Source of the DNA: Siphonodentalium dalli
Taxonomy: Eukaryota > Mollusca > Scaphopoda > Gadilida > Siphonodentaliidae
Length of the DNA stretch: 64,000 nt
Assembly: GCA_032622095.1 (NCBI GenBank)
Contig: CP136061.1
Location: forward strand, 42,103,797-42,167,796
Direction: 5' to 3'
Shown here: one piece after another, positions 1-64,000 of the stretch
How the letters are laid out: each line of letters opens with the position of its first letter
How positions within the stretch are numbered: position 1 is the first letter of the stretch
Position numbers and translations under genes: made by a program
Notes under the pieces: model-generated
What the model was told of the DNA's origin: nothing
The model's database searches: none
Seen by the model: the letters and a program-made list of their open reading frames with translations, nothing else

Positions 1-151
1 AGTTGTGGGCTTTCCTCAGAATAAGAGAACAAAAGAGATAATATGGGTTTTATATTTTTATTTTATGATTGTTTGTATGTTTTGTTTTTGTTTTTTTTGG
101 CAATTATGTTTCATATTAATTGGTGGGAAATGTTTAGATAAAAAGTTCAAC

Positions 152-205
152 AAGAATGAGGTTCCCAGAGGGTGAATTTGGTGACATTAGCCCTCTGTGC
201 AAATG
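152..205. mobile_element. Fragment of CAAGCC-type foldback element
   Basis: The plus strand gaatgaggttcccagaggg and following bases match the arm of the 254 bp foldback seen intact at 24515 and 57051. Only one arm piece remains, just beyond the exon 16 donor. Nothing else recognisable lies in 1-232. Confidence 0.6.
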
Positions 206-232
206 TCGAGCACAATATTTTGACTGACATAC

Positions 233-396
233 CTTCATCTGTGTTTTTCTTGTCAGCTTCTTGTGGAAGCAGAGTTTCCTCCGTCTCTGGCTTCGGCGTA
301 TCAGTGACCGTGCCTGGTAGCTTTGGCGCTGTTCGTTGTTGAAATGTGCTGTTCGACAGATCGAAGTGGAACGAATCGAGGATCAATACAACTATT
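233..396 (-). CDS. UTP20: UTP20 exon 16 of window
   Basis: 164 bp, one base, 54 codons and one base. The acceptor is TTGTTACAG before AATAGTT and the donor is GATGAAG followed by GTATGT. It encodes IVVLILDSFHFDLSN, where ILD.FHFD is a UTP20 motif, followed by a low-complexity acidic linker rich in T, P, E and K. Linkers of this type separate HEAT blocks in the family. The gene continues to the left of the window. Confidence 0.92.
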
Positions 397-409
397 CTGT
401 AACAAAAGT

Positions 410-640
410 TGAAAACTTTATTCTATCTGTAGAACATAGCATGTATCATCAAAAACTTTATCCTATCAGTAGAACATAGCATGTATCATCAAAAACTTTA
501 TCCTATCAGTAGAACATAGCATGTATCATCAAAAACTTTATCTTATCTCTAGAACATAGCATGTATCATCAAAAACTTTATCTTATCTCTAGAACATAGC
601 ATGTATCATCAAAAACTTTATCTTATCTCTAGAACATAGA
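410..640. repeat. 39 bp minisatellite abutting exon 16 acceptor
   Basis: About six units of 39 bp with the core aaaactttatcctatc. On the minus strand the unit next to the exon contains TTCTACAG before ATAG, resembling the real TTGTTACAG before AATAG only 15 bp away; later units read TTCTACTG. It may have grown from the acceptor, but the resemblance is short. Confidence 0.8.
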
Positions 641-745
641 GATGAGAGGGTTTGATTGAATAAATTGTGGCTGCATGTTATCCATAAGAAGTTTGATGAG
701 AGAATCTGATTCACCATTTTATCTTTATTTATGGTGTGTACCTAC

Positions 746-1017
746 CTCACATACATCTTCTGTCGATCAGCTTTCTTCTTCAAGACTGACAGGAAGAACG
801 TCAGCTTTCCATAATACTGTTTCCATGGTAACTGTGTACAAATAGCTCCCATGGCTTCGACAGCCGTCTGTACTAGAGTTCTGTTCGTTCCGTATGTAGG
901 ATCGGTGACATATCGTCGAGTCAGTGGAAGGAAGTACATCATCAGTGCATTTTTGTCGACTTGATGACGTGAGAGGTGCCTCACTAATCTCCGTAATGCT
1001 CGATTTCTATTGTGCAA
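746..1017 (-). CDS. UTP20: UTP20 exon 15 of window
   Basis: 272 bp, 90 codons plus AG. The acceptor is TCTTCTAG before TTGCACA and the donor is GTGAG followed by GTAGGT. It starts LHNRNRALRRLVRHL, then helix-turn-helix blocks with MYFLPLTRRYV, LVQTAVEAMGAICTQLPW and YYGKLTFFLSVLKKKADRQK. The 'V.A+GAIC..LPW..Y' stretch matches the UTP20 HEAT unit that follows the basic motif. No flanking copies of its edges were seen. Confidence 0.95.
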
Positions 1018-1059
1018 CTAGAAGATAAATGTATGTCAGGGATTACTTTACTCATATTT

Positions 1060-1308
1060 ACGGTAGCGGGGTAATGTCGCAAGAGCTATACTCGTCCTTG
1101 ACCTCGATAAATGGCCTACTCGTAGGGCGCGCATCTATAATCTCAGATCGACTCCATTTCAATTTGACTTATATATCAGGATGTTCCACCCACTTTGGTG
1201 TTCTAGAAACCACATGAAAAAGACCTGTTAATTAGTTGAATACAACGTGACTGCAAATTCTGAGGTGAAGGTAGAGTATAGCTCTTGCGACATTACCCCT
1301 CTATCCGT
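1060..1308. mobile_element. 249 bp MITE with long terminal inverted repeats
   Basis: The ends ACGG...GGGTAATGTCGCAAG and its reverse complement form inverted repeats of about 35 bp (TATAGCTCTTGCGACATTAC near 1290). A second copy lies at 62455-62712. No coding capacity. No clear target duplication was found, so the superfamily is undetermined. Confidence 0.8.
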
Positions 1309-1609
1309 GTTTACGTATTACGTACTATTATATTTCACTTAGTTTCAAATTCGCATAAGAATACCAGAACGTTTTTTGTAAACTCCTTCTGTCCAAAGGC
1401 TGTATCGTTACTTCTTTGTCCCTGACCTTAGTTTCAACTAGAGCTGGGCCTGTCCAAGGTGGGACTAAGGAATTCAATCCCCCCCCCCCCGTATTCAACA
1501 TGTTATTAAAATTAAGTAGCCATTACCATATATTGGGCACTGAAATTATGTCAACAGATAACCCTAAACCTAAACCCCTTAATCTTAAACCTATTGACCA
1601 ACAAATGTG

Positions 1610-1990
1610 TGAATAAAAGCGCGGACAAAATTATGCATGTTGCGAAAATGTTTTAAGTCGAAAAAGGGGAATAACTCCACCAAAAAAGTCGCATAGATGT
1701 CATTATCACAGGTTCCCATGGTACTAAATATCTGTGCCAAGTTTCTAAAACATTGACCTAAAAATGTAGGAATAAAAAGCTCGGTCAAAATTATGCATGT
1801 TTTGCAAATTTTCTAAGTAAAAAAAGGGAGATAACTCCATCACAAAAAGTCAGACAGATGTCATAATCGCAGATGCACAGGTTCCCATGGTACTAAATAT
1901 CTGTGCAAGTTTAAAAGAAATTGACTGAAAAATGTAGGAATAAAAACTTGGACAAATTCGTGTTCACGGGTGTACAGACAGACAAGCTGA
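1610..1990. repeat. Molluscan-type interspersed repeat, two to three diverged units
   Basis: Repeated phrases 'aggaataaaa', 'aattatgcatgtt' and 'aaaaaggg..ataactcca' in units of about 160 bp. It is related to 14635-14745. Short open frames here are not conserved between units. This type of repeat is familiar from mollusc genomes. Confidence 0.7.
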
Positions 1991-2214
1991 TTCCAGTATA
2001 CAACTCGTTGCAGGGGGTATCATGATGATCAGAGATAACTGCTGAGTATTGGTTGCAAGCATTATTATTTCTACTGGTCCAATATAATCTTTGCGCGATT
2101 CAAATAATTATAGTCATCATTGAGATAGAATTGAAGAGATAAAAACAAAAAAACACAACAATGAATATTTTAGGCTGCTGACTTGGAGAATATTATCGTG
2201 GGATTTCCTGTGTA

Positions 2215-2550
2215 AGGGTTAGTGGGTTAGGTCTGACCTCTGACCCTCAATTCACGTGGTATTTACATGCCCTCACTTCTCATGATATTTATATATACAT
2301 CGCTTGTGTGTGGGTTAGTGGTTATGGGCTGACCTCTGATCCTCAATTCTCAAGGTATTTACATGCAGCGTGCAGGTTAGTAGTTTAGGTCTGACCCTCA
2401 ATTTTCCAGGTATTTACATGCAGTGTGCAGGTTAGTGGTTTAGGTCTGACCTCTGACCCTCAATTTTCAAGGTATTTACATGCAGCGTGCGGGTTAGTGG
2501 TTTAGGGCTGACCCATGACCCTCAATTTTCAAGGTATTTTCAGCAGCCCT
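2215..2550. repeat. Minisatellite of about 60 bp, five units
   Basis: Units contain 'ggttagtgg', 'tctgacc', 'gaccctcaatt' and 'aggtatttacatgca', with variable length. Confidence 0.85.
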
Positions 2551-2680
2551 TGATTATTATTACAACATGCTATTGGAAAATAATAACGCAATATGGGTAC
2601 AAAATTGTACTTATTTTATTGTACATTCGGCCAGTTTCATTAACCTGTGTAAGTTTTGTCTTATATTGAAGCACATTTAA

Positions 2681-2904
2681 CCATTTCATGACGGGAGCTG
2701 CATTGGTGCAACATTAAATATCCTGTGACAGTGCATTCTGTTGTATATCCGAGTCTCACATAGGGCTTACAAAGTCAAGGTAAATATTGTTAGGGCAATG
2801 TATTCTCTTATATATGCGAGGCTCCCTGTGTGAACTCGAATATATAAGAGAATGCATTGTTACAGGGTTTTCGCAAAATTTCGGGGGCTCCAGGCATGGA
2901 AGGG
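2681..2904. mobile_element. piggyBac-like TTAA MITE, family P2
   Basis: Flanked by TTAA at 2677-2680 and 2905-2908. Ends are CCATTTCATGACGGGAGCTG and CTCCAGGCATGGAAGGG, imperfect inverted repeats. The interior carries two copies of the CATTCTCTTATATATGCGAG-type palindrome. TTAA duplication plus CCC ends is the piggyBac hallmark; no transposase. Confidence 0.82.
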
Positions 2905-3000
2905 TTAAATTAATGATTGATTTTTATTTTTAAACATTTCGTGCTAAAACTGCTTTATGTTGTGAACCTGTGGTACAACAAACATAAACATTGAACCAAC

Positions 3001-3138
3001 CTGAATGTGTTTCATATTTTCAAAGAAATCGGCTTCTGGATCCTTGTCTTGTATTGCAGCCAAATCACGCAGCAACGGGTCCTTAGGGAAGCAGCTAGCA
3101 AGTGTCGCTAGGATACCAATACACTCATTCCTCACAGT
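3001..3138 (-). CDS. UTP20: UTP20 exon 14 of window
   Basis: 138 bp, 46 codons, phase 0. The acceptor is TTTTACAG before ACTGTGA and the donor is ATTCAG followed by GTTGGT. It encodes TVRNECIGILATLASCFPKD, PLLRDLAAIQ and DKDPEADFFENMKHIQ. D-P-E-x-D-F-F-E-N-x-x-H-I-Q is a hallmark of UTP20 and is completed by the basic L-H-N-R-x-R-A-L-R-R-L of exon 15, split exactly at the junction. Confidence 0.95.
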
Positions 3139-3205
3139 CTGTAAAAATAGAGTTTACCAAGCAACATAAAATTATGGCTCCAAAAGGATGAATAGATGGA
3201 CTCAT

Positions 3206-3506
3206 GCCTCAAAATATGGTGCTGGAAATTTGCAGAATGAGGTCCCCAGAGGGTTAGCATACTAAATGCACCCTCTGGGGACCTCATTATGCATGGCCTC
3301 TATTATGAGAGACCTAACATAGATTTAAGTTTCCAGATGGTGAAGATGGTGCTGGGCCCCTTGATTGTGTACTGTATCATCTGCCCATTTGGGGATAGAG
3401 AGAAACTAAACTAAAAAAAAAACTCACTGTGATGTGTATTGTCACTAAAATCACTCTTTGGGGACCTCATATCGCACATGACCAGCACCATATATTGTTT
3501 TGAGGC
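3206..3506. mobile_element. Diverged foldback element
   Basis: Ends GCCTCAAAATATGGTGCTGG and its near reverse complement (from about 3482) enclose two short hairpins with the 'ccctctggggacctcat' arm shared with the CAAGCC foldback family. Confidence 0.65.
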
Positions 3507-3733
3507 CTGCCGAGACTCAACTGAGGACTAAAATATCTGACATAGTCAGTGATAATATGATACCTTAAATGAACATGGCTCATTCGAACCTCCAAATATT
3601 GTCTACATAATATGGATGGATGGATATGATAGGCCAATAAATAAACGACATATTGGCGGCTTCATATGCTCTCAAAAAGATTTGCCAAAGTCACAGCCAT
3701 TTTCTAGCCGTTTTCAATTTTTCACCAGAAGGT

Positions 3734-3855
3734 TAAGCAGAATGATCCCGAGAGGGTGAATTTGGTGATGCTAGCCTGAAGGGCGATATAGTATAATTAA
3801 ATTCACCCTCTGGGGACCTCATTCTGCAATGACAGACACACTATTTGCAGGCTTG
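3734..3855. mobile_element. Half copy of CAAGCC foldback element
   Basis: One hairpin arm pair and a right end reading tgcaggcttg; the left half is missing. Confidence 0.7.
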
Positions 3856-3910
3856 TGCATGCCAAATAGAAAGCTGCTGTAATCAATATCCTTCTCCGTA
3901 CCACATACTA

Positions 3911-4131
3911 CACTAATGCCCTAAGTAATGGACTCCTTAAAGTAATAACCACAGCAGAATTATGGGTAACTTTTCAGGATTTAGTCGGAAATATGGCTTG
4001 TTGCCATTCATCGGAAAGCTCTTGGGTAGAGCTTTCCAATGAATGGCAACAAGCCATATCTCCGACTAAATCCTGAAAAGTTACCCATAATTCTGCTGTG
4101 GTTAAGGAGTCGATTACTTAGGGCATTACTG
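3911..4131. mobile_element. Tc1/mariner-like hairpin MITE (221 bp)
   Basis: Almost fully self-complementary, with ends CACTAATGCCC and GGGCATTACTG flanked by TA. The same family occurs at 33485-33660. TA flanks and CAGT-type ends suggest Tc1/mariner mobilisation. Confidence 0.82.
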
Positions 4132-4423
4132 TAGCTATGCCAAAGGTCAAGGGTAGAAAAGTCCAGAATGGTTTGATAATTAATATAGTCTGCATCCAAT
4201 AAATGACTGACAATTGGGCACAGTTAGAACGGAGTGTACAGAACATGTCAGTAAAATAGAGTTTGACTAAGCCTGTGATATAAATTTGTTGCCTTCAGAA
4301 ATTGCTGCGACCAGGGCATTTATCGTCCACAGAAATTTAAGTGATGAGCCTGGTGTATTTGATTACTAGTTCACTACTTATATATAACAAAACATAAATT
4401 TGTTCTCAGCGTTATAAACATAC

Positions 4424-4579
4424 CTCGAGTTTGTGTTTGATTCCTCTCCGTACAGGCACCAGTATCCCGTTCTTGATGACAGCTTTGAACTGGACATCCA
4501 CATGTTCCGTATCACGGAACTGTTTGATTATGTTGTTAATACAGTTTGTACTGCTATCTCTTAGAGACATGTCATCCAC
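4424..4579 (-). CDS. UTP20: UTP20 exon 13 of window
   Basis: 156 bp, 52 codons, phase 0. The acceptor is TGATTACAG before GTGGATG and the donor is CTCGAG followed by GTATGT. It encodes VDDMSLRDSSTNCINNIIKQ, then FRDTEHVDVQFKAVIKNGIL and VPVRRGIKHKLE. DMSLRD..S..C...II is the conserved UTP20 block directly after the exon 12 segment, which shows nothing is missing across the giant intron. A near-identical copy of its start and acceptor follows at 4618-4690. Confidence 0.92.
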
Positions 4580-4617
4580 CTGTAATCAGTAATACCTGTA
4601 ATTAACCTTGGTTACAT

Positions 4618-4690
4618 TGTTAATACAGTTTGTACTGTTATCTCTTAGAGACATGTCATACACCTGTAATCAGTAATACCTGTAATTAAC
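4618..4690 (-). repeat. Recent copy of exon 13 start plus acceptor
   Basis: 73 bp copy of 4534-4606 at an 84 bp offset, with two differences by eye. The acceptor (TGATTACAG) is fully preserved, followed by GTGTATGAC instead of GTGGATGAC. The copy contains no donor, so use of this acceptor would lengthen the transcript through intron into the real exon. A hAT element inserted at its outer end. Confidence 0.92.
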
Positions 4691-5782
4691 TAGAGATGGG
4701 CGGTTGTGAAATTTTGCCTCGGTTTCGGTTTCGGTTGTGGAAAAAAAGTTGAGTCTCGGTTTCGGTTTTTATTAATAAAAATTACTAATGTGAACAAAAT
4801 CTAATTATGCTTCATCATATTACAAAGAAAACACACCAATTGTATCACCATAACTTGTGAGGTACATGTCCTTTTATAATATTAAATTATGTATCATATT
4901 GTTACTATTACATGTATATTGTTAATGTCCATGTCGAGTGGCAGTGCTAGAATGCAAGTGAGTCTGTGTATTGTGTATGACTGCAATTCAGCATCATATG
5001 ATCATAAGTGTGAAATAATATAATGATCATTTATATTGGCATAAAACTAATGTGTGTGACTAGATATATGTGTATAGTTATGATTTGAAAAATAAAATTG
5101 GAAATAAACAACAAAATGAAAATAAAACATGACTAGAATCTCTCAATCACATTATCTGGCTATATGCCTATTACCATATTTAGGGAACATAATATTGTAC
5201 ACACTATACATGCATCCAATACAAGTCACCTGAATGAGTGCTATTTCTCAACAGTTTACCGACAAACGGTATAATTCATTCCGGCTCCGATTCCGGCATA
5301 ACATTTTTAATCAACGGCGCACAAATATATTTGACGATTTAACATCCAAACAGTGATAAAAACTAATAGGGAATGCGGGTAACAATCATTGATACCTTTT
5401 GATATCGTATCCTCGTTATCAAATTCACCTTTCAGAGTATTTGTACGGCCTTAATGATTAAAATAACATGAGAAATACACTGACTTGTGTTGTGTTTTTT
5501 ACGGCGAAAATAGGTGTACACGGAAGCAACGTAATTAATTCGTCGTGCGATTTCACCGTGCGAACTCCTTTCTGCATATATTACAGGCGGCACACTTAGA
5601 TTTCTTATCTTTCTTTGAATAATATTTCCACACAGGACTCGTTTGTTCGTCGTGTTCCGCCATGATTACAGGAAGTTGTGACAACCGAAACAACGGGTTT
5701 TCCCAACTTACCACGGTTGTCATTTCCGGTTTTTCCCGACAACCGAAACCGAACTGATTCCACGGTTAACCGCCCATCTCTA
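4691..5782 (-). mobile_element. Non-autonomous hAT element, 1,092 bp
   Basis: Ends TAGAGATGGGCGGTT and AACCGCCCATCTCTA, with a perfect 8 bp target duplication TAATTAAC (4683-4690 and 5783-5790). Subterminal GGTTTCGGTT repeats occur at both ends. It retains a small BED-finger reading frame on the minus strand (5553-5663) but no catalytic core. It inserted into the outer end of the exon 13 edge copy. Confidence 0.9.
5553..5663 (-). CDS. BED zinc-finger N-terminal remnant of hAT transposase
   Basis: 36 codons from ATG (cat at 5661-5663) to TGA: MAEHDEQTSPVWKYYSKKDK, then KSKCAACNICRKEFAR. The W..Y...KC..C pattern is the first half of a BED finger, as found at the N-terminus of hAT transposases. 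The histidine half is missing. The frame ends in CACG-GTGAAA, which may be a relic splice donor. Position near the element's right end and orientation fit a transposase first exon. Confidence 0.65.
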   Translation of the reverse strand: MAEHDEQTSPVWKYYSKKDKKSKCAACNICRKEFAR

Positions 5783-5929
5783 TAATTAACCCTTGGAACC
5801 CAGAATGAACTCTCTCATGCACTCAGTATACATTGGAATGGTCTATTCTTCATCAGTAAAGATTTCCTAATGACATGAGCAGACAACGACCATAGACACA
5901 TCTTAGGAATTCCCCAATATTAATAATAA

Positions 5930-6182
5930 AGTAAAGTAAAATATATAAAGAGGTTATATGTATAATCAACACCTATTGAAGAGGTTATATGTATAAACAA
6001 CACCTATTAGAGGTTGTATGTATAATCAACACCTACATGTATTAAAGAGGTGAATATATAATCAACACCTCTTAAAGAGGTTATATGTATAATCAACACC
6101 TACATGTATTAAAGAGGTTATATGTATAATCAACACCTACATGTATTAAAGAGGTTATATGTATAATCAACAGCTATTTACT
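5930..6182. repeat. Minisatellite of about 37 bp
   Basis: Six to seven units with 'agaggttatatgtataatc' and 'aacacctacatgtatt', of variable length. Confidence 0.85.
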
Positions 6183-6601
6183 TAAAAATTTGCATCATTT
6201 TCAATGGACAAAACACCAAAAGAGGCAAATAGGTCATGTGTCGCCATGACAACCTGTAATGCACGACATTACTCCAGATAGATTATCTTGCCATTTTCTA
6301 AACACACTGATTGATACAACGCATCAACTATTCCTAGTATGATTCGTCCATCAAATTCCTCTAAAAACATTCTTTCAGCACTTTGACAAACTTAATTACA
6401 CATTGATTTGTCATCTGATCAATCTTGCAGCAGATTCATTCAATTCAACCAGTGCATCAGAAGAGTTGTTATACGAGACCTCTACCTCGACCCAATAGTC
6501 TCATGGATGCTGACTACCTAATCAAAATTCTACTGCACGAAACACCCAAAGTGACAGAGATACCAGTCAGATCTAAAAAAAAACATGTTTGTTGTAGTTA
6601 A

Positions 6602-6994
6602 CCCTTTACCCAACAGAACAGCCCTGTGGCAATGCATTCTCTTATATATGCGAGTCGACCATAGGTCGCCTCGCATATATAAGAGAATGCATTGGCTTAA
6701 CACATTAAAAATTATAAAATTGTTAAAGAATGTAAGAAAAAAATGGTAAAAAGTGTTAAAAAAAGATTTTTTTTAGGCCAATGCATTCTCTTATATATGT
6801 GAGGCGACCTATGGTCGACTCGCATATATAAGAGAATGCATTGGCACAGGGCATAACTGTAACTATCACAATGTGGTCAAGGAGCCGGTTCCAATGATAT
6901 CCATATTTGTATGGTTCTATTGAGACAGACCGAAGATATTTTAGGCTGTTGAAGCTTTATTTGGCCGGTTTTGGCCGGTTTGTTGGGTAAAGGG
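6602..6994. mobile_element. piggyBac-like TTAA MITE, family P1 (393 bp)
   Basis: TTAA at 6598-6601 and 6995-6998. Perfect 14 bp terminal inverted repeats CCCTTTACCCAACA. Two hairpins built on CATTCTCTTATATATGCGAG are separated by an A/T-rich spacer. The terminal third is unique sequence shared with the copies at 17135 and 54034. Confidence 0.9.
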
Positions 6995-7027
6995 TTAACA
7001 ATTCTAATCATTTAAGGAGCGTGCCAG

Positions 7028-7894
7028 AGGATGATTATGGCGTCTGGATGCCAAATGAAAAACACTTCTACCTGCAAACACAAGACGGATTAAGATGATG
7101 ATTATGGCGTCTGGATGCCAAATGAATAACACTTCTACCTGCAAACACAAGACGGATTAAGATGATGATTATGGCGTCTGGATGCCAAATAAAAAACACT
7201 TCTACCTGCAAACACAAGACGGATTAAGATGATGATTATGGCGTCTGGATGCCAAATGAAAAACACTTCTACCTGCAAACACAAGACGGATTAAGATGAT
7301 GATTATGGCGTCTGGATGCCAAATGAATAACACTTCTACCTGCAAACACAAGACGGATTAAGATGATGATTATGGCGTCTGGATGCCAAATGAAAAACAC
7401 TTCTACCTGCAAACACAAGACGGATTAAGATGATGATTATGGCGTCTGGATGCCAAATGAAAAACACTTCTACCTGCAAACACAAGACGGATTAAGATGA
7501 TGATTATGGCGTCTGGATGCCAAATGAATAACACTTCTACCTGCAAACACAAGACGGATTAAGATGATGATTATGGCGTCTGGATGCCAAATGAAAAACA
7601 CTTCTACCTGCAAACACAAGACGGATTAAGATGATGATTATGGCGTCTGGATGTCAAATGAAAAACACTTCTACCTGCAAACACAAGACGGATTAAGATG
7701 ATGATTATGGCGTCTGGATGCCAAATGAATAACACTTCTACCTGCAAACACAAGACGGATTAAGATGATGATTATGGCGTCTGGATGCCAAATGAAAAAC
7801 ACTTCTACCTGCAAACACAAGACGGATTAAGATGATGATTATGGCGTCTGGATGCCAAATGAAAAACACTTCTACCTGCAAACACAAGACGGAT
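7028..7894. repeat. 67 bp satellite, 13 units, with 201 bp higher-order period
   Basis: Units start at 7028, 7094, then every 67 bp to 7831, with core 'gatgattatggcgtctgg'. The diagnostic variant 'aatgaataac' appears at units beginning 7094, 7295, 7496 and 7697, exactly every third unit; the others read 'aatgaaaaac' apart from one private change. Intronic, no retained reading frame. Confidence 0.92.
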
Positions 7895-7899
7895 TCACA

Positions 7900-8330
7900 A
7901 ACATCAATGAAAAGCACATTGAAGTGACAAGTTAATCAATCGAAACTGACATTTTGCCAAAAGTGTTGGCATGACAATGGATGGATTTTATATACAATCT
8001 AACCAATTTAATGATATGAAAACCATCAACAGGTCAACATATCTAATTTAAACAGGCGTCGAATCTGCCAATGAATGGGACCTAAATTCTCGTTACTATA
8101 TTCATTTTAGATATACATGTAAATACAACATTCACAGTTATTCAAAGATTTACAGACTAGTCCATAGCCGTCCTATTTGCCCGAAATATTTTAGATGATA
8201 TATTCATGGTTGTAACACAGTTTTTGTAGAATATACCTTGTATATACACATAAATATAACAAACTAGATTCAAATTAACCTCAAATATGTATAATTCTTA
8301 CAGAAATGTGAAAAATACTGTAAATAGCCA
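7900..8330. other. Intronic sequence, nothing recognised
   Basis: AT-rich, without open frames, palindromes or repeats that I can identify. Confidence 0.6.
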
Positions 8331-8332
8331 CA

Positions 8333-8470
8333 ACCCCCCCCCCCCCCCCCTCGAAATACCATTCAATTTGCACGAAAATGACCTAAATTTGACTCAAAAT
8401 AGCCTGAAAATCGCCCAAATTTGAGCTTTCAAAACATTTGGGGGGGGAGGGGTGCAGCCCTCCCAGAACC
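8333..8470. repeat. C-run and G-run flanked intronic repeat
   Basis: A run of about 16 C at 8334-8350 and a G-rich stretch at 8440-8455 (gggggggaggggtgcagcc) flank about 90 bp with repeated 'cctaaatttg..caaaat'. The two runs could pair or form a G-quadruplex. The 'ggggtgcagccctccc' phrase resembles a dispersed invertebrate repeat. Confidence 0.5.
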
Positions 8471-8471
8471 C

Positions 8472-10150
8472 CTGGCTCATATGGAGACTACATAATAGCT
8501 GATACAATATGGCATCAAGTTGGAACACCTCAATTTTGGGCGATCCCTCAAATATTCCCAAACAAAAATAAATTAGTCACAGATTGCTTTTCTTTCACAA
8601 GTGTATTATGTTACATACTAGTATGATTATATTTGAGCGGCTGCTCGCATATACATATGTATGGTACAGTAAAAGCTTTTCTTCAAAATCACGATGAAAT
8701 GATAACATATCACATCTTGTTTTTGACTATTTCTCATCCATATGTATTTTTAGGCAATGTATAATAATCGTACCATATGTACCATAACACAGCGATAAAC
8801 AGTAATAATGTTTGTTCTGAGAGCATAGACGTAACGCCATGGTATGCTTATTGTCCTTTTATGATGTAATTGTGTTGTTTACTACGTCTCCCTTGAATGG
8901 AGGAATAAACAATCTCTCTCTCTCTCTCTCTCTTGCAAAGAAATTGACTACATTTTGATTTGTTCGTTTCATTCAATAAACTTAAATGTTTTAAGGTCTT
9001 GCTGAGGGCAGAGCTTGCTTAATTATTCTATCTGTTTCTACTCTTGCCACGAAGTAAACAATATAGAGGAAGAATCGTGAGTCTTGTTAAATAAACTAAA
9101 TATTGATTAAGGCCTTTTTATGTTTAGACCTTGGTATCTGCATTTTTTATCCTCTTCTCATCTTTAGGTTCTATGCGTATCGACTTGAAAAAGCCTGGTT
9201 GTTACTCACAGGTACTCAAACCACGTGATACTGGTGAAGTTGGTTAATTGTACAATAGACAAGGATAAAGAGATTATTAGGAAATCCACATCCAAATCTT
9301 TGTGAAAAATAACGATTGAGAAACAAAGCTAATTATATTGCACATGTATATAATGAACATAGACACCTCACTCAGTGACTGGTGAATCCTGGTGAGTGGA
9401 GTACTTGAGAGGCAAAAATTTGAAAAGGTGTACGTATACCTGTGTGAAGTAGTAAATTCAGTTCTATACTGCTCACTATGGATATTTATATTCCATTTTT
9501 GTGAAGAAAGGCCCACAGGAGTTGTCGGCGAACAGGACTAGTGATGGCTAATGTGATACAGACTATATTGTTGTAGTATAAATGGGGCTGGTGTATATAT
9601 TTTGGGGAGATTTGAGTAATTTTGGGCGTGGTAGTTATAGCTAGAGTAGCTTTGGTCAGGATGGTTACATGTGATTGTCATAGTTTTAGTACAAGTCTAT
9701 TAAAGAATTCTCTGGATTCCACTTATTATTGGGACTAACCCAACACAACAGCGAGGGAAACATTACAATATGAATATTTTCACCCTCTGTAGTTATCTTC
9801 ATATATTATATCTCACGTGACTTTCTCGCATTCTGATTGGCTGCACACAGCTATACTATTTTACGATAGTACGCCAGTACGATTCCTACATGTCTACTAT
9901 TCTTAATCTATTTATAGTAACAAACTCATTTCTGAAATCGGGTTGCCGCCTGAAGATACGGCCAACCTTAAACTAAACCTTGTACGATACTTATTGCAAC
10001 ATATCATTAGATTTATTGGTGAATTGTAATGATCTTACAAATGTCCAATCATAGCTAGCCAATGTATATAATATTTTGTCTGTTTAGTTGCCAAGCGACC
10101 AGTCCTAATTTTGTAATGCCAGTGGACGTTATTTATAACATCCTTTTCCG
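8472..10150. other. Long intronic stretch; microsatellite only
   Basis: A (TC)n microsatellite at 8913-8933 follows 'ggaggaataaacaa', a context typical of a retroposon tail. Otherwise I see no exon, hairpin or transposase similarity. The open frame on the minus strand near 9277-9516 has no recognisable motif. Confidence 0.5.
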
Positions 10151-10720
10151 AAGTGTTACATAATATGCTACAGATGTGGCAAGGCCAGATATGGACAGCA
10201 AAATATACAAGTCTGCCAAGATATTAACACTGCAATCTCAGGAAAACCATCTCGTTCTGGTCAAATTGGAAAGTACCTTCTATCGGTTACTATTTGCGGA
10301 GTGCAAAGAAATAATTCAGGCAAATGAGCTTGATCTGGAAGTAAACCCTGAATGTGTTAAGGACATTTCTATGCACTATAGCTTCGATTTTACACAGCAA
10401 ATATTTTATCCCAATAATTGTCTGCAACATGGACCAATATATCTCTTAGTCCAGAAAATGTGTCATTTTGGTGTATCCTGTGAGGGTTCGTTCCCCTAAC
10501 AGGTGAACTATTTGATTGATGGAAGCAAACAGCATTGGTAAAGGATGGAGTAGTGTCATCAGCTACCTCAACCACTTCTTTAACCATTATACGATTGGCG
10601 AAAAAGAGATGCATCTTCACGTTGATAGTTGCAGTGGAAAAAAAACAATATATTTGGCACAATTTGTTAGTGTATGCTGCATCGCCGCCATGAGAGAACT
10701 GCGATACATTTTTTGAGGAT
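10150..10720 (+). pseudogene. Decayed transposon-associated protein fragment (DUF7869-like)
   Basis: Two open blocks, 10176-10499 and 10516-10716. The first encodes KIYKSAK, FYRLLFAECKEIIQANE and then HGPIYLLVQKMCHFGVSCEG. The second gives SYLNHFFNHYTIGEKEMHLH and VDSCSGK. I recognise the order 'P.GPIYF...KC..FGV..E', 'QVNYLIDE', 'ISYLHHFF', 'HLHADNC.GQNK' from a large family of transposon-linked proteins common in molluscs and cnidarians. Here a stop at 10497-10499 precedes QVNYLID, a frameshift follows near 10530, and the NC.GQNK motif is eroded to SCSGK. A related fragment lies at 25990-26160. Confidence 0.55.
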
Positions 10721-11039
10721 AGTTGACAGAACGCAATAATGTTGGACTGTTCGTTTCCAAAGGTAGCTGGCCATACCGACTGTTGTTATGGTCTGCTAAA
10801 ACAGAAATGATGGAAAACAGAGGTGTCGTGATTAGATGATATTCAGGATGTCGTGAGGCAGCCCCTACATTTCAGCAGAATTCACTGCCTCCACTTTAAA
10901 TATGTTATATTTACAGCAGAGACACTGCCAGAACATAGATAATTTATTGAGGTACACAGCCAGGACTTAAGATTATATTTAGGTACACTGCACTATACAC
11001 TGCATGGAGTCTGAAACTATTTAGGTACAAAGCAGCAGA

Positions 11040-11420
11040 TCTATACTGGTAAAAAATCAGTCATAATAATCAGTCATACTAAAATCAGTCATACAAAATT
11101 GAAACATTGAGTTGGTGAGGAAAGTAACATTGTCAGGTCGATCTGATGTGTGTAAAAGGAGACGCAATATGACATTCCCGCCAGAAAAGACGTTTATAAC
11201 AAATCTGTAAATTGTCCTCAGTTTCAGAAAACAACAACATCAGGTCGGGTAGAAGTGTACTTGAAGAGAACAAGAGAGATACACGTCTCACTATAATATC
11301 TATATTACTTTGACAGCTGCCGATTCGCTTTGTCGGTAGTAGTCACAATGTCCGGACGTGTAGATCTGTATAAAATAAGACACAATAACATCCATGTAAT
11401 GTTGGTTGAAGCTGTTATCA
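11040..11420. repeat. Duplicated intronic segment, copy 1
   Basis: Shares 'ggaaagtaacattgtcagg', 'aaaaggagacgcaatatga', 'cagtttcagaaaac', 'acatcaggtc' and 'gagaacaagagagatac' in order with 13556-13960. Function unknown. Confidence 0.6.
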
Positions 11421-11764
11421 AGTGATTACCGTGCCTCACCATATTAAGGCCCGAAGCTATTCAGGAATATTGACTGAACATGCATGCACTTGACAGAGAG
11501 CAGAAAGATCTCAATATTCTTTGACAAATTGCTGCTGATATCCAGCGAAAGGACAAAACACAGTGTTCGGAGAGTAAGACACAGAAATCAAGGAAACTCA
11601 CAAGAAACAACCATTTCCATGATGGCCGAGAGATATGCCATAAAAATATTGATCATTTCAATTCAAACGATAAATAAATGTTTAATGGAAATATTTTGCT
11701 TTCAATACATCTACCAACTAACGAACGTATTGGCTGAACTTCAAATAATTGAGTATATGTCAAA

Positions 11765-11893
11765 ATAATGTTTACTTCTCAATTATAGATATTCCACTTT
11801 TAGAATAAAGATTATGTCCGGAAAAATATTTGAAGCTGTTACAGATATTCCACTTTGAGAATAAAGACCATGTCCGGAAAAATATTTGGAGCT
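11765..11893. repeat. Tandem duplication of about 60 bp
   Basis: Two units of 'atattccactt', 'agaataaaga' and 'tgtccggaaaaatattt'. Confidence 0.8.
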
Positions 11894-12026
11894 GACCAGA
11901 TGATATGTTTATGTTATTGTACAGGTAATTAAAAGTAACCAAATTAAACAGATTGTTTGATTAATATTATTTTATAAATGTCATGGTACATGAATGTAAT
12001 GTATTACTTAATATTACTTAAATTAA

Positions 12027-12260
12027 CCCTTTCATGATGGGAGCTGTGCTAGTGCAGCATTAAATATCCTGTGCCAGTACATTCTCTTATATGCGAGTCT
12101 CCCATGGGGAATGAACTGGCTTACAAGGTCAAGTTAAATATTGGTAGGCCAATTTATTTTCTTACTTATGCGAGGTTCGCTATGGGAGACTCGCATATAT
12201 AAGAGAATGCATTGGCACAGGATTTTTGCAAACTTTCAGGAAGTTCCAGTCATGGAAGGG
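12027..12260. mobile_element. TTAA MITE, family P2
   Basis: Left TTAA at 12023-12026 with CCCTTTCATGATGGGAGCTG; right end ccagtcatggaaggg followed by a mutated TTAA (gtac). Two CATTCTCTTATATATGCGAG-type palindromes inside. Confidence 0.8.
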
Positions 12261-12494
12261 TACATGCGTAAATGTTACCAGTTAGATTATGTTCTGCCCT
12301 TGAAATTTTTCTTATCCAGCATTGCTTCACAAATGCACGAAAGTCTATAGTATATAGGCTTCTATGATTATATTCTATGGTATTGGATTTTGACGCAGTT
12401 TAATTATTATTAACTATTTAATTATGTTATTGATGATGTTAAAATTAAAGTGTGCGTGATTAGTAATGTTTTATACATGTACTAGTATATACAT

Positions 12495-13120
12495 TCTTTA
12501 TGACCAACTCAAATAACCACAATATAACAGGCTGACCGACTCAAATGACCATGATATAGCAGGCTAACCCGACTCAAATGACCACGATATAGCAGGTTTA
12601 CCCCGACTCAAATGACCACGATATAGCAGGCTAACCCGACTCAAATGACCACGATATAGCAGGTTTACCCGATTCAAATGACCACGATATACATGTAGCA
12701 GGCTGACCTGACTCAAATGACCACGATATAGCAGGCTGACCGACTCAAATGACCACGATATAGCAGGTTTACTCGATTCAAATGACCACGATATACATGT
12801 AGCAGGCTGACCTGACTCAAATGACCACGATATAGCAGGCTGACCGACTCAAATGTCCACGATATAGCAGGCTAACCCGACTCAAATGACCACGATATAG
12901 CAGGTTTACCCAACTCAAATGACCACGATATAGTAGGCTAACCCGACTCAAATGACAACGATATAGCAGGTTTACCCGATTCAAATGACCACGATATACA
13001 TGTAGCAGGCTGACCTGACTCAATGACCACGATATAGCAGGCTGACTGACTCAAATGTCCACGATATAGCAGGCTAACCTGACTCAAATGACCACGATAT
13101 AGCAGGCTGACCGACTCAAT
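12495..13120. repeat. 34 bp satellite, about 18 units
   Basis: Core 'gactcaaatgaccacgata' followed by 'tagcaggctaacc' or 'tagcaggtttacc'; two subtypes alternate, with occasional 'tacatg' insertions. The minus-strand open frame across it (12817-13023) is a repeat artefact. Confidence 0.9.
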
Positions 13121-13555
13121 TTACTCACATTAAATGATAGAAATAAGCACTTGTGTACATCAACTTCTGCCATCTTCAGATACCAAAGCGTCCATTTGGA
13201 GAAAATATCAAGAAACTTGTAAACAAGAAGGCAATACATTCTTGTTGCTTGTTATGACATTCAAGCTATAACAGTGAAACTCTACGTGAAATTGTGATCT
13301 AAAGTCTACATGTACCTGGTATAACATTGGAACTCATACATTGTAAACATTAACTGACTAAATAATGTATGGTAAAGTTTATTATTGTAAGCAATAATTT
13401 TCGCATTCTTAAAGCGGTCATGTCAATGTTACATTGAGAGCATTTATCATTGACAGCATAATTTCACACAATATCAACATAATCTGAATAAGGCTGGTAC
13501 ACAATCATGGGATTGTACAATGTTTCATAAACCTAGCAACTCACAACATCCGTGC

Positions 13556-13960
13556 AGTTGGTGGGGAAAGTAACATTGTCAGGTCGAATTGATGTATATA
13601 AGAGGCGATGCAATAGAAAATTGCCTCCAGTAAAGAAGTTCATAACAGATCTTAGTTCTTAGTTCCAAAATATATTCAAGTAATTGGTGTTTCCAGTTTC
13701 AGTACTTTTACGTTTCTCAGTAGTAAACTCACAACATTGAGTTGGTGGGGAAAGTAACATTGTCAGGACAAATTGATATGTATAAAAGGAGACGCATTAT
13801 GAGATTCCCTCTAAGAAAGATGCCAATAACAGATGAATGGTGCTCTCAGTTTCAGAAAACATCTGCTTTGTCAGTGGTAAAATAACATCAGGTCATGTTA
13901 AAGTGTACAAGAAAAGAACCAGAGAGACACGCGTCTCGTATCCTATTATAATACATTAAC
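13556..13960. repeat. Duplicated intronic segment, copies 2 and 3
   Basis: The motif 'gttggtggggaaagtaacat' occurs at about 13556 and 13742, and the block continues collinear with 11100-11300 up to the start of the 112 bp satellite's isolated unit. Confidence 0.6.
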
Positions 13961-14060
13961 AGATGCTTTGTGGTGAGTTCTGGATCGACGGAAGAGATGT
14001 ATATAACACTGACATATATAGAACTTGTGAGGATACAGTGCTGCCATGTGTTCTAGAGTT
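13957..14060. repeat. Isolated unit of the 112 bp satellite
   Basis: One diverged unit (acagatgctttgtggtgagt onward) about 700 bp before the main array; it may mark where the array began. Confidence 0.7.
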
Positions 14061-14612
14061 GCGGATCTGCGGTCAAGGACGCCGAATGACGTCACCAAAG
14101 AGAGACTTCCGGACAACCCAAACCACCAACATTGATTGTAATAATCTTGTGCATGATCCTGTGTATTACATTGTTATTGCTTGCCATCGAGCGATATAAA
14201 TTGTGTGCTATTGAGCATTGTTTCCGTGCATTTTATATCCACAGTGTTGTAAGTTTACAACACATGGATTGAATGGTATCCCAGTGAACCCTACGGTGAG
14301 ACAGTGCTGCCGTGGATTGAATGGTATCCCAGGGAATCATATGGCGAGACAAATCTCAGGAAGTAAACAAAGCTGGTGATGCCTTGGCCTACAGAGCATA
14401 GAGACAGTGCTGTCATAACAAGTACATTGTTCCGTGCGCCCATCTCCAACAATTTTACAATAGACATTTGTATTACATATGGAATCAGAGGTGGGTTGTT
14501 TAGCATACGTTTACAAATGACTACTTATGTGGCTATGATTTTGTGAAATGGATATTTATGTGACTAATTTCTGTTACGTGGCTAGATGTGTGACTGTCAA
14601 TGGGACTAAGGA

Positions 14613-14745
14613 TACCCCCCCCCCCCCCCAATTGACTGAAAGATGTAGGAATAAAAGCTCGGACAAAATTATCCATGTTGCAAAAATGTTCTAAGTCGAC
14701 GAAGGGGAATAACTCCACAAAAAAAGTCAGGCAGATGTCATAATT
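14613..14745. repeat. C-run and molluscan-type repeat fragment
   Basis: A run of about 15 C at 14616-14629, then 'gaataaaagctcggacaaaa' and 'gggaataactccac', matching 1610-1990. Confidence 0.65.
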
Positions 14746-16145
14746 CGACTGACATCTTTCTGACGAGTGAGGATACAGTGCTGCCGTGGATTGTATACTA
14801 TAATACATCGACAGATGCTTTGTGGCGAGTTCTGGATCGACGGAAGAGATGTAAATTCGACTGACACCTTTCTGACGAGTGAGGATACAGTGCTGCCATT
14901 GATTGAATACTATAATACATTGACAGATGCTTTGTGGCGAGTTCTGGATTGACGGAAGAGATGTAAATTCGACTGACATCTTTCTGACGAGTGAGGATGA
15001 AGTGCTGCCGTGGATTGAATACTATAATACATCGACAGATGCTTTGTGGCGAGTTCTGGATCGACGGAAGAGATGTAAATTAAACTGAAAGCTATATGAA
15101 GAGTGAGGATACAGTGCAGCCGTGGATTGAATACTATAATACATCGACCGATGCTTTGTGGCGAGTTCTGGATCGACGGAAGAGATGTAAATTAAACTGA
15201 CAGCTATATGACGAGTGAGGATACAGTGCAGCCGTGGATTGAATACTATAATACATCGACAGATGCTTTGTGGCGAGTTCTGGATTGACGGAAGAGATGT
15301 AAATTCGACTGACATATATCTGACGAGTGAGGATGAAGTGCTGCCGTGGATTGAATACTATAATACATCGACAGATGCTTTGTGGCGAGTTCTGGATTGA
15401 CGGAAGAGATTTAAATTCGACTGACATCTTTCTGACGAGTGAGGATACAGTGCTGCCGTGGATTGAATACTATAATACATCGACAGATGCTTTGTGGCGA
15501 GTTCTGGATTGACGGAAGAGATGTAAATTCGACTGACATTTTCTGACGAGTGAGGATACAGTGCTGACGTGGATTGAATACTATAATACATCGACAGATG
15601 CTTTGTGGCGAGTTCTGGATTGACAGAAGAGATGTAAATTCGACTGACATATATCTGACAAGTGAGGATGAAGTGCTGTCGTGGATTGAATACTATAATA
15701 CATCAACAAGACGCTTTGTGGTGAGTTCTGGATTGACGGAAGAGATGTTGATTCGACTGACAGCTATATGACGAGTGAGGATACAGTGCAGTCGTGGATT
15801 GAATACTATAATACATCGACAGATGCTTTGTGGCGAGTTCTGGATCGACGGAAGAGATGTACATTCGACTGACATATATATGACGAGTGAGGATACAGTG
15901 CAGTCGTGGATTGAATACAATAGTACATCGACAGATGCTTTGTGGCGAGTTCTGGATCGACGGAAGAGATGTAAATTCGACTGACATATATATGACGAGT
16001 GAGGATACAGTGCAGTCGTGGATTGAATACTATAATACATCGACAGATGCTTTGTGGCGGGCTCTGGATTGACGGAAGAGATGTAAATGCGAATGAGATA
16101 TATCTGACGAGTGAGGATATAGTGCAGTCGTGGATTGAATACATA
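14745..16145. repeat. 112 bp satellite, about 12 units
   Basis: Core phrases 'gaggatacagtgctgccgt', 'atactataatacatcgacag' and 'ttctggattgacggaagaga'. The unit is not a multiple of three yet is almost stop-free in several frames on both strands, producing many overlapping spurious open frames between 14533 and 16221. Unit subtypes (cagctatatga, catatatctga, catctttctga) cluster locally. The array ends at a P3 MITE (TTAA at 16166). Confidence 0.92.
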
Positions 16146-16169
16146 CAAACTGTCCACTTGCACAATTAA

Positions 16170-16376
16170 CCCTTTGAGTGCCAAGTCCGATTTTTGTATC
16201 AACCCATATTTCCTTGATCATTTTTCAAATTTATTAATTATAATAATGTGATACATTGATGGAAAGAGCTCTAAGAGCGATTTCCATCAATGTATCACAT
16301 TATTATAATCAATAAATTTGAAAAATGATCAAGGAAATATGGGTTGATACAAAAATCGGACTTGGCACTCAAAAGG
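16170..16376. mobile_element. TTAA MITE, family P3, one long hairpin
   Basis: TTAA at 16166-16169 and 16377-16380. Nearly the whole 207 bp is one inverted repeat (CCCTTTGAGTGCCAAGTCCG and its complement) with a short loop at gagctctaagagc. Confidence 0.9.
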
Positions 16377-16559
16377 TTAAACATATTTGAATGCTGTGCT
16401 AAACTGACTAATTCTAATCAGGTTGAAATAGTTAATAAATAATTCTAATCATAACAACTTGATTTAATCTTGAACAAATGGATAAAAGAAGATGTAACCA
16501 GCTCTCACATGTCATGTCCGGACTAAATATTATTGACAGAATCAATAGCAATATCTTTA

Positions 16560-16705
16560 ATTTTATGGTGGCGACAGGAAGACGTCCTGATAGGTCATGT
16601 CACTTCCACATGACTTGTCTCATTTTTGTGTTGTCTTTATACTTTATGTATTATATATTGTGATGACTGGTCATGTAATAAAATATTCTGATTCTGACAA
16701 GAGAA
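16560..16705 (+). mobile_element. Truncated retroposon 3' end
   Basis: Ends in 'aataaaatattctgattctg', a polyadenylation-like signal plus a short (TTCTGA)n tail typical of 3' ends of non-LTR elements. Only about 140 bp can be assigned. Confidence 0.45.
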
Positions 16706-17134
16706 TTTATTCAGAAAATATGAAGAAGAAATGTTCCATTTAAAAGAAAATATGAAGAAATAAACAATCAATCAATCAATCAACAGAAAAATCTCTTAGA
16801 TGCATTTGTTCGAAGGACGGTATTCACGAAGAGATACTCAGTTATATATCAGCAGTTGGTTGAGTAACTTCAACTGGATGTCAACAACAGAATCAGGAAA
16901 ACCCACCAAAATAAACAGAAAAATCTGTTAAATATATTTGTTCGCAGGACGGTATTCATGAAGAGATAATCAGCTACATATCAGCAGGAGGGTGAGTAAC
17001 TTCAACTCGATGTCATACATATCAGGGTCGGCAGAAGGAGGCCCAATATTTTAACAGGAATTATATGAAGAGCATGAAATAAGAGATATAAGATAACAGG
17101 CACATTCAAAACTGCACAGATGGCAACCTGTTAA

Positions 17135-17495
17135 CCCTTTACCCAACAGAACGGCCCTGTGCCATAGGTCGCCTCGCATATATAAGAGAATGCATTGGCT
17201 TAACATATTAAAAATTATAAAATTGTTAAAGATTGTAAGAAAAAATGGTAAAAAGTGTTAAAAAAAGATTTTTTTTAGGCCAATGCATTCTCTTATATAT
17301 GCGAGGCGACCTATGGTCGACTCGCATATATAAGAGAATGCATTGGCACATGGCATAACTGTAACTATCACAATGTGGTCAAGGAGCCGGTTCCAATGAT
17401 ATCCATATTTGTATGGTTCTATTGAGACAGACCGAAGATAGTTTAGGCTGTTGAAGCTTTATTTGGCCGGTTTTGACGGTTTGTTGGGTAAAGGG
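17135..17495. mobile_element. TTAA MITE, family P1 (361 bp)
   Basis: TTAA at 17131-17134 and 17496-17499 with the 14 bp CCCTTTACCCAACA ends. Near-identical to 6602-6994 but lacking the left arm of the first hairpin (deletion after ggccctgtgcc). Confidence 0.9.
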
Positions 17496-17800
17496 TTAAT
17501 GTCCACATTTTAAAAGCATTCATTGGCCTAATCATCAACGTGGGGTCATTAAAAAAACATGGACTGTATTGGAATACAACAGACCTTTCAAAGTGCAGCC
17601 CAATGTTTTGAAAAGTATTCACACTGGACACATTCAAATTAATTCTACGATTCTTCCATGCGTCCGACAGTGAATTGGAACCGGCGCGATCGTCAATGGA
17701 CTATGATCCCACATATAAATTCAATCATGTTCTTAACCATTTCAACTCTTAAGTGGGATAGCAAATGATGAAAACCAGGCTTTCTTGATCAAACTATTAA

Positions 17801-18204
17801 CCCTTTGAGTGCCAGGTCCGATTTTTATGTCAACCCATATACCCTGTGCCAATGCATTCTCTTATAAATGCGAGTCGACCATAGGTCGCCTCGCATATAT
17901 AAGAGAATGCATTGGCCTAACAATTTTTCATCATTTGTTATTATTTTCAACAATTTTATACAATTTTAATAATTATTACTATGAATACTTGGTGATAGTT
18001 TTGAGTTATATCATGCCCCTAAGGTTTTATCCAGTTTGTTTTTAAATTCGCTATAGCATGCTTAAGCATACACGAAAAAAATCCAAAAAAAACCCCACAA
18101 AAATCTAAAAACAAAACAAAACAAAAAACATTTTTATTTATTTAGGGCCGATTTTACAGAGCGTAAATTAGGGCCGATAAGATCAGCCCTTGGCACTCAA
18201 AGGG
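17801..18204. mobile_element. TTAA MITE, P3 ends with P1/P2-type hairpin inside
   Basis: TTAA at 17797-17800 and 18205-18208. Ends CCCTTTGAGTGCCAGGTCCG and its counterpart near 18185-18204 are P3, but the interior at 17830-17915 holds the CATTCTCTTATATATGCGAG hairpin of the other families, then an A-rich spacer. Confidence 0.88.
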
Positions 18205-18289
18205 TTAAACAGAAGCAAAGACAAGCAACGATATGGTACAAACAAAAGAAAGAGATAACATGGGAGGTCCATCACAATATGGATGGAAG

Positions 18290-18405
18290 AGATGCTGCCT
18301 CTATAGATTTTACGAAGATCCAAATTTAAAAGTAAAATGCTGTGACAAAGTTTATACAAATGGTTCATCATTGACCACACATATACGGAGAACTCACTAC
18401 TGAAA
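18290..18405 (+). pseudogene. Possible BED-finger fragment
   Basis: Plus-strand FYEDPNLKVKCCDKVYTNG then SSLTTHIRRTHY and a stop resembles the second half of a BED finger (C..C, then H...H), as in hAT transposases. The cysteine spacing is wrong (CC adjacent), upstream frames are closed, and no element ends were found. Low confidence. Confidence 0.35.
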
Positions 18406-18419
18406 TGGTGAAATCGTAT

Positions 18420-19740
18420 GAACAGTAATGTTTGTTTGATATGCGAATTAGTTTAATTTTATTCTGATTAAAATCTACAACTTTCAACAGAACTTTTTGT
18501 ATATATAATTTTCTGCGATTTTAAGGTGTTTGATTATGTAAAACCAGCCCAGGAAAATTCTGTAGACTTGGCAAAACTGGTTGCTTCCAAGAACTTCTAT
18601 CTACATGATTCTTGATTGGTAATACATGAAGATGTTAAATGACATTGAATTAACTGACAATTTATCACAATCGGGTGTTACAATGCCGAGCATATTCTGA
18701 CTGACTTATTTGCGACATATTGGTCAACAGCCTGTTTACTTCATTGCAACCTAACAATTATTGTCAAGCCTGCTTGCAGGTAGCTCAAAGTCCTTGGACC
18801 TCACGGAAAAGGGCTAATATGGCTTGGGTAATATTGCTAACTAATTTCACCCATGGTTTCACCCTAGTAATTTGTCTTGATCCAATGGAAACCGAACTCC
18901 GAGTACATGTATATGAGTCATAAGATGTTCTAATAACATGGGGAAACATACATGGAAAATTTCTGTCACAATGATCCACTATAAATTATAATATGATATT
19001 TAAACATACATGGCTCATTCGAACCCTAAAATTTATGTATACGTAATTCGGGAAGAGGGGTCTCAAAACATACATAACTAACGTATTCCGGAGCAAATTC
19101 GTCTATCTAGCGCTAAAAACCATGTTTTGTAAGTTATATTTTTGCGTAAATCTTTATCGCGTACCGATAATTATAGAGATGCTGGGGAAGCTTATTTATG
19201 AATACACCCGGAGATCCTCGGCTGTTGTCGGTAATTGCATCATCAAAAATGGCAGGCTGTTTGTTTGCGACCCAAACAACACGATTTTGTTGAAATTTTC
19301 ATGACTTGAATGCGTCTTTTTGGGACATATATTGGTTGTAGAAAGGTAGTTTGGACTTTTATCTACCTATTTTGATACCTGGAAAATTTCAAAAGCGAAT
19401 ATTATTTTTTGTATTTTGGAGCGCAAACCGCCATGTGGCTTTAAATTGACTGGTTACACTATATTACAGGTCGGCATGTTTTGGTAAATTACATTCGAAT
19501 AAAGAAGCACAACCAATGGGGGGACAAAGGAATATAATCTGTGTGATTCCAGGACTGGATACATGACAGAGATCATTTCCACAAAGCTGGGATGAAGGTG
19601 TCAGATTATGGCCAGCAATTTGATGTATGTAATACACTACTGGAGGGAAAAACTGGAAAATTCCACCATCTCTATGTTGACAATTATTACATGAGTGTAA
19701 ACTTATGTGAGAAATATAATTTTTTAAATTATAATTAATT
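18420..19740. other. Intronic stretch; one shared phrase only
   Basis: The phrase 'catggctcattcgaaccct' near 19008 recurs near 3575, suggesting an unresolved dispersed element. Otherwise nothing recognisable. Confidence 0.4.
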
Positions 19741-19748
19741 TTTCCTTA

Positions 19749-20221
19749 GGCGACACCAATTTTTAAGTCTGGTTTACGAACACCGCGACAACTTTTTTTC
19801 CATTCCATGAAAATAAAAATATATATATCTATATATTATTTTTTTTATTTTTTTACTAGTGTTCTAGTATTAAGCTTGGGGAATAATAGTTCAACGTTAC
19901 TCAGCTAAAAGGTAGGGTTTTTAAATTATATTCGCCTATGCCTAGACAATTTGTGGCTTGGAACAGTATATCACTAATTTCCTATTAATACATGTCTCTA
20001 TTTGTATTTATTTTATGACAATAAATGTCTGTTTATTTTAAATTTGAATATTAAAAACACATTTTAAATTCATATTTTATATATAATTATTGTGAAATTC
20101 AGGTACAACTCCACAATTTAACCAATATACTGGGTAAGAGAATTTTTTGTTTTTTTTCGATCCTGCATTTACTTTTTTTAACCCCACATGTTCGTAAACC
20201 AGACTTAAAATTGGTGTCGCC
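19749..20221. mobile_element. 473 bp MITE with about 40 bp TIRs and TTA flanks
   Basis: Ends GGCGACACCAATTTTTAAGT and its complement (from about 20182) are near-perfect inverted repeats extending to TACGAACA. TTA flanks both sides (19746-19748, 20222-20224). A three-base TWA duplication suggests PIF/Harbinger, though the end sequence is not diagnostic. No coding capacity. Confidence 0.75.
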
Positions 20222-20719
20222 TTAAAGGAAAACCGAAACTGAACTATTTGGATTATATCTCCGGCCTTGTGTCAATCAGGAGGGTTAAAACTTATTGTTG
20301 TGCCACTTCCGCTTACATCCGTGCTTGGGTTAGTCATGCATGAATGCGTCCAGTATAATCCCACATTGTAGCCGATAACCAGTCTGTTTTATTTCCATCC
20401 TCAGGCTGTCAGGATGTGGTTAACTAAAGGGAGTATTTTTCTGAATTGCGAATTATCTACTCAATATTTATTTTCGATAACAAACTTGCACTTTATTTGT
20501 AGTCCTACATGATAGTTAATTATTATGTTTCTTACATCTGCACACAAACTTTTTTGTTTCACTATAAAAAATTTGTTTCCATGATTTTTGTTTTCCTCAC
20601 CAAAATGGCTCTCTCTAAATACAATTAGAAATAGATGGCCATCTTGACAATGACTAAAGAAGCACATAGCTTACTTGTGGCTCAACACTATATTGCATTA
20701 TTGTGCAACATATACGGAG

Positions 20720-22400
20720 TGATGACTCGGTACTCGACAATCAACTACAGGCCAGCTGGCCCTCGATCAATCAACACGCCAGCCGGTCCTGAATGATCAA
20801 TCAACAAGCCAGCCGGTACTCGATGATCAATCAACATGCCAGCCGGTACTGAATGATCAAACAACAGGCCAGCCGGCACTCAACGTTCAAAGAACAGGCA
20901 CTACATCCTATCGGAGATGATGGTTACAAAAAATTCCTCGACAAAACAACCAGCCAGTCAGAACGCTGAGACTAGCGAATACAATGACGATCGTATAGAG
21001 GGACCAGCCTAACGGCATCCTATCAGAGAATGCATAGAAGGACCAGTCTATCTGCATTCAATCGGAAAGGACGGATAGAAAAATACCCGATATAATAACC
21101 AGCCATTCAGAACTCAGAGACGTCAATCTGCATCCAATCGGAGATGATGGTTACAATGAATTCCTGACTAAACAACAAGCCAGTCAGAACTCAGAGAAGC
21201 TTGAATACGATGAAGACTGTGTAGTAGGACTAGCCAATCTGCATCCAATCGGAGATGATGGTTATAGCAAATTCCTGACCAAACAACAAGCCAGTCAGAA
21301 CTCGGAGACGCTTGAATACGATGAAGACTGTGTAGTAGGACTAGCCAATCTGCATCCAATCGGAGATGATGGTTATAGCAAATTCCTGACCAAACAACAA
21401 GCCAGTCAGAACTCGGAGACGCTTGAATACGATGAAGACTGTGTAGTAGGACTAGCCAATCTGCATCCAATCGGAGATGATGGTTATAGCAAATTCCTGA
21501 CCAAACAACAAGCCAGTCAGAACTCGGAGACGCTTGAATACGATGAAGACTGTGTAGTAGGACTAGCCAATCTGCATCCAATCGGAAACGATCGTTATAA
21601 CAAATTTCTTACCAAACAACCAGCCAGACAGAACTCGGGAGACGACAATCTGCATCAAATCGGTGACGACGGTTACAACAAACTCCCGATAAAACAACCA
21701 GCCAATTAGAACTCAGAGACGCGAATCTGCATCCAATCAGAGACGATGGTTACAACAAATTCCTGACCAAACAACCGCCAGCCAGAACTCTGAGACGCCA
21801 ATCTGCATCCAATCGGAGACGACGTTTATAACAAATTCCTGACCAGACAACCAGCCAGTCAGAACTCGGAGACGTCAATCTGCATCCCATCAGAGACGAC
21901 GTTTATAACAAATTCCTGACCAAACAACCAGCCAGTCAGAACTCGGAGAAACTTCAAGTCGATGACGACCATGTTGAGAGATGAGCCAAGCTGCATTCAA
22001 TCAGAGACCACAGTTACAACAAATTCCTGACCAAACAACCAGCCAGTCAGAACTCGGAGACGCTTGAATACGATGAAGACTGTGTAGTAGGATCAGCCAA
22101 TCTGCATCCAATCGGAGATGACGGTTAGCAAACAATTCCTGACCAAACAACCAGCCAGTCAGAACTCGGAGACGCCAATCTGCATCCAATCGGAGATGAA
22201 GGTTACAACAAATTCCTGACCAAACAACCAGCCAGTCAGAACATCGGAGACGATCACATACCATGACGACAGAGTAGAGGGACCAGTCTACTTGCATCCC
22301 ATCGGAGAATGCATAGAGGGACCAGACTACCTACATCCAATCAGAGATGATGGTTACAACCAAACTAGCAACCAAACAACCAGCCAGTCGGTATGGAGAA
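20720..22400. repeat. Complex satellite, 114 bp core with shorter variants
   Basis: Built on 'aacaaccagccagtcagaac', 'tcggagacg' and 'aatctgcatccaatcggaga'. Between 21168 and 21590 four near-identical 114 bp units keep one minus-strand frame open because 114 is a multiple of three. Flanking units are shorter (about 70 bp) and diverged. The repeat peptide (DADWLVLLHSLHRIQAS) has no recognisable domain. Confidence 0.88.
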
Positions 22401-22701
22401 CCTATGCATGCACCAGTCTATAACAATAACCGCAGCCCAGCTAATTTAGGAGCCGGGCTAATGGAGGAGCATACACAACACATGTCTTTCATACATGCCC
22501 TGGCCACATATTTTGTGGTCATTGTGTGTACATTACCATGGATTGGAGGAACAATAAAGGTACATGTACCTACACGTTCGAGATCGAAAACAAGACTGAT
22601 CATAGGAACACACTTGAATGTTACCTAACAGCGGGGGCTAACTAACAAAAGAAAATTGAGAACCAGCCGATGTTTCATAATGAAGAAATAACGAGTGTAA
22701 A

Positions 22702-22805
22702 CAAGCCTGCAAATAGTGTGTGTGTCATTTGCAGAATAAGGTCCTCAGAGGGTGAATTTACTGATGCTATCCCGCATGGCAGGCTAGCATCACCAAATTC
22801 ACCTC
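22702..22805. mobile_element. Half copy of CAAGCC foldback element
   Basis: Left end CAAGCCTGCAAATAG and one hairpin; truncated after the second arm near 22805. Confidence 0.75.
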
Positions 22806-23029
22806 AGACTAAAATCTACCACTCCTAGTAGTAGTAATGTGAACACTCATGAAATATGTTCCATTCCATATGGTGCACCACAAAATATTCGCAATGGAAA
22901 TTTATGTTCAAATTCACAGAACCCAGAAATAAAGTCATTTGTCGATATTATTGACAAGAAATCTCATGCTGAAGCTGGGACTTTAGCCTTTATGTGTGAG
23001 AATTCTTTACCTCTATCACCGATCTTATT

Positions 23030-24300
23030 TGGACAAATACAATATTTTTCTAAAATAAGTAAAATATATATCTCATATAAAGTATCTTGCCAACTAAACT
23101 ACATGTATATGGTCTAATCCTATTCTTATTTCTCATAGTAGAAGGGTTAAAAAAAACCTGCAGTTACTCTCAGATCCGGTTATTTTTCAAAAACGTTTTT
23201 TCAAAAATTATATTTTTAAAAGTATAATATATATTTCCTTAAAGAAAGCCTGAACACTGAACTATATGGATATATGTCCTGCTTTGCAAGCCACAGTAGG
23301 AAAGGGTTAACTTTTTGGTCGCCTCCGGATGCCCATTGACTTGCTCAGATTAGTCACGCATGAACTGTCCCTATATAAACCGCTGTACACGACGGGACAC
23401 TTTTAGTTTTATTCCTACTGCCGAGCCAACAAGATAAGTATAAGGGTGTATTTGAATTTGGAGTTTGACCTACAACTCAACAAATTCAATTTATCTATAC
23501 AATAATTCTTTCTGGTTGCCTCCGCGTTCGTTTTTATCATTATCGGTTTCGAATTCATGAACCGTTTCGCTTCAAACATACAATTGTTCCGTGTTTTCGA
23601 CAAACTGCCGATCACTTATTTGCGTCTCTAAATTCCAATTCGCCATAGCGCGACCATCGTTTCAATGATACGACGCACATAGATTGTTGTGAACAATACA
23701 TATATGGAATTCTTATAGACCCTATAAGGTATGGTCAGACTGTTAATGCCACGTGGTTCGCATTAATATTCGAAGTCTCCTAATTTCATGTTATTTTACT
23801 CGTGGTTTTTTCAACTCGCGGATTATATTCTTTCAATCATTCCCTCGCTACTGACGATGATATCTATCATAAGGTTACGTTTATTGTGCGAAATACATAT
23901 ATGGCCTTATTCTAGAACCGCCAAGGTAGGTTAGAATTGGTCCGACCGTAACTGCCACGTGATTCGCTATCCGAAGTCTCCTAATTTCGTGCGAATGTTA
24001 TTATACTATGGCGTTTCATCTTGGGGAATTTTCTTTCATTAATTCCCTCGCTACTCATCAGAACAACGTGCTTTCACATAATACTTTGTATTTTATGTTT
24101 CAATACTGTCACACATGTCTCTATGATCCAGTATTTCGGTATTTTTCAAAAACGGTATGAAAATTTTATGGTACATTTTTTTCAAAACGGTACGAAAATC
24201 CTAAGGTACAAATATCCAATGTGGAATTCCTTTCGATGAAGTAGTGCGTATATCTTTAGTATTACCTGGATCACCGTGCGGCATTTGTGCCAAATGACTA
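23030..24300. mobile_element. Unclassified element, copy 1
   Basis: Collinear in pieces with 34330-35020, and its left part with 26290-26390 and 35160-35275. Shared phrases include 'aaataagtaaaatatatatc', 'gaacactgaacta.atgg', 'ggttaactttttggtcgcc' and 'tagtcacgcatga'. A minus-strand peptide KTRNNCMFEAKR..SKPI.IKTN is kept in both 23415-23615 and 34574-34759, but I cannot tell whether it is coding. Internal duplication: 23700-23860 resembles 23905-24050 ('cgaagtctcctaatttc'). Confidence 0.5.
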
Positions 24301-24379
24301 CCATCAAACTGGTCAAAAATATGATTGTATGCAGCTGTAAGCTAACCGAATGTAAGCCCAGGCATAGTGAATATATTGG

Positions 24380-24836
24380 GTGCCTGTTTCTACAGTTGAA
24401 AAGGCTTTCTCTGTACAAAATTTAATCAAGACAAAGCATAGGAATAGAATATCAGCTAAGTACCTAAACATGCTCATGAAAGTTTCCATTGAAGGACCTG
24501 ATGTTTCAGACATTCAAGCCTTAAAATAGTGAGCCTGTCATTTGCAGAATGAGGTCCCCAGAGGGTGAATTTAGTGATGCTACCCCGCATAGTGGGCTAG
24601 CATCACCAAATTCACCCTCTGTGGACCTCATTCTGCTTAGGCCTTAGCAGAATGAGGTTCCCAGAGGGTGAATTTGGTGATGCTAGCCCGCTGTGCGGGA
24701 TAGCATCACTAAATTCACCCTCTGGGAACCTCATTCTGCAAATGACAGGCTCACTATTTTAAGGCTTGCGGACATTATATATGACAAAGCCTTCAAGAGG
24801 TGGTCTGATGTCAAATCACGTAGAATGTTTGAATAA
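24380..24836 (+). pseudogene. hAT-type transposase C-terminal end, split by a MITE
   Basis: The frame PVSTVEKAFSVQNLIKTKHR then NRISAKYLNMLMKVSIEGP and DVSD matches the hAT C-terminal dimerisation region (E+.FS.MN.IKTK.RNRL...L..LM.ISIEGP). It stops at 24514 where a 254 bp foldback begins, resumes at 24771 in the same frame (DIIYDKAFKRWSDVKSRRMF) and ends at TAA 24834-24836. Removing the insert plus one target copy would leave an open frame, so the insertion is younger than much of the decay around it. No upstream catalytic part remains in frame. Confidence 0.75.
24515..24768. mobile_element. 254 bp CAAGCC foldback MITE inside hAT remnant
   Basis: Ends CAAGCCTTAAAATAG and its exact complement; 8 bp target duplication CAGACATT/CGGACATT (7 of 8). 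Internally two consecutive hairpins, each with a 'gaatgaggt(c/t)cccagaggg' arm. An 8 bp duplication suggests hAT-family mobilisation. Confidence 0.9.
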
Positions 24837-25000
24837 TATTATTGTCTGTTTTATGCCAATTTATGTCATGTTTATTGTTTTCTGTTAAATACACTTTATT
24901 ATACCATATAATCAGTGAAATGTCCTTAACCCAATGGCCCAAAACTGTTTAAAATAGCCTGAAAAATATTGCGAATGGCCTGAGTTTTGGTCCAACGATT

Positions 25001-25104
25001 TTCTGGGCCAGCGCCAACACTGTCTAATGTTGGATCGACATCTGATTGATTACGGGCCAGCGCCAACACTGTCTAATGTTGGATCGACATCTGATTGATT
25101 ATGC
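25001..25104. repeat. 52 bp tandem duplication
   Basis: Two nearly identical units, 'gggccagcgccaacactgtc' onward to 'ctgattgatta'. Confidence 0.9.
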
Positions 25105-25109
25105 TAAGG

Positions 25110-25860
25110 AAATGGCACATGATCGCGTGATTCTTGTGGAGTTGTCCATGGAGCGCACAACTGTCGGTTACAAACTTAAAGAGTGTTGAGCTGAGGAATA
25201 CCATAAACGATTAGTGGCCGACTTAAAATATTCAACATTTTCTTTAAACATGGACGAGTGTCTTAGTAATAAACATGAATAGTTGCTCTCATTTCTGGGA
25301 TCCTACTACAGCAACGAGGAAGAGAAAGATGTTAAATATTATGCTTCAGTTGTGAATGCTGAAGTTCTAATATGTTTGGTTCTTGATTTATTCCGTGAGG
25401 ATGACATTCCAATAGGAAATCTTGTTTCAAATTTGTCAGATTCAACAACTACATGTGGGGCAAAAACAGTAGTTTTGAAACTCGTCTCTGTGAAGAAGCG
25501 CCACACCTGGTTGACATAGATGGTGATGTTTGTCATCATGTGCACAATTTGTTAAACATTTAACTAGTCAGTTTGATGACAACGTTGAGAAGTTAACTGA
25601 TGCGATATATATTGACTTCAAATGGTGTCCCGATCTTCAAGACTATCAGGAAAAACTGCGCGGGTATTTAGGTATCAATATAGTTCCCTCGAGAATGAAT
25701 TGAACATTGCATCAAAGCCAGTACTTAATATGCTGCCATCATTAAAACTGATTTATTCGTTATGGATGTCAAAGGATGATGTGTACTGCTATAAGACGGA
25801 ATTGGATTAAATTCTCTCTGGTAAGATTGACCACATCAAGAACCATTCATCAAAATCAAG
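25110..25860 (+). pseudogene. Decayed hAT-type transposase, central part
   Basis: Fragments in order: KYSTFSLNMDECLSNKHE, SFLGSYYSNEEEK, VVNAEVLICLVLDLFREDDI, then LVDIDGDVCHHVHN and IYIDFKWCPDLQDYQEKL. I recognise this as the RNase H-like region of an invertebrate hAT lineage ('F.LN.DE', 'LLDIDGDSCHH.HN', 'DFKWSPDL'). At least one stop and two frameshifts break it. The C-terminal piece at 24380-24836 lies upstream of it, so the two cannot be one intact gene in this order. Confidence 0.6.
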
Positions 25861-25879
25861 TTTATATAATAAAAAACAT

Positions 25880-26165
25880 AAAATTCAAATGGACACACAT
25901 ATTCCCTTATGGGAAGGTGACCAAAAATTTATGAGATTTTACCTCAGTGATTTCATTGGACTCAATTCTCCTTGTGCTGGAGATGTCAGGAAAAGAACAC
26001 CAAGATATACAAGTCTGCCAATTTGTCTGAAGACAAGAAATCAGACACTCTGCATGCTCAGGAAAGCCATTTTGTTCTCGTGAAATTTGGGAGGTCCTTC
26101 TATCGGGCAAATGTCGCTGAATGCAAGGAAATAATCCAGGCAAATGACTAGATCTGGGAGTAAAC
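25880..26165 (+). pseudogene. Fragment related to the 10.2 kb DUF7869-like remnant
   Basis: One frame reads DFIGLNSPCAGDVRKRTPRY. An overlapping frame reads KIYKSANLSEDKKSDTLHAQ, ESHFVLVKFGRSFYR and AECKEIIQAND before a stop, closely matching 10190-10340. The junction of frames shows indels. A truncated P3 MITE follows at once. Confidence 0.55.
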
Positions 26166-26178
26166 CCAGATGTGTTAA

Positions 26179-26286
26179 CCCTTTCAGTGCCAAGTCCGAT
26201 TTTTGTATCAACCCATATTTCCTTGATAATTTTTCAAATTTATTGATTATAATAATGTGATACATTGATGGAAAGAGCTCTAAGAG
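26179..26286. mobile_element. Truncated P3 TTAA MITE (one hairpin arm)
   Basis: TTAA at 26175-26178, then the first arm as in 16170 up to gaaagagctctaagagg, where unrelated sequence begins. The loss of exactly the second arm at the loop suggests hairpin-mediated deletion. Confidence 0.8.
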
Positions 26287-26289
26287 GAA

Positions 26290-26900
26290 ATACAATATTT
26301 TCCAAAATAAGTAAAATATATATCTCCTAGAAGTATCTTGCCCACTGAACTATATGGTATATTATCCCAAGTAGGAGGGGTTAACTCTCAGAGTTGAAAA
26401 AACGGTACAAAATTCTATGGTACATATCCTCTGTCATGTTCATGACACGTGTAATCACGTGATTTCTGACACGTAGTGAAGTATTCGCCATATTTTTTAT
26501 CCCTCCTGCCATGGACGGACGTCACTCCTACGAAGCTAAGTTGCAGTTTTTTGTATAGCAAAAACAGTTTTGTTTTTGTATTATACAAACAAAATTATTT
26601 CTTTGCTTATAGTTGAAAATTATGTATAATTCACATAAATATTACGATGGTTTGTTACGAATATAATATCGGAATCGGATGACTCGTTTCGTTTTAACCG
26701 ACTTTGTCTTCCATAATTTTAATCGGTCAATGATTTAATATCCGTTGTCTATGCAGACAATATGCAGCGTTTCTGGCCTATTAAAGGCAGAACATTCGAG
26801 GCACCATTGGATATGACTAAAGACGCTGATCGTTTTCTTTATAACAAATCTATGGCATACAGGTGACGTGTTATTTAAGTTACCACGTGCGTTGACGGTG
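26290..26900. mobile_element. Unclassified element, copy 2
   Basis: Matches 35160-35770 in blocks: 'ctcctagaagtatcttgccc', 'gaagctaag', 'acagttttgtttttgtatta' and 'ttggatatgact'. The plus-strand LDMT.DA.RF peptide is shared with 35715-35750. The LINE lies just beyond it. Confidence 0.5.
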
Positions 26901-27218
26901 GTTAAAGGTATCACGAAATTAGGTGACTTACTTTCGAGTTCATTTTTTCGTTTGACGGCTTTCTTTATACGTTGACAATCATCGTCTGGTGTACAACTGA
27001 CGGAAAAAGCAGTGTTGTTTAAACGCTTGTGAAATAGGCTGATAGGATTGTAAATCCCGAATGTCAATCCCGATTAGTGATACCACGTGATACAACTTCA
27101 GACGCAAATTCTTTAGCTCCAATTCAAATGGATTTTTACTGATCGTTCCGACCGGAGACCACTCTCCACTTCGGGATTTCAGAATCTAATTTCTTGGAGG
27201 AGTTAATTTGGATATTTT

Positions 27219-29276
27219 TTGGTTATGTTACCAGATTTCGAGGCAGTGAAAATGGATAACCAGACAAAGAGAGTTGGCTATCTATTCCCCCAGGGGATCC
27301 CAGCTGGCGGCCTCAACACCTTATCGAAGGAATTCACGCAAACTCTGGACATCAAAGACGACACACCGCGGAAGCCAACAGGGAATATGCGAGAAGCGAA
27401 ATTCGAAGAGATCGACGTCACGGTGTATAAGCCTGCGGCGAAGATGAGCTCATTCCGAATATTCAACACTCCTGGGCGGACTGTAGCATGGATCGCTACA
27501 ATACACACCAGGTACATGTGTCAATTGTCCGTAACACCAGGTTACAAGTGCAGACGATCGGAGGAACTTAGCAACAAACAGGAAGATGTTAAACTAGCAA
27601 AAGTGAAACTCGTCTCCTTTCAAATATATCGAGTTGTTCATGCGGACGACGAAATAAATTTATTCACAGTTAACATTTACCCAACAACCCAATCAGTGAC
27701 AATCCAAGGCAACTACCATCGCCAATGGTGTGACGAAGAGTTCATGCTGCTGAAAGCGATGGTTAATGAGCAGGTCCCATACAACCCCAGCGCCATCACC
27801 GATATAGACGAGGAACAATCGGACGCTACACAGGTAGCTTCAACTGAAGATAAACCCCGACGCGCAAAAAGTTTGAGCACAACAACAGGGCAAATCAGCG
27901 ATATCATATCAAAGCTTGACGCCGTTGACTCCCGACTTTCTGTCATTGAAAAGGCCGTCGTGGACATTAAAGATGTAGCACACGAGACCAACTCACGAAT
28001 GGAACGTCTCCCCATGAGAGAAAACGGTTGTAGCGGTACATGTAAAGATGAAATCAACCGCCTGAGGGCCGAACTTGTTGAACTAAAACGACAGCACGAG
28101 GCGGAGGTGAATACTCTCTCAACTCACCGACATGACGAGTTAACGGATAGCCTCCAACAGAACCACCCAGATGTTCATCGTGTCGACAACCCGGAAATGC
28201 AGTTAAACACCACGGGGGATATCACCCAGAGCCTTACCCCTGCCACACCACCCTTCGTCGCGAGTTATCCGGGTATCTCGTCGGATAGTGACATGCCATT
28301 TAATATGGACACATCAAAAGTGCCCGAGACCCCTGTGGAGGATAGTCAATATAAGCCGAAACAGCCATCACTATACAAACCGAATGTGGTTTTCCTACAT
28401 GACTCTATATGTAAATACATAGACACAACACATTTATTCCGGAGATATCGTGTGGGTAACGTTACGTCAAAGTTTACGTACACAATTGATTCATTACGTC
28501 GCCAAATATCAGATCAGGAACACGGTGAAATACTTATTACCCACGTAGGAATCAACAACATGAAGAAGGATGTCTGCCAAACGGACGATGACATCAAGGC
28601 ACACGTAAATGACTTCGTATCGTGTGTCAGTGACGCTAGTAAGAAGTTTAACACCGTTATCGTATCAAATGTGACACCTAGTGATGATCCGTCAGACCCA
28701 AACCTGGGTACACGATCTGCCAAGTTCAATTCTATGATTGCAAAGGAGCTCGCATCGAAATTCCTCAATGTTAGGATAAGTGATAATTCCAACTTTGCCT
28801 CCCAGACAGGCACAATCGGGCGAGAGTTTTTCCAGAGGGACGGGAGACACATAACTGCCTCCCGAGGTTCAGCAAGATTGTCTGGAAATTTAATATCCAC
28901 TATGTCATTTCTACCGAGTAGCAATAATTCCCGATCAAACCAACATACTCCACCCCACCGTGATCCCCAGCAGCATCAACAACAGAGAAAACATGGTCAC
29001 TACCACAGAAACAGGGATCAACATCGCCCTAGCTACAATCAGCAATACCGCAGGAATTATTCACATAGGCTGCACCAGGACAGCATGGACCGTTCTAACC
29101 AACATTACCCCGGGAATAATTCACAAAGACAGCGCCAAGACAATAAGGACCATTACAATAATCAGGGTTCTGTATATAACTCATATAACCGACAGTATTC
29201 TGACACCGGACCTAAATTCGGTGACAACATGATAATTGGCGCACTTCGACGGATCCTTATAAGTGGTGCACAGTAA
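27219..29276 (+). CDS. LINE ORF1 protein with SGNH-esterase domain
   Basis: 685 codons. An N-terminal block (about 70-185) contains LFTVNIYPTTQSVTIQG, a segment common in mollusc LINE ORF1 proteins. Residues 225-310 have heptad-like leucines and charged residues and probably form a coiled coil for trimerisation. Residues 388-560 show the SGNH-hydrolase blocks: DS at 395-396 (FLHDSI), G.NN at 444-447 (THVGINN) and D541/H544 (RDGRHI), a plausible catalytic set. The tail (from about 565) is rich in H, Q, N and R and likely binds nucleic acid. Intact frame. The ATG at 27249 is an alternative start. Confidence 0.85.
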   Translation: MVMLPDFEAVKMDNQTKRVGYLFPQGIPAGGLNTLSKEFTQTLDIKDDTPRKPTGNMREAKFEEIDVTVYKPAAKMSSFRIFNTPGRTVAWIATIHTRYMCQLSVTPGYKCRRSEELSNKQEDVKLAKVKLVSFQIYRVVHADDEINLFTVNIYPTTQSVTIQGNYHRQWCDEEFMLLKAMVNEQVPYNPSAITDIDEEQSDATQVASTEDKPRRAKSLSTTTGQISDIISKLDAVDSRLSVIEKAVVDIKDVAHETNSRMERLPMRENGCSGTCKDEINRLRAELVELKRQHEAEVNTLSTHRHDELTDSLQQNHPDVHRVDNPEMQLNTTGDITQSLTPATPPFVASYPGISSDSDMPFNMDTSKVPETPVEDSQYKPKQPSLYKPNVVFLHDSICKYIDTTHLFRRYRVGNVTSKFTYTIDSLRRQISDQEHGEILITHVGINNMKKDVCQTDDDIKAHVNDFVSCVSDASKKFNTVIVSNVTPSDDPSDPNLGTRSAKFNSMIAKELASKFLNVRISDNSNFASQTGTIGREFFQRDGRHITASRGSARLSGNLISTMSFLPSSNNSRSNQHTPPHRDPQQHQQQRKHGHYHRNRDQHRPSYNQQYRRNYSHRLHQDSMDRSNQHYPGNNSQRQRQDNKDHYNNQGSVYNSYNRQYSDTGPKFGDNMIIGALRRILISGAQ

Positions 29277-29606
29277 GTTACTTCCTATAAACATCAACAG
29301 TCTCATATTAACATTGTGCATTCATTTGTCCGAAATGTGTGAAGATGTTAATTTTTCAGAATCATTATCAATGTTATATTGATACACAAACAGGCCATTC
29401 GATAAAAGAAAAAAAGAAAATATATATATATATATGTCGAATGGGCTTTAGCCTCAGGCTGTCGGATCAAATTTCCAGCACATGCTGGCTGTAAAACTTT
29501 AATTACATCGGTAAATAAATACTACGACTGGTAGCTAGTCCATAATTAACAATGTTACCACTGTTTCCTCAATTCCTCAGTATACTCATGACAATTTGTC
29601 TTTGAA

Positions 29607-32600
29607 ATGCACAAAATTGCTATTTCTTTCCATAATATCAATGGAATGTACGCCAAAGAGGGCCGTACACGCGTTTGTAAACTCGACCACCCGTCGTTCT
29701 TAGAACAGCTCAAAGGAGACGTAATATGTCTTGCTGAGACACATTGTTCGGCCACCGACGCAGAAAATCTAAGTCTCGAGGGGTTCAGCCACAAGGCAGT
29801 ATGCCGCCCCAAAAGTGGCAAGAAAGGTCATGGTGGCTTGTCGGTATTTGTGCGCACAAAGCTACGAAAGGGTGTCCGATACCATCCATTTGTTAATACC
29901 GATTTCATTTCAATGACCCTCAGAGCTGATTTTTTCAACCTTGCGAATGATCTTCATATCTTCTTTGTATATTTCCCACCTGAGAACTCGACTTTCGCTC
30001 GTCGAAAACGTAATACCACCGTCGATCCATTCCATATATTACAACAGAATTTATCTGAATACCAAAATACTAGTGATATCATGGTTCTTGGTGACATGAA
30101 TGGTCGTATACACACGAAAACGTTAGATTACATACCTCATGATGATGACGGGTTCGTTGTGTTACCGACAAGTTATGTCACTGACAAGATATCCCTGGCA
30201 CGAACTTCAGAGGATCAATCGCAGACCAATGCATACGGAAAACTAATCTCAGAACTATGTATTGCGGCTCATTTAAGAATCCTGAATGGTCGCACACTTG
30301 GCGATTCTATGGGCAGATTCACCTGTCACAAATACAATGGATCATCAGTGGTGGACTGGTGCCTTGCTCAAGAATCACTGCTCTCCAAAGTTCTCAATTA
30401 TTCAGTAGGGGATTTACACCCATTTTCAGACCACTGCCCAATCCGTTTGCAAATACTTACAGGGAAGACAAGTTATCATAAACTCAAAAACGTTAACGCC
30501 CAGGCATCGTTACTCCCACACCAAAGGCCAGTGAAATGGAATTCCCTCCTCGCTAACAGTTTCCGAAAGGAACTGGAGCTTATCAATTCATCAACTCAGA
30601 CTGATGACCCAACTGAGCTTGCTAATTCATTGACTAGCCTGATGCACGCAACAATCCAAAAGTGTGGGGCAAAATACATGGACATCAAATCGAGATGTAC
30701 GCGTACTACGCAAAAGGCTAAATCAGATCGCAAAACAAAATGGTTTGATGCCGAATGCCGTGAACTTAAACGATCTATGTACCAAAAAGCGCGCACTATC
30801 AGAAAAACCAAGGGAGAGAAGAAATCAGTGCAAGATTTTTATGCCGCCAAAAAACAATACAGGCGGGCACTGAAACGTAAACAAAGGGATTATAGAAAGG
30901 CCCTAGTGGATAAAATTCGTATACTAGATAGTGATAACCCCAAAGCTTTCTGGGATACTCTGGATGAAATAGCTGAGAGGGAGCCCAGGGGACAGGACCC
31001 AAGCGGTAATATTTCTCCAAATGAATGGATTGCTTACTTCCGCCAATTAATGAATAACACCAATTCAACCCCAAATTGCAAACCTGACCTACCCCCGCTG
31101 GGCGCACCCGAGCACAACAGTAAACTCAATAAACCGATTACGGAGTCGGAGATCACACATGCCGCCAGAACTCTTGGGAATAATAAATCGTGTGGCCCAG
31201 ACCGCATCTCAAATGAAATGATTAAAGCATCATTACCACCGCTCTTACCCATATATGTAAAACTGTTTAATGGCGTCCTTTCTACTGGCAGTTTCCCGGA
31301 CTCGTGGCGAAACAGCATGCTCAAGTACATTCACAAGGGTGGAGACACAAGTGACCCAAATAATTATAGAGGCATAGCCATATCGAGCTGCCTTTCAAAA
31401 TTTTTCTGCAAAATACTTGATAACAGACTGCATACTTTTCTGGAAGAGGGGAACACAATGGACCCATGTCAAATCGGATTCAAAAAAGGGTCCCGCACAG
31501 CGGACCACCTATTTTCTCTTCACACTATTGTGGACCAAGCCTTCCGAGAAGGCCGACGAGTTTACTCATGTTTCATTGACCTAAAAAAGGCATTTGACAC
31601 CGTGTGGCGCGAGGGATTATTTTATAAGATGAAGAGACAAGGCATTTCGGGAAATTTTCTTAGTGTAATCAGGGATATGTATGCGAAAACGCAATTCTCC
31701 ATAAAACTAAGGGATGGGCTCACGGCTCCAATTGAAACGACAATTGGTGTCAAACAAGGGTGTATCTTGAGCCCGAAAATGTTCAATCTCTACCTTAATG
31801 ATCTACCAGCCGAATTTAATGACGGATGTGATCCCATAATAGTTGGAAATTCGATAATCAACTGTTTAATGTACGCTGATGACATTGTCCTACTATCGAG
31901 TAGTGAAAGTGGCTTACAAAATTCATTAGATGTCATCGCATCATACTTTAACAAATGGCAATTAACTGTGAATATTAACAAATCAAAAATATTGGTGTTC
32001 AATAAACCCGGACACCGCTTGAAGCAACTGAAATTTAAAATAAACGACTCAGAATTGGACGTCGTAAATGAATACCGCTATCTGGGGGTAAATATAACGT
32101 CTGCGGGTAAATTCGACCATAAACAGCTCACCAATAAAGGACGCAAGGCACTTTTTGCCCTTGAGCGCAAACTACCACTGAGCGAACTTGACATACCAAC
32201 TTGTTGTAAACTGTTTACAAGCACAATTGAGCCAATATCTCTCTATTGTTCGGAGGTTTGGGGACCGATGTGTCTTAATATAGGCAACTGTCGATCAGGA
32301 AGGGCTTTAGAGGATCTATATGATGACCGACCTTATGCTAAACTCAGTCTACATTTCAACAAAAGGCTGCTCGGGTTATCTAAATATAGCTCCAATATCG
32401 GGACACGTGGCGAACTTGGTATATTCCCCGCGGACATCTCGTTAATCATTCGAGCAATAAAATTTTGGTTCCATTTGCTTGAGTTAGATCACAGGGAAAT
32501 AGCATCACAATGTTATAAACATTCCTTCTCAACAAAGCAGTCGACTTGGGTTTCCAGTTTTTCATCCATTTTAGAGCATCTAGGCTTTGGGCCGGTATGG

Positions 32601-32777
32601 CAAGCTCAGGCGACTCTCAATAAAACGGCCATTTTACGCTCAATTAAAACACAATTGCAAGGCCGCTACATTGACTGGTGGCGTGCCCGATTGAGAAAAG
32701 ACAAAAAAACTCACATTCTACCGGAGGACGAAACACGATTTTCAAATGGAGACATATTTGCAGTTAAATATCAGTAG
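29607..32777 (+). CDS. LINE ORF2: AP-like endonuclease and reverse transcriptase
   Basis: 1,056 codons. Endonuclease: HNING (N10/N12), AET (E44), GDMNGR (D163, N165), SDHCP (D275, H276). Reverse transcriptase: fingers 'CGPD.ISNEMIK' (529-540), 'NYRGI' (586-590), 'GF+KG+RT.DH' (624-633), domain A FIDLKKAFD (D658), domain B GV.QGC.LSP (714-723), active site YADD (756-759). All catalytic residues are present. The frame ends early in VKYQ because the C-terminal domain continues in the +1 frame (32746-33189). The element may be recently active apart from this lesion. Confidence 0.92.
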   Translation: MHKIAISFHNINGMYAKEGRTRVCKLDHPSFLEQLKGDVICLAETHCSATDAENLSLEGFSHKAVCRPKSGKKGHGGLSVFVRTKLRKGVRYHPFVNTDFISMTLRADFFNLANDLHIFFVYFPPENSTFARRKRNTTVDPFHILQQNLSEYQNTSDIMVLGDMNGRIHTKTLDYIPHDDDGFVVLPTSYVTDKISLARTSEDQSQTNAYGKLISELCIAAHLRILNGRTLGDSMGRFTCHKYNGSSVVDWCLAQESLLSKVLNYSVGDLHPFSDHCPIRLQILTGKTSYHKLKNVNAQASLLPHQRPVKWNSLLANSFRKELELINSSTQTDDPTELANSLTSLMHATIQKCGAKYMDIKSRCTRTTQKAKSDRKTKWFDAECRELKRSMYQKARTIRKTKGEKKSVQDFYAAKKQYRRALKRKQRDYRKALVDKIRILDSDNPKAFWDTLDEIAEREPRGQDPSGNISPNEWIAYFRQLMNNTNSTPNCKPDLPPLGAPEHNSKLNKPITESEITHAARTLGNNKSCGPDRISNEMIKASLPPLLPIYVKLFNGVLSTGSFPDSWRNSMLKYIHKGGDTSDPNNYRGIAISSCLSKFFCKILDNRLHTFLEEGNTMDPCQIGFKKGSRTADHLFSLHTIVDQAFREGRRVYSCFIDLKKAFDTVWREGLFYKMKRQGISGNFLSVIRDMYAKTQFSIKLRDGLTAPIETTIGVKQGCILSPKMFNLYLNDLPAEFNDGCDPIIVGNSIINCLMYADDIVLLSSSESGLQNSLDVIASYFNKWQLTVNINKSKILVFNKPGHRLKQLKFKINDSELDVVNEYRYLGVNITSAGKFDHKQLTNKGRKALFALERKLPLSELDIPTCCKLFTSTIEPISLYCSEVWGPMCLNIGNCRSGRALEDLYDDRPYAKLSLHFNKRLLGLSKYSSNIGTRGELGIFPADISLIIRAIKFWFHLLELDHREIASQCYKHSFSTKQSTWVSSFSSILEHLGFGPVWQAQATLNKTAILRSIKTQLQGRYIDWWRARLRKDKKTHILPEDETRFSNGDIFAVKYQ

Positions 32778-33189
32778 AACTAATATGTCAAAATTCACAC
32801 AGTTACGCGTTAGCTCTCACAAATTATCGATTGAAACAGCACGACATCGAAAACATATCACAAAGTCAAAAGATAAACAATCTGATACATCTACCAACGA
32901 CCATCGTTGCTGTCCCATCTGTCTTGACGCGACCGAGGACGAACATCATTTCCTCTTTATATGCCCAGCTTACGCCACTATCAGAACAAGTTTTTTCAAC
33001 GACATCCGACAAATTTCGGGCATCAATTATTCAATTCTACCAACCGAGGTAGCTTCTGACATTTTCGTGGGTACGTTCGACAGTGAGATAACCACAAGAT
33101 TCATCACACTCATAACTAACCTTTTCCACGAAAGAGAGCGAGCAATACTTCGAGATTATTCCAATATTGTGCACCAGTCCACCACTTGA
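32746..33189 (+). pseudogene. ORF2 C-terminal domain, frame-shifted
   Basis: This frame reads ETYLQLNISRTNMSKFTQLR then VSSHKLSIETARH and CCPICLDATEDEHHFLFICP, the usual LINE C-terminus (TRFRLSSHKL.IE.GR and a C..C...E.EHHFL..CP.Y zinc motif). It overlaps the end of ORF2 by about 30 bp in the +1 frame. A one-base indel near the short homopolymers at 32738-32746 would explain it. A programmed shift is possible but I see no slippery signal. Confidence 0.8.
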
Positions 33190-33360
33190 TTAACGATAAC
33201 CAAAGTGACAGTTATCTATTGTTATATTGTTATTTTTGTTCCTCATATTGTTATTTACTTGTACACTTGTCTTTTGTCATTATTTGTGTAAAGCGTTATG
33301 TACCATTGTGGTTTCTTATAACGATTAAATCTTATCTTATCTTATCTTTGAACCTTTTTC
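33190..33360 (+). other. LINE 3' UTR and microsatellite tail
   Basis: A U-rich region with 'gttatgtaccattgtgg' leads into 'aaatcttatcttatcttatc'. Short tandem tails of this kind mark the 3' end used in target-primed reverse transcription of CR1-like elements. Confidence 0.75.
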
Positions 33361-33484
33361 ACCCTGGATGATTAACAATGGGGCCGTTACTGCCTTGGTT
33401 GCCACATGGTAACATAACACAACAGGTGCAATAATCTTAGGAGAACCAGTAAGATGATCACTACAATCTTGACATTTTAAATTA

Positions 33485-33660
33485 CAGTAATGCTCTAATT
33501 AATCGACCCCTTGACCACAGCAGAATTATGGGTAATTTTTCGTCGGAAATATGGCTTGTTGCCATTCATGAATGGCAACAAGCCATATTTCCGACTAAAT
33601 TCTGAAAAGTTACCCATAATTCTGCTGTGGTCAAGGGGTCGATTAATTAGAGCATTACTG
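33485..33660. mobile_element. Tc1/mariner-like hairpin MITE (176 bp)
   Basis: Flanked by TA (33483-33484, 33661-33662). Ends CAGTAATGCTCTAATTAATC and its complement. Almost a perfect palindrome with a tiny loop at 'gccattcatgaatggc'; one arm has an 11-base gap. Same family as 3911-4131. Confidence 0.9.
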
Positions 33661-33934
33661 TACAACTAAGGCAAAATATGTGTGCATGTTATCAAATAAA
33701 GTAATACGTGTACATCAATAGCTTTACATTTTTCATGTACGGTCTGCAAAGGGGACAGCAGTGCTGCTTGCGTTTCTAGCTGAGGGGGTGTCATAAATAT
33801 TACGTCAATGGGCACAACCGGGTGTGGGGGTTTGGCAATCTACGTGTATCTCAGTACATTTACGAAGACTGACAATATTTGTGGAAACTATTCGGACTAT
33901 TTCGTACACATGTTTTTGTCTTGAATATTTTCCT

Positions 33935-34022
33935 TTTAAAATGGCCTATTATTAACACAAACAAGATATTGCAGTCCTATCGGCCTATTATTAACACAAA
34001 CAAGATACTGCAGTCCTATCGG
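33935..34022. repeat. 40 bp tandem duplication
   Basis: 'ggcctattattaacacaaac' and 'aagatattgcagtcctatc' occur twice in a row with one change. Confidence 0.85.
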
Positions 34023-34329
34023 TGTTGACTAATATCTTTATGGACACTACAGTGAGTTTTCCCCAAGGAAACTAACAATATTTCAGAAAAAATGCATGTT
34101 TGGGCGCCTATTTTTCGTGATAGGTCTTAGACTTCAGAGGCCAACACTGACGAACCTATGTGAACCATGTCAAAATGGGAAGCTGAAAATAATATCCTGA
34201 TGCTGTGATAGCATGTTACTTTAAGAGTCTCAAATTGATTTGATTGTAAAACATCTTCCTAGATTTTATTATAAAATGAACGTGATATTATAAATATATA
34301 TGTTGTTTTGACATGTAAATAGGCATTGA

Positions 34330-35880
34330 ACAGTCCAAGTTCAACAGTGTTCAAAATATTATTTTTATAAGTACAGTGTATAATACATTTTTCCTTAAAG
34401 AAAGTCTGAACACTGAACTACATGGATATATGTCCCGCTTTGTAAAACAAAAGTAGGAAAGGGGTTAACTTTTTGGTCGCCTCCCGACGTATAATGTGCT
34501 TGCCCGATTAGTCACGCATGAAATCTCCCCTTATAACCAGCTGCACTTGATTGGAATGCCTCAGTTTTATTTCCTATTGCATAGCCGCCGGATGTCTAAG
34601 GGAGTATCTCTCTGAATTTCGAGTTTCACCCAACTCGACAAATTCAATTTGTCGATACAATACTAGCTTTCTTGTTGCCTGCCCATTCGTTTTTATAATT
34701 ATCGGTTTAGAATACATAGACCGTTTCGCTTCAAACATACAATTGTTCCGTGTTTTCAAAAAGCCGATAATACTGCTGAATTATTTGCGTCTTTGAATTG
34801 ACAAATTCGCCATAGAATGGCCACCGTAACAATGACTTATAATGCACATAGATTATTGTGAGAAGTACGTCTATGGAATTATTATAGAGCCTATAAGGTA
34901 TGATAGAATTGGTAAGACGCTATACGCCACGTGGTTCGCTACCTGAAGTCTCCTAATTTCGTGCAAACATTATTAAACTCGTGGCATTTCAACTACAGTT
35001 CAGTGTGAACGGCATCCTTTAGCGGAAAAATAACTTTTTCTTGGCTAGTATGATATCTAATACTACTTTAATGGAAGTTGAACTATATAAGAGAATATTT
35101 ATACATCTTCTATTTGTCCAAAGCAATACACTTCTCGATTAATTTTGGCTTTAAAACTTAAGAGATACAATATTTTTTCAAAATAAGTAAAATATATATC
35201 TCCTAGAAGTATCTTGCCCACTGAACTATATGGTATATTCCCCAATTTAACTAGGAAGGGTTAACAAACCCCTGAGTTGAAAATGGTACGAAAATTCTAT
35301 GGTTCATTTTATCATGGTTCATGACCTCCTGTAATATCCGACCACGTGATTTCCGATCCACCAAAACCAATTGCCGGGCCAATTCATTCTCTTTTTTCTA
35401 GTTAACAAGCTGGAAGGAACATCTCCTACAATCGAAGCTAAGTGTTGACAGTTTTTTTGATTATACAAAAGACAGTTTTGTTTTTGTATTATACAAAAAA
35501 CATTACTTCCTTTGATTATTATTGATTGTATGCAATTGACACAAAGACTACGCGAGCGGACTCGCGCTTTTATAGCGTTTTCATATTGGCTTTGTCAGTT
35601 TGGATGACCCGTTTTGTTTTAATGAAATTTTGTTTTCCATATTTTAAACAGCCGATAAAACATGGCATCTAAGAAGATTTGTTGCCGAAAGACAGAATAA
35701 TAGATGCACATTTGGATATGACTCAAGACGCTCATCGTTTCTTTATAGCAAAAATGTTAACATCAAAATTGACTTTAGACAGTCAGTATAGATTGTTTCT
35801 TGCCGTAAAATTTGGAAAATGTGGTAATCCAGCGCCAAGAATGTTACAATTGCGACAATGAGACTTATGTATGGTCAAGA
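34330..35880. mobile_element. Unclassified element, copies 3 and 4 in series
   Basis: 34330-35020 matches 23100-24000 and 35160-35880 matches 26290-26900. The plus-strand frame at 34551-34796 ends in FASNIQLFRVF, conserved at 23560-23610. The frame at 35679-35861 contains LDMTQDAHRFF, conserved at 26810-26850. Conservation of short peptides on the plus strand in both parts hints at a decayed gene, not identified. Confidence 0.5.
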
Positions 35881-36139
35881 GACTTAACCTATTGCTGAAG
35901 AGAGAATGTATAGCAATCTAATTTAATAAAATGATCAATTCGATGAGGGATGCAGTCTTTTTTTTCTTCAACAGAAACCTACATGTACCGCATCTAAACT
36001 TTTATCTGTGGATAAACTGCCCATTTTTTCTATAGAACTTACTGATTCCAAATCTACTCTGTAAACATATCAGGTGCACCAGAAAAGGAGAAATAATATT
36101 GACATTGACACTTCAAAACCTCATACATGTGCTATAATT

Positions 36140-36300
36140 ACCAGGTCATAAATGGTAAGCTATATACGATGTTAACGAAAACTAACAGGGCGGTCACTCC
36201 CAATGGTAAGCTATAAACGTCGTTAACGATAACTAACAGGGAGTCACTCCCCAATGGTAAGCTATAAACATCATTAACAAACACCAACAGGGAGTCACGT
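36140..36300. repeat. Tandem repeat of about 51 bp, three units
   Basis: 'atggtaagctataaac', 'gttaacgataactaacaggg' and 'agtcactcc' repeat three times. Confidence 0.85.
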
Positions 36301-38240
36301 GGGTGGGAACCAAAAAATAAGATTGATATTAACGACAAGCAGCCCACACAGTAACATGTATTGACAGAACCAAAGAATAAGCAGACAAATCAGCAATTGG
36401 CCATAGAGGTTCTGTTGCAGAAATACATTCAAGGTTAGTAACCATAAGTTATATCCACAATAATAAAGTTTGACCTAAAAGTTAAACATGATAAACCTCC
36501 AAAATGAATCATTAACCCTGAAAAAAGTCCTGATAAATGTCCTTCAAACCTCCATTGTATAGGCTGGTCTCTGCATATATTAATTCAGCCTTGCAAAAAA
36601 AAAATACCTACCAACCTACAAACCCACATAGAAAAATGTGGGTAGGGTGACTGCAAATAGATATTTTTAATTGTGACCTGAGTCGACTCCAGATCACTGA
36701 TTCTATAATCAAATTGCAAAACCATCAAAACTCTATGAAACACATGTTTAAAAGCAACACTGGATAACCCTAAGAAAGGATTCTCATATAAGGATTAAAG
36801 ACTCTGAAGAAAGAAGCTGACTTGGCCACTGGTATGTTTGTATGACCCACATTATGTGAGTAAAGGGGGGATGCCCAATGACATTTGAGTCCATGATAAG
36901 AGGTACCATGTCTTGCCCACCGGAAGCTGACATAAGCTATTGATAGGCAGAGCACTTTGCTGTATAGGCAGTTTCAGAATCAGTCAGAAAGTTGAAATAA
37001 AACAAGCAAGAAAGCCCCACGTCCTCCAGTATATTAGGTACCTAGTTTCCCATATATATCGTACCTGAATTTAAAGGTACACACATTTATAGATAAGTTA
37101 TACATTTCCCAATTAGTATTGGTGTTGTCCCATCCATAACAGTAAAAATTAAGTTAATTTCGCGCAAATAAGATATGTATACTTATACATGATATATCAA
37201 GCACTAACAGTTATTGTGTTCCAAGCGAGTTGAATAGACGCTCTTTATATTGGGTTCATTAGTTATGTGTTTGTTATTTTAATAACATAATTTGTATGTC
37301 CGGTTTCCACACACTATCACAAAAAGGTCGATGAAACACATGTTTAAAAGTAACAAAGGATTTACATAATATTAAATTGAAGACTCTGAACAAAGAAGCT
37401 GATTTGGCCATTGGTATGCCAAGAATTACAAACTTGTATACTACGCTAGTGCCTCGTACATTATGACATATCTATGAAAATATGGCCAACCATTTGAATA
37501 CAATAAACAAGTAAACTAGTACTCACCCGCAACTGGATGCTATCATTCAGGTCGCATTCATCTCGTGACACGTGTTCATGCTATTGTTCAAGGGTTGTGT
37601 AACTGCTTCACAACATTAACTTTATATAAATCACAAATTGAACAGAAGCAGGCATGTGCTCAAGCACTGTGTAACAACATAAACGCTGCTAACAAATGAG
37701 AATGTTTCCCACGGGAGTCATATCGAAAATACAAAAACTTGTCTTCATACAATAATTGCCTATGCTATTGTGTTTTTAACGCCTATTTTGTAAATTTCAT
37801 CTTTACACCCTACTGTGGGTATAAATTTCTACTGTGTGTGTAAATTATCAAATGTCATTTCATGGGTTAAACATTTTTATACCCATAGTAGATCTACATC
37901 GAAGATAGCAAAATAGTTGTTATGATATAAATTATATATGAGAAAAATTACCTGCATTTCAATCAAATGTAGCTTGATAGCTTTGTGTGACCAACATTAT
38001 GTGAGTAAATGGGGGATGCCCAATAGCAGAAGAGTCCACATATAGAGGTACCATGTAGGAAACATATGAATTGGAATACCAAGTGACTGATGACTTAGAA
38101 ACAGGCTAACTCCATGACTATGAGTAATGGACATTTCTTATAGCATCAAGTTTGTGTCTCTCGAGGATACATTTTAAATATAAACAGCGGAGTCATAGAA
38201 TTCGCGAAACAAATCAAAAGTAATAATTATGGCATAAATA
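36300..38240. other. Intronic stretch with internally duplicated blocks
   Basis: 36729-36835 resembles 37330-37425 ('gaaacacatgtttaaaag', 'aagaagctga.ttggcca'), and 36842-36912 resembles 37985-38053 ('cattatgtgagtaaa', 'gggggatgcccaat'). The order is preserved, suggesting one larger old duplication. No coding signal. Confidence 0.55.
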
Positions 38241-38245
38241 AAATA

Positions 38246-38379
38246 CACACATAGTAGCAGAGTGCACCAAATTTTCACCACTTGTGGTAGTTTGAATTTA
38301 ACCACTCACCAAAATGCTCATAGTTAAAACCACAATTCCACTAGTGGTGAAAATTTGGTATTCTCGGCTACTATGGGTG
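38246..38379. mobile_element. 134 bp palindromic MITE with TA flanks
   Basis: TA at 38244-38245 and 38380-38381. Ends CACACATAGTAGC and GCTACTATGGGTG, and inner arms 'accaaattttcaccact' and its complement. A related arm is near 37795-37905. Confidence 0.75.
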
Positions 38380-38439
38380 TACTATATATTTGAACAACTT
38401 GGAATAACACCATTTCAGTAGGAGTCAAAATAACTTGAT

Positions 38440-38691
38440 CAAGCCTTGAAAGAGCGTGTCTGTCATTTGCAGAATGAGGTCCCCAGAGGGTGAATTTAGT
38501 GATGCTACCCCGCATAGTGGGCTAGCATCACCAAATTCACCCTCTGGGGACCTCATTCTGCTTACACCTCAGCAGAATGAGGTTCCCAGAGAGTGAATTT
38601 GGTGATGCTAGCCCGCTGTGGGGTAGCATCACTAAATTCACCCTCTGGGGACCTCATTCTGCAAATGACATGCTCACTATTTCATGGCTTG
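38440..38691. mobile_element. 252 bp CAAGCC foldback MITE
   Basis: Same two-hairpin architecture as 24515-24768. Ends CAAGCCTTGAAAGAG and a diverged complement ending ggcttg. No clear target duplication. Confidence 0.85.
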
Positions 38692-38919
38692 ATTTTATGG
38701 CTGGATATTTATTCAATAGAATTCTTTTAATTGTAATCATGACTTTTTTTTATATGGATCTCAGAATTTGATCTGATAATGGATCTTGGTATAATGAGTA
38801 CTGTATTGCAGATCTTCAGTAGGGCCCTGCAAATCGGGGATTTTATTTCGAATCGAATCGGGTAAGAGATTTGAAATTGAATCGAATCTCAAATCGAATT
38901 GTTATATCAAGTGTATTAA

Positions 38920-39112
38920 CCCTTTCAGTGCCAAGTCCAATTTTTGTATCAACCCATATTTCCTTGATCATTTTTCAAATTTATTGATTATAATAATGTG
39001 ATACATTGATGGAAAGAGCTCTTAGATGTATCACATTATTATAATCAATAAATTTGAAAAATGATCAAGGAAATATGGGTTGATACAAAAATCGGACTTG
39101 GCACTAAAAGGG
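38920..39112. mobile_element. P3 TTAA MITE nested in hAT element
   Basis: TTAA at 38916-38919 and 39113-39116. A long hairpin like 16170-16376 with a shorter loop. Confidence 0.9.
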
Positions 39113-39347
39113 TTAACAGTGAAGAGGCGGATGAGTTTGGTAAACACTTAAATTGGTAGCTGTTACGAACCGAAAACTTATTAATAACTGATCGCCAATG
39201 GATTGTATATTACCTAACAATATAAAACTTATTAATAACTGATCGCCAATGGATTGTATATTACCTAACAATATTAATGTGTCTTCTGTGCAAAATGCAT
39301 GCAGCTCATTTTCCTAATAAATACTGATGGATGTGAATCTTTGAAGG

Positions 39348-39500
39348 ATAGGATAGGATAGGATATTTTATTTAAATATACACATATTAATGCATAATAC
39401 ATTTGACAAATATTATGTTGTATATTCGAGGGGTGGCATAGTCAGGCTAGACTGTCTTACTGCCACCCCCTTATGCGATAAGTGGTGGATGGGGAGTAAC
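39348..39500 (-). mobile_element. Retroposon 3' end with (TATCC)n tail
   Basis: On the minus strand a unique segment ends in AAATAAAATATCCTATCC repeated, the layout of a LINE or SINE 3' end. The body beyond about 150 bp is not identifiable. Confidence 0.4.
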
Positions 39501-40455
39501 TCATACAATGTGCTTTCAAACTTTTTAGTCATCAAACTTCATCGATCTCAGTGTTGTACTGAAATCTGCCATTTGAACTATATTGTGCTGAACTCCTTGA
39601 CCTATGGCAGTATACCGGTATATGGGATGGAGACTTGTGAGGTTTTCCGAATGACTTTGGCTGTAATTCCCTTGTGACATTCAACTCCTGGAATCCCGGA
39701 GTCATGTTCGGTTTACATCATTCTTACTGAGATTATAATTTGGCGGTCTATTTATAGATCATTTGCGACAGTGTTATCTCTCTGTGCACACGTTCGCTAC
39801 TATTGCAAAGTTTTTTAACACAAGAGCAATGTTGTAAGTACTCAAGCTGTTGTCTATTGAAACCATTGGAATGCAGTCAATGTACCTGAGAGAACAGATT
39901 CAATAAAATTTGAATCATGACAGCCAACTTCAAATCAAATTGAATCAGACAAACGACTCCGAAATCGCATCGAATCAATTCGCAGGGCCCTAATCTTCAG
40001 ATAATCTGCCAAACTCATTGCTAAAAATGAGGGATATGAAATGGAACTGGAATAAGTGTTATCAGCAAACTTGCTAATTGCTGATCCTAGTCAAGTTAAA
40101 TACACACCCACATATAAATAATGGGTCTGATTACTTGTTGTAGACTTTTTATTCCAGAACTGCAGGCTTCCACATAAGTAGCGTCAATCAGAACTCAATA
40201 ATAGTAGCAACAAGATAATAGTTTCCAATTGAAATGATTAATGTAGCACGACGTGTATAATTTTGGGGAAGACTGAAAACGTTCCCCGAGATATGAAAAA
40301 GTGGCCAGAAATACAATCGACTCAGTATCACTTTGAATACTCAAGTCTCAGATTTAAAATGGTAAATTCATGATATTGTCACATTTTAATGATCGAAGTC
40401 AGTCGAAGTGGGTAAATAAATACATATAAAAAATATAATTTTAATAAATACTTAC

Positions 40456-40611
40456 CTGCCAAATAAAGTAGAGACAGTTGTTGATGACGGGTAGGAGGTG
40501 ATCTGGAGTCAGAACAGTCATTTCTCGAATCGACTGATTTATCATTTTAAATGCTGCAAGCCTCTTAATGTAATCAGGCTCATCCAACCGCTTATCCTCC
40601 CACGAGTTTAA
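40456..40611 (-). CDS. UTP20: UTP20 exon 12 of window
   Basis: 156 bp, 52 codons, phase 0. The acceptor is TTTTGCAG before TTAAACT and the donor is TGGCAG followed by GTAAGT. It encodes LNSWEDKRLDEPDYIKRLAA, then a helix with NQSIREM and a second with LLPVINNCLYFIWQ. S-W-x-x-[KR]-R-L-D-E-P-D-Y is the clearest UTP20 signature in the window. The next exon is about 36 kb downstream. A diverged copy of its first part lies at 40721-40785. Confidence 0.93.
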
Positions 40612-40720
40612 CTGCAAAAACAGGTTTGATCAATATCTGAGACAACACTGTCACAACAGTCCATAGGTCAATATGATGTATGGCAGTATGCCGGTATTAT
40701 TTATTCATTTCTGACAAACA

Positions 40721-40785
40721 ACTGATTTATCAACTCTGTTAGTCTCTTTATGTAATCTGAATCAACCAATCTATTATCGTCCCAA
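40721..40785 (-). repeat. Decayed copy of exon 12 first half
   Basis: This follows 40533-40603 with ordered matches (plus-strand blocks actgatttatca, ctctt, atgtaatc, ccaa, ttatc, tccca). The acceptor end is not recognisable. It lies about 110 bp from the exon, next to the start of the 68 bp satellite. Confidence 0.7.
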
Positions 40786-40899
40786 TGGCCAAAAAGATTA
40801 CGATCTCGCACAAGCTGATCACTTTGATGGGGATCAATATTCCCTGCACCATTTATAATAAATATTGATGAGTAGTTATCCCATAGGAAATGTTCAGAT

Positions 40900-42570
40900 A
40901 ATAAGTTTAACCCTTTCTATACTAAAGTGTCATTGATGAGTAGTTATTATTCCATAGGAAATATTCAGATAATAAGTTTAACCCTTTCTATACTAAAACA
41001 TCATTGATGAGCATTTATCCCATAGGGAATGTTCAGATAATAAGTCTAACCCTTTCAGTTTAACCCTTTCTATACTAAAACATTATCAATGAGTAGTTCT
41101 CCATAGGAAATGTTCAAGTTTAACCCTTTCTATACTAAAGCACCATTGATGAGTAGTTATCCCATAAGAAATGTTCAGATAATAAGTTTAACCCTTTCTA
41201 TACTAAAGAATCATTGATGAGTAGTTAACACATAGGAAATGTTGAGATAACAAGTTTAACCCTTTCTATACTAAAGCATCATTGATGAGTAGTTATCCCA
41301 TAGGAAATGTTCAGATAATAAGTTTAATCCTTTCTATACCAAAGGATTATTGATGAGTAGTTATCCCATAGGCAAATGTTCAGCTAATAAGTTTAACCCT
41401 TATATGCTGAAGCATCATTGATGGTAAGTTATCCCATAGGAATTGTTCAGATAAGTTTAACCCTTCTTATACTAAAGCATCATTGATGAGTAGTTATCAC
41501 ATATGAAATGTTCAGATAATAAGTTTTAACCCTTTCTATACTAAAGCATCATTGAGGGAATGTAATCCCATAGGAAATGTTCAAATAATAAGTTTTAACC
41601 CTTTCTATACTAAAGCATCATTGAGGGAATGTAATCCCATAGGAAATGTTCAGATAATAAGTTTAACCCTGTCTATACTAAAGCACCATTGATGAGGAGT
41701 TATCCCTGAGGAAATGTTCAGATAATAAGTTTAACCCTTTCTATACTAAAGAATCATTGATGAGTAGTTATCACATAGGAAATGTTGAGATAATAAGTTT
41801 AACCCTTTTTATACTAAAACATCATTGATGAGGAGTTATCCCATAGGAAATGTTGAAATAATAAGTTTAATCCTTTCTACACTAAAGCATCATTGATGAG
41901 GAGTTATCCCATAGGAAATGTTGAAATAATAAGTTTAACCCTTTCTACACTAAAGCATCATTGATGAGGAGTTATCCCACAGAAAATGTTGAAATAATAA
42001 GGTTAACCCTTTCTATACTAAATCATCATTGATGAGGAGTTATCCCACAGAAAATGTTGAAATAATAAGGTTAACCCTTTCTATACTAAATCATCATTGA
42101 TGAGGAGTTATCCCTGAGGAGATGTTCAGATAATAAGTTTAAACCTTTCTATACTAAAACATTATTGATGAGTAGTTATCCCATAGGAAATGTTCAGATA
42201 ATAAGTTTAACCCTTTCTGTACAAAATCATCATTGATGAGTAGTTATCCCATAAGAAATGTTCAGATAATAAGTTTAACCATCCTTTCTATACCAAAGTA
42301 TTAGTGATGAGTAGTTATCCCATAGGGAAATGTTCAGATGATAAGTTTAACCCTTATATGCTGAAGCATCATTGATGGGAAGTTATCCCATAGGAATTGT
42401 TCAGATAAGTTTAACCCTTCTTATACTAAAGCATCAATGATTAGTAGTTATCACATATGAAATGTTCAGATAATAAGTTTTAACCCAGTCTATACTAAAG
42501 CATCATTGAGGGAATGTTATCCCATAGAAATGTTCAGTTAATAAGTTTAACCCTTTCTGTAATAAATATT
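40900..42570. repeat. 68 bp satellite in intron 11-12, about 24 units
   Basis: Core 'taagtttaaccctttctata', 'ctaaagcatcattgatgag' and 'agttatcccataggaaatg'. Units differ at a few sites and some are truncated. The same satellite (66 bp form) occupies 55690-56600 in another intron of the gene. Confidence 0.9.
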
Positions 42571-42892
42571 CATAAGAATATGTTCAGATATTAAGTTCAA
42601 CAAACGACCAACATTTCCTCCAACAGAGAATATGAATTCTTCTGAACTTTTTTTGTCTGTCTGTCATCTGTTTTCATTACCTGAACATCCCTTCAAATGA
42701 ACAATGGACTATTCCAATGTATACTTTTGTAACTGAATGGGAGAATCCATTTAGTAAATAGAGGGTTAAGATACCAGTCAACAGAAGCTTCAGCCACTAG
42801 AACAATTTTTCCTTCAAATGAAAACAGAAATTCAGCTAAATAAGTCATAAATTAAATAAGGCAAACAATTGTTTAGGCAAACAATTGTTTAA

Positions 42893-43150
42893 CCCTCTCA
42901 TGATGGGAGCCGCGCTGATGCAACATTAAAGATCCTGTGCCAGTGCATTCTCTTATATATGTGAGTCTGCCAAAGGGAGCCTCGCATCTATAAGAAATTT
43001 CACTGGCTTACAAGGTTAAGGTAATTATTGTTAGGTCAATGCATAACTCTCTTATATATGCAAATCACCCTCTGGGAGACTCACATATATAAGAAAATGC
43101 ATTGGCACAGGGTTTTTGCAAAATTTCAGGAAGCTTCAGTGATTAAGGGT
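42893..43150. mobile_element. TTAA MITE, family P2
   Basis: Left TTAA 42889-42892 with CCCTCTCATGATGGGAGC; the right end near 43150 is mutated (ttaagggtaac). Two palindromes inside, both with substitutions. The exon 11 donor is about 65 bp away. Confidence 0.8.
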
Positions 43151-43214
43151 AACCCAAATTCACATTGACCATATTTTTGAGTCTGTTCAAATCTAAAAAT
43201 CATATTTTACTCAC

Positions 43215-43268
43215 CTGAGATATATTCTCAGTGACTGCTTCAAGTTCCTTATCATCATGGGCTATGGT
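43215..43268 (-). CDS. UTP20: UTP20 exon 11 of window (54 bp microexon)
   Basis: 18 codons in phase 0: TIAHDDKELEAVTENISQ. The acceptor is TTTCCAG before ACCATAG and the donor is TCTCAG followed by GTGAGT. It bridges ILK of exon 10 to LNSWEDKR of exon 12, and both neighbours are phase 0 here, so skipping it would stay in frame. Its splice sites are close to consensus on both sides. Confidence 0.85.
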
Positions 43269-43364
43269 CTGGAAACAAGGAACATCACTAAATAGAGGTC
43301 AATACCATTTAATAGAGGTCAACATCACTTCATAGAGGTCAATACCAGCCTAAAAGGAGACATG

Positions 43365-43500
43365 AGCGTCTCCCTAAATATGTCACTTCTCCCTAAAATG
43401 TGTCACTTCTCCTTAAAATGTGTCACTTCTCCCTAAAATGTGTCACTCATCTCTAAAATGTGTCACTTATCCATAAAATGTATCACCTCTCCCTATTTTT
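43365..43500. repeat. 20 bp tandem repeat
   Basis: 'ctccctaaaatgtgtcactt' repeated about six times with drift. Confidence 0.85.
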
Positions 43501-43548
43501 TGTCCTAGAGAAAAGCGACTTCTCCCGGGACTAGTCTTGAGAATTTAA

Positions 43549-43741
43549 CCCTTTTATGATGGGAGCTGTGCTGGTGCAGCATTAAAGTTCCTGTGCCAGT
43601 GCATTCTCTTATAGGTATGAGTCTCCAATATATAATAGAATGCACTGGATTACAAGGTCAAGGTAAATATCATTAGGCCAATGTATTCTCTTATATCCCT
43701 ACAATATCGTAAAATTTCGGGAATCTCCAGTCATAGAAGGG
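43549..43741. mobile_element. TTAA MITE, family P2, internally deleted
   Basis: TTAA 43545-43548 and 43742-43745; ends CCCTTTTATGATGGGAGCTG and ctccagtcatagaaggg. Part of the second palindrome is missing. Confidence 0.85.
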
Positions 43742-44062
43742 TTAAACAGGAAAAGTCACTTCTCCCTATGAGATTATTAGGGAGTAATTGACTGTTACCA
43801 TGGAGAAGTCATAAAGGCTGAAGTTCAATTTGCTCCTTAACATTACCTTTGTGTGATCCAATAAGTATTATGCAATACAAGATCCCATTTATAATACCAA
43901 TATAACGAGTAAGTGGCCCTTATAGTCGGCAAATACACTTCAAATATGCCGATTTGAAATATACAAATTGGTATATGGGACAACAATATAGGGAGAAGTG
44001 GAACATTTTAATGAGAAGATGTCTCTCATATTCCAGAAAGAATAACTCCAAATAGTGATCTA

Positions 44063-44488
44063 TTACCTACCTTTAATATTTCACATAGAAGTGTTCTATT
44101 ACCTACCTTTAATATTCACACAGAAATTTTTGATTCTTCAATCTGATTCCTACCTTTAATATTTCACATAGAAGTGTTCGATTCTTCAATCTATTACCTA
44201 CCTTTAATATTACACATAGAAGTGTTTGATTCTTCAATCTATTACCTACCTTTAATATTTCACATAGAAGTTTTTGATTCTTCAATCTGATACCTACCTT
44301 TAATATTTCACATAGAAGTGTTCTATTCTTCAATCTATTACCTACCTTTAATATTTCACATAGAAGTTTTTGATTCTTCAATCTATTACCTACCTTTAAT
44401 ATTTCACATAGAAGTTTTTGATTCTTCAACTATTACATACCTTTAATATTTCACATAGAAGTGTTTGATTCTTCAATCTATTACCTAC
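44063..44488 (-). repeat. Exon 10 donor-side 48 bp minisatellite
   Basis: About nine units of 48-49 bp (shorter at the outer end) read on the minus strand as exon 10 end (CTTCTATGTGAAATATTAAAG), donor GTAGGTAAT and a short spacer. Because 48 is divisible by three, the array reads open for about 106 codons as a repeated LLCEILKVGNRLKN-like peptide. Read-through from the real exon would stop after one unit, because the nearest unit has lost a T (44427-44440) and shows an in-frame TGA. Donors are nearly all intact; one reads GTATGT. Confidence 0.9.
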
Positions 44489-44558
44489 CTTTAATATTTC
44501 ACATAGAAGTGTTCGATTCTTTCTTCCTGCTATTCTTGCAAGTAGTTCAGAGAGCTTT
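44489..44558 (-). CDS. UTP20: UTP20 exon 10 of window
   Basis: 70 bp, one base plus 23 codons. The acceptor is ATTTTCAG before AAAGCTC and the donor is TTAAAG followed by GTAGGT. It encodes KLSELLARIAGRKNRTLLCE and ILK; the R..LLC motif is typical of this part of UTP20. The last ~31 bp and the donor recur about nine more times at 44063-44488. Confidence 0.88.
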
Positions 44559-45384
44559 CTGAAAATAACAAAACCAGTATTTATCACACAGCAGAGAAAT
44601 ATTGTGATAGATCAACTCCTTGGCTAGATAAACGATAAGTACATTGACTCCAACATTCAATAATAAGTGTGCACTCCACAGTGATATCCTGAGTGTGTAG
44701 ATTAACGACATGCATTCTATATAAAGTGTGCACTATACAGTCATTTCCTCAATATGTAGCTGAAAGCTGTAATGCACTTGACTTCACCACCATTTTTTTA
44801 GTCTGCAAGAAGTCACCCTTGGGTTAGGTCACCTCAAATGTATAAAATTGAAACTGAGGCCAGATAAAATTAATGGTTTGTTTCTAGGGATTTTTTTTTC
44901 AAAGTGATGAGGAAGGAAAAAATATATATTTATTATTTATTTTAAATTATTTTTGTGAGGAGGCAGGTATTTATATATAAAGTATTTATTTAAGTCTCGT
45001 ATATCTGGGGGTCCTATTGTCTGGTTCTATTACCCCTTGGAACCATGATAAATCAAAGGTTTTAGTCCTCAATTCAGGTTTAGAAATATATTTTTGATTT
45101 CCCTGACCAAATTAAAAGAGGGTGTCAAGTGAATATTGAATAGGGATTTTCATGCATATCTCCAAAGCTAAACTGGCAAGTGCCAGTGATTGTGGGCGTC
45201 ACTGTTTTAATATTGATAACAATACATATTGTACTATTTAATCCATCTTAGATGTTTGTAGATTTACATGTATTTGTTTGTAGATTTACATGTATTTGTT
45301 GAATTTTTTTAAAAGTAGGTGAAATGTTTTAACTCCAAAAAACAATTATAAAAAACAAATTTATAGCAAGAGTTAATAATTTAC

Positions 45385-48300
45385 CTGAACAAACCCCCAT
45401 CAGTTAAATGTCATGACAGTCCAATGATATACAAACCCCATCAGTTAAATGTCACGACAGTCCAATGATATACAAACCCCATCAGTTAAATGTCATGACA
45501 GTCCAATGATATACAAACCCCATCAGTTAAATGTCACGACAGTCCAATGATATAAATGTCATGACAGTCCAATGATATACAAACCCCATCAGTTAAATGT
45601 CACGACAGTCCAATGATATAAATGTCATGACAGTCCAATGATATACAAACCCCATCAGTTAAATGTCACGACAGTCCAATGATATACAAACCCCATCAGT
45701 TAAATGTCATGACAGTCCAATGATATACAAACCCCATCAGTTAAATGTCATGACAGTCCAATGATATACAAACCCCATCAGTTAAATGTCATGACAGTCC
45801 AATGATATACAAACCCCATGTTAAATGTCATGACAGTCCAATGATATACAAACCCCATGTTAAATGTCATGACAGTCCAATGATATACAAACCCCATCAG
45901 TTAAATGTCATGACAGTCCAATGATATACAAACCCCATCAGTTAAATGTCATGACAGTCCAATGATGAACAAACCCCATCAGTTAAATGTCATGACAGTC
46001 CAATGATATACAAACCCCATGTTAAATGTCACGACAGTCCAATGATATACAAACCCCATCAGTTAAATGTCACGACAGTCCAATGATATACAAACCCCAT
46101 CAGTTAAATGTCATGACAGTCCAATGATATACAAACCCCATGAGTTAAATGCCATGACAGTCCAATGATATACAAACCCCATCAGTTAAATGTCATGACA
46201 GTCCAATGATATACAAACCCCATGTTAAATGTCATGACAGTCCAATGATATACAAACCCCATCAGTTAAATGTCATGACAGTCCAATGATATACAAACCC
46301 CATCAGTTAAATGTCATGACAGTCCAATGATGAACAAACCCCATCAGTTAAATGTCATGACAGTCCAATGATATACAAACCCCATCAGTTAAATGTCATG
46401 ACAGTCCAATGATGAACAAACCCCATGTTAAATGTCATGACAGTCCAATGATGAACAAACCCCATCAGTTAAATGTCATGACAGTCCAATGATATACAAA
46501 CCCCATCAGTTAAATGTCATGACAGTCCAATGATGAACAAACCCCATGTTAAATGTCATGACAGTCCAATGATGAACAAACCCCATCAGTTAAATGTCAT
46601 GACAGTCCAATGATATACAAACCCCATGTTAAATGTCATGACAGTCCAATGATATACAAACCCCATCAGTTAAATGTCATGACAGTCCAATGATATACAA
46701 ACCCCATCAGTTAAATGTCATGACAGTCCAATGATATACAAACCCCATCAGTTAAATGTCATGACAGTCCAATGATGAACAAACCCCATGTTAAATGTCA
46801 TGACAGTCCAATGATGAACAAACCCCATCAGTTAAATGTCATGACAGTCCAATGATATACAAACCCCATCAGTTAAATGTCATGACAGTCCAATGATGAA
46901 CAAACCCCATCAGTTAAATGTCATGACAGTCCAATGATATACAAACCCCATCAGTTAAATGTCATGACAGTCCAATGATGAACAAACCCCATGTTAAATG
47001 TCATGACAGTCCAATGATGAACAAACCCCATCAGTTAAATGTCATGACAGTCCAATGATATACAAACCCCATCAGTTAAATGTCATGACATTCCAATGAT
47101 GAACAAACCCCATGTTAAATGTCATGACAGTCCAATGATGAACAAACCCCATCAGTTAAATGTCATGACAGTCCAATGATGAACAAACCCCATCAGTTAT
47201 ATGTCATGACAGTCCAATGATATACAAACCCCATCAGTTAAATGTCATGACAGTCCAATGATATACAAACCACATGTTAAATGTCATGACAGTCCAATGA
47301 TATACAAACCCCATCAGTTAAATGTCATGACAGTCCAATGATGAACAAACCCCATGTTAAATGTCATGACAGTCCAATGATATACAAACCCCATCAGTTA
47401 AATGTCATGACAGTCCAATGATATACAAACCCCATCAGTTAAATGTCATGACAGTCCAATGATATACAAACCCCATCAGTTAAATGTCACGACAGTCCAA
47501 TGATATACAAACCCCATCAGTTAAATGTCATGACAGTCCAATGATATACAAACCCCATCAGTTAAATGTCACGACAGTCCAATGATATACAAACCCCATC
47601 AGTTAAATGTCATGACAGTCCAATGATATACAAACCCCATGTTAAATGTCATGACAGTCCAATGATATAAAAACCCCATCAGTTAAATGTCACGACAGTC
47701 CAATGATATACAAACCCCATCAGTTAAATGTCAGGACAGTCCAAATTGCAATGATATACAAACCCCATCAGTTAAATGTCACGACAGTCCAATGATATAC
47801 AAACCCCATCAGTTAAATGTCACGACAGTCCAATGATATACAAACCCCATCAGTTAAATGTCACGACAGTCCAATGATATAAAAACCCCATGAGTTAAAT
47901 GTCATTACAGTCCAATGATATACAAACCCCATCAGTTAAATGTCACGACAGTCCAATGATATACAAACCCCATCAGTTAAATGTCATGACAGTCCAATGA
48001 TATACAAACCCCATGAGTTAAATGTCATGACAGTCCAATGATATACAAACCCCATCAGTTAAATGCCACAACAGTCCAATGATATACAAACCCCATCAGT
48101 TAAATGTCATGACAGTCCAATGATATACAAACCCCATCAGTTAAATGTCATGACAGTCCAATGATATACAAACCCCATCAGTTAAATGTCACGACAGTCC
48201 AATGATATACAAACCCCATCAGTTAAATGTCACGACAGTCCAATGATATACAAACCCCATCAGTTAAATGTCATGACAGTCCAATGATATACAAACCCCA

Positions 48301-50416
48301 TCAGTTAAATGTCATGACAGTCCAATGATATACAAACCCCATCAGTTAAATGTCACGACAGTCCAATGATATACAAACCCCATCAGTTAAATGTCATGAC
48401 AGTCCAATGATATACAAACCCCATCAGTTAAATGTCATGACAGTCCAATGATATACAAACCCCATCAGTTAAATGTCATGACAGTCCAATGATATACAAA
48501 CCCCATCAGTTAAATGTCATGACAGTCCAATGATATACAAACCCCATCAGTTAAATGTCATGACAGTCCAATGATATACAAACCCCATCATTTAAATGTC
48601 ACGACAGTCCAATGATATACAAACCCCATCAGTTAAATGTCACGACAGTCCAATGATATACAAACCCCATCAGTTAAATTTCATGACAGTCCAATGATAT
48701 ACAAACCCCATCAGTTAAATGTCACGACAGTCCAATGATATACAAACCCCATCAGTTAAATGTCATGACAGTCCAATGATATACAAACCCCATCAGTTAA
48801 ATGTCACGACAGTCCAATGATATACAAACCCCATCAGTTAAATGTCACGACAGTCCAATGATATACAAACCCCATCAGTTAAATGTCATGACAGTCCAAT
48901 GATATACAAACCCCATCAGTTAAATGTCATGACAGTCCAATGATATACAAACCCCATCAGTTAAATGTCATGACAGTCCAATGATATACAAACCCCATCA
49001 GTTAAATGTCACAACAGTCCAATGATATACAAACCCCATCAGTTAAATGTCACGACAGTCCAATGATATAGAAACCCCATGTTAAATGTCACGACAGTCC
49101 AATGATATACAAACCCCATCAGTTAAATGTCATGACAGTCCAATGATATAGAAACCTCATCAGTTAAATGTCATGACAGTCCAATGATATAATTTTATAA
49201 TTTTTAATGTGTTAAGCCAATGCATTCTCTTATATATGCGAGGTGACCTATACAAACCCCATCAGTTAAATGTCACGACAGTCCAATGATATAGAAACCT
49301 CATCAGTTAAATGTCATGACAGTCCAATGATATACAAACCCCATCAGTTAAATGTCATGACAGTCCAATGATATACAAACCCCATCAGTTAAATGTCACG
49401 ACAGTCCAATGATATACAAACCCCATCAGTTAAATGTCATGACAGTCCAATGATATACAAACCCCATCAGTTAAATGTCATGACAGTCCAATGATATACA
49501 AACCCCATCAGTTAAATGTCATGACAGTCCAATGATATACAAACCCCATCAGTTAAATGTCATGACAGTCCAATGATATACAAACCCCATGTTAAATGTC
49601 ATGACAGTCCAATGATATACAAACCCCATGTTAAATGTCATGACAGTCCAATGATATACAAACCCCATCAGTTAAATGTCATGACAGTCTAATGATATAC
49701 AAACCCCATCAGTTAAATGTCATGACAGTCCAATGATATACAAACCCCATCAGTTAAATGTCACGACAGTCCAATGATATACAAACCCCATCAGTTAAAT
49801 GTCACGACAGTCCAATGATATACAAACCCCATCAGTTAAATTTCATGACAGTCCAATGATATACAAACCCCATCAGTTAAATGTCACGACAGTCCAATGA
49901 TATACAAACCACATCAGTTAAATGTCATGACAGTCCAATGATATACAAACCCCATCAGTTAAATGTCACGACAGTCCAATGATATACAAACCCCATCAGT
50001 TAAATGTCACGACAGTCCAATGATATACAACCCCATCAGTTAAATGTCATGACAGTCCAATGATATACAAACCCCATCAGTTAAATGTCATGACAGTCCA
50101 ATGATATACAAACCCCATCAGTTAAATGTCATGACAGTCCAATGATATACAAACCCCATCAGTTAAATGTCACAACAGTCCAATGATATACAAACCCCAT
50201 CAGTTAAATGTCACGACAGTCCAATGATATACAAACCCCATGTTAAATGTCACGACAGTTCAATGATATACAAACCCCATCAGTTAAATGTCATGACAGT
50301 CCAATGATATACAAACCCCATGTTAAATGTCACGACAGTCCAATGATATACAAACCCCATGTTAAATGTCATGACAGTCCAATGATATACAAACCCCATC
50401 AGTTAAATGTCATGAC
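45385..50416. repeat. 41 bp satellite array, about 120 units
   Basis: Unit phrases 'tacaaaccccatcagttaaa' and 'tgtcatgacagtccaatgat'. Variants: a 39 bp form lacking CA (catgtt), ATGA versus ACGA, and tatac versus tgaac. From about 46290 to 47390 the variants alternate in a roughly three-unit pattern, an emerging higher-order repeat. The array fills most of the intron between exons 9 and 10, and a MITE hairpin is embedded in it (see 49193). Confidence 0.93.
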
Positions 50417-50510
50417 GGTCGCCTCACATATATAAGAGAATGCATTGGCCTAACAATTTTTTACAATTTTAATAATTTGTTCTTGTATTCTTTAACAATT
50501 TTATAATTTC
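49193..50510. mobile_element. P1-type MITE fragment whose hairpin loop holds 1.17 kb of satellite
   Basis: Left arm at 49193-49250 (ending gaggtgaccta) and right arm from 50417 (ggtcgcctcacatata) onward match the two sides of one MITE palindrome. The 1,166 bp between them, 49251-50416, is pure 41 bp satellite. Beyond the right arm (50450-50510) the sequence resembles the A/T-rich MITE spacer. The element ends are not recognisable. Confidence 0.75.
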
Positions 50511-50639
50511 ACCCATACAGAGCCCCAGACAAACAAGAGCAGACGACACTCTTCTATATGCTTCTATATATCTGTGGGGCTCCCTGCAGGGTAATGGATG
50601 TTTTTTATTATATGTCCTAAAAATTTTAAGAAACATTTA

Positions 50640-51600
50640 TTTAAAAACAAGAGCTACGCTGGGCGTGCAATATACGCCCTCTCTTGGGTCGGCGGAAACT
50701 GGTAAAAAAGGGGCATAACTCTGGTAAAAATTGGCGGACGGAACTCAAATTTGAACTTGACCTGTGTTTTGGTGGGAGAAAGTAATATACCAAATTATCA
50801 TTGAATCCAATAAGCTCTAGTAAAGTTATCATCCGGACAACAAATTTCAGGGATTTTCTAAGTCAAATTACGTCAAATAAGGGGCATAACTCCGGTGAAA
50901 ATTGGCGGACGGAACCCAAATTCGAACTTGAGCTGTCTTTTCTCCTAATAAACCCACATACCAAACTTGATTGAAATCGGTTCACTCTAACTAAAGTTAT
51001 CATCCGGACAACAAATTTCAGGGATTTTCTAAGTCAAATTACGTCAAAAAAGGGGCCATAACTCTCGCAAAAATTATCGGTTTAAAACGAAATTCGGACT
51101 TGAGCTGTATTTTGATATATGTAATCCACAAAAAAACGGGTTTTGCGTATAAACATTCCAAAATCGAGTCATCATCCGGAAACCAAAAAACATAAGAAAA
51201 ACTGAATTTTCTGAGTCGAAAAAGGGGCATAACTCTGCCAAAAATGGTCGGACAGAACCCAAGTTCGAACTTGACCTGTGTTTTGGTGGGAGAAAGTAAT
51301 ATACCAAATTTGGATTCATTCCGATAAACTATACTAAAGTTAACATCCGGACAACAAATTTCAAGGATTTTCCAAGTCAAAAAACGTTAAATAAGGGGCA
51401 TAACTCCGGTGAAAATTGGCGGGCGGAACCCAAATTCGAACTTGAACTTACTTTTCGGCTAATAAACCCACATACCAAATTTTACTAATTTTGGTTCACT
51501 CTAACTAAAGTTATCATCCGGACAACAGGTTAACGGACGGACGGACGGACGGACGGACAGACCAATACTATAATACGGCCTTTTTTTCAAAAGGGCGTAT
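50640..51600 (-). repeat. Molluscan-type dispersed repeat, several units
   Basis: Five to six units of about 160 bp with 'aaggggcataactc', 'aaaattggcggacgg', 'ttgaacttgacctg' and 'agttatcatccggacaaca', ending in (ACGG)n 'acggacggacggacggacag' and 'aagggcgtat'. Several short minus-strand frames cross units but differ in frame between them. Confidence 0.7.
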
Positions 51601-51604
51601 AAAA

Positions 51605-51695
51605 ATGATAAAAAATTGTTAGGCCAATGCATTCTCTTATATATGCGAGGCGACCTATGGTCGACTCACATATATAAGAGAATGGATTGGCACAG
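51605..51695. mobile_element. Solo MITE hairpin
   Basis: One complete CATTCTCTTATATATGCGAG palindrome with the gcgacctatggtcg loop, without P1, P2 or P3 ends. It is directly adjacent to the dispersed repeat. Confidence 0.8.
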
Positions 51696-51869
51696 AATAA
51701 AAAAAACCCGACTTACGACTGAGAAACAAACTATTTAGTCTATCTGGCCTTAGTTGTTAGTTAGCACTACATACACAGGGCAGCGTTACTGGCTGTTAGC
51801 TTATGGCAAGAATGCAATTGAATATAATCCTGACTCGTTGACAATCGATCCGATTCAACCAACTCACCT

Positions 51870-52331
51870 CACCCATAGAACGGTGTCCATGGATAGATAC
51901 AATCATTTCACCACTTAACTGTTTCAATGGATACGATATACTCACTTGTAGAACTGTTTCCATGGATACGATGAACTCACCCATAGAACTGTTTACATGG
52001 ATACGATGAACTCACCCATAGAACTGTTTCCATGGATACGATGAACTTGCCCATATAACTTTTTCCATGGATACGATGAACTCACCCATAGAACTATTTC
52101 CATGAATATGATTAACTCGCTCATAGAACTGTTTCCATGGATATGATGAACTCGCCCATAGAACTGTTTCCATGGATACGATGGACTCACCCCATAGAAC
52201 TGTTTCCATGGATACGATGAACTCATCCATAGAACTGTTTCCATGGATAGGATGAACTCACCCGTAGAACTGTTACCATGGATACGATGAACTCACCCAT
52301 AGAACTGTTTCCATGGATACGATGAACTCAC
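51870..52331 (-). repeat. Exon 9 donor-side 35 bp minisatellite
   Basis: About 13 units of 35 bp read, on the minus strand, as exon 9 end (AAACAGTTCTATGG), donor (GTGAGTTC) and a 13 bp spacer. Most units keep GTGAG intact; a few carry substitutions (GTGAGTC, GCGAGTT, GCAAGTT). Because 35 is not a multiple of three, read-through shifts frame at every unit. Short open frames across the array on this strand are by-products. Confidence 0.88.
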
Positions 52332-52405
52332 CCATAGAACTGTTTCTTCTTCTTGATGAGCTTCAGTAGGTTCAGCATACTGTTTAGCAGATCCTCCTCC
52401 ATTTC
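52332..52405 (-). CDS. UTP20: UTP20 exon 9 of window
   Basis: 74 bp, 24 codons plus GG. The acceptor is AACTCTAG before GAAATGG and the donor is CTATGG followed by GTGAGT. It encodes EMEEDLLNSMLNLLKLIKKK and KQFY. The GG joins A of exon 10 to give glycine. The last ~23 bp plus the donor are amplified in the following intron into a 35 bp minisatellite (51870-52331). The outermost copy is used because it alone has the full exon upstream of it. Confidence 0.88.
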
Positions 52406-52569
52406 CTAGAGTTCAAAGTTCAATAAGTAATTTATTATATAACAACGAGTTTGAGATTAGTAGCATGCACGTATATCAATGTGACCGATTGTTTCAAAGA
52501 ATACCTGTAAATTGCACGATTTACAGAAATGTATGTGCTACCCTTAGAAAAGTGGATCTATTCAAGTAA

Positions 52570-52672
52570 AGTAAGCTACAGTAAAGGCATGTTATAACTA
52601 TACAGTAAAGGCATGTTATAACTATACAGTAAAGGCATGTTATAACTATACAGTAAAGGCATGTTATAAATG
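52570..52672. repeat. 24 bp tandem repeat
   Basis: 'gtaaaggcatgttataacta' plus 'taca' repeated four times. Confidence 0.9.
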
Positions 52673-52796
52673 TTTGTCCTTCCCAGTTTGTGACATCAGT
52701 CGAGATAGATGAAACCGGGCACATATCATAAGTAAGGCAAGCCTTGAAATAGGGTGTCTGTCCTGAACCCTGAAACGAGAGTTTGACCCTTCCATG

Positions 52797-53019
52797 ACTC
52801 AAGTTTTCTGAAATTTTGCAAAAACTCTGCCAATGCATTCTCTTATATATAGGAGTCGCCCATAGGGCACCTCGCATATACAAGAGAATACACTGGCCTA
52901 ACAATATTTGACTTGACCATGTAAGCCAGTGCATTGTCTTTACATGAGAAGATCTCTAATGGGAGACTTGCACATATAACATAATGCACCGTCATATGAT
53001 CTTTAATGCTGCACCCGGG
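52797..53019. mobile_element. TTAA MITE, family P2, reverse orientation
   Basis: The right TTAA at 53020-53023 is intact; the left is mutated to TTGA (52793-52796). Ends CCCTTCCATGACTCAAG and 'aatgctgcacccgg'. Two palindromes with several mismatches. Confidence 0.8.
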
Positions 53020-53058
53020 TTAAAAACTAATAAATTTGACAGATAATTTGTAACAAAC

Positions 53059-53152
53059 CTCATTTTTGCCGCCAGCAGCAGAAACCAGGAACGGAAGTAG
53101 TAATCTGATGATATCTGAACACTGTTTGTAGCTCTTCACATACCCACTAATT
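53059..53152 (-). CDS. UTP20: UTP20 exon 8 of window
   Basis: 94 bp, one base plus 31 codons. The acceptor is TTAACAG before AATTAGT and the donor is AATGAG followed by GTTTGT. It encodes ISGYVKSYKQCSDIIRLLLP and FLVSAAGGKNE. The ILS.ISGYVK...C..I..LLLPFL pattern continues the HEAT array. It ends in phase 0 and joins exon 9. A TTAA MITE ends only 36 bp from its donor (52797-53019). Confidence 0.9.
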
Positions 53153-53204
53153 CTGTTAATAAATGAAAACGATTTACAGGGTCAACAGAAGACAGAATGG
53201 CAGT

Positions 53205-53240
53205 GGTAACCTACACATAGCCAGTGATTATATTGGTAAA
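53205..53240 (-). repeat. Possible decayed copy of exon 8 acceptor region
   Basis: The plus-strand stretch around cacatag...gtgatta...ggtaaa resembles the exon 8 start and acceptor (cacatac...ctaattc...aataaa). Similarity covers only about 30 bp and is weak, so this may be chance. Confidence 0.3.
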
Positions 53241-53821
53241 GTATGATATGTTAGCATAAATTGGGTAATAAACAAACAAAAAGTTAGGAGTGAGACTTGC
53301 AATAATGAAATAGATCATGTGTGTATCAACTTTGCTGCAAATATTTCCTGTTATTAAACAAACGTTTAATATCACAATTTATTGAATGGGTTTATTGAAT
53401 GGAATAAGGGTAGGATCATGTAATAAATAAATATTTAAAATGGGAGATAGATCAGCAGTAACTGAAGTCCCCACTTTCAAACATGCTGCAGGATTATAAG
53501 ATTCTGTTACCAATCAAATCTACAATGAAAGTGTCAATGACACTGTACCAGGGTTTCTGCTAGGGGTCGGGGGAATGTGGCCGTATTTGGGAAGCACATA
53601 CCAGGTGCCCTGTCGGGAGAAAATTTGGATGTTTATCACTGAACAGTAGCCATTTCCTTGCACTTGAGACAACAAGCAGGAACATTGAAGCTTCGTATAG
53701 AAATCAAATTAAAACAGATAGTCTTTCTTAGAACCCAAGTTAATGAACTAAAAGCATGTAAGCACAACAGTATACAATGGATACGACCAAGGTCTGTGGC
53801 TATTTTGCGACTCGTATTAAG

Positions 53822-54686
53822 CAGGGTTCGTGCTGCCACTTGCCAAATTTGCCATTGGCAAAAATAATTCACATTTGGCAAAAAAATATTTTCATTTGGC
53901 AAAACTTTTGGCAAGTGACTTTTTAATTCCTCAAAAATATTGGTCAATCATTACCATTTATTTCAGGAAACTCTCACAACATAATTATATTAGTGGTGTT
54001 TTATAAGGTTTGGGGAAAGTTAACACCTATTAACCCTTTACCCAACAAACCGGCCAAATAAAGCTTCAACAGCCTAAAATATCTTCGGTCTGTCTCAATA
54101 GAACCATACAAATATGGATATCATTGGAACCGGCTCCTTGACCACATTGTGATAGTTACAGTTATGCCCTGTGCTATGGTCGACTCGCATATATAAGATA
54201 ATGCATTGGCCTAAAAAAAATCTTTTTTTAACTTTTTACCATTTTTTCTTACATTCTTTAACAATTTTAGAATTTTTAATGTGTTAAGCCAATGCATTCT
54301 CTTATATATGCGAGGCGACCTATGGTCGACTCGCATATATAAGAGAATGCTTTGGCACAGGGCCGTTCTGTTGGGTAAAGGGTTAAGATGCAGTTAATCT
54401 CATAGCATTAGTACTGATGGTTTGATTACTAATCCTCCTGTGATGCGCTCTTCTGATTAACCTATTGTTGTATGATAAATCACAATAGAGATGCGAGTAT
54501 AATTAATTATTAACTAACTGCTTTTCTATCGATATCAAAAGTCGTTCAACCCGCGAGTGTCGAAACATAATAATTAATATTGCAGAAAATGATACTATCA
54601 TGGATAGCATTTGGCAAATGCTAATATAATTTGGCAAAACAAAATTTCATTTGGCAAAAGTAAATTTCGGTCCAGCGCGGACCCTG
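53822..54686. mobile_element. Middle hAT element, 865 bp
   Basis: Ends CAGGGTTCGTGCTG and 'cagcgcggaccctg' with a perfect 8 bp target duplication GTATTAAG (53814-53821, 54687-54694). 'TTTGGCAAA' motifs cluster at both ends, probable transposase-binding sites. It carries the inner P1 MITE. Confidence 0.9.
54034..54382. mobile_element. Inner P1 TTAA MITE
   Basis: TTAA 54030-54033 and 54383-54386; 14 bp ends as in 6602-6994, in reverse orientation. One hairpin arm is deleted, as in the copy at 17135. Confidence 0.92.
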
Positions 54687-54799
54687 GTATTAAGTAACAA
54701 GGTTGGGGAGGGGAATGAGACCACTGGACGGCCTGCCTGCCGTAGTAACGGAAACCCTGGCTGTAGCTCAACTTTGGAAGGAGTTAATTTTCAACTGAG

Positions 54800-55290
54800 T
54801 AATGAATAGAATGATAAAGAAGAAGGAACGTAAACTAGATGTCACCCCGAATATCCATATGAAGTTTGGTGATGATTGGTAGAGGGATGTGGTCTGTAGG
54901 GTGCGCCAAAGGATTTAGTCATATAAAGAGTAAATTCCAAGATGGCAGCTAGCGGCCATGTTTTTCAAAAAATTTTGGTCAAAATAGGTGGCTCACATCT
55001 AGAGGTCACCCCGAAGATCCATATGAAGTTTGGTGATGATCAGATGAGGGATGTGGTCTGTAGGGTGTGCCAAAGGATTTAGTTATACAAAGAGTAATAT
55101 CCAAGATGGCAATGTTTTTCAAAAAATTTTGGTCAAAATAGGAAGCAATGTTTTTCATTGAAAATCGTTTAAATAATCGGAGGGAAATTGCCGAAGGAAA
55201 TTGGTGACGCACGCATGGACGGATGGATGCAAAATGGACGACTGACACCAACCCATGGCAATAGCTCAAACTTTATGTTGCAAAGTTGAG
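54800..55290 (-). repeat. Molluscan-type dispersed repeat
   Basis: 'gatgtcaccccgaa', 'atatgaagtttggtgatgat', 'gtggtctgtagggtg' occur twice; it ends in 'catggcaatagctcaa' and 'gttgagctaaaaag'. Familiar from mollusc introns. The minus-strand frame 55006-55269 is incidental. Confidence 0.65.
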
Positions 55291-55361
55291 CTAAAAAGAT
55301 GTAACATCATCCTGCTTACATTGAATGAAAGGATGTTAATGTGATTATATAATGTACTAAC

Positions 55362-55506
55362 AGAGAGAGAATCTTGATCTGCTTTCTGCCCGTCACCTTC
55401 TTTTTATGACTTTCCATGTTCTTGACATATTTGTGTATATACTGCAGTATCTGTGGTATATATGGAGCCAGAAGCATGCCACCAAGAGGCATAACTATTA
55501 AAGAGT
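55362..55506 (-). CDS. UTP20: UTP20 exon 7 of window
   Basis: 145 bp, two bases, 47 codons and two bases. The acceptor is ATTACAG before ACTCTTT and the donor is TCTCTCT followed by GTTAGT. It encodes SLIVMPLGGMLLAPYIPQIL, then YIHKYVKNMESHKKKVTGRK and QIKILS. An internal AAGAAG-GTGACG could act as an earlier donor, but only the later site restores phase (CT plus A makes CTA) with exon 8. Its 5' half and acceptor are copied three times in the preceding intron (55536-55760). Confidence 0.9.
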
Positions 55507-55535
55507 CTGTAATATAAATTAATCATGAGTAATAA

Positions 55536-55760
55536 TGTGTATATACTGCAGAATATGGGTGTGTACGGAGCCATAACTATCACAGAGTCTGTAAAATAAA
55601 TTAATCATGAGTAATAGTGTGTATATACTGCAGAATATGGGTGTGTATGGAGCCATAACTATCACCAAATCTGTAAAAATATACTAAAAACTCATCGAGT
55701 AGTTCCCTCAGGAAATATTATACAGAGCCATAACTATCACCAAATTTGTAAAAATATACT
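55536..55760 (-). repeat. Three copies of exon 7 start plus acceptor
   Basis: Units at 55536-55617, 55618-55682 and a truncated one at 55725-55760 copy the exon 7 5' half. All lack the same 21 bp of exon (7 codons). The first two keep ACAG at the acceptor position (ACAG before ACTCTG, then ACAG before ATTTGG), so they are potentially usable decoy acceptors. The third sits inside the first unit of the adjoining 66 bp satellite. Confidence 0.85.
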
Positions 55761-56610
55761 AAAACTCATCGACGAGTAGTTCCCTCAGGAAATATTCAAA
55801 TAATAAGTTTAACCCTTTCTATTCTAAATACTCATCGACGAGTAGTTACCTCAGGAAATATTCAAATAATAAGTTTAACCCTTTCTATACTAAAAACTCA
55901 TCAACGAGTAGTTCCCTCAGGAAATATTCAAATAATAAGTTTAACCCTATCTATTCTAAATACGCATCAACGAGTAGTTACCTCTGGAAATATTCAGATA
56001 ATAAGTTTAACCCTTTCTATTCTAATTACTCATCGACAAGTAGTTACCTCAGGAAATATTCAAATAATAAGTTTAACCCTTTCTATTCTAAATACTCATC
56101 AACGAGTAGTTCCGTTAGGAAATATTCAAATAATAAGTTTAACCCTTTCTATTCTAAATACTCATCAACGAGTAGTTACTTCAGGAAATATTCAAATAAT
56201 AAGTTTAACCCTTTCTATTCTAATTACTCATCGACGAGTAGTTACGTCAGGAAATATTCAAATAATAAGTTTACCCCTTTCTATTCTAATTACTCATCAA
56301 CAGGTAGTTACCTCAGGAAATATACAAATAATAAGTTTAACCCTTTCTATTCTAAATACTCATCAACGAGTAGTTACTTCAGGAAATATTCAAATAATAA
56401 GTTTAACCCTTTCTATAATAATTACTCATCGACGAGTAGTTACCTCAGGAAATATTCAAATAATAAGTTTAACCCTTTCTATTCTAAATACTCATCGACG
56501 AGTAGTTACCTCAGAAAATATTCAAATAATAAGTTTACCCCCTTTCTATTCTAAATACGCATCGACGAGTAGTCACCTCAAGAAATATTCAAATAATAAG
56601 TTTAAGCGTC
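55690..56610. repeat. 66 bp satellite, about 13 units
   Basis: Core 'taagtttaaccctttctatt', 'ctaaatactcatcgacgag' and 'tagttacctcaggaaatatt'. Homologous over the unit with the 68 bp array at 40900-42570. It starts within the run of exon 7 edge copies. Confidence 0.92.
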
Positions 56611-56686
56611 CATAGGTTGTTTGTTGAACTTATTATCTGAACATTACCAACCTATGAATATAGTCGAACATTTGATAGATACAAAC

Positions 56687-56922
56687 CTGATTCATTGATG
56701 TAGTCTGACATATCCATAGACACCATGTTGCTGACCTCTAACATCCGCATGTGACCTTCATCGTCCGCCGGTTCTGCCGGCTCCAGAAGATTCTCGATCA
56801 TATTACTTATCATGTTAATGACTGAGTTCTTAACTCCCTTGGCTGTTAGTAACGACATAACATACGGCAATGTCGTGAAGGCCTGGTCGCTAGGATGATG
56901 CTTAGCAAGCAAGCTTAGATAC
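56687..56922 (-). CDS. UTP20: UTP20 exon 6 of window
   Basis: 236 bp, one base, 78 codons and one base. The acceptor is ATTTGCAG before GTATCTAAG and the donor is AATCAG followed by GTTTGT. It begins YLSLLAKHHPSDQAF, matching the UTP20 RYFPLLAK-like segment, then a helical block (VINMISNMIENLLE), an acidic linker (EPAEPADDEG) and a closing helix. The split codon with exon 7 is GAC. The intron before it contains a partial copy of its first half (56942-57045). Confidence 0.92.
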
Positions 56923-56941
56923 CTGCAAATGTAAACAAAAA

Positions 56942-57045
56942 TAATTATCTCCCTTGACTGTTAGTAATACCATTATATATGGTAGGGTTGAAAGGTATGG
57001 TCGTGGATGATGCTTTATAGCAATCAAGCTCAGTTATCTGCAAGG
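56942..57045 (-). repeat. Decayed copy of exon 6 start plus acceptor
   Basis: This follows 56823-56930 (exon 6 first half and acceptor) with many substitutions and a few indels. The acceptor region reads TTGCAG before ATAACT, so the AG survives. A 254 bp foldback element sits just beyond it, and its target duplication AGGGCAAA overlaps this copy's outer end. Confidence 0.75.
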
Positions 57046-57050
57046 GCAAA

Positions 57051-57304
57051 CAAGCCTTGAAATAGTGTGTCTGTCATTTGCAGAATGAGGTTCCCAGAGG
57101 GTGAATTTAGTGACGCTACCCCGCATAGCAGGCTAGCATCACCAAATTCACCCTCTGGGAACCTCATTCTGCTGAGGTGTAAGCAGAATGAGGTCCCCAG
57201 AGGGTGAATTTGGTGATACTAACCCGCTATGCGGGGTAGCATCACTAAATTCACCATCTGGGGACCTCATTCTGCAAATGACAGGCACACTATTTCAAGG
57301 CTTG
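57051..57304. mobile_element. 254 bp CAAGCC foldback MITE with perfect 8 bp TSD
   Basis: Ends CAAGCCTTGAAATAG and complement; target duplication AGGGCAAA (57043-57050, 57305-57312). Two hairpins inside. Confidence 0.93.
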
Positions 57305-57559
57305 AGGGCAAACAAAGTCCCCTTTATAATAGCATAGCGCACAAGCCGCACATTGCCCCAATTTCCTAACCCAATAGTCTTCTGTTAGCTAAGCATAATA
57401 CTTGTACAAAAATGTTATAATGGTATAAACAATTATATGGCAATTTGAAATGTAGTTATCCATATGTTCTCACGAATGTCAGTCTGATAGCAGGTAAATA
57501 CATAAAGACTGTGATGGCAGAAAGCTTTGGCAATGAGTTAATTTCATATTTATGTATTT

Positions 57560-57740
57560 TCAAGGAAACCAGTATAAAACACATTATACCCATCCAATTA
57601 GATCCAATGAAACCAGTATATAATACATTATACCCATCCAATTAGATCCAATGAAACCAGTATAAAATACATTATACCCATGAATTAGATCCAATGAAAC
57701 CAGTATAAAATGCATTATACCCATCCAATTAGATCCAATG
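57560..57740. repeat. 45 bp tandem repeat, four units
   Basis: 'ccaatgaaaccagtataaa', 'cattatacccatccaatta' repeated; the last unit abuts the next foldback and supplies its target site. Confidence 0.9.
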
Positions 57741-58134
57741 CAAGCCTGCAAATAGCGTGTCTGTCGTTTGCAGAATGAGGTCCCCAGAGGGTGAATTTAG
57801 TGATGCTACCCCGCACAGCGGGCTAGCATCACCATCACCAAATTCACCCTCTGGAGAACTCATTCTGCTTAGGCCTAATCTTCTGGGAAGTATTTATGGT
57901 ATCAAATCAACATTGTTTTAGTTACCTTTTCCCTTCTGGGAAGTTTCTATATCTCCCTGGGAAGTTTCTATATCCCCTAATATGCAGAAGATAAAATGCA
58001 TAATTGAGGTGCCCAATGGGTGAACATCACCAACTTCAACTGGGGCACTTCAATTTGATCCGAGGTCTACCATAGCAGTTGAGGGCCTAAGCAGAAGAGG
58101 TCTGCAAATGACAGACACGCTGTTTGCAGGCTTG
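57741..58134. mobile_element. 394 bp variant of CAAGCC foldback with perfect 8 bp TSD
   Basis: Ends CAAGCCTGCAAATAG and complement; target duplication ATCCAATG (57733-57740, 58135-58142). The first hairpin is standard; the second has been expanded and degraded, adding about 140 bp. Confidence 0.92.
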
Positions 58135-58154
58135 ATCCAATGCCTTAATCTCAC

Positions 58155-58234
58155 CTTTTTCTCTGTGAACAAAGATGCAGTAATTTCAGCAAAACTGTCG
58201 GACTGTAAACGCCTTCTGTCGGTAGATTTTTAAT
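58155..58234 (-). CDS. UTP20: UTP20 exon 5 of window
   Basis: 80 bp, 26 codons plus AG. The acceptor is CTGATTCAG before ATTAAAA and the donor is AAAAAG followed by GTGAGA. It encodes IKNLPTEGVYSPTVLLKLLH and LCSQRK. A second AG (TTTACAG) at about 58206 would give a shorter exon, but that start breaks phase with exon 4. The outer acceptor keeps the frame and supplies the conserved SPT.LLKL motif, so it was chosen. Confidence 0.88.
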
Positions 58235-58239
58235 CTGAA

Positions 58240-58440
58240 TCAGATAGAACTTAGTTGGTTATAAGTCACTGACGAAAACATTCCCGAATGAGCATAATTA
58301 ATTAGTTATAAGCAATGTATTTTGTTGTAACAGAGCATGTTTAAATCATTCTAATTGTCACTCAGTTATAAGCACAGTATATTGTTGTATCAGAGTTATA
58401 AGCACAGTATTTTGTTGCATGTTTAAATCATCCGATCTTC
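58240..58440. repeat. Intronic tandem repeat near exon 5 acceptor
   Basis: 'agttataagcacagtatttt' and 'gcatgtttaaatcat' recur three to four times. Confidence 0.7.
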
Positions 58441-58478
58441 CACTGGTATTATTCACAAATAAAAAGCAAGAGTTATTC

Positions 58479-58553
58479 TCAGAATGTGGCCAGACAGCAA
58501 CTTTAAATAAGATGACCCGCTCATCATAACTGTGGCCAGACAGTGCATCTTAC
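58479..58553 (-). repeat. Decayed copies of exon 4 donor end
   Basis: Two partial copies of the exon 4 3' end. The one at 58479-58520 follows the exon for about 40 bp with substitutions. The one at about 58531-58545 is only about 15 bp (plus strand ctgtggccagac). Neither keeps a GT after the CCACA, so both donors are dead. Confidence 0.65.
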
Positions 58554-58631
58554 CTGTGGCCAGACTGCGACTTCAAACACAGCGTCCACCTCATCTACTG
58601 TGAACTTGTATTGCTCGAAGTCATCAAAGAA
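58554..58631 (-). CDS. UTP20: UTP20 exon 4 of window
   Basis: 78 bp, exactly 26 codons in phase 0. The acceptor is TTTTCAG before TTCTTTG and the donor is CCACAG followed by GTAAGA. It encodes FFDDFEQYKF, an acidic turn (VDEVD) and AVFEVAVWPQ. A hydrophobic-x-WPQ block followed by an SPTPLLKL-like block is a recognisable UTP20 pairing, and here the second block is in exon 5. Partial decayed copies of the donor end lie at 58479-58553. Confidence 0.9.
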
Positions 58632-58959
58632 CTGAAAATGGAGGAAAACTATTCATACAAATCATGCCAATTTGAAAGAGTGAAATTAAAATTAGCATTT
58701 AGGGCACACAAAGACCTTTATATTCACAGTTTATACATTGGATATAATTATAATCGGTATGAAATTATAGTGGTATGTTAAACTGCTCCGAACTGATATC
58801 GAATATAGCGATTTCGGGATTCAAATTTACGATTAAATACACGACCGTCATGATGAATTGTGTCTGCAAACGATATTTAACCCATACCTTGACGATAGTG
58901 ATTAGCTATTTTCAGCTTGGAATCTAAATTCCATAACATTCAATGTTAATCTTCAAACA

Positions 58960-60000
58960 TTAGAACATTTTTTTTTGGAATAGGCCCATAATTCTGTTAA
59001 AAAAATCGGATCAAACCCATATTCGAATTGTATCTGTATTTTGGGCTGAGAAACTCATATACCAAACTTGGTTCCAATCAGATAAAAAAAATTGAATTAT
59101 GGCAGAACGCAGAACTATGGTCAATCCGGACGTCGACACTATGTGTACCATACTATGGTATGGGTACACATAATAATATGACCATGATACTTTATTGGGT
59201 GAAAGCAATCTCCATATATGGAGACTATCAATTAACTTTTGTGGACATTTGTTTAGGTAATAACAGCCACAGGCAACTGAAATTAAACCCAGAGCTAACC
59301 GATCCAGGGGTGGAATGCTTCATTGGCATGTGTCCCAGAAATAACAAGAGCATCGCCAGGGTGTGCCACCCATGGTCATATCAACAGAGGGCCATAACCA
59401 GTAATCCATATGCCATATTTGAAAACAAACCAATAACTTTAACTAAAGCTATCACCGGGAAACCAAAATAATTGTCAAGTTATAAGTCAACAAGAACCAT
59501 AACACCAGTTAAAATAGGTGGACGGAACCAAAATTTTAACTTGACTTGTATTTTTAGATGAGTAATCCATATACAAATATGAAAACAATCAGATAACTAA
59601 AACTAAAGTTAAATGGAAACTAAAACGATTGGCAAATTCTAAGTCAACAAGGACCATAACTCTGGCAAAAATTGGTGGGCGAAAATCAATTCGAACTTGA
59701 CTTGTATTTTGGGCTAGTAATCTCACATACCAAATTTCATTCCATTCAGTTCAGACTTACTAAAGTTTCATCCAAAATAAAATGGAGTACAAATTCCAAC
59801 AAAAAGGGCCGTAACTCTGGTGAAAATTGGCGGGCGGAATCAGTTTGAACTTGACATGTATTTTGTGCTATTAAACACACATACCAAATTCATTCAGTTC
59901 AAACTTACTAAAGTTATATTCCGGAAATGAAAAAAGTGATTGGACAGACGCAGGAGGGACACAGCCGATTTCTATAGTCCCCACCGAAATGTTTTTTGGG
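58960..60000. repeat. Molluscan-type dispersed repeat, about six diverged units
   Basis: 'aaccataac', 'aaaattggtgggcg', 'aacttgacttgtattt', 'cataccaaattt', 'actaaagtt' recur; it ends near 'ttggacagacgcaggaggga'. Open frames 59028-59471 (+) and 59914-60297 (-) cross it and part of exon 3 in wrong frames. Confidence 0.65.
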
Positions 60001-60209
60001 GCAACCAAAATCAACCAAGAGCACATTACAGGAAACACAGGTCTTTTTCTGTTTTGGCCTAACTGTAAACACAGAATCACAATTATCCTTTTTTGTTTTC
60101 GATTTAAAGAGGTCTATAAACACAGATTTGAATTCCAGTAGTCTGCTCACATCAAGAAAGTGGTTAATAATAGACTGTTCACATTGCATCATAGCTAATA
60201 ATAGAATAC

Positions 60210-60405
60210 CTGCAACAATCTGCTTAGACCTATCTGCCGGAGCTTTTTGAGATTTGTGACGTGGTGACTGTTGATTAGCTCCCTTTGACTGAGACACTTG
60301 ACGACGATTGCAAGAAGACCGAGGACGATTTGCAGGATCGAAGGGAGATAATCCTCTATCAGAAATCCCATCTTACTTAGAATCGTATCAATGGTGTTAT
60401 ATACC
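60210..60405 (-). CDS. UTP20: UTP20 exon 3 of window
   Basis: 196 bp, one base plus 65 codons. The acceptor is TTTTACAG before GGTATAT and the donor is TTGCAG followed by GTATTC. It encodes YNTIDTILSKMGF, a long hydrophobic helix (LPSILQIVLGLLAIVVKCL), and a basic end NLKKLRQIGLSRLLQ that runs into FFDDF of exon 4. The paired amphipathic helices fit HEAT-type repeats. It ends in phase 0. A diverged copy of its first part, with the acceptor, lies immediately upstream in transcript order (60418-60476). Confidence 0.9.
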
Positions 60406-60417
60406 CTGTAAAATAAA

Positions 60418-60476
60418 GAAATCCAATCTTACTCCGAATCCTATCAATTGTGTTATACACCACGTTAAATAAGAGA
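60418..60476 (-). repeat. Decayed copy of exon 3 start plus acceptor
   Basis: This aligns across its length with 60362-60419, the exon 3 start and acceptor, at about 80 percent by eye. The acceptor AG is lost: the plus strand reads ccacgt where the real site reads ccctgt. The two copies abut directly, so this is an old short tandem duplication. Confidence 0.75.
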
Positions 60477-60799
60477 TTGACATGAAATCAGACAATAAAT
60501 AACTATGGTAACTATGACCTTTAAAATAAAATGAATATTCGTATCTAAATTACCTACTACAACAGAGAGAGAATTGATGTAATGATAGTTATTATGGCAG
60601 CATTGGGAATAAATTTATTTTGTACAAGATAAGCTAAAATGAAGGAATTTATAATCTTTGAAACATTATTTTGACAAAGGTGGGTTAACCATGTTATTTA
60701 CAAATGAACTAACTGTAAACTGTGAACTTATTATTTTCATAAACAATTTGACCTGTGAGTTAGCACATTAAAACGAAGAGGTCGTAAAAACTGTAGTAT

Positions 60800-61126
60800 A
60801 GTTACCCCTGGATTTTAAACGAAGATGTGGTAATAATTGTAGTATAGTTACCCCTGGATTAAAACGAAGAGGTCGTAAAAACTGTAGTATAGTTACCCCT
60901 GGATTTTAAACGAAGAGGTGGTAATAACTGTAGTATAGTTACCCCTGGATTAAAACCAATAGGCCGTTAAAACTGTCATATAGTTACCCCTGGAGTTTCC
61001 TGAGAGGGAATAGATTGTGTAGATGTATAGTTACCCCTGGATTTTCCTGAGAGGGAATAGATTGTGTAGATGTATAGTTACCCCTGGATTTTCCTGAGGG
61101 AATAGATTGTGTAGATGTATAGTTAC
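60800..61126 (-). repeat. Exon 2 donor-side minisatellite (decoy 5' splice sites)
   Basis: Seven tandem units of about 45-47 bp, each carrying the donor hexamer GTAACT after CCAGGG (plus-strand agttac starts at 60800, 60846, 60891, 60937, 60982, 61029 and 61076; the real one is at 61121). The three units nearest the exon also keep the exon sequence for HNLFPLRKIQG; the outer units retain only the last exon bases and then diverge. The array is therefore an amplified exon-intron boundary, not intronic DNA that happens to lie near an exon. Confidence 0.88.
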
Positions 61127-61205
61127 CCCTGGATTTTCCTCAGAGGGAATAGATTGTGTAGATTCACGGCTTCCATAACTTCCTGCACCTTATTATATGG
61201 ATTGT
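61127..61205 (-). CDS. UTP20: UTP20 exon 2 of window
   Basis: 79 bp, 25 codons between two split codons. The acceptor is TTTTCAG before ACAATCC and the donor is CCAGGG followed by GTAACT. It encodes NPYNKVQEVMEAVNLHNLFP and then LRKIQ, joining exon 3 through a GGG codon. The block is short and would be missed on length alone, but it is the only block here that satisfies phase on both sides. The final 37 bp of the exon and its donor are repeated seven more times in the following intron (60800-61126), so donor choice could be ambiguous. I chose the outermost copy because it is continuous with the rest of the exon. Confidence 0.85.
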
Positions 61206-61417
61206 CTGAAAAGTCAAATGGTTCCAAATAACATTCTGCATCTGAGTATAGCATAATTATGAAAAGATATGAGGGAAGATGAACTTGAACAATTGTTTTA
61301 GGATAACGCTTAGTAAATTAATTCCCGAATTTCTGTCAGTTTCACAAACATTTTTGATAAAAAGTCATCTTAAATAATTGAAGATTAATGAAAGCTTGAA
61401 GGGAATCAAGGCCCTCG

Positions 61418-61658
61418 ATGTGGGTTAATGTGAAGTGGGTTCATGTGAAGTGGGTTCATGTTAAGTCGATTCATGTGAAGTCGATTCATGTGAAGTGGGT
61501 TCATGTTAAGTGGATTCATGTGAAGAAGTGGGTTCGTGTGAAGTGGATTCGTGTAAAGTGCGTTCATGTGAAGTGGGTTCGTGTGAAGTGGATTCGTGTG
61601 AAGTGGGTTCATGCAAAGTGGGTTCATGTAAAGTGGAATCATGTGAAGTGGGTTCATG
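61418..61658. repeat. 15-16 bp minisatellite, left part
   Basis: 'aagtgggttcatgtg' repeated about 16 times; open in several frames on both strands. It continues at 63187-63232 after a hAT insertion. Confidence 0.92.
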
Positions 61659-63186
61659 CAGGGTTTCCGCCAGGCCGGCTGCGGGTCCGCCCCACGGACC
61701 CATTCCCCCCGTCGGTCGTTGCATGAAACCCCGCTCATACACAAATAAATGACTTTATTAAAAACTTATTCAGTCTTGTCTGTGTCAACAGGCTATATAT
61801 ATCTACACTTATTTTCATTAATATTGACAAAATGAAATCGACAGTCCATCTCCCGAAAAAAACAATAAGAATAGCACGCAAATACATTGGGAGCAAAACA
61901 TCAAAGGTGGCAAACATCAAAGGCGGAAAACATCAATGCCATCAGAATAAGCTGAGCAGGACTCCGTGCGGTATGCCGATTTGCTCGAGCTTCACGTGCG
62001 TCAGCTGTAGACTTTTCTGGGCCTAATGATTTTCCAGGAAACCACAGAATTAATGCTGAGCATGTTGCAATAATATGGCCGTAGACAATGGTTCTGATTG
62101 TTGTCGACATCAACCAGTTTTGTAAATAACTGTTCGAACATTTTACGAATGGTCGTCGGAAAGTGAATTTAGTGGCGCTAGTCTGTTAGCGTCACCAAAT
62201 TCGCCTTCTGTGGAGTTTATTCTTGAATACTAAAATACATTTTCTAAGCCCTTGAATTCCTTAGGTTTCCGACCCCATCCGGAAAACCCTTGATTCCCTT
62301 CAAACCATGGGGAAAAAGTCACGAATAGTTGCCCAATATATAGAGCGATTGTAAGATCATTATAAATTATAATTTCCAATTACGCAAGGGGAGACTTAAG
62401 CTGAAAGTCCGAGTTTAGTCCCCTGCTAGCTTAGCAAGGGGACTGAATTGTTTTACGGAAGAGTGGTAACGTCGGAAGAGCTATACTCCTCCTTGACCTC
62501 GGTTAACGGGTATACTTGTATGGCACGCATCTATACTCACAAATCGACTCCACTCAATTTTAGTTATAACTTATATATCAGGATGTTCCACCCACTTTGG
62601 TGTTCTAAAAACCACCGGAAAGAGATCCGTTAATTAGTTTAATATAACGTGACTGCCATTCTGGGGTTGAAGGTCGGAGTATAGCTCTTGCGACGTTACC
62701 CCCGCCACCCTGTTTTGCAGCTTGGGGAGACCAGCGATGTAGCACTCTGATCCCAGTTTGACCTTTGCACTGGCTTCCACATTGCACCAAAGTTTTCATG
62801 TCTGTCCACATTCCTAAGATTTCAGTAAACCACCTTTAAAAAAACGCTGGGTGCTTAGTCCGAGAATGCACATTTTTGCGAGCACCGTTTACAGAAGGAC
62901 ACTGGTTGACATCCTCATTCGTTTCTGAAGGCACCGTCTGCCGTCGTGATTGTGTCGGTAGGAAAACTTTGCTACCGTCCATCGTTAGCCGATTAGATGT
63001 GACATGCTGATGGCACGTGCATGTGTATTTCTCCGTGTCTCAGATGCATGGAACTGGCGTTTCTGCCGCTGTTGTAAAACGGAACATTTTTGTATGCATG
63101 CACGAACCATGGTCGCTCCTGCCGAACTGTGCCCCCCCCCCCCACCCAGGAACGGACCCATTTATATTTCCCTAGCGGAAACCCTG
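61659..63186. mobile_element. hAT-like insertion splitting a minisatellite, about 1.53 kb
   Basis: Ends CAGGGTTTCCGCCAGG and 'ccctagcggaaaccctg'. The flanks are both minisatellite (ggttcatg / gttcatgt), compatible with an 8 bp duplication within one base. Contains the 250 bp MITE at 62455-62712, a degenerate foldback near 62160-62215 and a C-run at 63131-63143. No transposase recognised. Confidence 0.75.
62455..62712. mobile_element. Second copy of the 250 bp MITE
   Basis: Collinear with 1060-1308 across its length, including the shared interior tatcaggatgttccaccc. It lies inside a larger hAT-like insertion (61659-63186). Confidence 0.8.
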
Positions 63187-63232
63187 GTTCATGTGAAGTG
63201 GGTTCATATAAAGTGGGTTCACAAGAAATAAC
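63187..63232. repeat. Minisatellite, right part
   Basis: Three units of the array interrupted at 61658. Confidence 0.85.
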
Positions 63233-63676
63233 ATGAATTTGATAAAAATCTGTAAAACAATTTATCATCAACAAGTGCATGTAAAATAGGTCAAGTTTGT
63301 TATCATTTTCATTATCAATAACTTTCCAATGACAAGATTTAGCATATTAAAACCATTGTTATGTAAACATAACTATTACAGTGGCATTACCAATCAATGT
63401 GTTCTTTATAACTAACATGGAATCTTGCAGTTTGGAAAATACTGTGTTTTCTTTTCAAACGATCATCGTATGAATGGTTAGAATCGTAGTATGTAATTAG
63501 TTAATATGAACGAGAACAGATCAGTAGAAGTGATGCAAATAAATTTGTCAACTCCCAGCCTCCCTTATAAATTAATGTCCTTGAAAGATAAGTATTAAAG
63601 TGGCATAACTTTTTATCAGCAATTACATAATTCAATGACAAGCAAGTGCGAGTTAGATATTGTATTTATTACTCAC

Positions 63677-63843
63677 CAGAATAGAGATGTTTGCAGGAAG
63701 AGAACACGAGATCCATGAAGACATTCAGTTCAACCTTACTGCAGCCATTCAGGAAGCGGAAGATTATAGCTCGCCGGAAGTCAACGCTAGACCGCCCAGC
63801 AGCATTCTTACCAGTCTTTCGTTGTAACTTCCCATACAAAATT
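63677..63843 (-). CDS. UTP20: UTP20 exon 1 of window (DRIM domain start)
   Basis: 167 bp, 55 codons plus one base at each end. The acceptor is CTTCCAG before AATTTTG and the donor is TCTG followed by GTGAGT. It encodes ILYGKL, then a basic stretch (RRAIIFRFLNGC) and an acidic/hydrophobic helix (ELNVFMDLVF). This matches the opening of the DRIM domain, where an ILYGRM-like motif is followed by RR..I.RFL..C. The last base joins AC of exon 2 to make a GAC codon. The preceding exon lies beyond position 64000; 63844-64000 shows no coding block. Confidence 0.9.
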
Positions 63844-64000
63844 CTGGAAGTTAAGCATGACAAAGTGTTATAATTGCACGCTTTATATTTGAGAATGTCA
63901 CATGTCGCCCCTCCAGCATCGAGGTGACTTCCTACACTCAGTGTGGGTATAGGCTATATGTTGGAAGAGACACGGGTTCGTCATATGATACAAGGCAAAG

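Follow-up and report, generated by a model that had tools for sequence, protein, structure and literature searches.

The window analysed here, a stretch of 64,000 nt, contains sixteen exons of UTP20 on the minus strand, which are numbered in transcript order and join into 719 codons with zero stops; the joined product matches residues 1015-1718 of human UTP20 (7mq8_SP) with E 8.8e-123. Exons were located by tblastn, using a human UTP20 sequence as the query, and splice sites were chosen to be phase-consistent. The source is a large animal genome, represented by a single assembly.

63677..63843, minus strand, UTP20 exon 1 of the window
61127..61205, minus strand, exon 2
60210..60405, minus strand, exon 3
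58554..58631, minus strand, exon 4
58155..58234, minus strand, exon 5
56687..56922, minus strand, exon 6
55362..55506, minus strand, exon 7 (donor shifted 4 bases for phase)
53059..53152, minus strand, exon 8
52332..52405, minus strand, exon 9
44489..44558, minus strand, exon 10
43215..43268, minus strand, exon 11
40456..40611, minus strand, exon 12
4424..4579, minus strand, exon 13
3001..3138, minus strand, exon 14
746..1017, minus strand, exon 15
233..396, minus strand, exon 16

The statistical sample comprised UTP20 followed beyond the window (47 exons, 173 kb), together with 15 myosin and 80 dynein loci. The UTP20 exon set is partial, with several stretches of the human protein lacking a mapped exon, and a weak tblastn match to residues 410-430 was set aside. 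Counts cover 43 donors, 27 of them outside the window, and 47 acceptors; exons d, q and v2 have undefined donors, which were left out, and exon zd is without a donor, while for exon v the first copy was manually taken as the donor, and acceptor v2 was added while reading that array. Myosin locus L018 and its 4 exons were left out, its tblastn exon matches being nearly those of L020; some myosin matches had their starts manually shortened before splice-site choice, and 2 of the 80 myosin edges have a low splice score. From 89 dynein matches, eight in two near-duplicate groups and one with several stops were not included, and 29 of 160 dynein edges have no acceptable splice site. One exon in L004, found later through its noticed array, was excluded from the counts.

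Edge copies within the window

The initial annotation reported partial copies of exon edges in the adjoining introns at nine or more of the sixteen exons. When junction-spanning local copies are counted at a score of at least 18 and a distance of at most 200 bp, six of these stand (exons 2, 3, 7, 9, 10 and 13), and those at exons 4, 6 and 12 prove weak or old. Copies are clear at the donors of exons 2, 9 and 10, where they form arrays of 47/46-, 35- and 48-bp units respectively, and at the acceptors of exons 3, 7 and 13.

60979..61163, minus strand, array at the exon 2 donor, 4.0 copies of a 47-bp unit
60767..60994, minus strand, second exon 2 array, following the first, 46-bp unit, 5.0 copies
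51917..52346, minus strand, array at the exon 9 donor, 12.3 copies of a 35-bp unit
44095..44521, minus strand, array at the exon 10 donor, 8.9 copies of a 48-bp unit
58522..58541, minus strand, short copy of the exon 4 donor, 20 bp at offset 24, GT lost (coordinates hand-derived; below the main threshold)
60361..60472, minus strand, exon 3 acceptor duplication, 56 bp, 2.0 copies, upstream AG lost
55486..55678, minus strand, exon 7 acceptor duplication, 82 bp, 2.4 copies, upstream AG kept
4533..4690, minus strand, exon 13 acceptor duplication, 84 bp, 1.9 copies, upstream AG kept
57005..57053, minus strand, exon 6 acceptor junction, old and diverged copy, 79.6% across 49 bp (coordinates hand-derived from the offset)
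40727..40784, minus strand, degraded upstream copy of the exon 12 start, score 26 over 58 bp (coordinates hand-derived from the offset)

The two exon 2 arrays (47 and 46 bp) have in common a core around the donor, ATCCAGGG GTAACTATAC, and the exon 10 unit consists of 33 nt of exon tail and 15 nt of intron. At exon 4, besides the 20-bp copy, a 41-bp copy of the exon tail lies 70 bp on and ends before the junction; the two score 16 and 19 respectively and neither was counted. The old exon 6 copy is single and gapped, about 115 bp upstream, and the degraded exon 12 copy begins 9 nt inside the exon, so that the junction is not included. Possible copies had also been proposed at exons 8 and 16, but the edges of exon 8 give local matches only at E 0.2 or worse, and the 40-bp array near exon 16 does not reach the acceptor junction, ending some 15 bp away from it.

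Frequency of duplication at donors and acceptors

Arrays were collapsed through parent pointers, each duplicated ancestral position being counted once. Under this null 11 of 43 UTP20 donors are duplicated, against 2.3 expected (P 1.1e-5), including 8 of the 27 outside the window (P 5.6e-5); the figure for acceptors is 3 of 47 against 2.5, and for exon interior 0.8%. Compared with background tandem duplication, the earlier proposal that duplication is favoured at exon edges holds for the donors of UTP20, whereas its acceptors lie at background: 'donor edges' is the correct wording here and 'exon edges' is wrong. The donor excess is about 5-fold, or 8-fold when only arrays with three or more copies are counted. 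About a quarter of the examined UTP20 donors are followed in the next intron by tandem copies of the exon end and its donor, several times the expected share, and acceptors show nothing comparable, which suggests that something about donors lets arrays arise or survive.

Tandem Repeats Finder (TRF), applied to the same region, returned 37 arrays with four or more copies, which cover 8 of 43 donors (0.7 expected) and none of 47 acceptors; arrays of at least 3 copies occur at six UTP20 donors besides those of exons 2, 9 and 10, and at none of the 47 acceptors. The donor arrays have units of 34-78 bp, and the median distance from an array donor to the next mapped acceptor is 1660 nt. A gapped search (raw score at least 32), incompletely sensitive in that it missed the old exon 6 copy, found 12 of 43 donors against 3.3 and 3 of 47 acceptors against 3.6. 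Base composition was considered as a cause, since duplication in UTP20 introns rises with GC (from 2.6% to 9.3%), yet where arrays have three or more copies the GC-matched expectation at donors is 1.00 against 8 observed; at acceptors it is 0.89 against 1. A null based on raw repeat coverage, in which local repeats take up 23.7% of intron positions as compared with 14 of 90 edges, gave no donor enrichment and an apparent depletion at acceptors. It was rejected as biased, because an array of n copies is counted n times for intron points and once for the junction; with the collapsed null and TRF units in its place, the donor conclusion is reversed and the acceptor depletion disappears.

Pooled over the three gene sets, arrays of at least 3 copies occur at 12 of 139 donors (2.0 expected, GC-matched) and 2 of 160 acceptors (1.7 expected), a contrast with a Fisher P of 0.004; acceptors duplicated at any copy number are 6 of 160 against 5.9 expected. 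Outside UTP20 the donor excess is modest. Arrays with three or more copies are found there at 4 of 96 donors against 1.01 GC-matched (P 0.02) and at 1 acceptor against 0.85; at any copy number, non-UTP20 donors are 5 of 96 against 3.5 GC-matched, which is not significant, and the gapped search gives 5 of 96 donors against 4.2 and 6 of 113 acceptors against 4.9. The strong donor excess rests on one gene, UTP20.

Coverage by arrays of at least 3 copies in the pooled sample is 8.4% at 0-20 bp after the donor, 3.9% at 20-40 bp, 0-1% at 40-100 bp and 0.8-2.6% at 100-320 bp; the excess is centred on the donor junction and reaches background within 40-60 bp. Donor-like motifs inside introns were considered as seeds of duplication. 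In UTP20 such GT sites, at small numbers, show no excess (1 of 40 in arrays of at least 3 copies; background 2.4%); of 35 sense sites in the other genes, 4 are duplicated at any copy number (background 3.1%), as is 1 of 43 antisense sites (sense against antisense, P 0.17). Over the whole genome, a donor 9-mer repeated three times in a row was counted against the same word reversed, giving 231 matches against 378 for AAGGTAAGT and 1467 against 439 for CAGGTAAGT, counts that are dominated by satellites, uncontrolled for word frequency and inflated in that one long array yields many matches. By distinct places among the matches listed, with the same dominance of satellites and uncontrolled word frequency, AAGGTAAGT gave 17 against 6 across C1-C3 (first list to C3 299.03 Mb) and CAGGTAAGT 12 against 11 across C1 and C2 as far as 32.7 Mb.

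Origin and persistence of the donor arrays

Donor arrays had been described as keeping GT nearly intact. Among extra copies that share at least 80% identity with the first, this is so at exons 2 (3/3) and 10 (8/8) but not at exon 9 (5/9); in all, GT is kept in 52 of 57 copies, where a random dinucleotide column would give 50.8 (P 0.48). Retention does not exceed the homogeneity of the arrays, and the earlier suggestion that selection keeps GT finds no support. (A separate alignment of array copies used a laxer 68% threshold.) Reading past the first donor, a stop is met before the second in 7 of 10 UTP20 donor arrays, so that the exon-contiguous donor is presumably the one used. TRF periods at donors are multiples of 3 in 4 of 11 cases, as by chance, with no excess in frame.

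Our favoured explanation, to which we give about an even chance, is that minisatellites arise through local tandem duplication and are sieved by the polarity of splicing. The arrays and the contrast between donors and acceptors in multi-copy arrays are direct observations, as is the finding that use of downstream donors would in most cases lead to stop codons. Local tandem duplication is frequent across the introns examined and would be the source of the minisatellites. Where a unit straddles a donor, the 5'-most copy stays joined to the body of the exon and, we infer, remains in use, and the extra donors would be removed with the intron, leaving the array free to grow. Where it straddles an acceptor, the 3'-most copy is the one joined to the exon and extra copies could capture splicing; acceptor-side arrays would thus be kept short, and arrays inside exons removed. 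Acceptors are at background under the collapsed null and not below it, and removal there is visible in copy number only.

A sieve does not account for a UTP20 donor excess of 5- to 8-fold over intron DNA: tolerance alone cannot raise donors above the introns around them, and a mutational bias linked to donors, or an advantage, is needed. Polymerase pausing and R-loops at donors are candidate sources of duplication, and germ-line mutation linked to active donors (through these or through breaks, for example) could multiply tandem duplication there. We regard this as a possibility, although a doubtful one. The narrow excess centred on the junction, unexplained by GC, and the absence of excess at donor-like GT sites in UTP20 introns speak for it; however, myosin and dynein donors show little excess, the cryptic-donor control is small, and the duplicated sense sites of other genes may reflect a plain sequence effect.

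Positive selection for redundant donors, which might recruit more U1 and so improve or tune splicing, would fit an excess above intron DNA confined to donors. We consider it unlikely: GT is kept no better than other dinucleotides, donors with arrays score no lower than the rest (median 5.5 against 4.4, P 0.21) and are followed by introns of no greater length (P 0.94). Chance, combined with the choice of a striking window, would make edge copies as common as tandem duplication overall, as raw coverage and the near-background values of the other genes taken alone would have it; for UTP20 this is contradicted by the collapsed donor count, by the 8 of 27 donors in the part of the gene unseen by the initial annotation and by TRF, and we think it improbable, while UTP20 could still be an extreme draw within the genome. 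Misassembly of long reads into false arrays is very improbable, as copies differ through point changes and small indels, unit and sequence vary from exon to exon, and the acceptors carry no TRF arrays of at least 3 copies.

Beyond the splicing sieve, we offer as a tentative conjecture that in this animal minisatellites are born specifically at active donors, throughout the genome: a process tied to transcription or to donor recognition would duplicate a segment centred on the donor junction, and the arrays would persist because the 5'-most donor always prevails. If donors are preferred birthplaces of arrays, transcription or splicing marks DNA structure, and donor arrays would have to be allowed for when genes are annotated, or variants called from long reads, in genomes rich in repeats. 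The rows of near-identical donors offer a natural test of the way in which the spliceosome selects one of several equivalent donors, in a gene that we take to be essential and in which use of a downstream copy would wreck the message for most arrays. In human DOK7, according to PMC5585400, SRSF1 determines which of two neighbouring donors is used, with preference for the downstream donor, and 'first donor wins' is therefore not a general rule.

Comparison with known systems

The opinion of the initial annotation that no such system had been described was too strong, since in human IFI6, according to the portion of the article available (PMC4526556), minisatellite repeat units act as splice donors; Turri 1995 describes, by its title, an IFI6 minisatellite providing multiple splice donors. 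Arrays that span the donor and whose units contain it are found at UTP20 exons 2, 9 and 10 and at six donors outside the window. As far as these sources go, the likeness lies in several donors in a row derived from minisatellite units, those of UTP20 being predicted. The difference is that IFI6 is one gene in which two downstream repeat units are used as donors, whereas in UTP20 many donors of one gene are affected, with units of 34-78 bp, and downstream use would mostly lead to stop codons.

Internal tandem repeats in human segmental-duplication genes (PMC2812944, as far as available) have units of about 30 bp in 4 copies, some at exon-intron boundaries; they resemble those of UTP20, where several copies of minisatellite-sized units likewise lie at the boundary, but the interest there was in how they differ from one paralog to another and may give rise to novel introns, the accessible text drawing no contrast between donors and acceptors. 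In the proto-splice-site model (Drosophila, PMC2891723), a short tandem duplication also crosses the boundary or carries a proto-splice site, but there the intron gained is as long as the duplicated segment, whereas UTP20 donors precede long introns that already existed (median 1660 nt). The available text on intron repeats of earthworm metallothionein (PMC12783039) describes none across a splice junction, and a literature search, among the titles and starts of abstracts listed and with few subscription papers covered, found no report of donor-specific enrichment of tandem arrays. The kind of array is thus known from human IFI6; its frequency and polarity in UTP20 look new.

UTP20 exons and their copied edges

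The assembled genome comprises 2.23 Gb in nine contigs, and the window (C1:42103797-42167796, on contig CP136061.1) contains 16 minus-strand exons of UTP20, encoding 719 residues without a stop. Exons were placed with a human UTP20 sequence as the query and splice sites were then refined by phase; the protein from the 16 joined exons matches human UTP20 residues 1015-1718 (E 8.8e-123). The initial annotation described edge copies in flanking introns at nine or more exons. Arrays or duplications are present at the donors of exons 2, 9 and 10 and the acceptors of exons 3, 7 and 13; copies at exons 4, 6 and 12 are only short or old, and the analysis did not confirm those suggested at exons 8 and 16. 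Exon 10 ends ...ATATTAAAG/GTAGGTAATAG, followed by an array of exon tail plus donor.

Tandem copies at UTP20 exon edges in the window
Exon 2 donor, minus strand: 47-bp unit, 4.0 copies
After the exon 2 donor array: 46-bp unit, 5.0 copies, continuous with the 47-bp array; donor core common to both
Exon 9 donor, minus strand: 35-bp unit, 12.3 copies
Exon 10 donor, minus strand: 48-bp unit, 8.9 copies
Exon 3 acceptor: 56 bp, 2.0 copies
Exon 7 acceptor: 82 bp, 2.4 copies
Exon 13 acceptor: 84 bp, 1.9 copies

Other repeats and elements in the introns
27207-32774, plus strand: non-LTR retrotransposon within the long intron that separates exons 12 and 13; a frame of 689 aa, lacking any Pfam match, is followed by an open one of 1061 aa that carries endonuclease and reverse transcriptase domains
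45389-50420: 41-bp unit repeated over 5 kb in the intron that separates exons 9 and 10; the start of the array showed no exon edge
24544-24739, 38469-38662, 57080-57275: two-copy repeats of ~102 bp with nearly one consensus (GCAGAATGAGGTCCCCAGAG...)
40864-42566, 55755-56605: one array each in separate introns, with units of 66-68 bp that resemble each other

The ~102-bp unit contains a reverse-complement half, and the three repeats have the appearance of a short element of inverted-repeat type that is dispersed. The similarity of the 66-68 bp units in two introns indicates that this minisatellite family is dispersed.

Duplication at donors and acceptors

Adding 109 kb of adjoining gene DNA brought the UTP20 sample to 47 exons (43 donors, 47 acceptors). 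The myosin sample comprised 15 loci (38 donors, 40 acceptors), a 16th, L018, being omitted since its exon matches are almost the same as the ones at another myosin locus, L020; 80 of 89 dynein matches were taken, giving 58 usable donors and 73 acceptors. Outside the window, TRF found UTP20 donor arrays with units of 45 bp (10 copies), 40 bp (13 copies in one array, 5 in another), 78 bp (6 copies, at two donors) and 34 bp (3 copies); another, of ~87 bp x 6, was kept out of the counts, its exon having been found via the array.

Raw repeat coverage of introns, which suggested no edge enrichment, was rejected as the null because a junction can be hit as one ancestral position only, while an n-copy intron array counts n times. 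We instead traced every copy back to its source, within 200 bp and at a score of 18 or more, and counted each duplicated ancestral position once. The excess over overall tandem duplication anticipated by the initial annotation then held for UTP20 donors (11/43 against 2.3 expected, P 1.1e-5) but not acceptors (3/47 against 2.5). Donors outside the window, which that annotation had not selected, were duplicated in 8 of 27 cases (P 5.6e-5). Under the same null, myosin loci gave 3/38 donors (expected 1.2) and 0/40 acceptors (1.3), and dynein loci 2/58 (1.7) and 3/73 (2.2); a gapped search found 12/43 UTP20 donors against 3.3 expected, and 5/96 against 4.2 in myosin and dynein together. A strong donor effect has been shown in one gene only, UTP20, whose 173-kb region has local tandem duplication at 5.3% of ancestral intron positions, compared with 3.2% and 3.0% in the myosin and dynein loci sampled.

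The donor-acceptor contrast is larger when restricted to arrays of at least three copies, which occur at 8/43 UTP20, 2/38 myosin and 2/58 dynein donors (expected 1.0, 0.5 and 0.2) and at 1/47, 0/40 and 1/73 acceptors respectively. The pooled profile of such arrays 3' of donors is 8.4% at 0-20 bp, 3.9% at 20-40 bp, 0-1% at 40-100 bp and 0.8-2.6% at 100-320 bp. TRF agrees, reporting 37 arrays of at least four copies in the UTP20 region, 29 without any mapped edge; together they cover 8/43 donors and 0/47 acceptors.

Explanations for the donor excess

If the first donor wins, donor-spanning duplications would leave the message untouched, while an acceptor-spanning duplication would place an extra acceptor 5' of the genuine site; this difference in visibility would probably account for the growth of arrays at donors rather than at acceptors or within exons. 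Splicing presumably uses the donor contiguous with the exon, since reading on past it meets a stop before the second donor in seven of ten UTP20 arrays and shortly after it in two, and since first-donor protein at exons 2, 9 and 10 aligns to human UTP20 without a repeat. Against a first-donor rule, in human DOK7 SRSF1 sets the choice between two near donors and the downstream one is favoured (PMC5585400, excerpt). Only one of the ten arrays keeps its frame open through nearly all copies: the six-copy 78-bp array at positions 5328-5791 of L004, a UTP20 locus outside the window, which could therefore add 26-residue repeats to the protein.

Splicing polarity alone does not raise donors above ordinary intron DNA; a mutational bias tied to donors, or else some advantage, must act as well. 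A sequence effect may also contribute, because 4/35 donor-like words in introns of the myosin and dynein genes are duplicated at any copy number against a 3.1% background; in UTP20 introns such words had no influence (arrays of at least three copies at 1/40, against a 2.4% background). GT, which the initial annotation described as nearly intact in the arrays, is retained no more than expected (52/57 against 50.8 expected, P 0.48) and so does not explain the excess; in the exon 9 array GT ranks last of 34 column pairs in its unit. GC was ruled out by GC-matched expectations for donor arrays of at least three copies (1.00 in UTP20, Poisson P 1e-5; 1.01 in myosin plus dynein, P 0.02), and neither reading frame (periods divisible by three in 4/11 arrays), donor strength (P 0.21) nor intron length (P 0.94) explains the UTP20 arrays.

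Comparison with known systems

Among the matches listed, titles and abstract openings of openly licensed literature showed no report of a donor-over-acceptor excess of the UTP20 kind. Repeats lie at exon-intron boundaries in human segmental duplications (PMC2812944, excerpt), and boundary-crossing duplications are one route to new introns (Drosophila, PMC2891723, excerpt). The UTP20 donor arrays resemble human IFI6, in which a minisatellite likewise supplies several splice donors (PMC4526556, excerpt).
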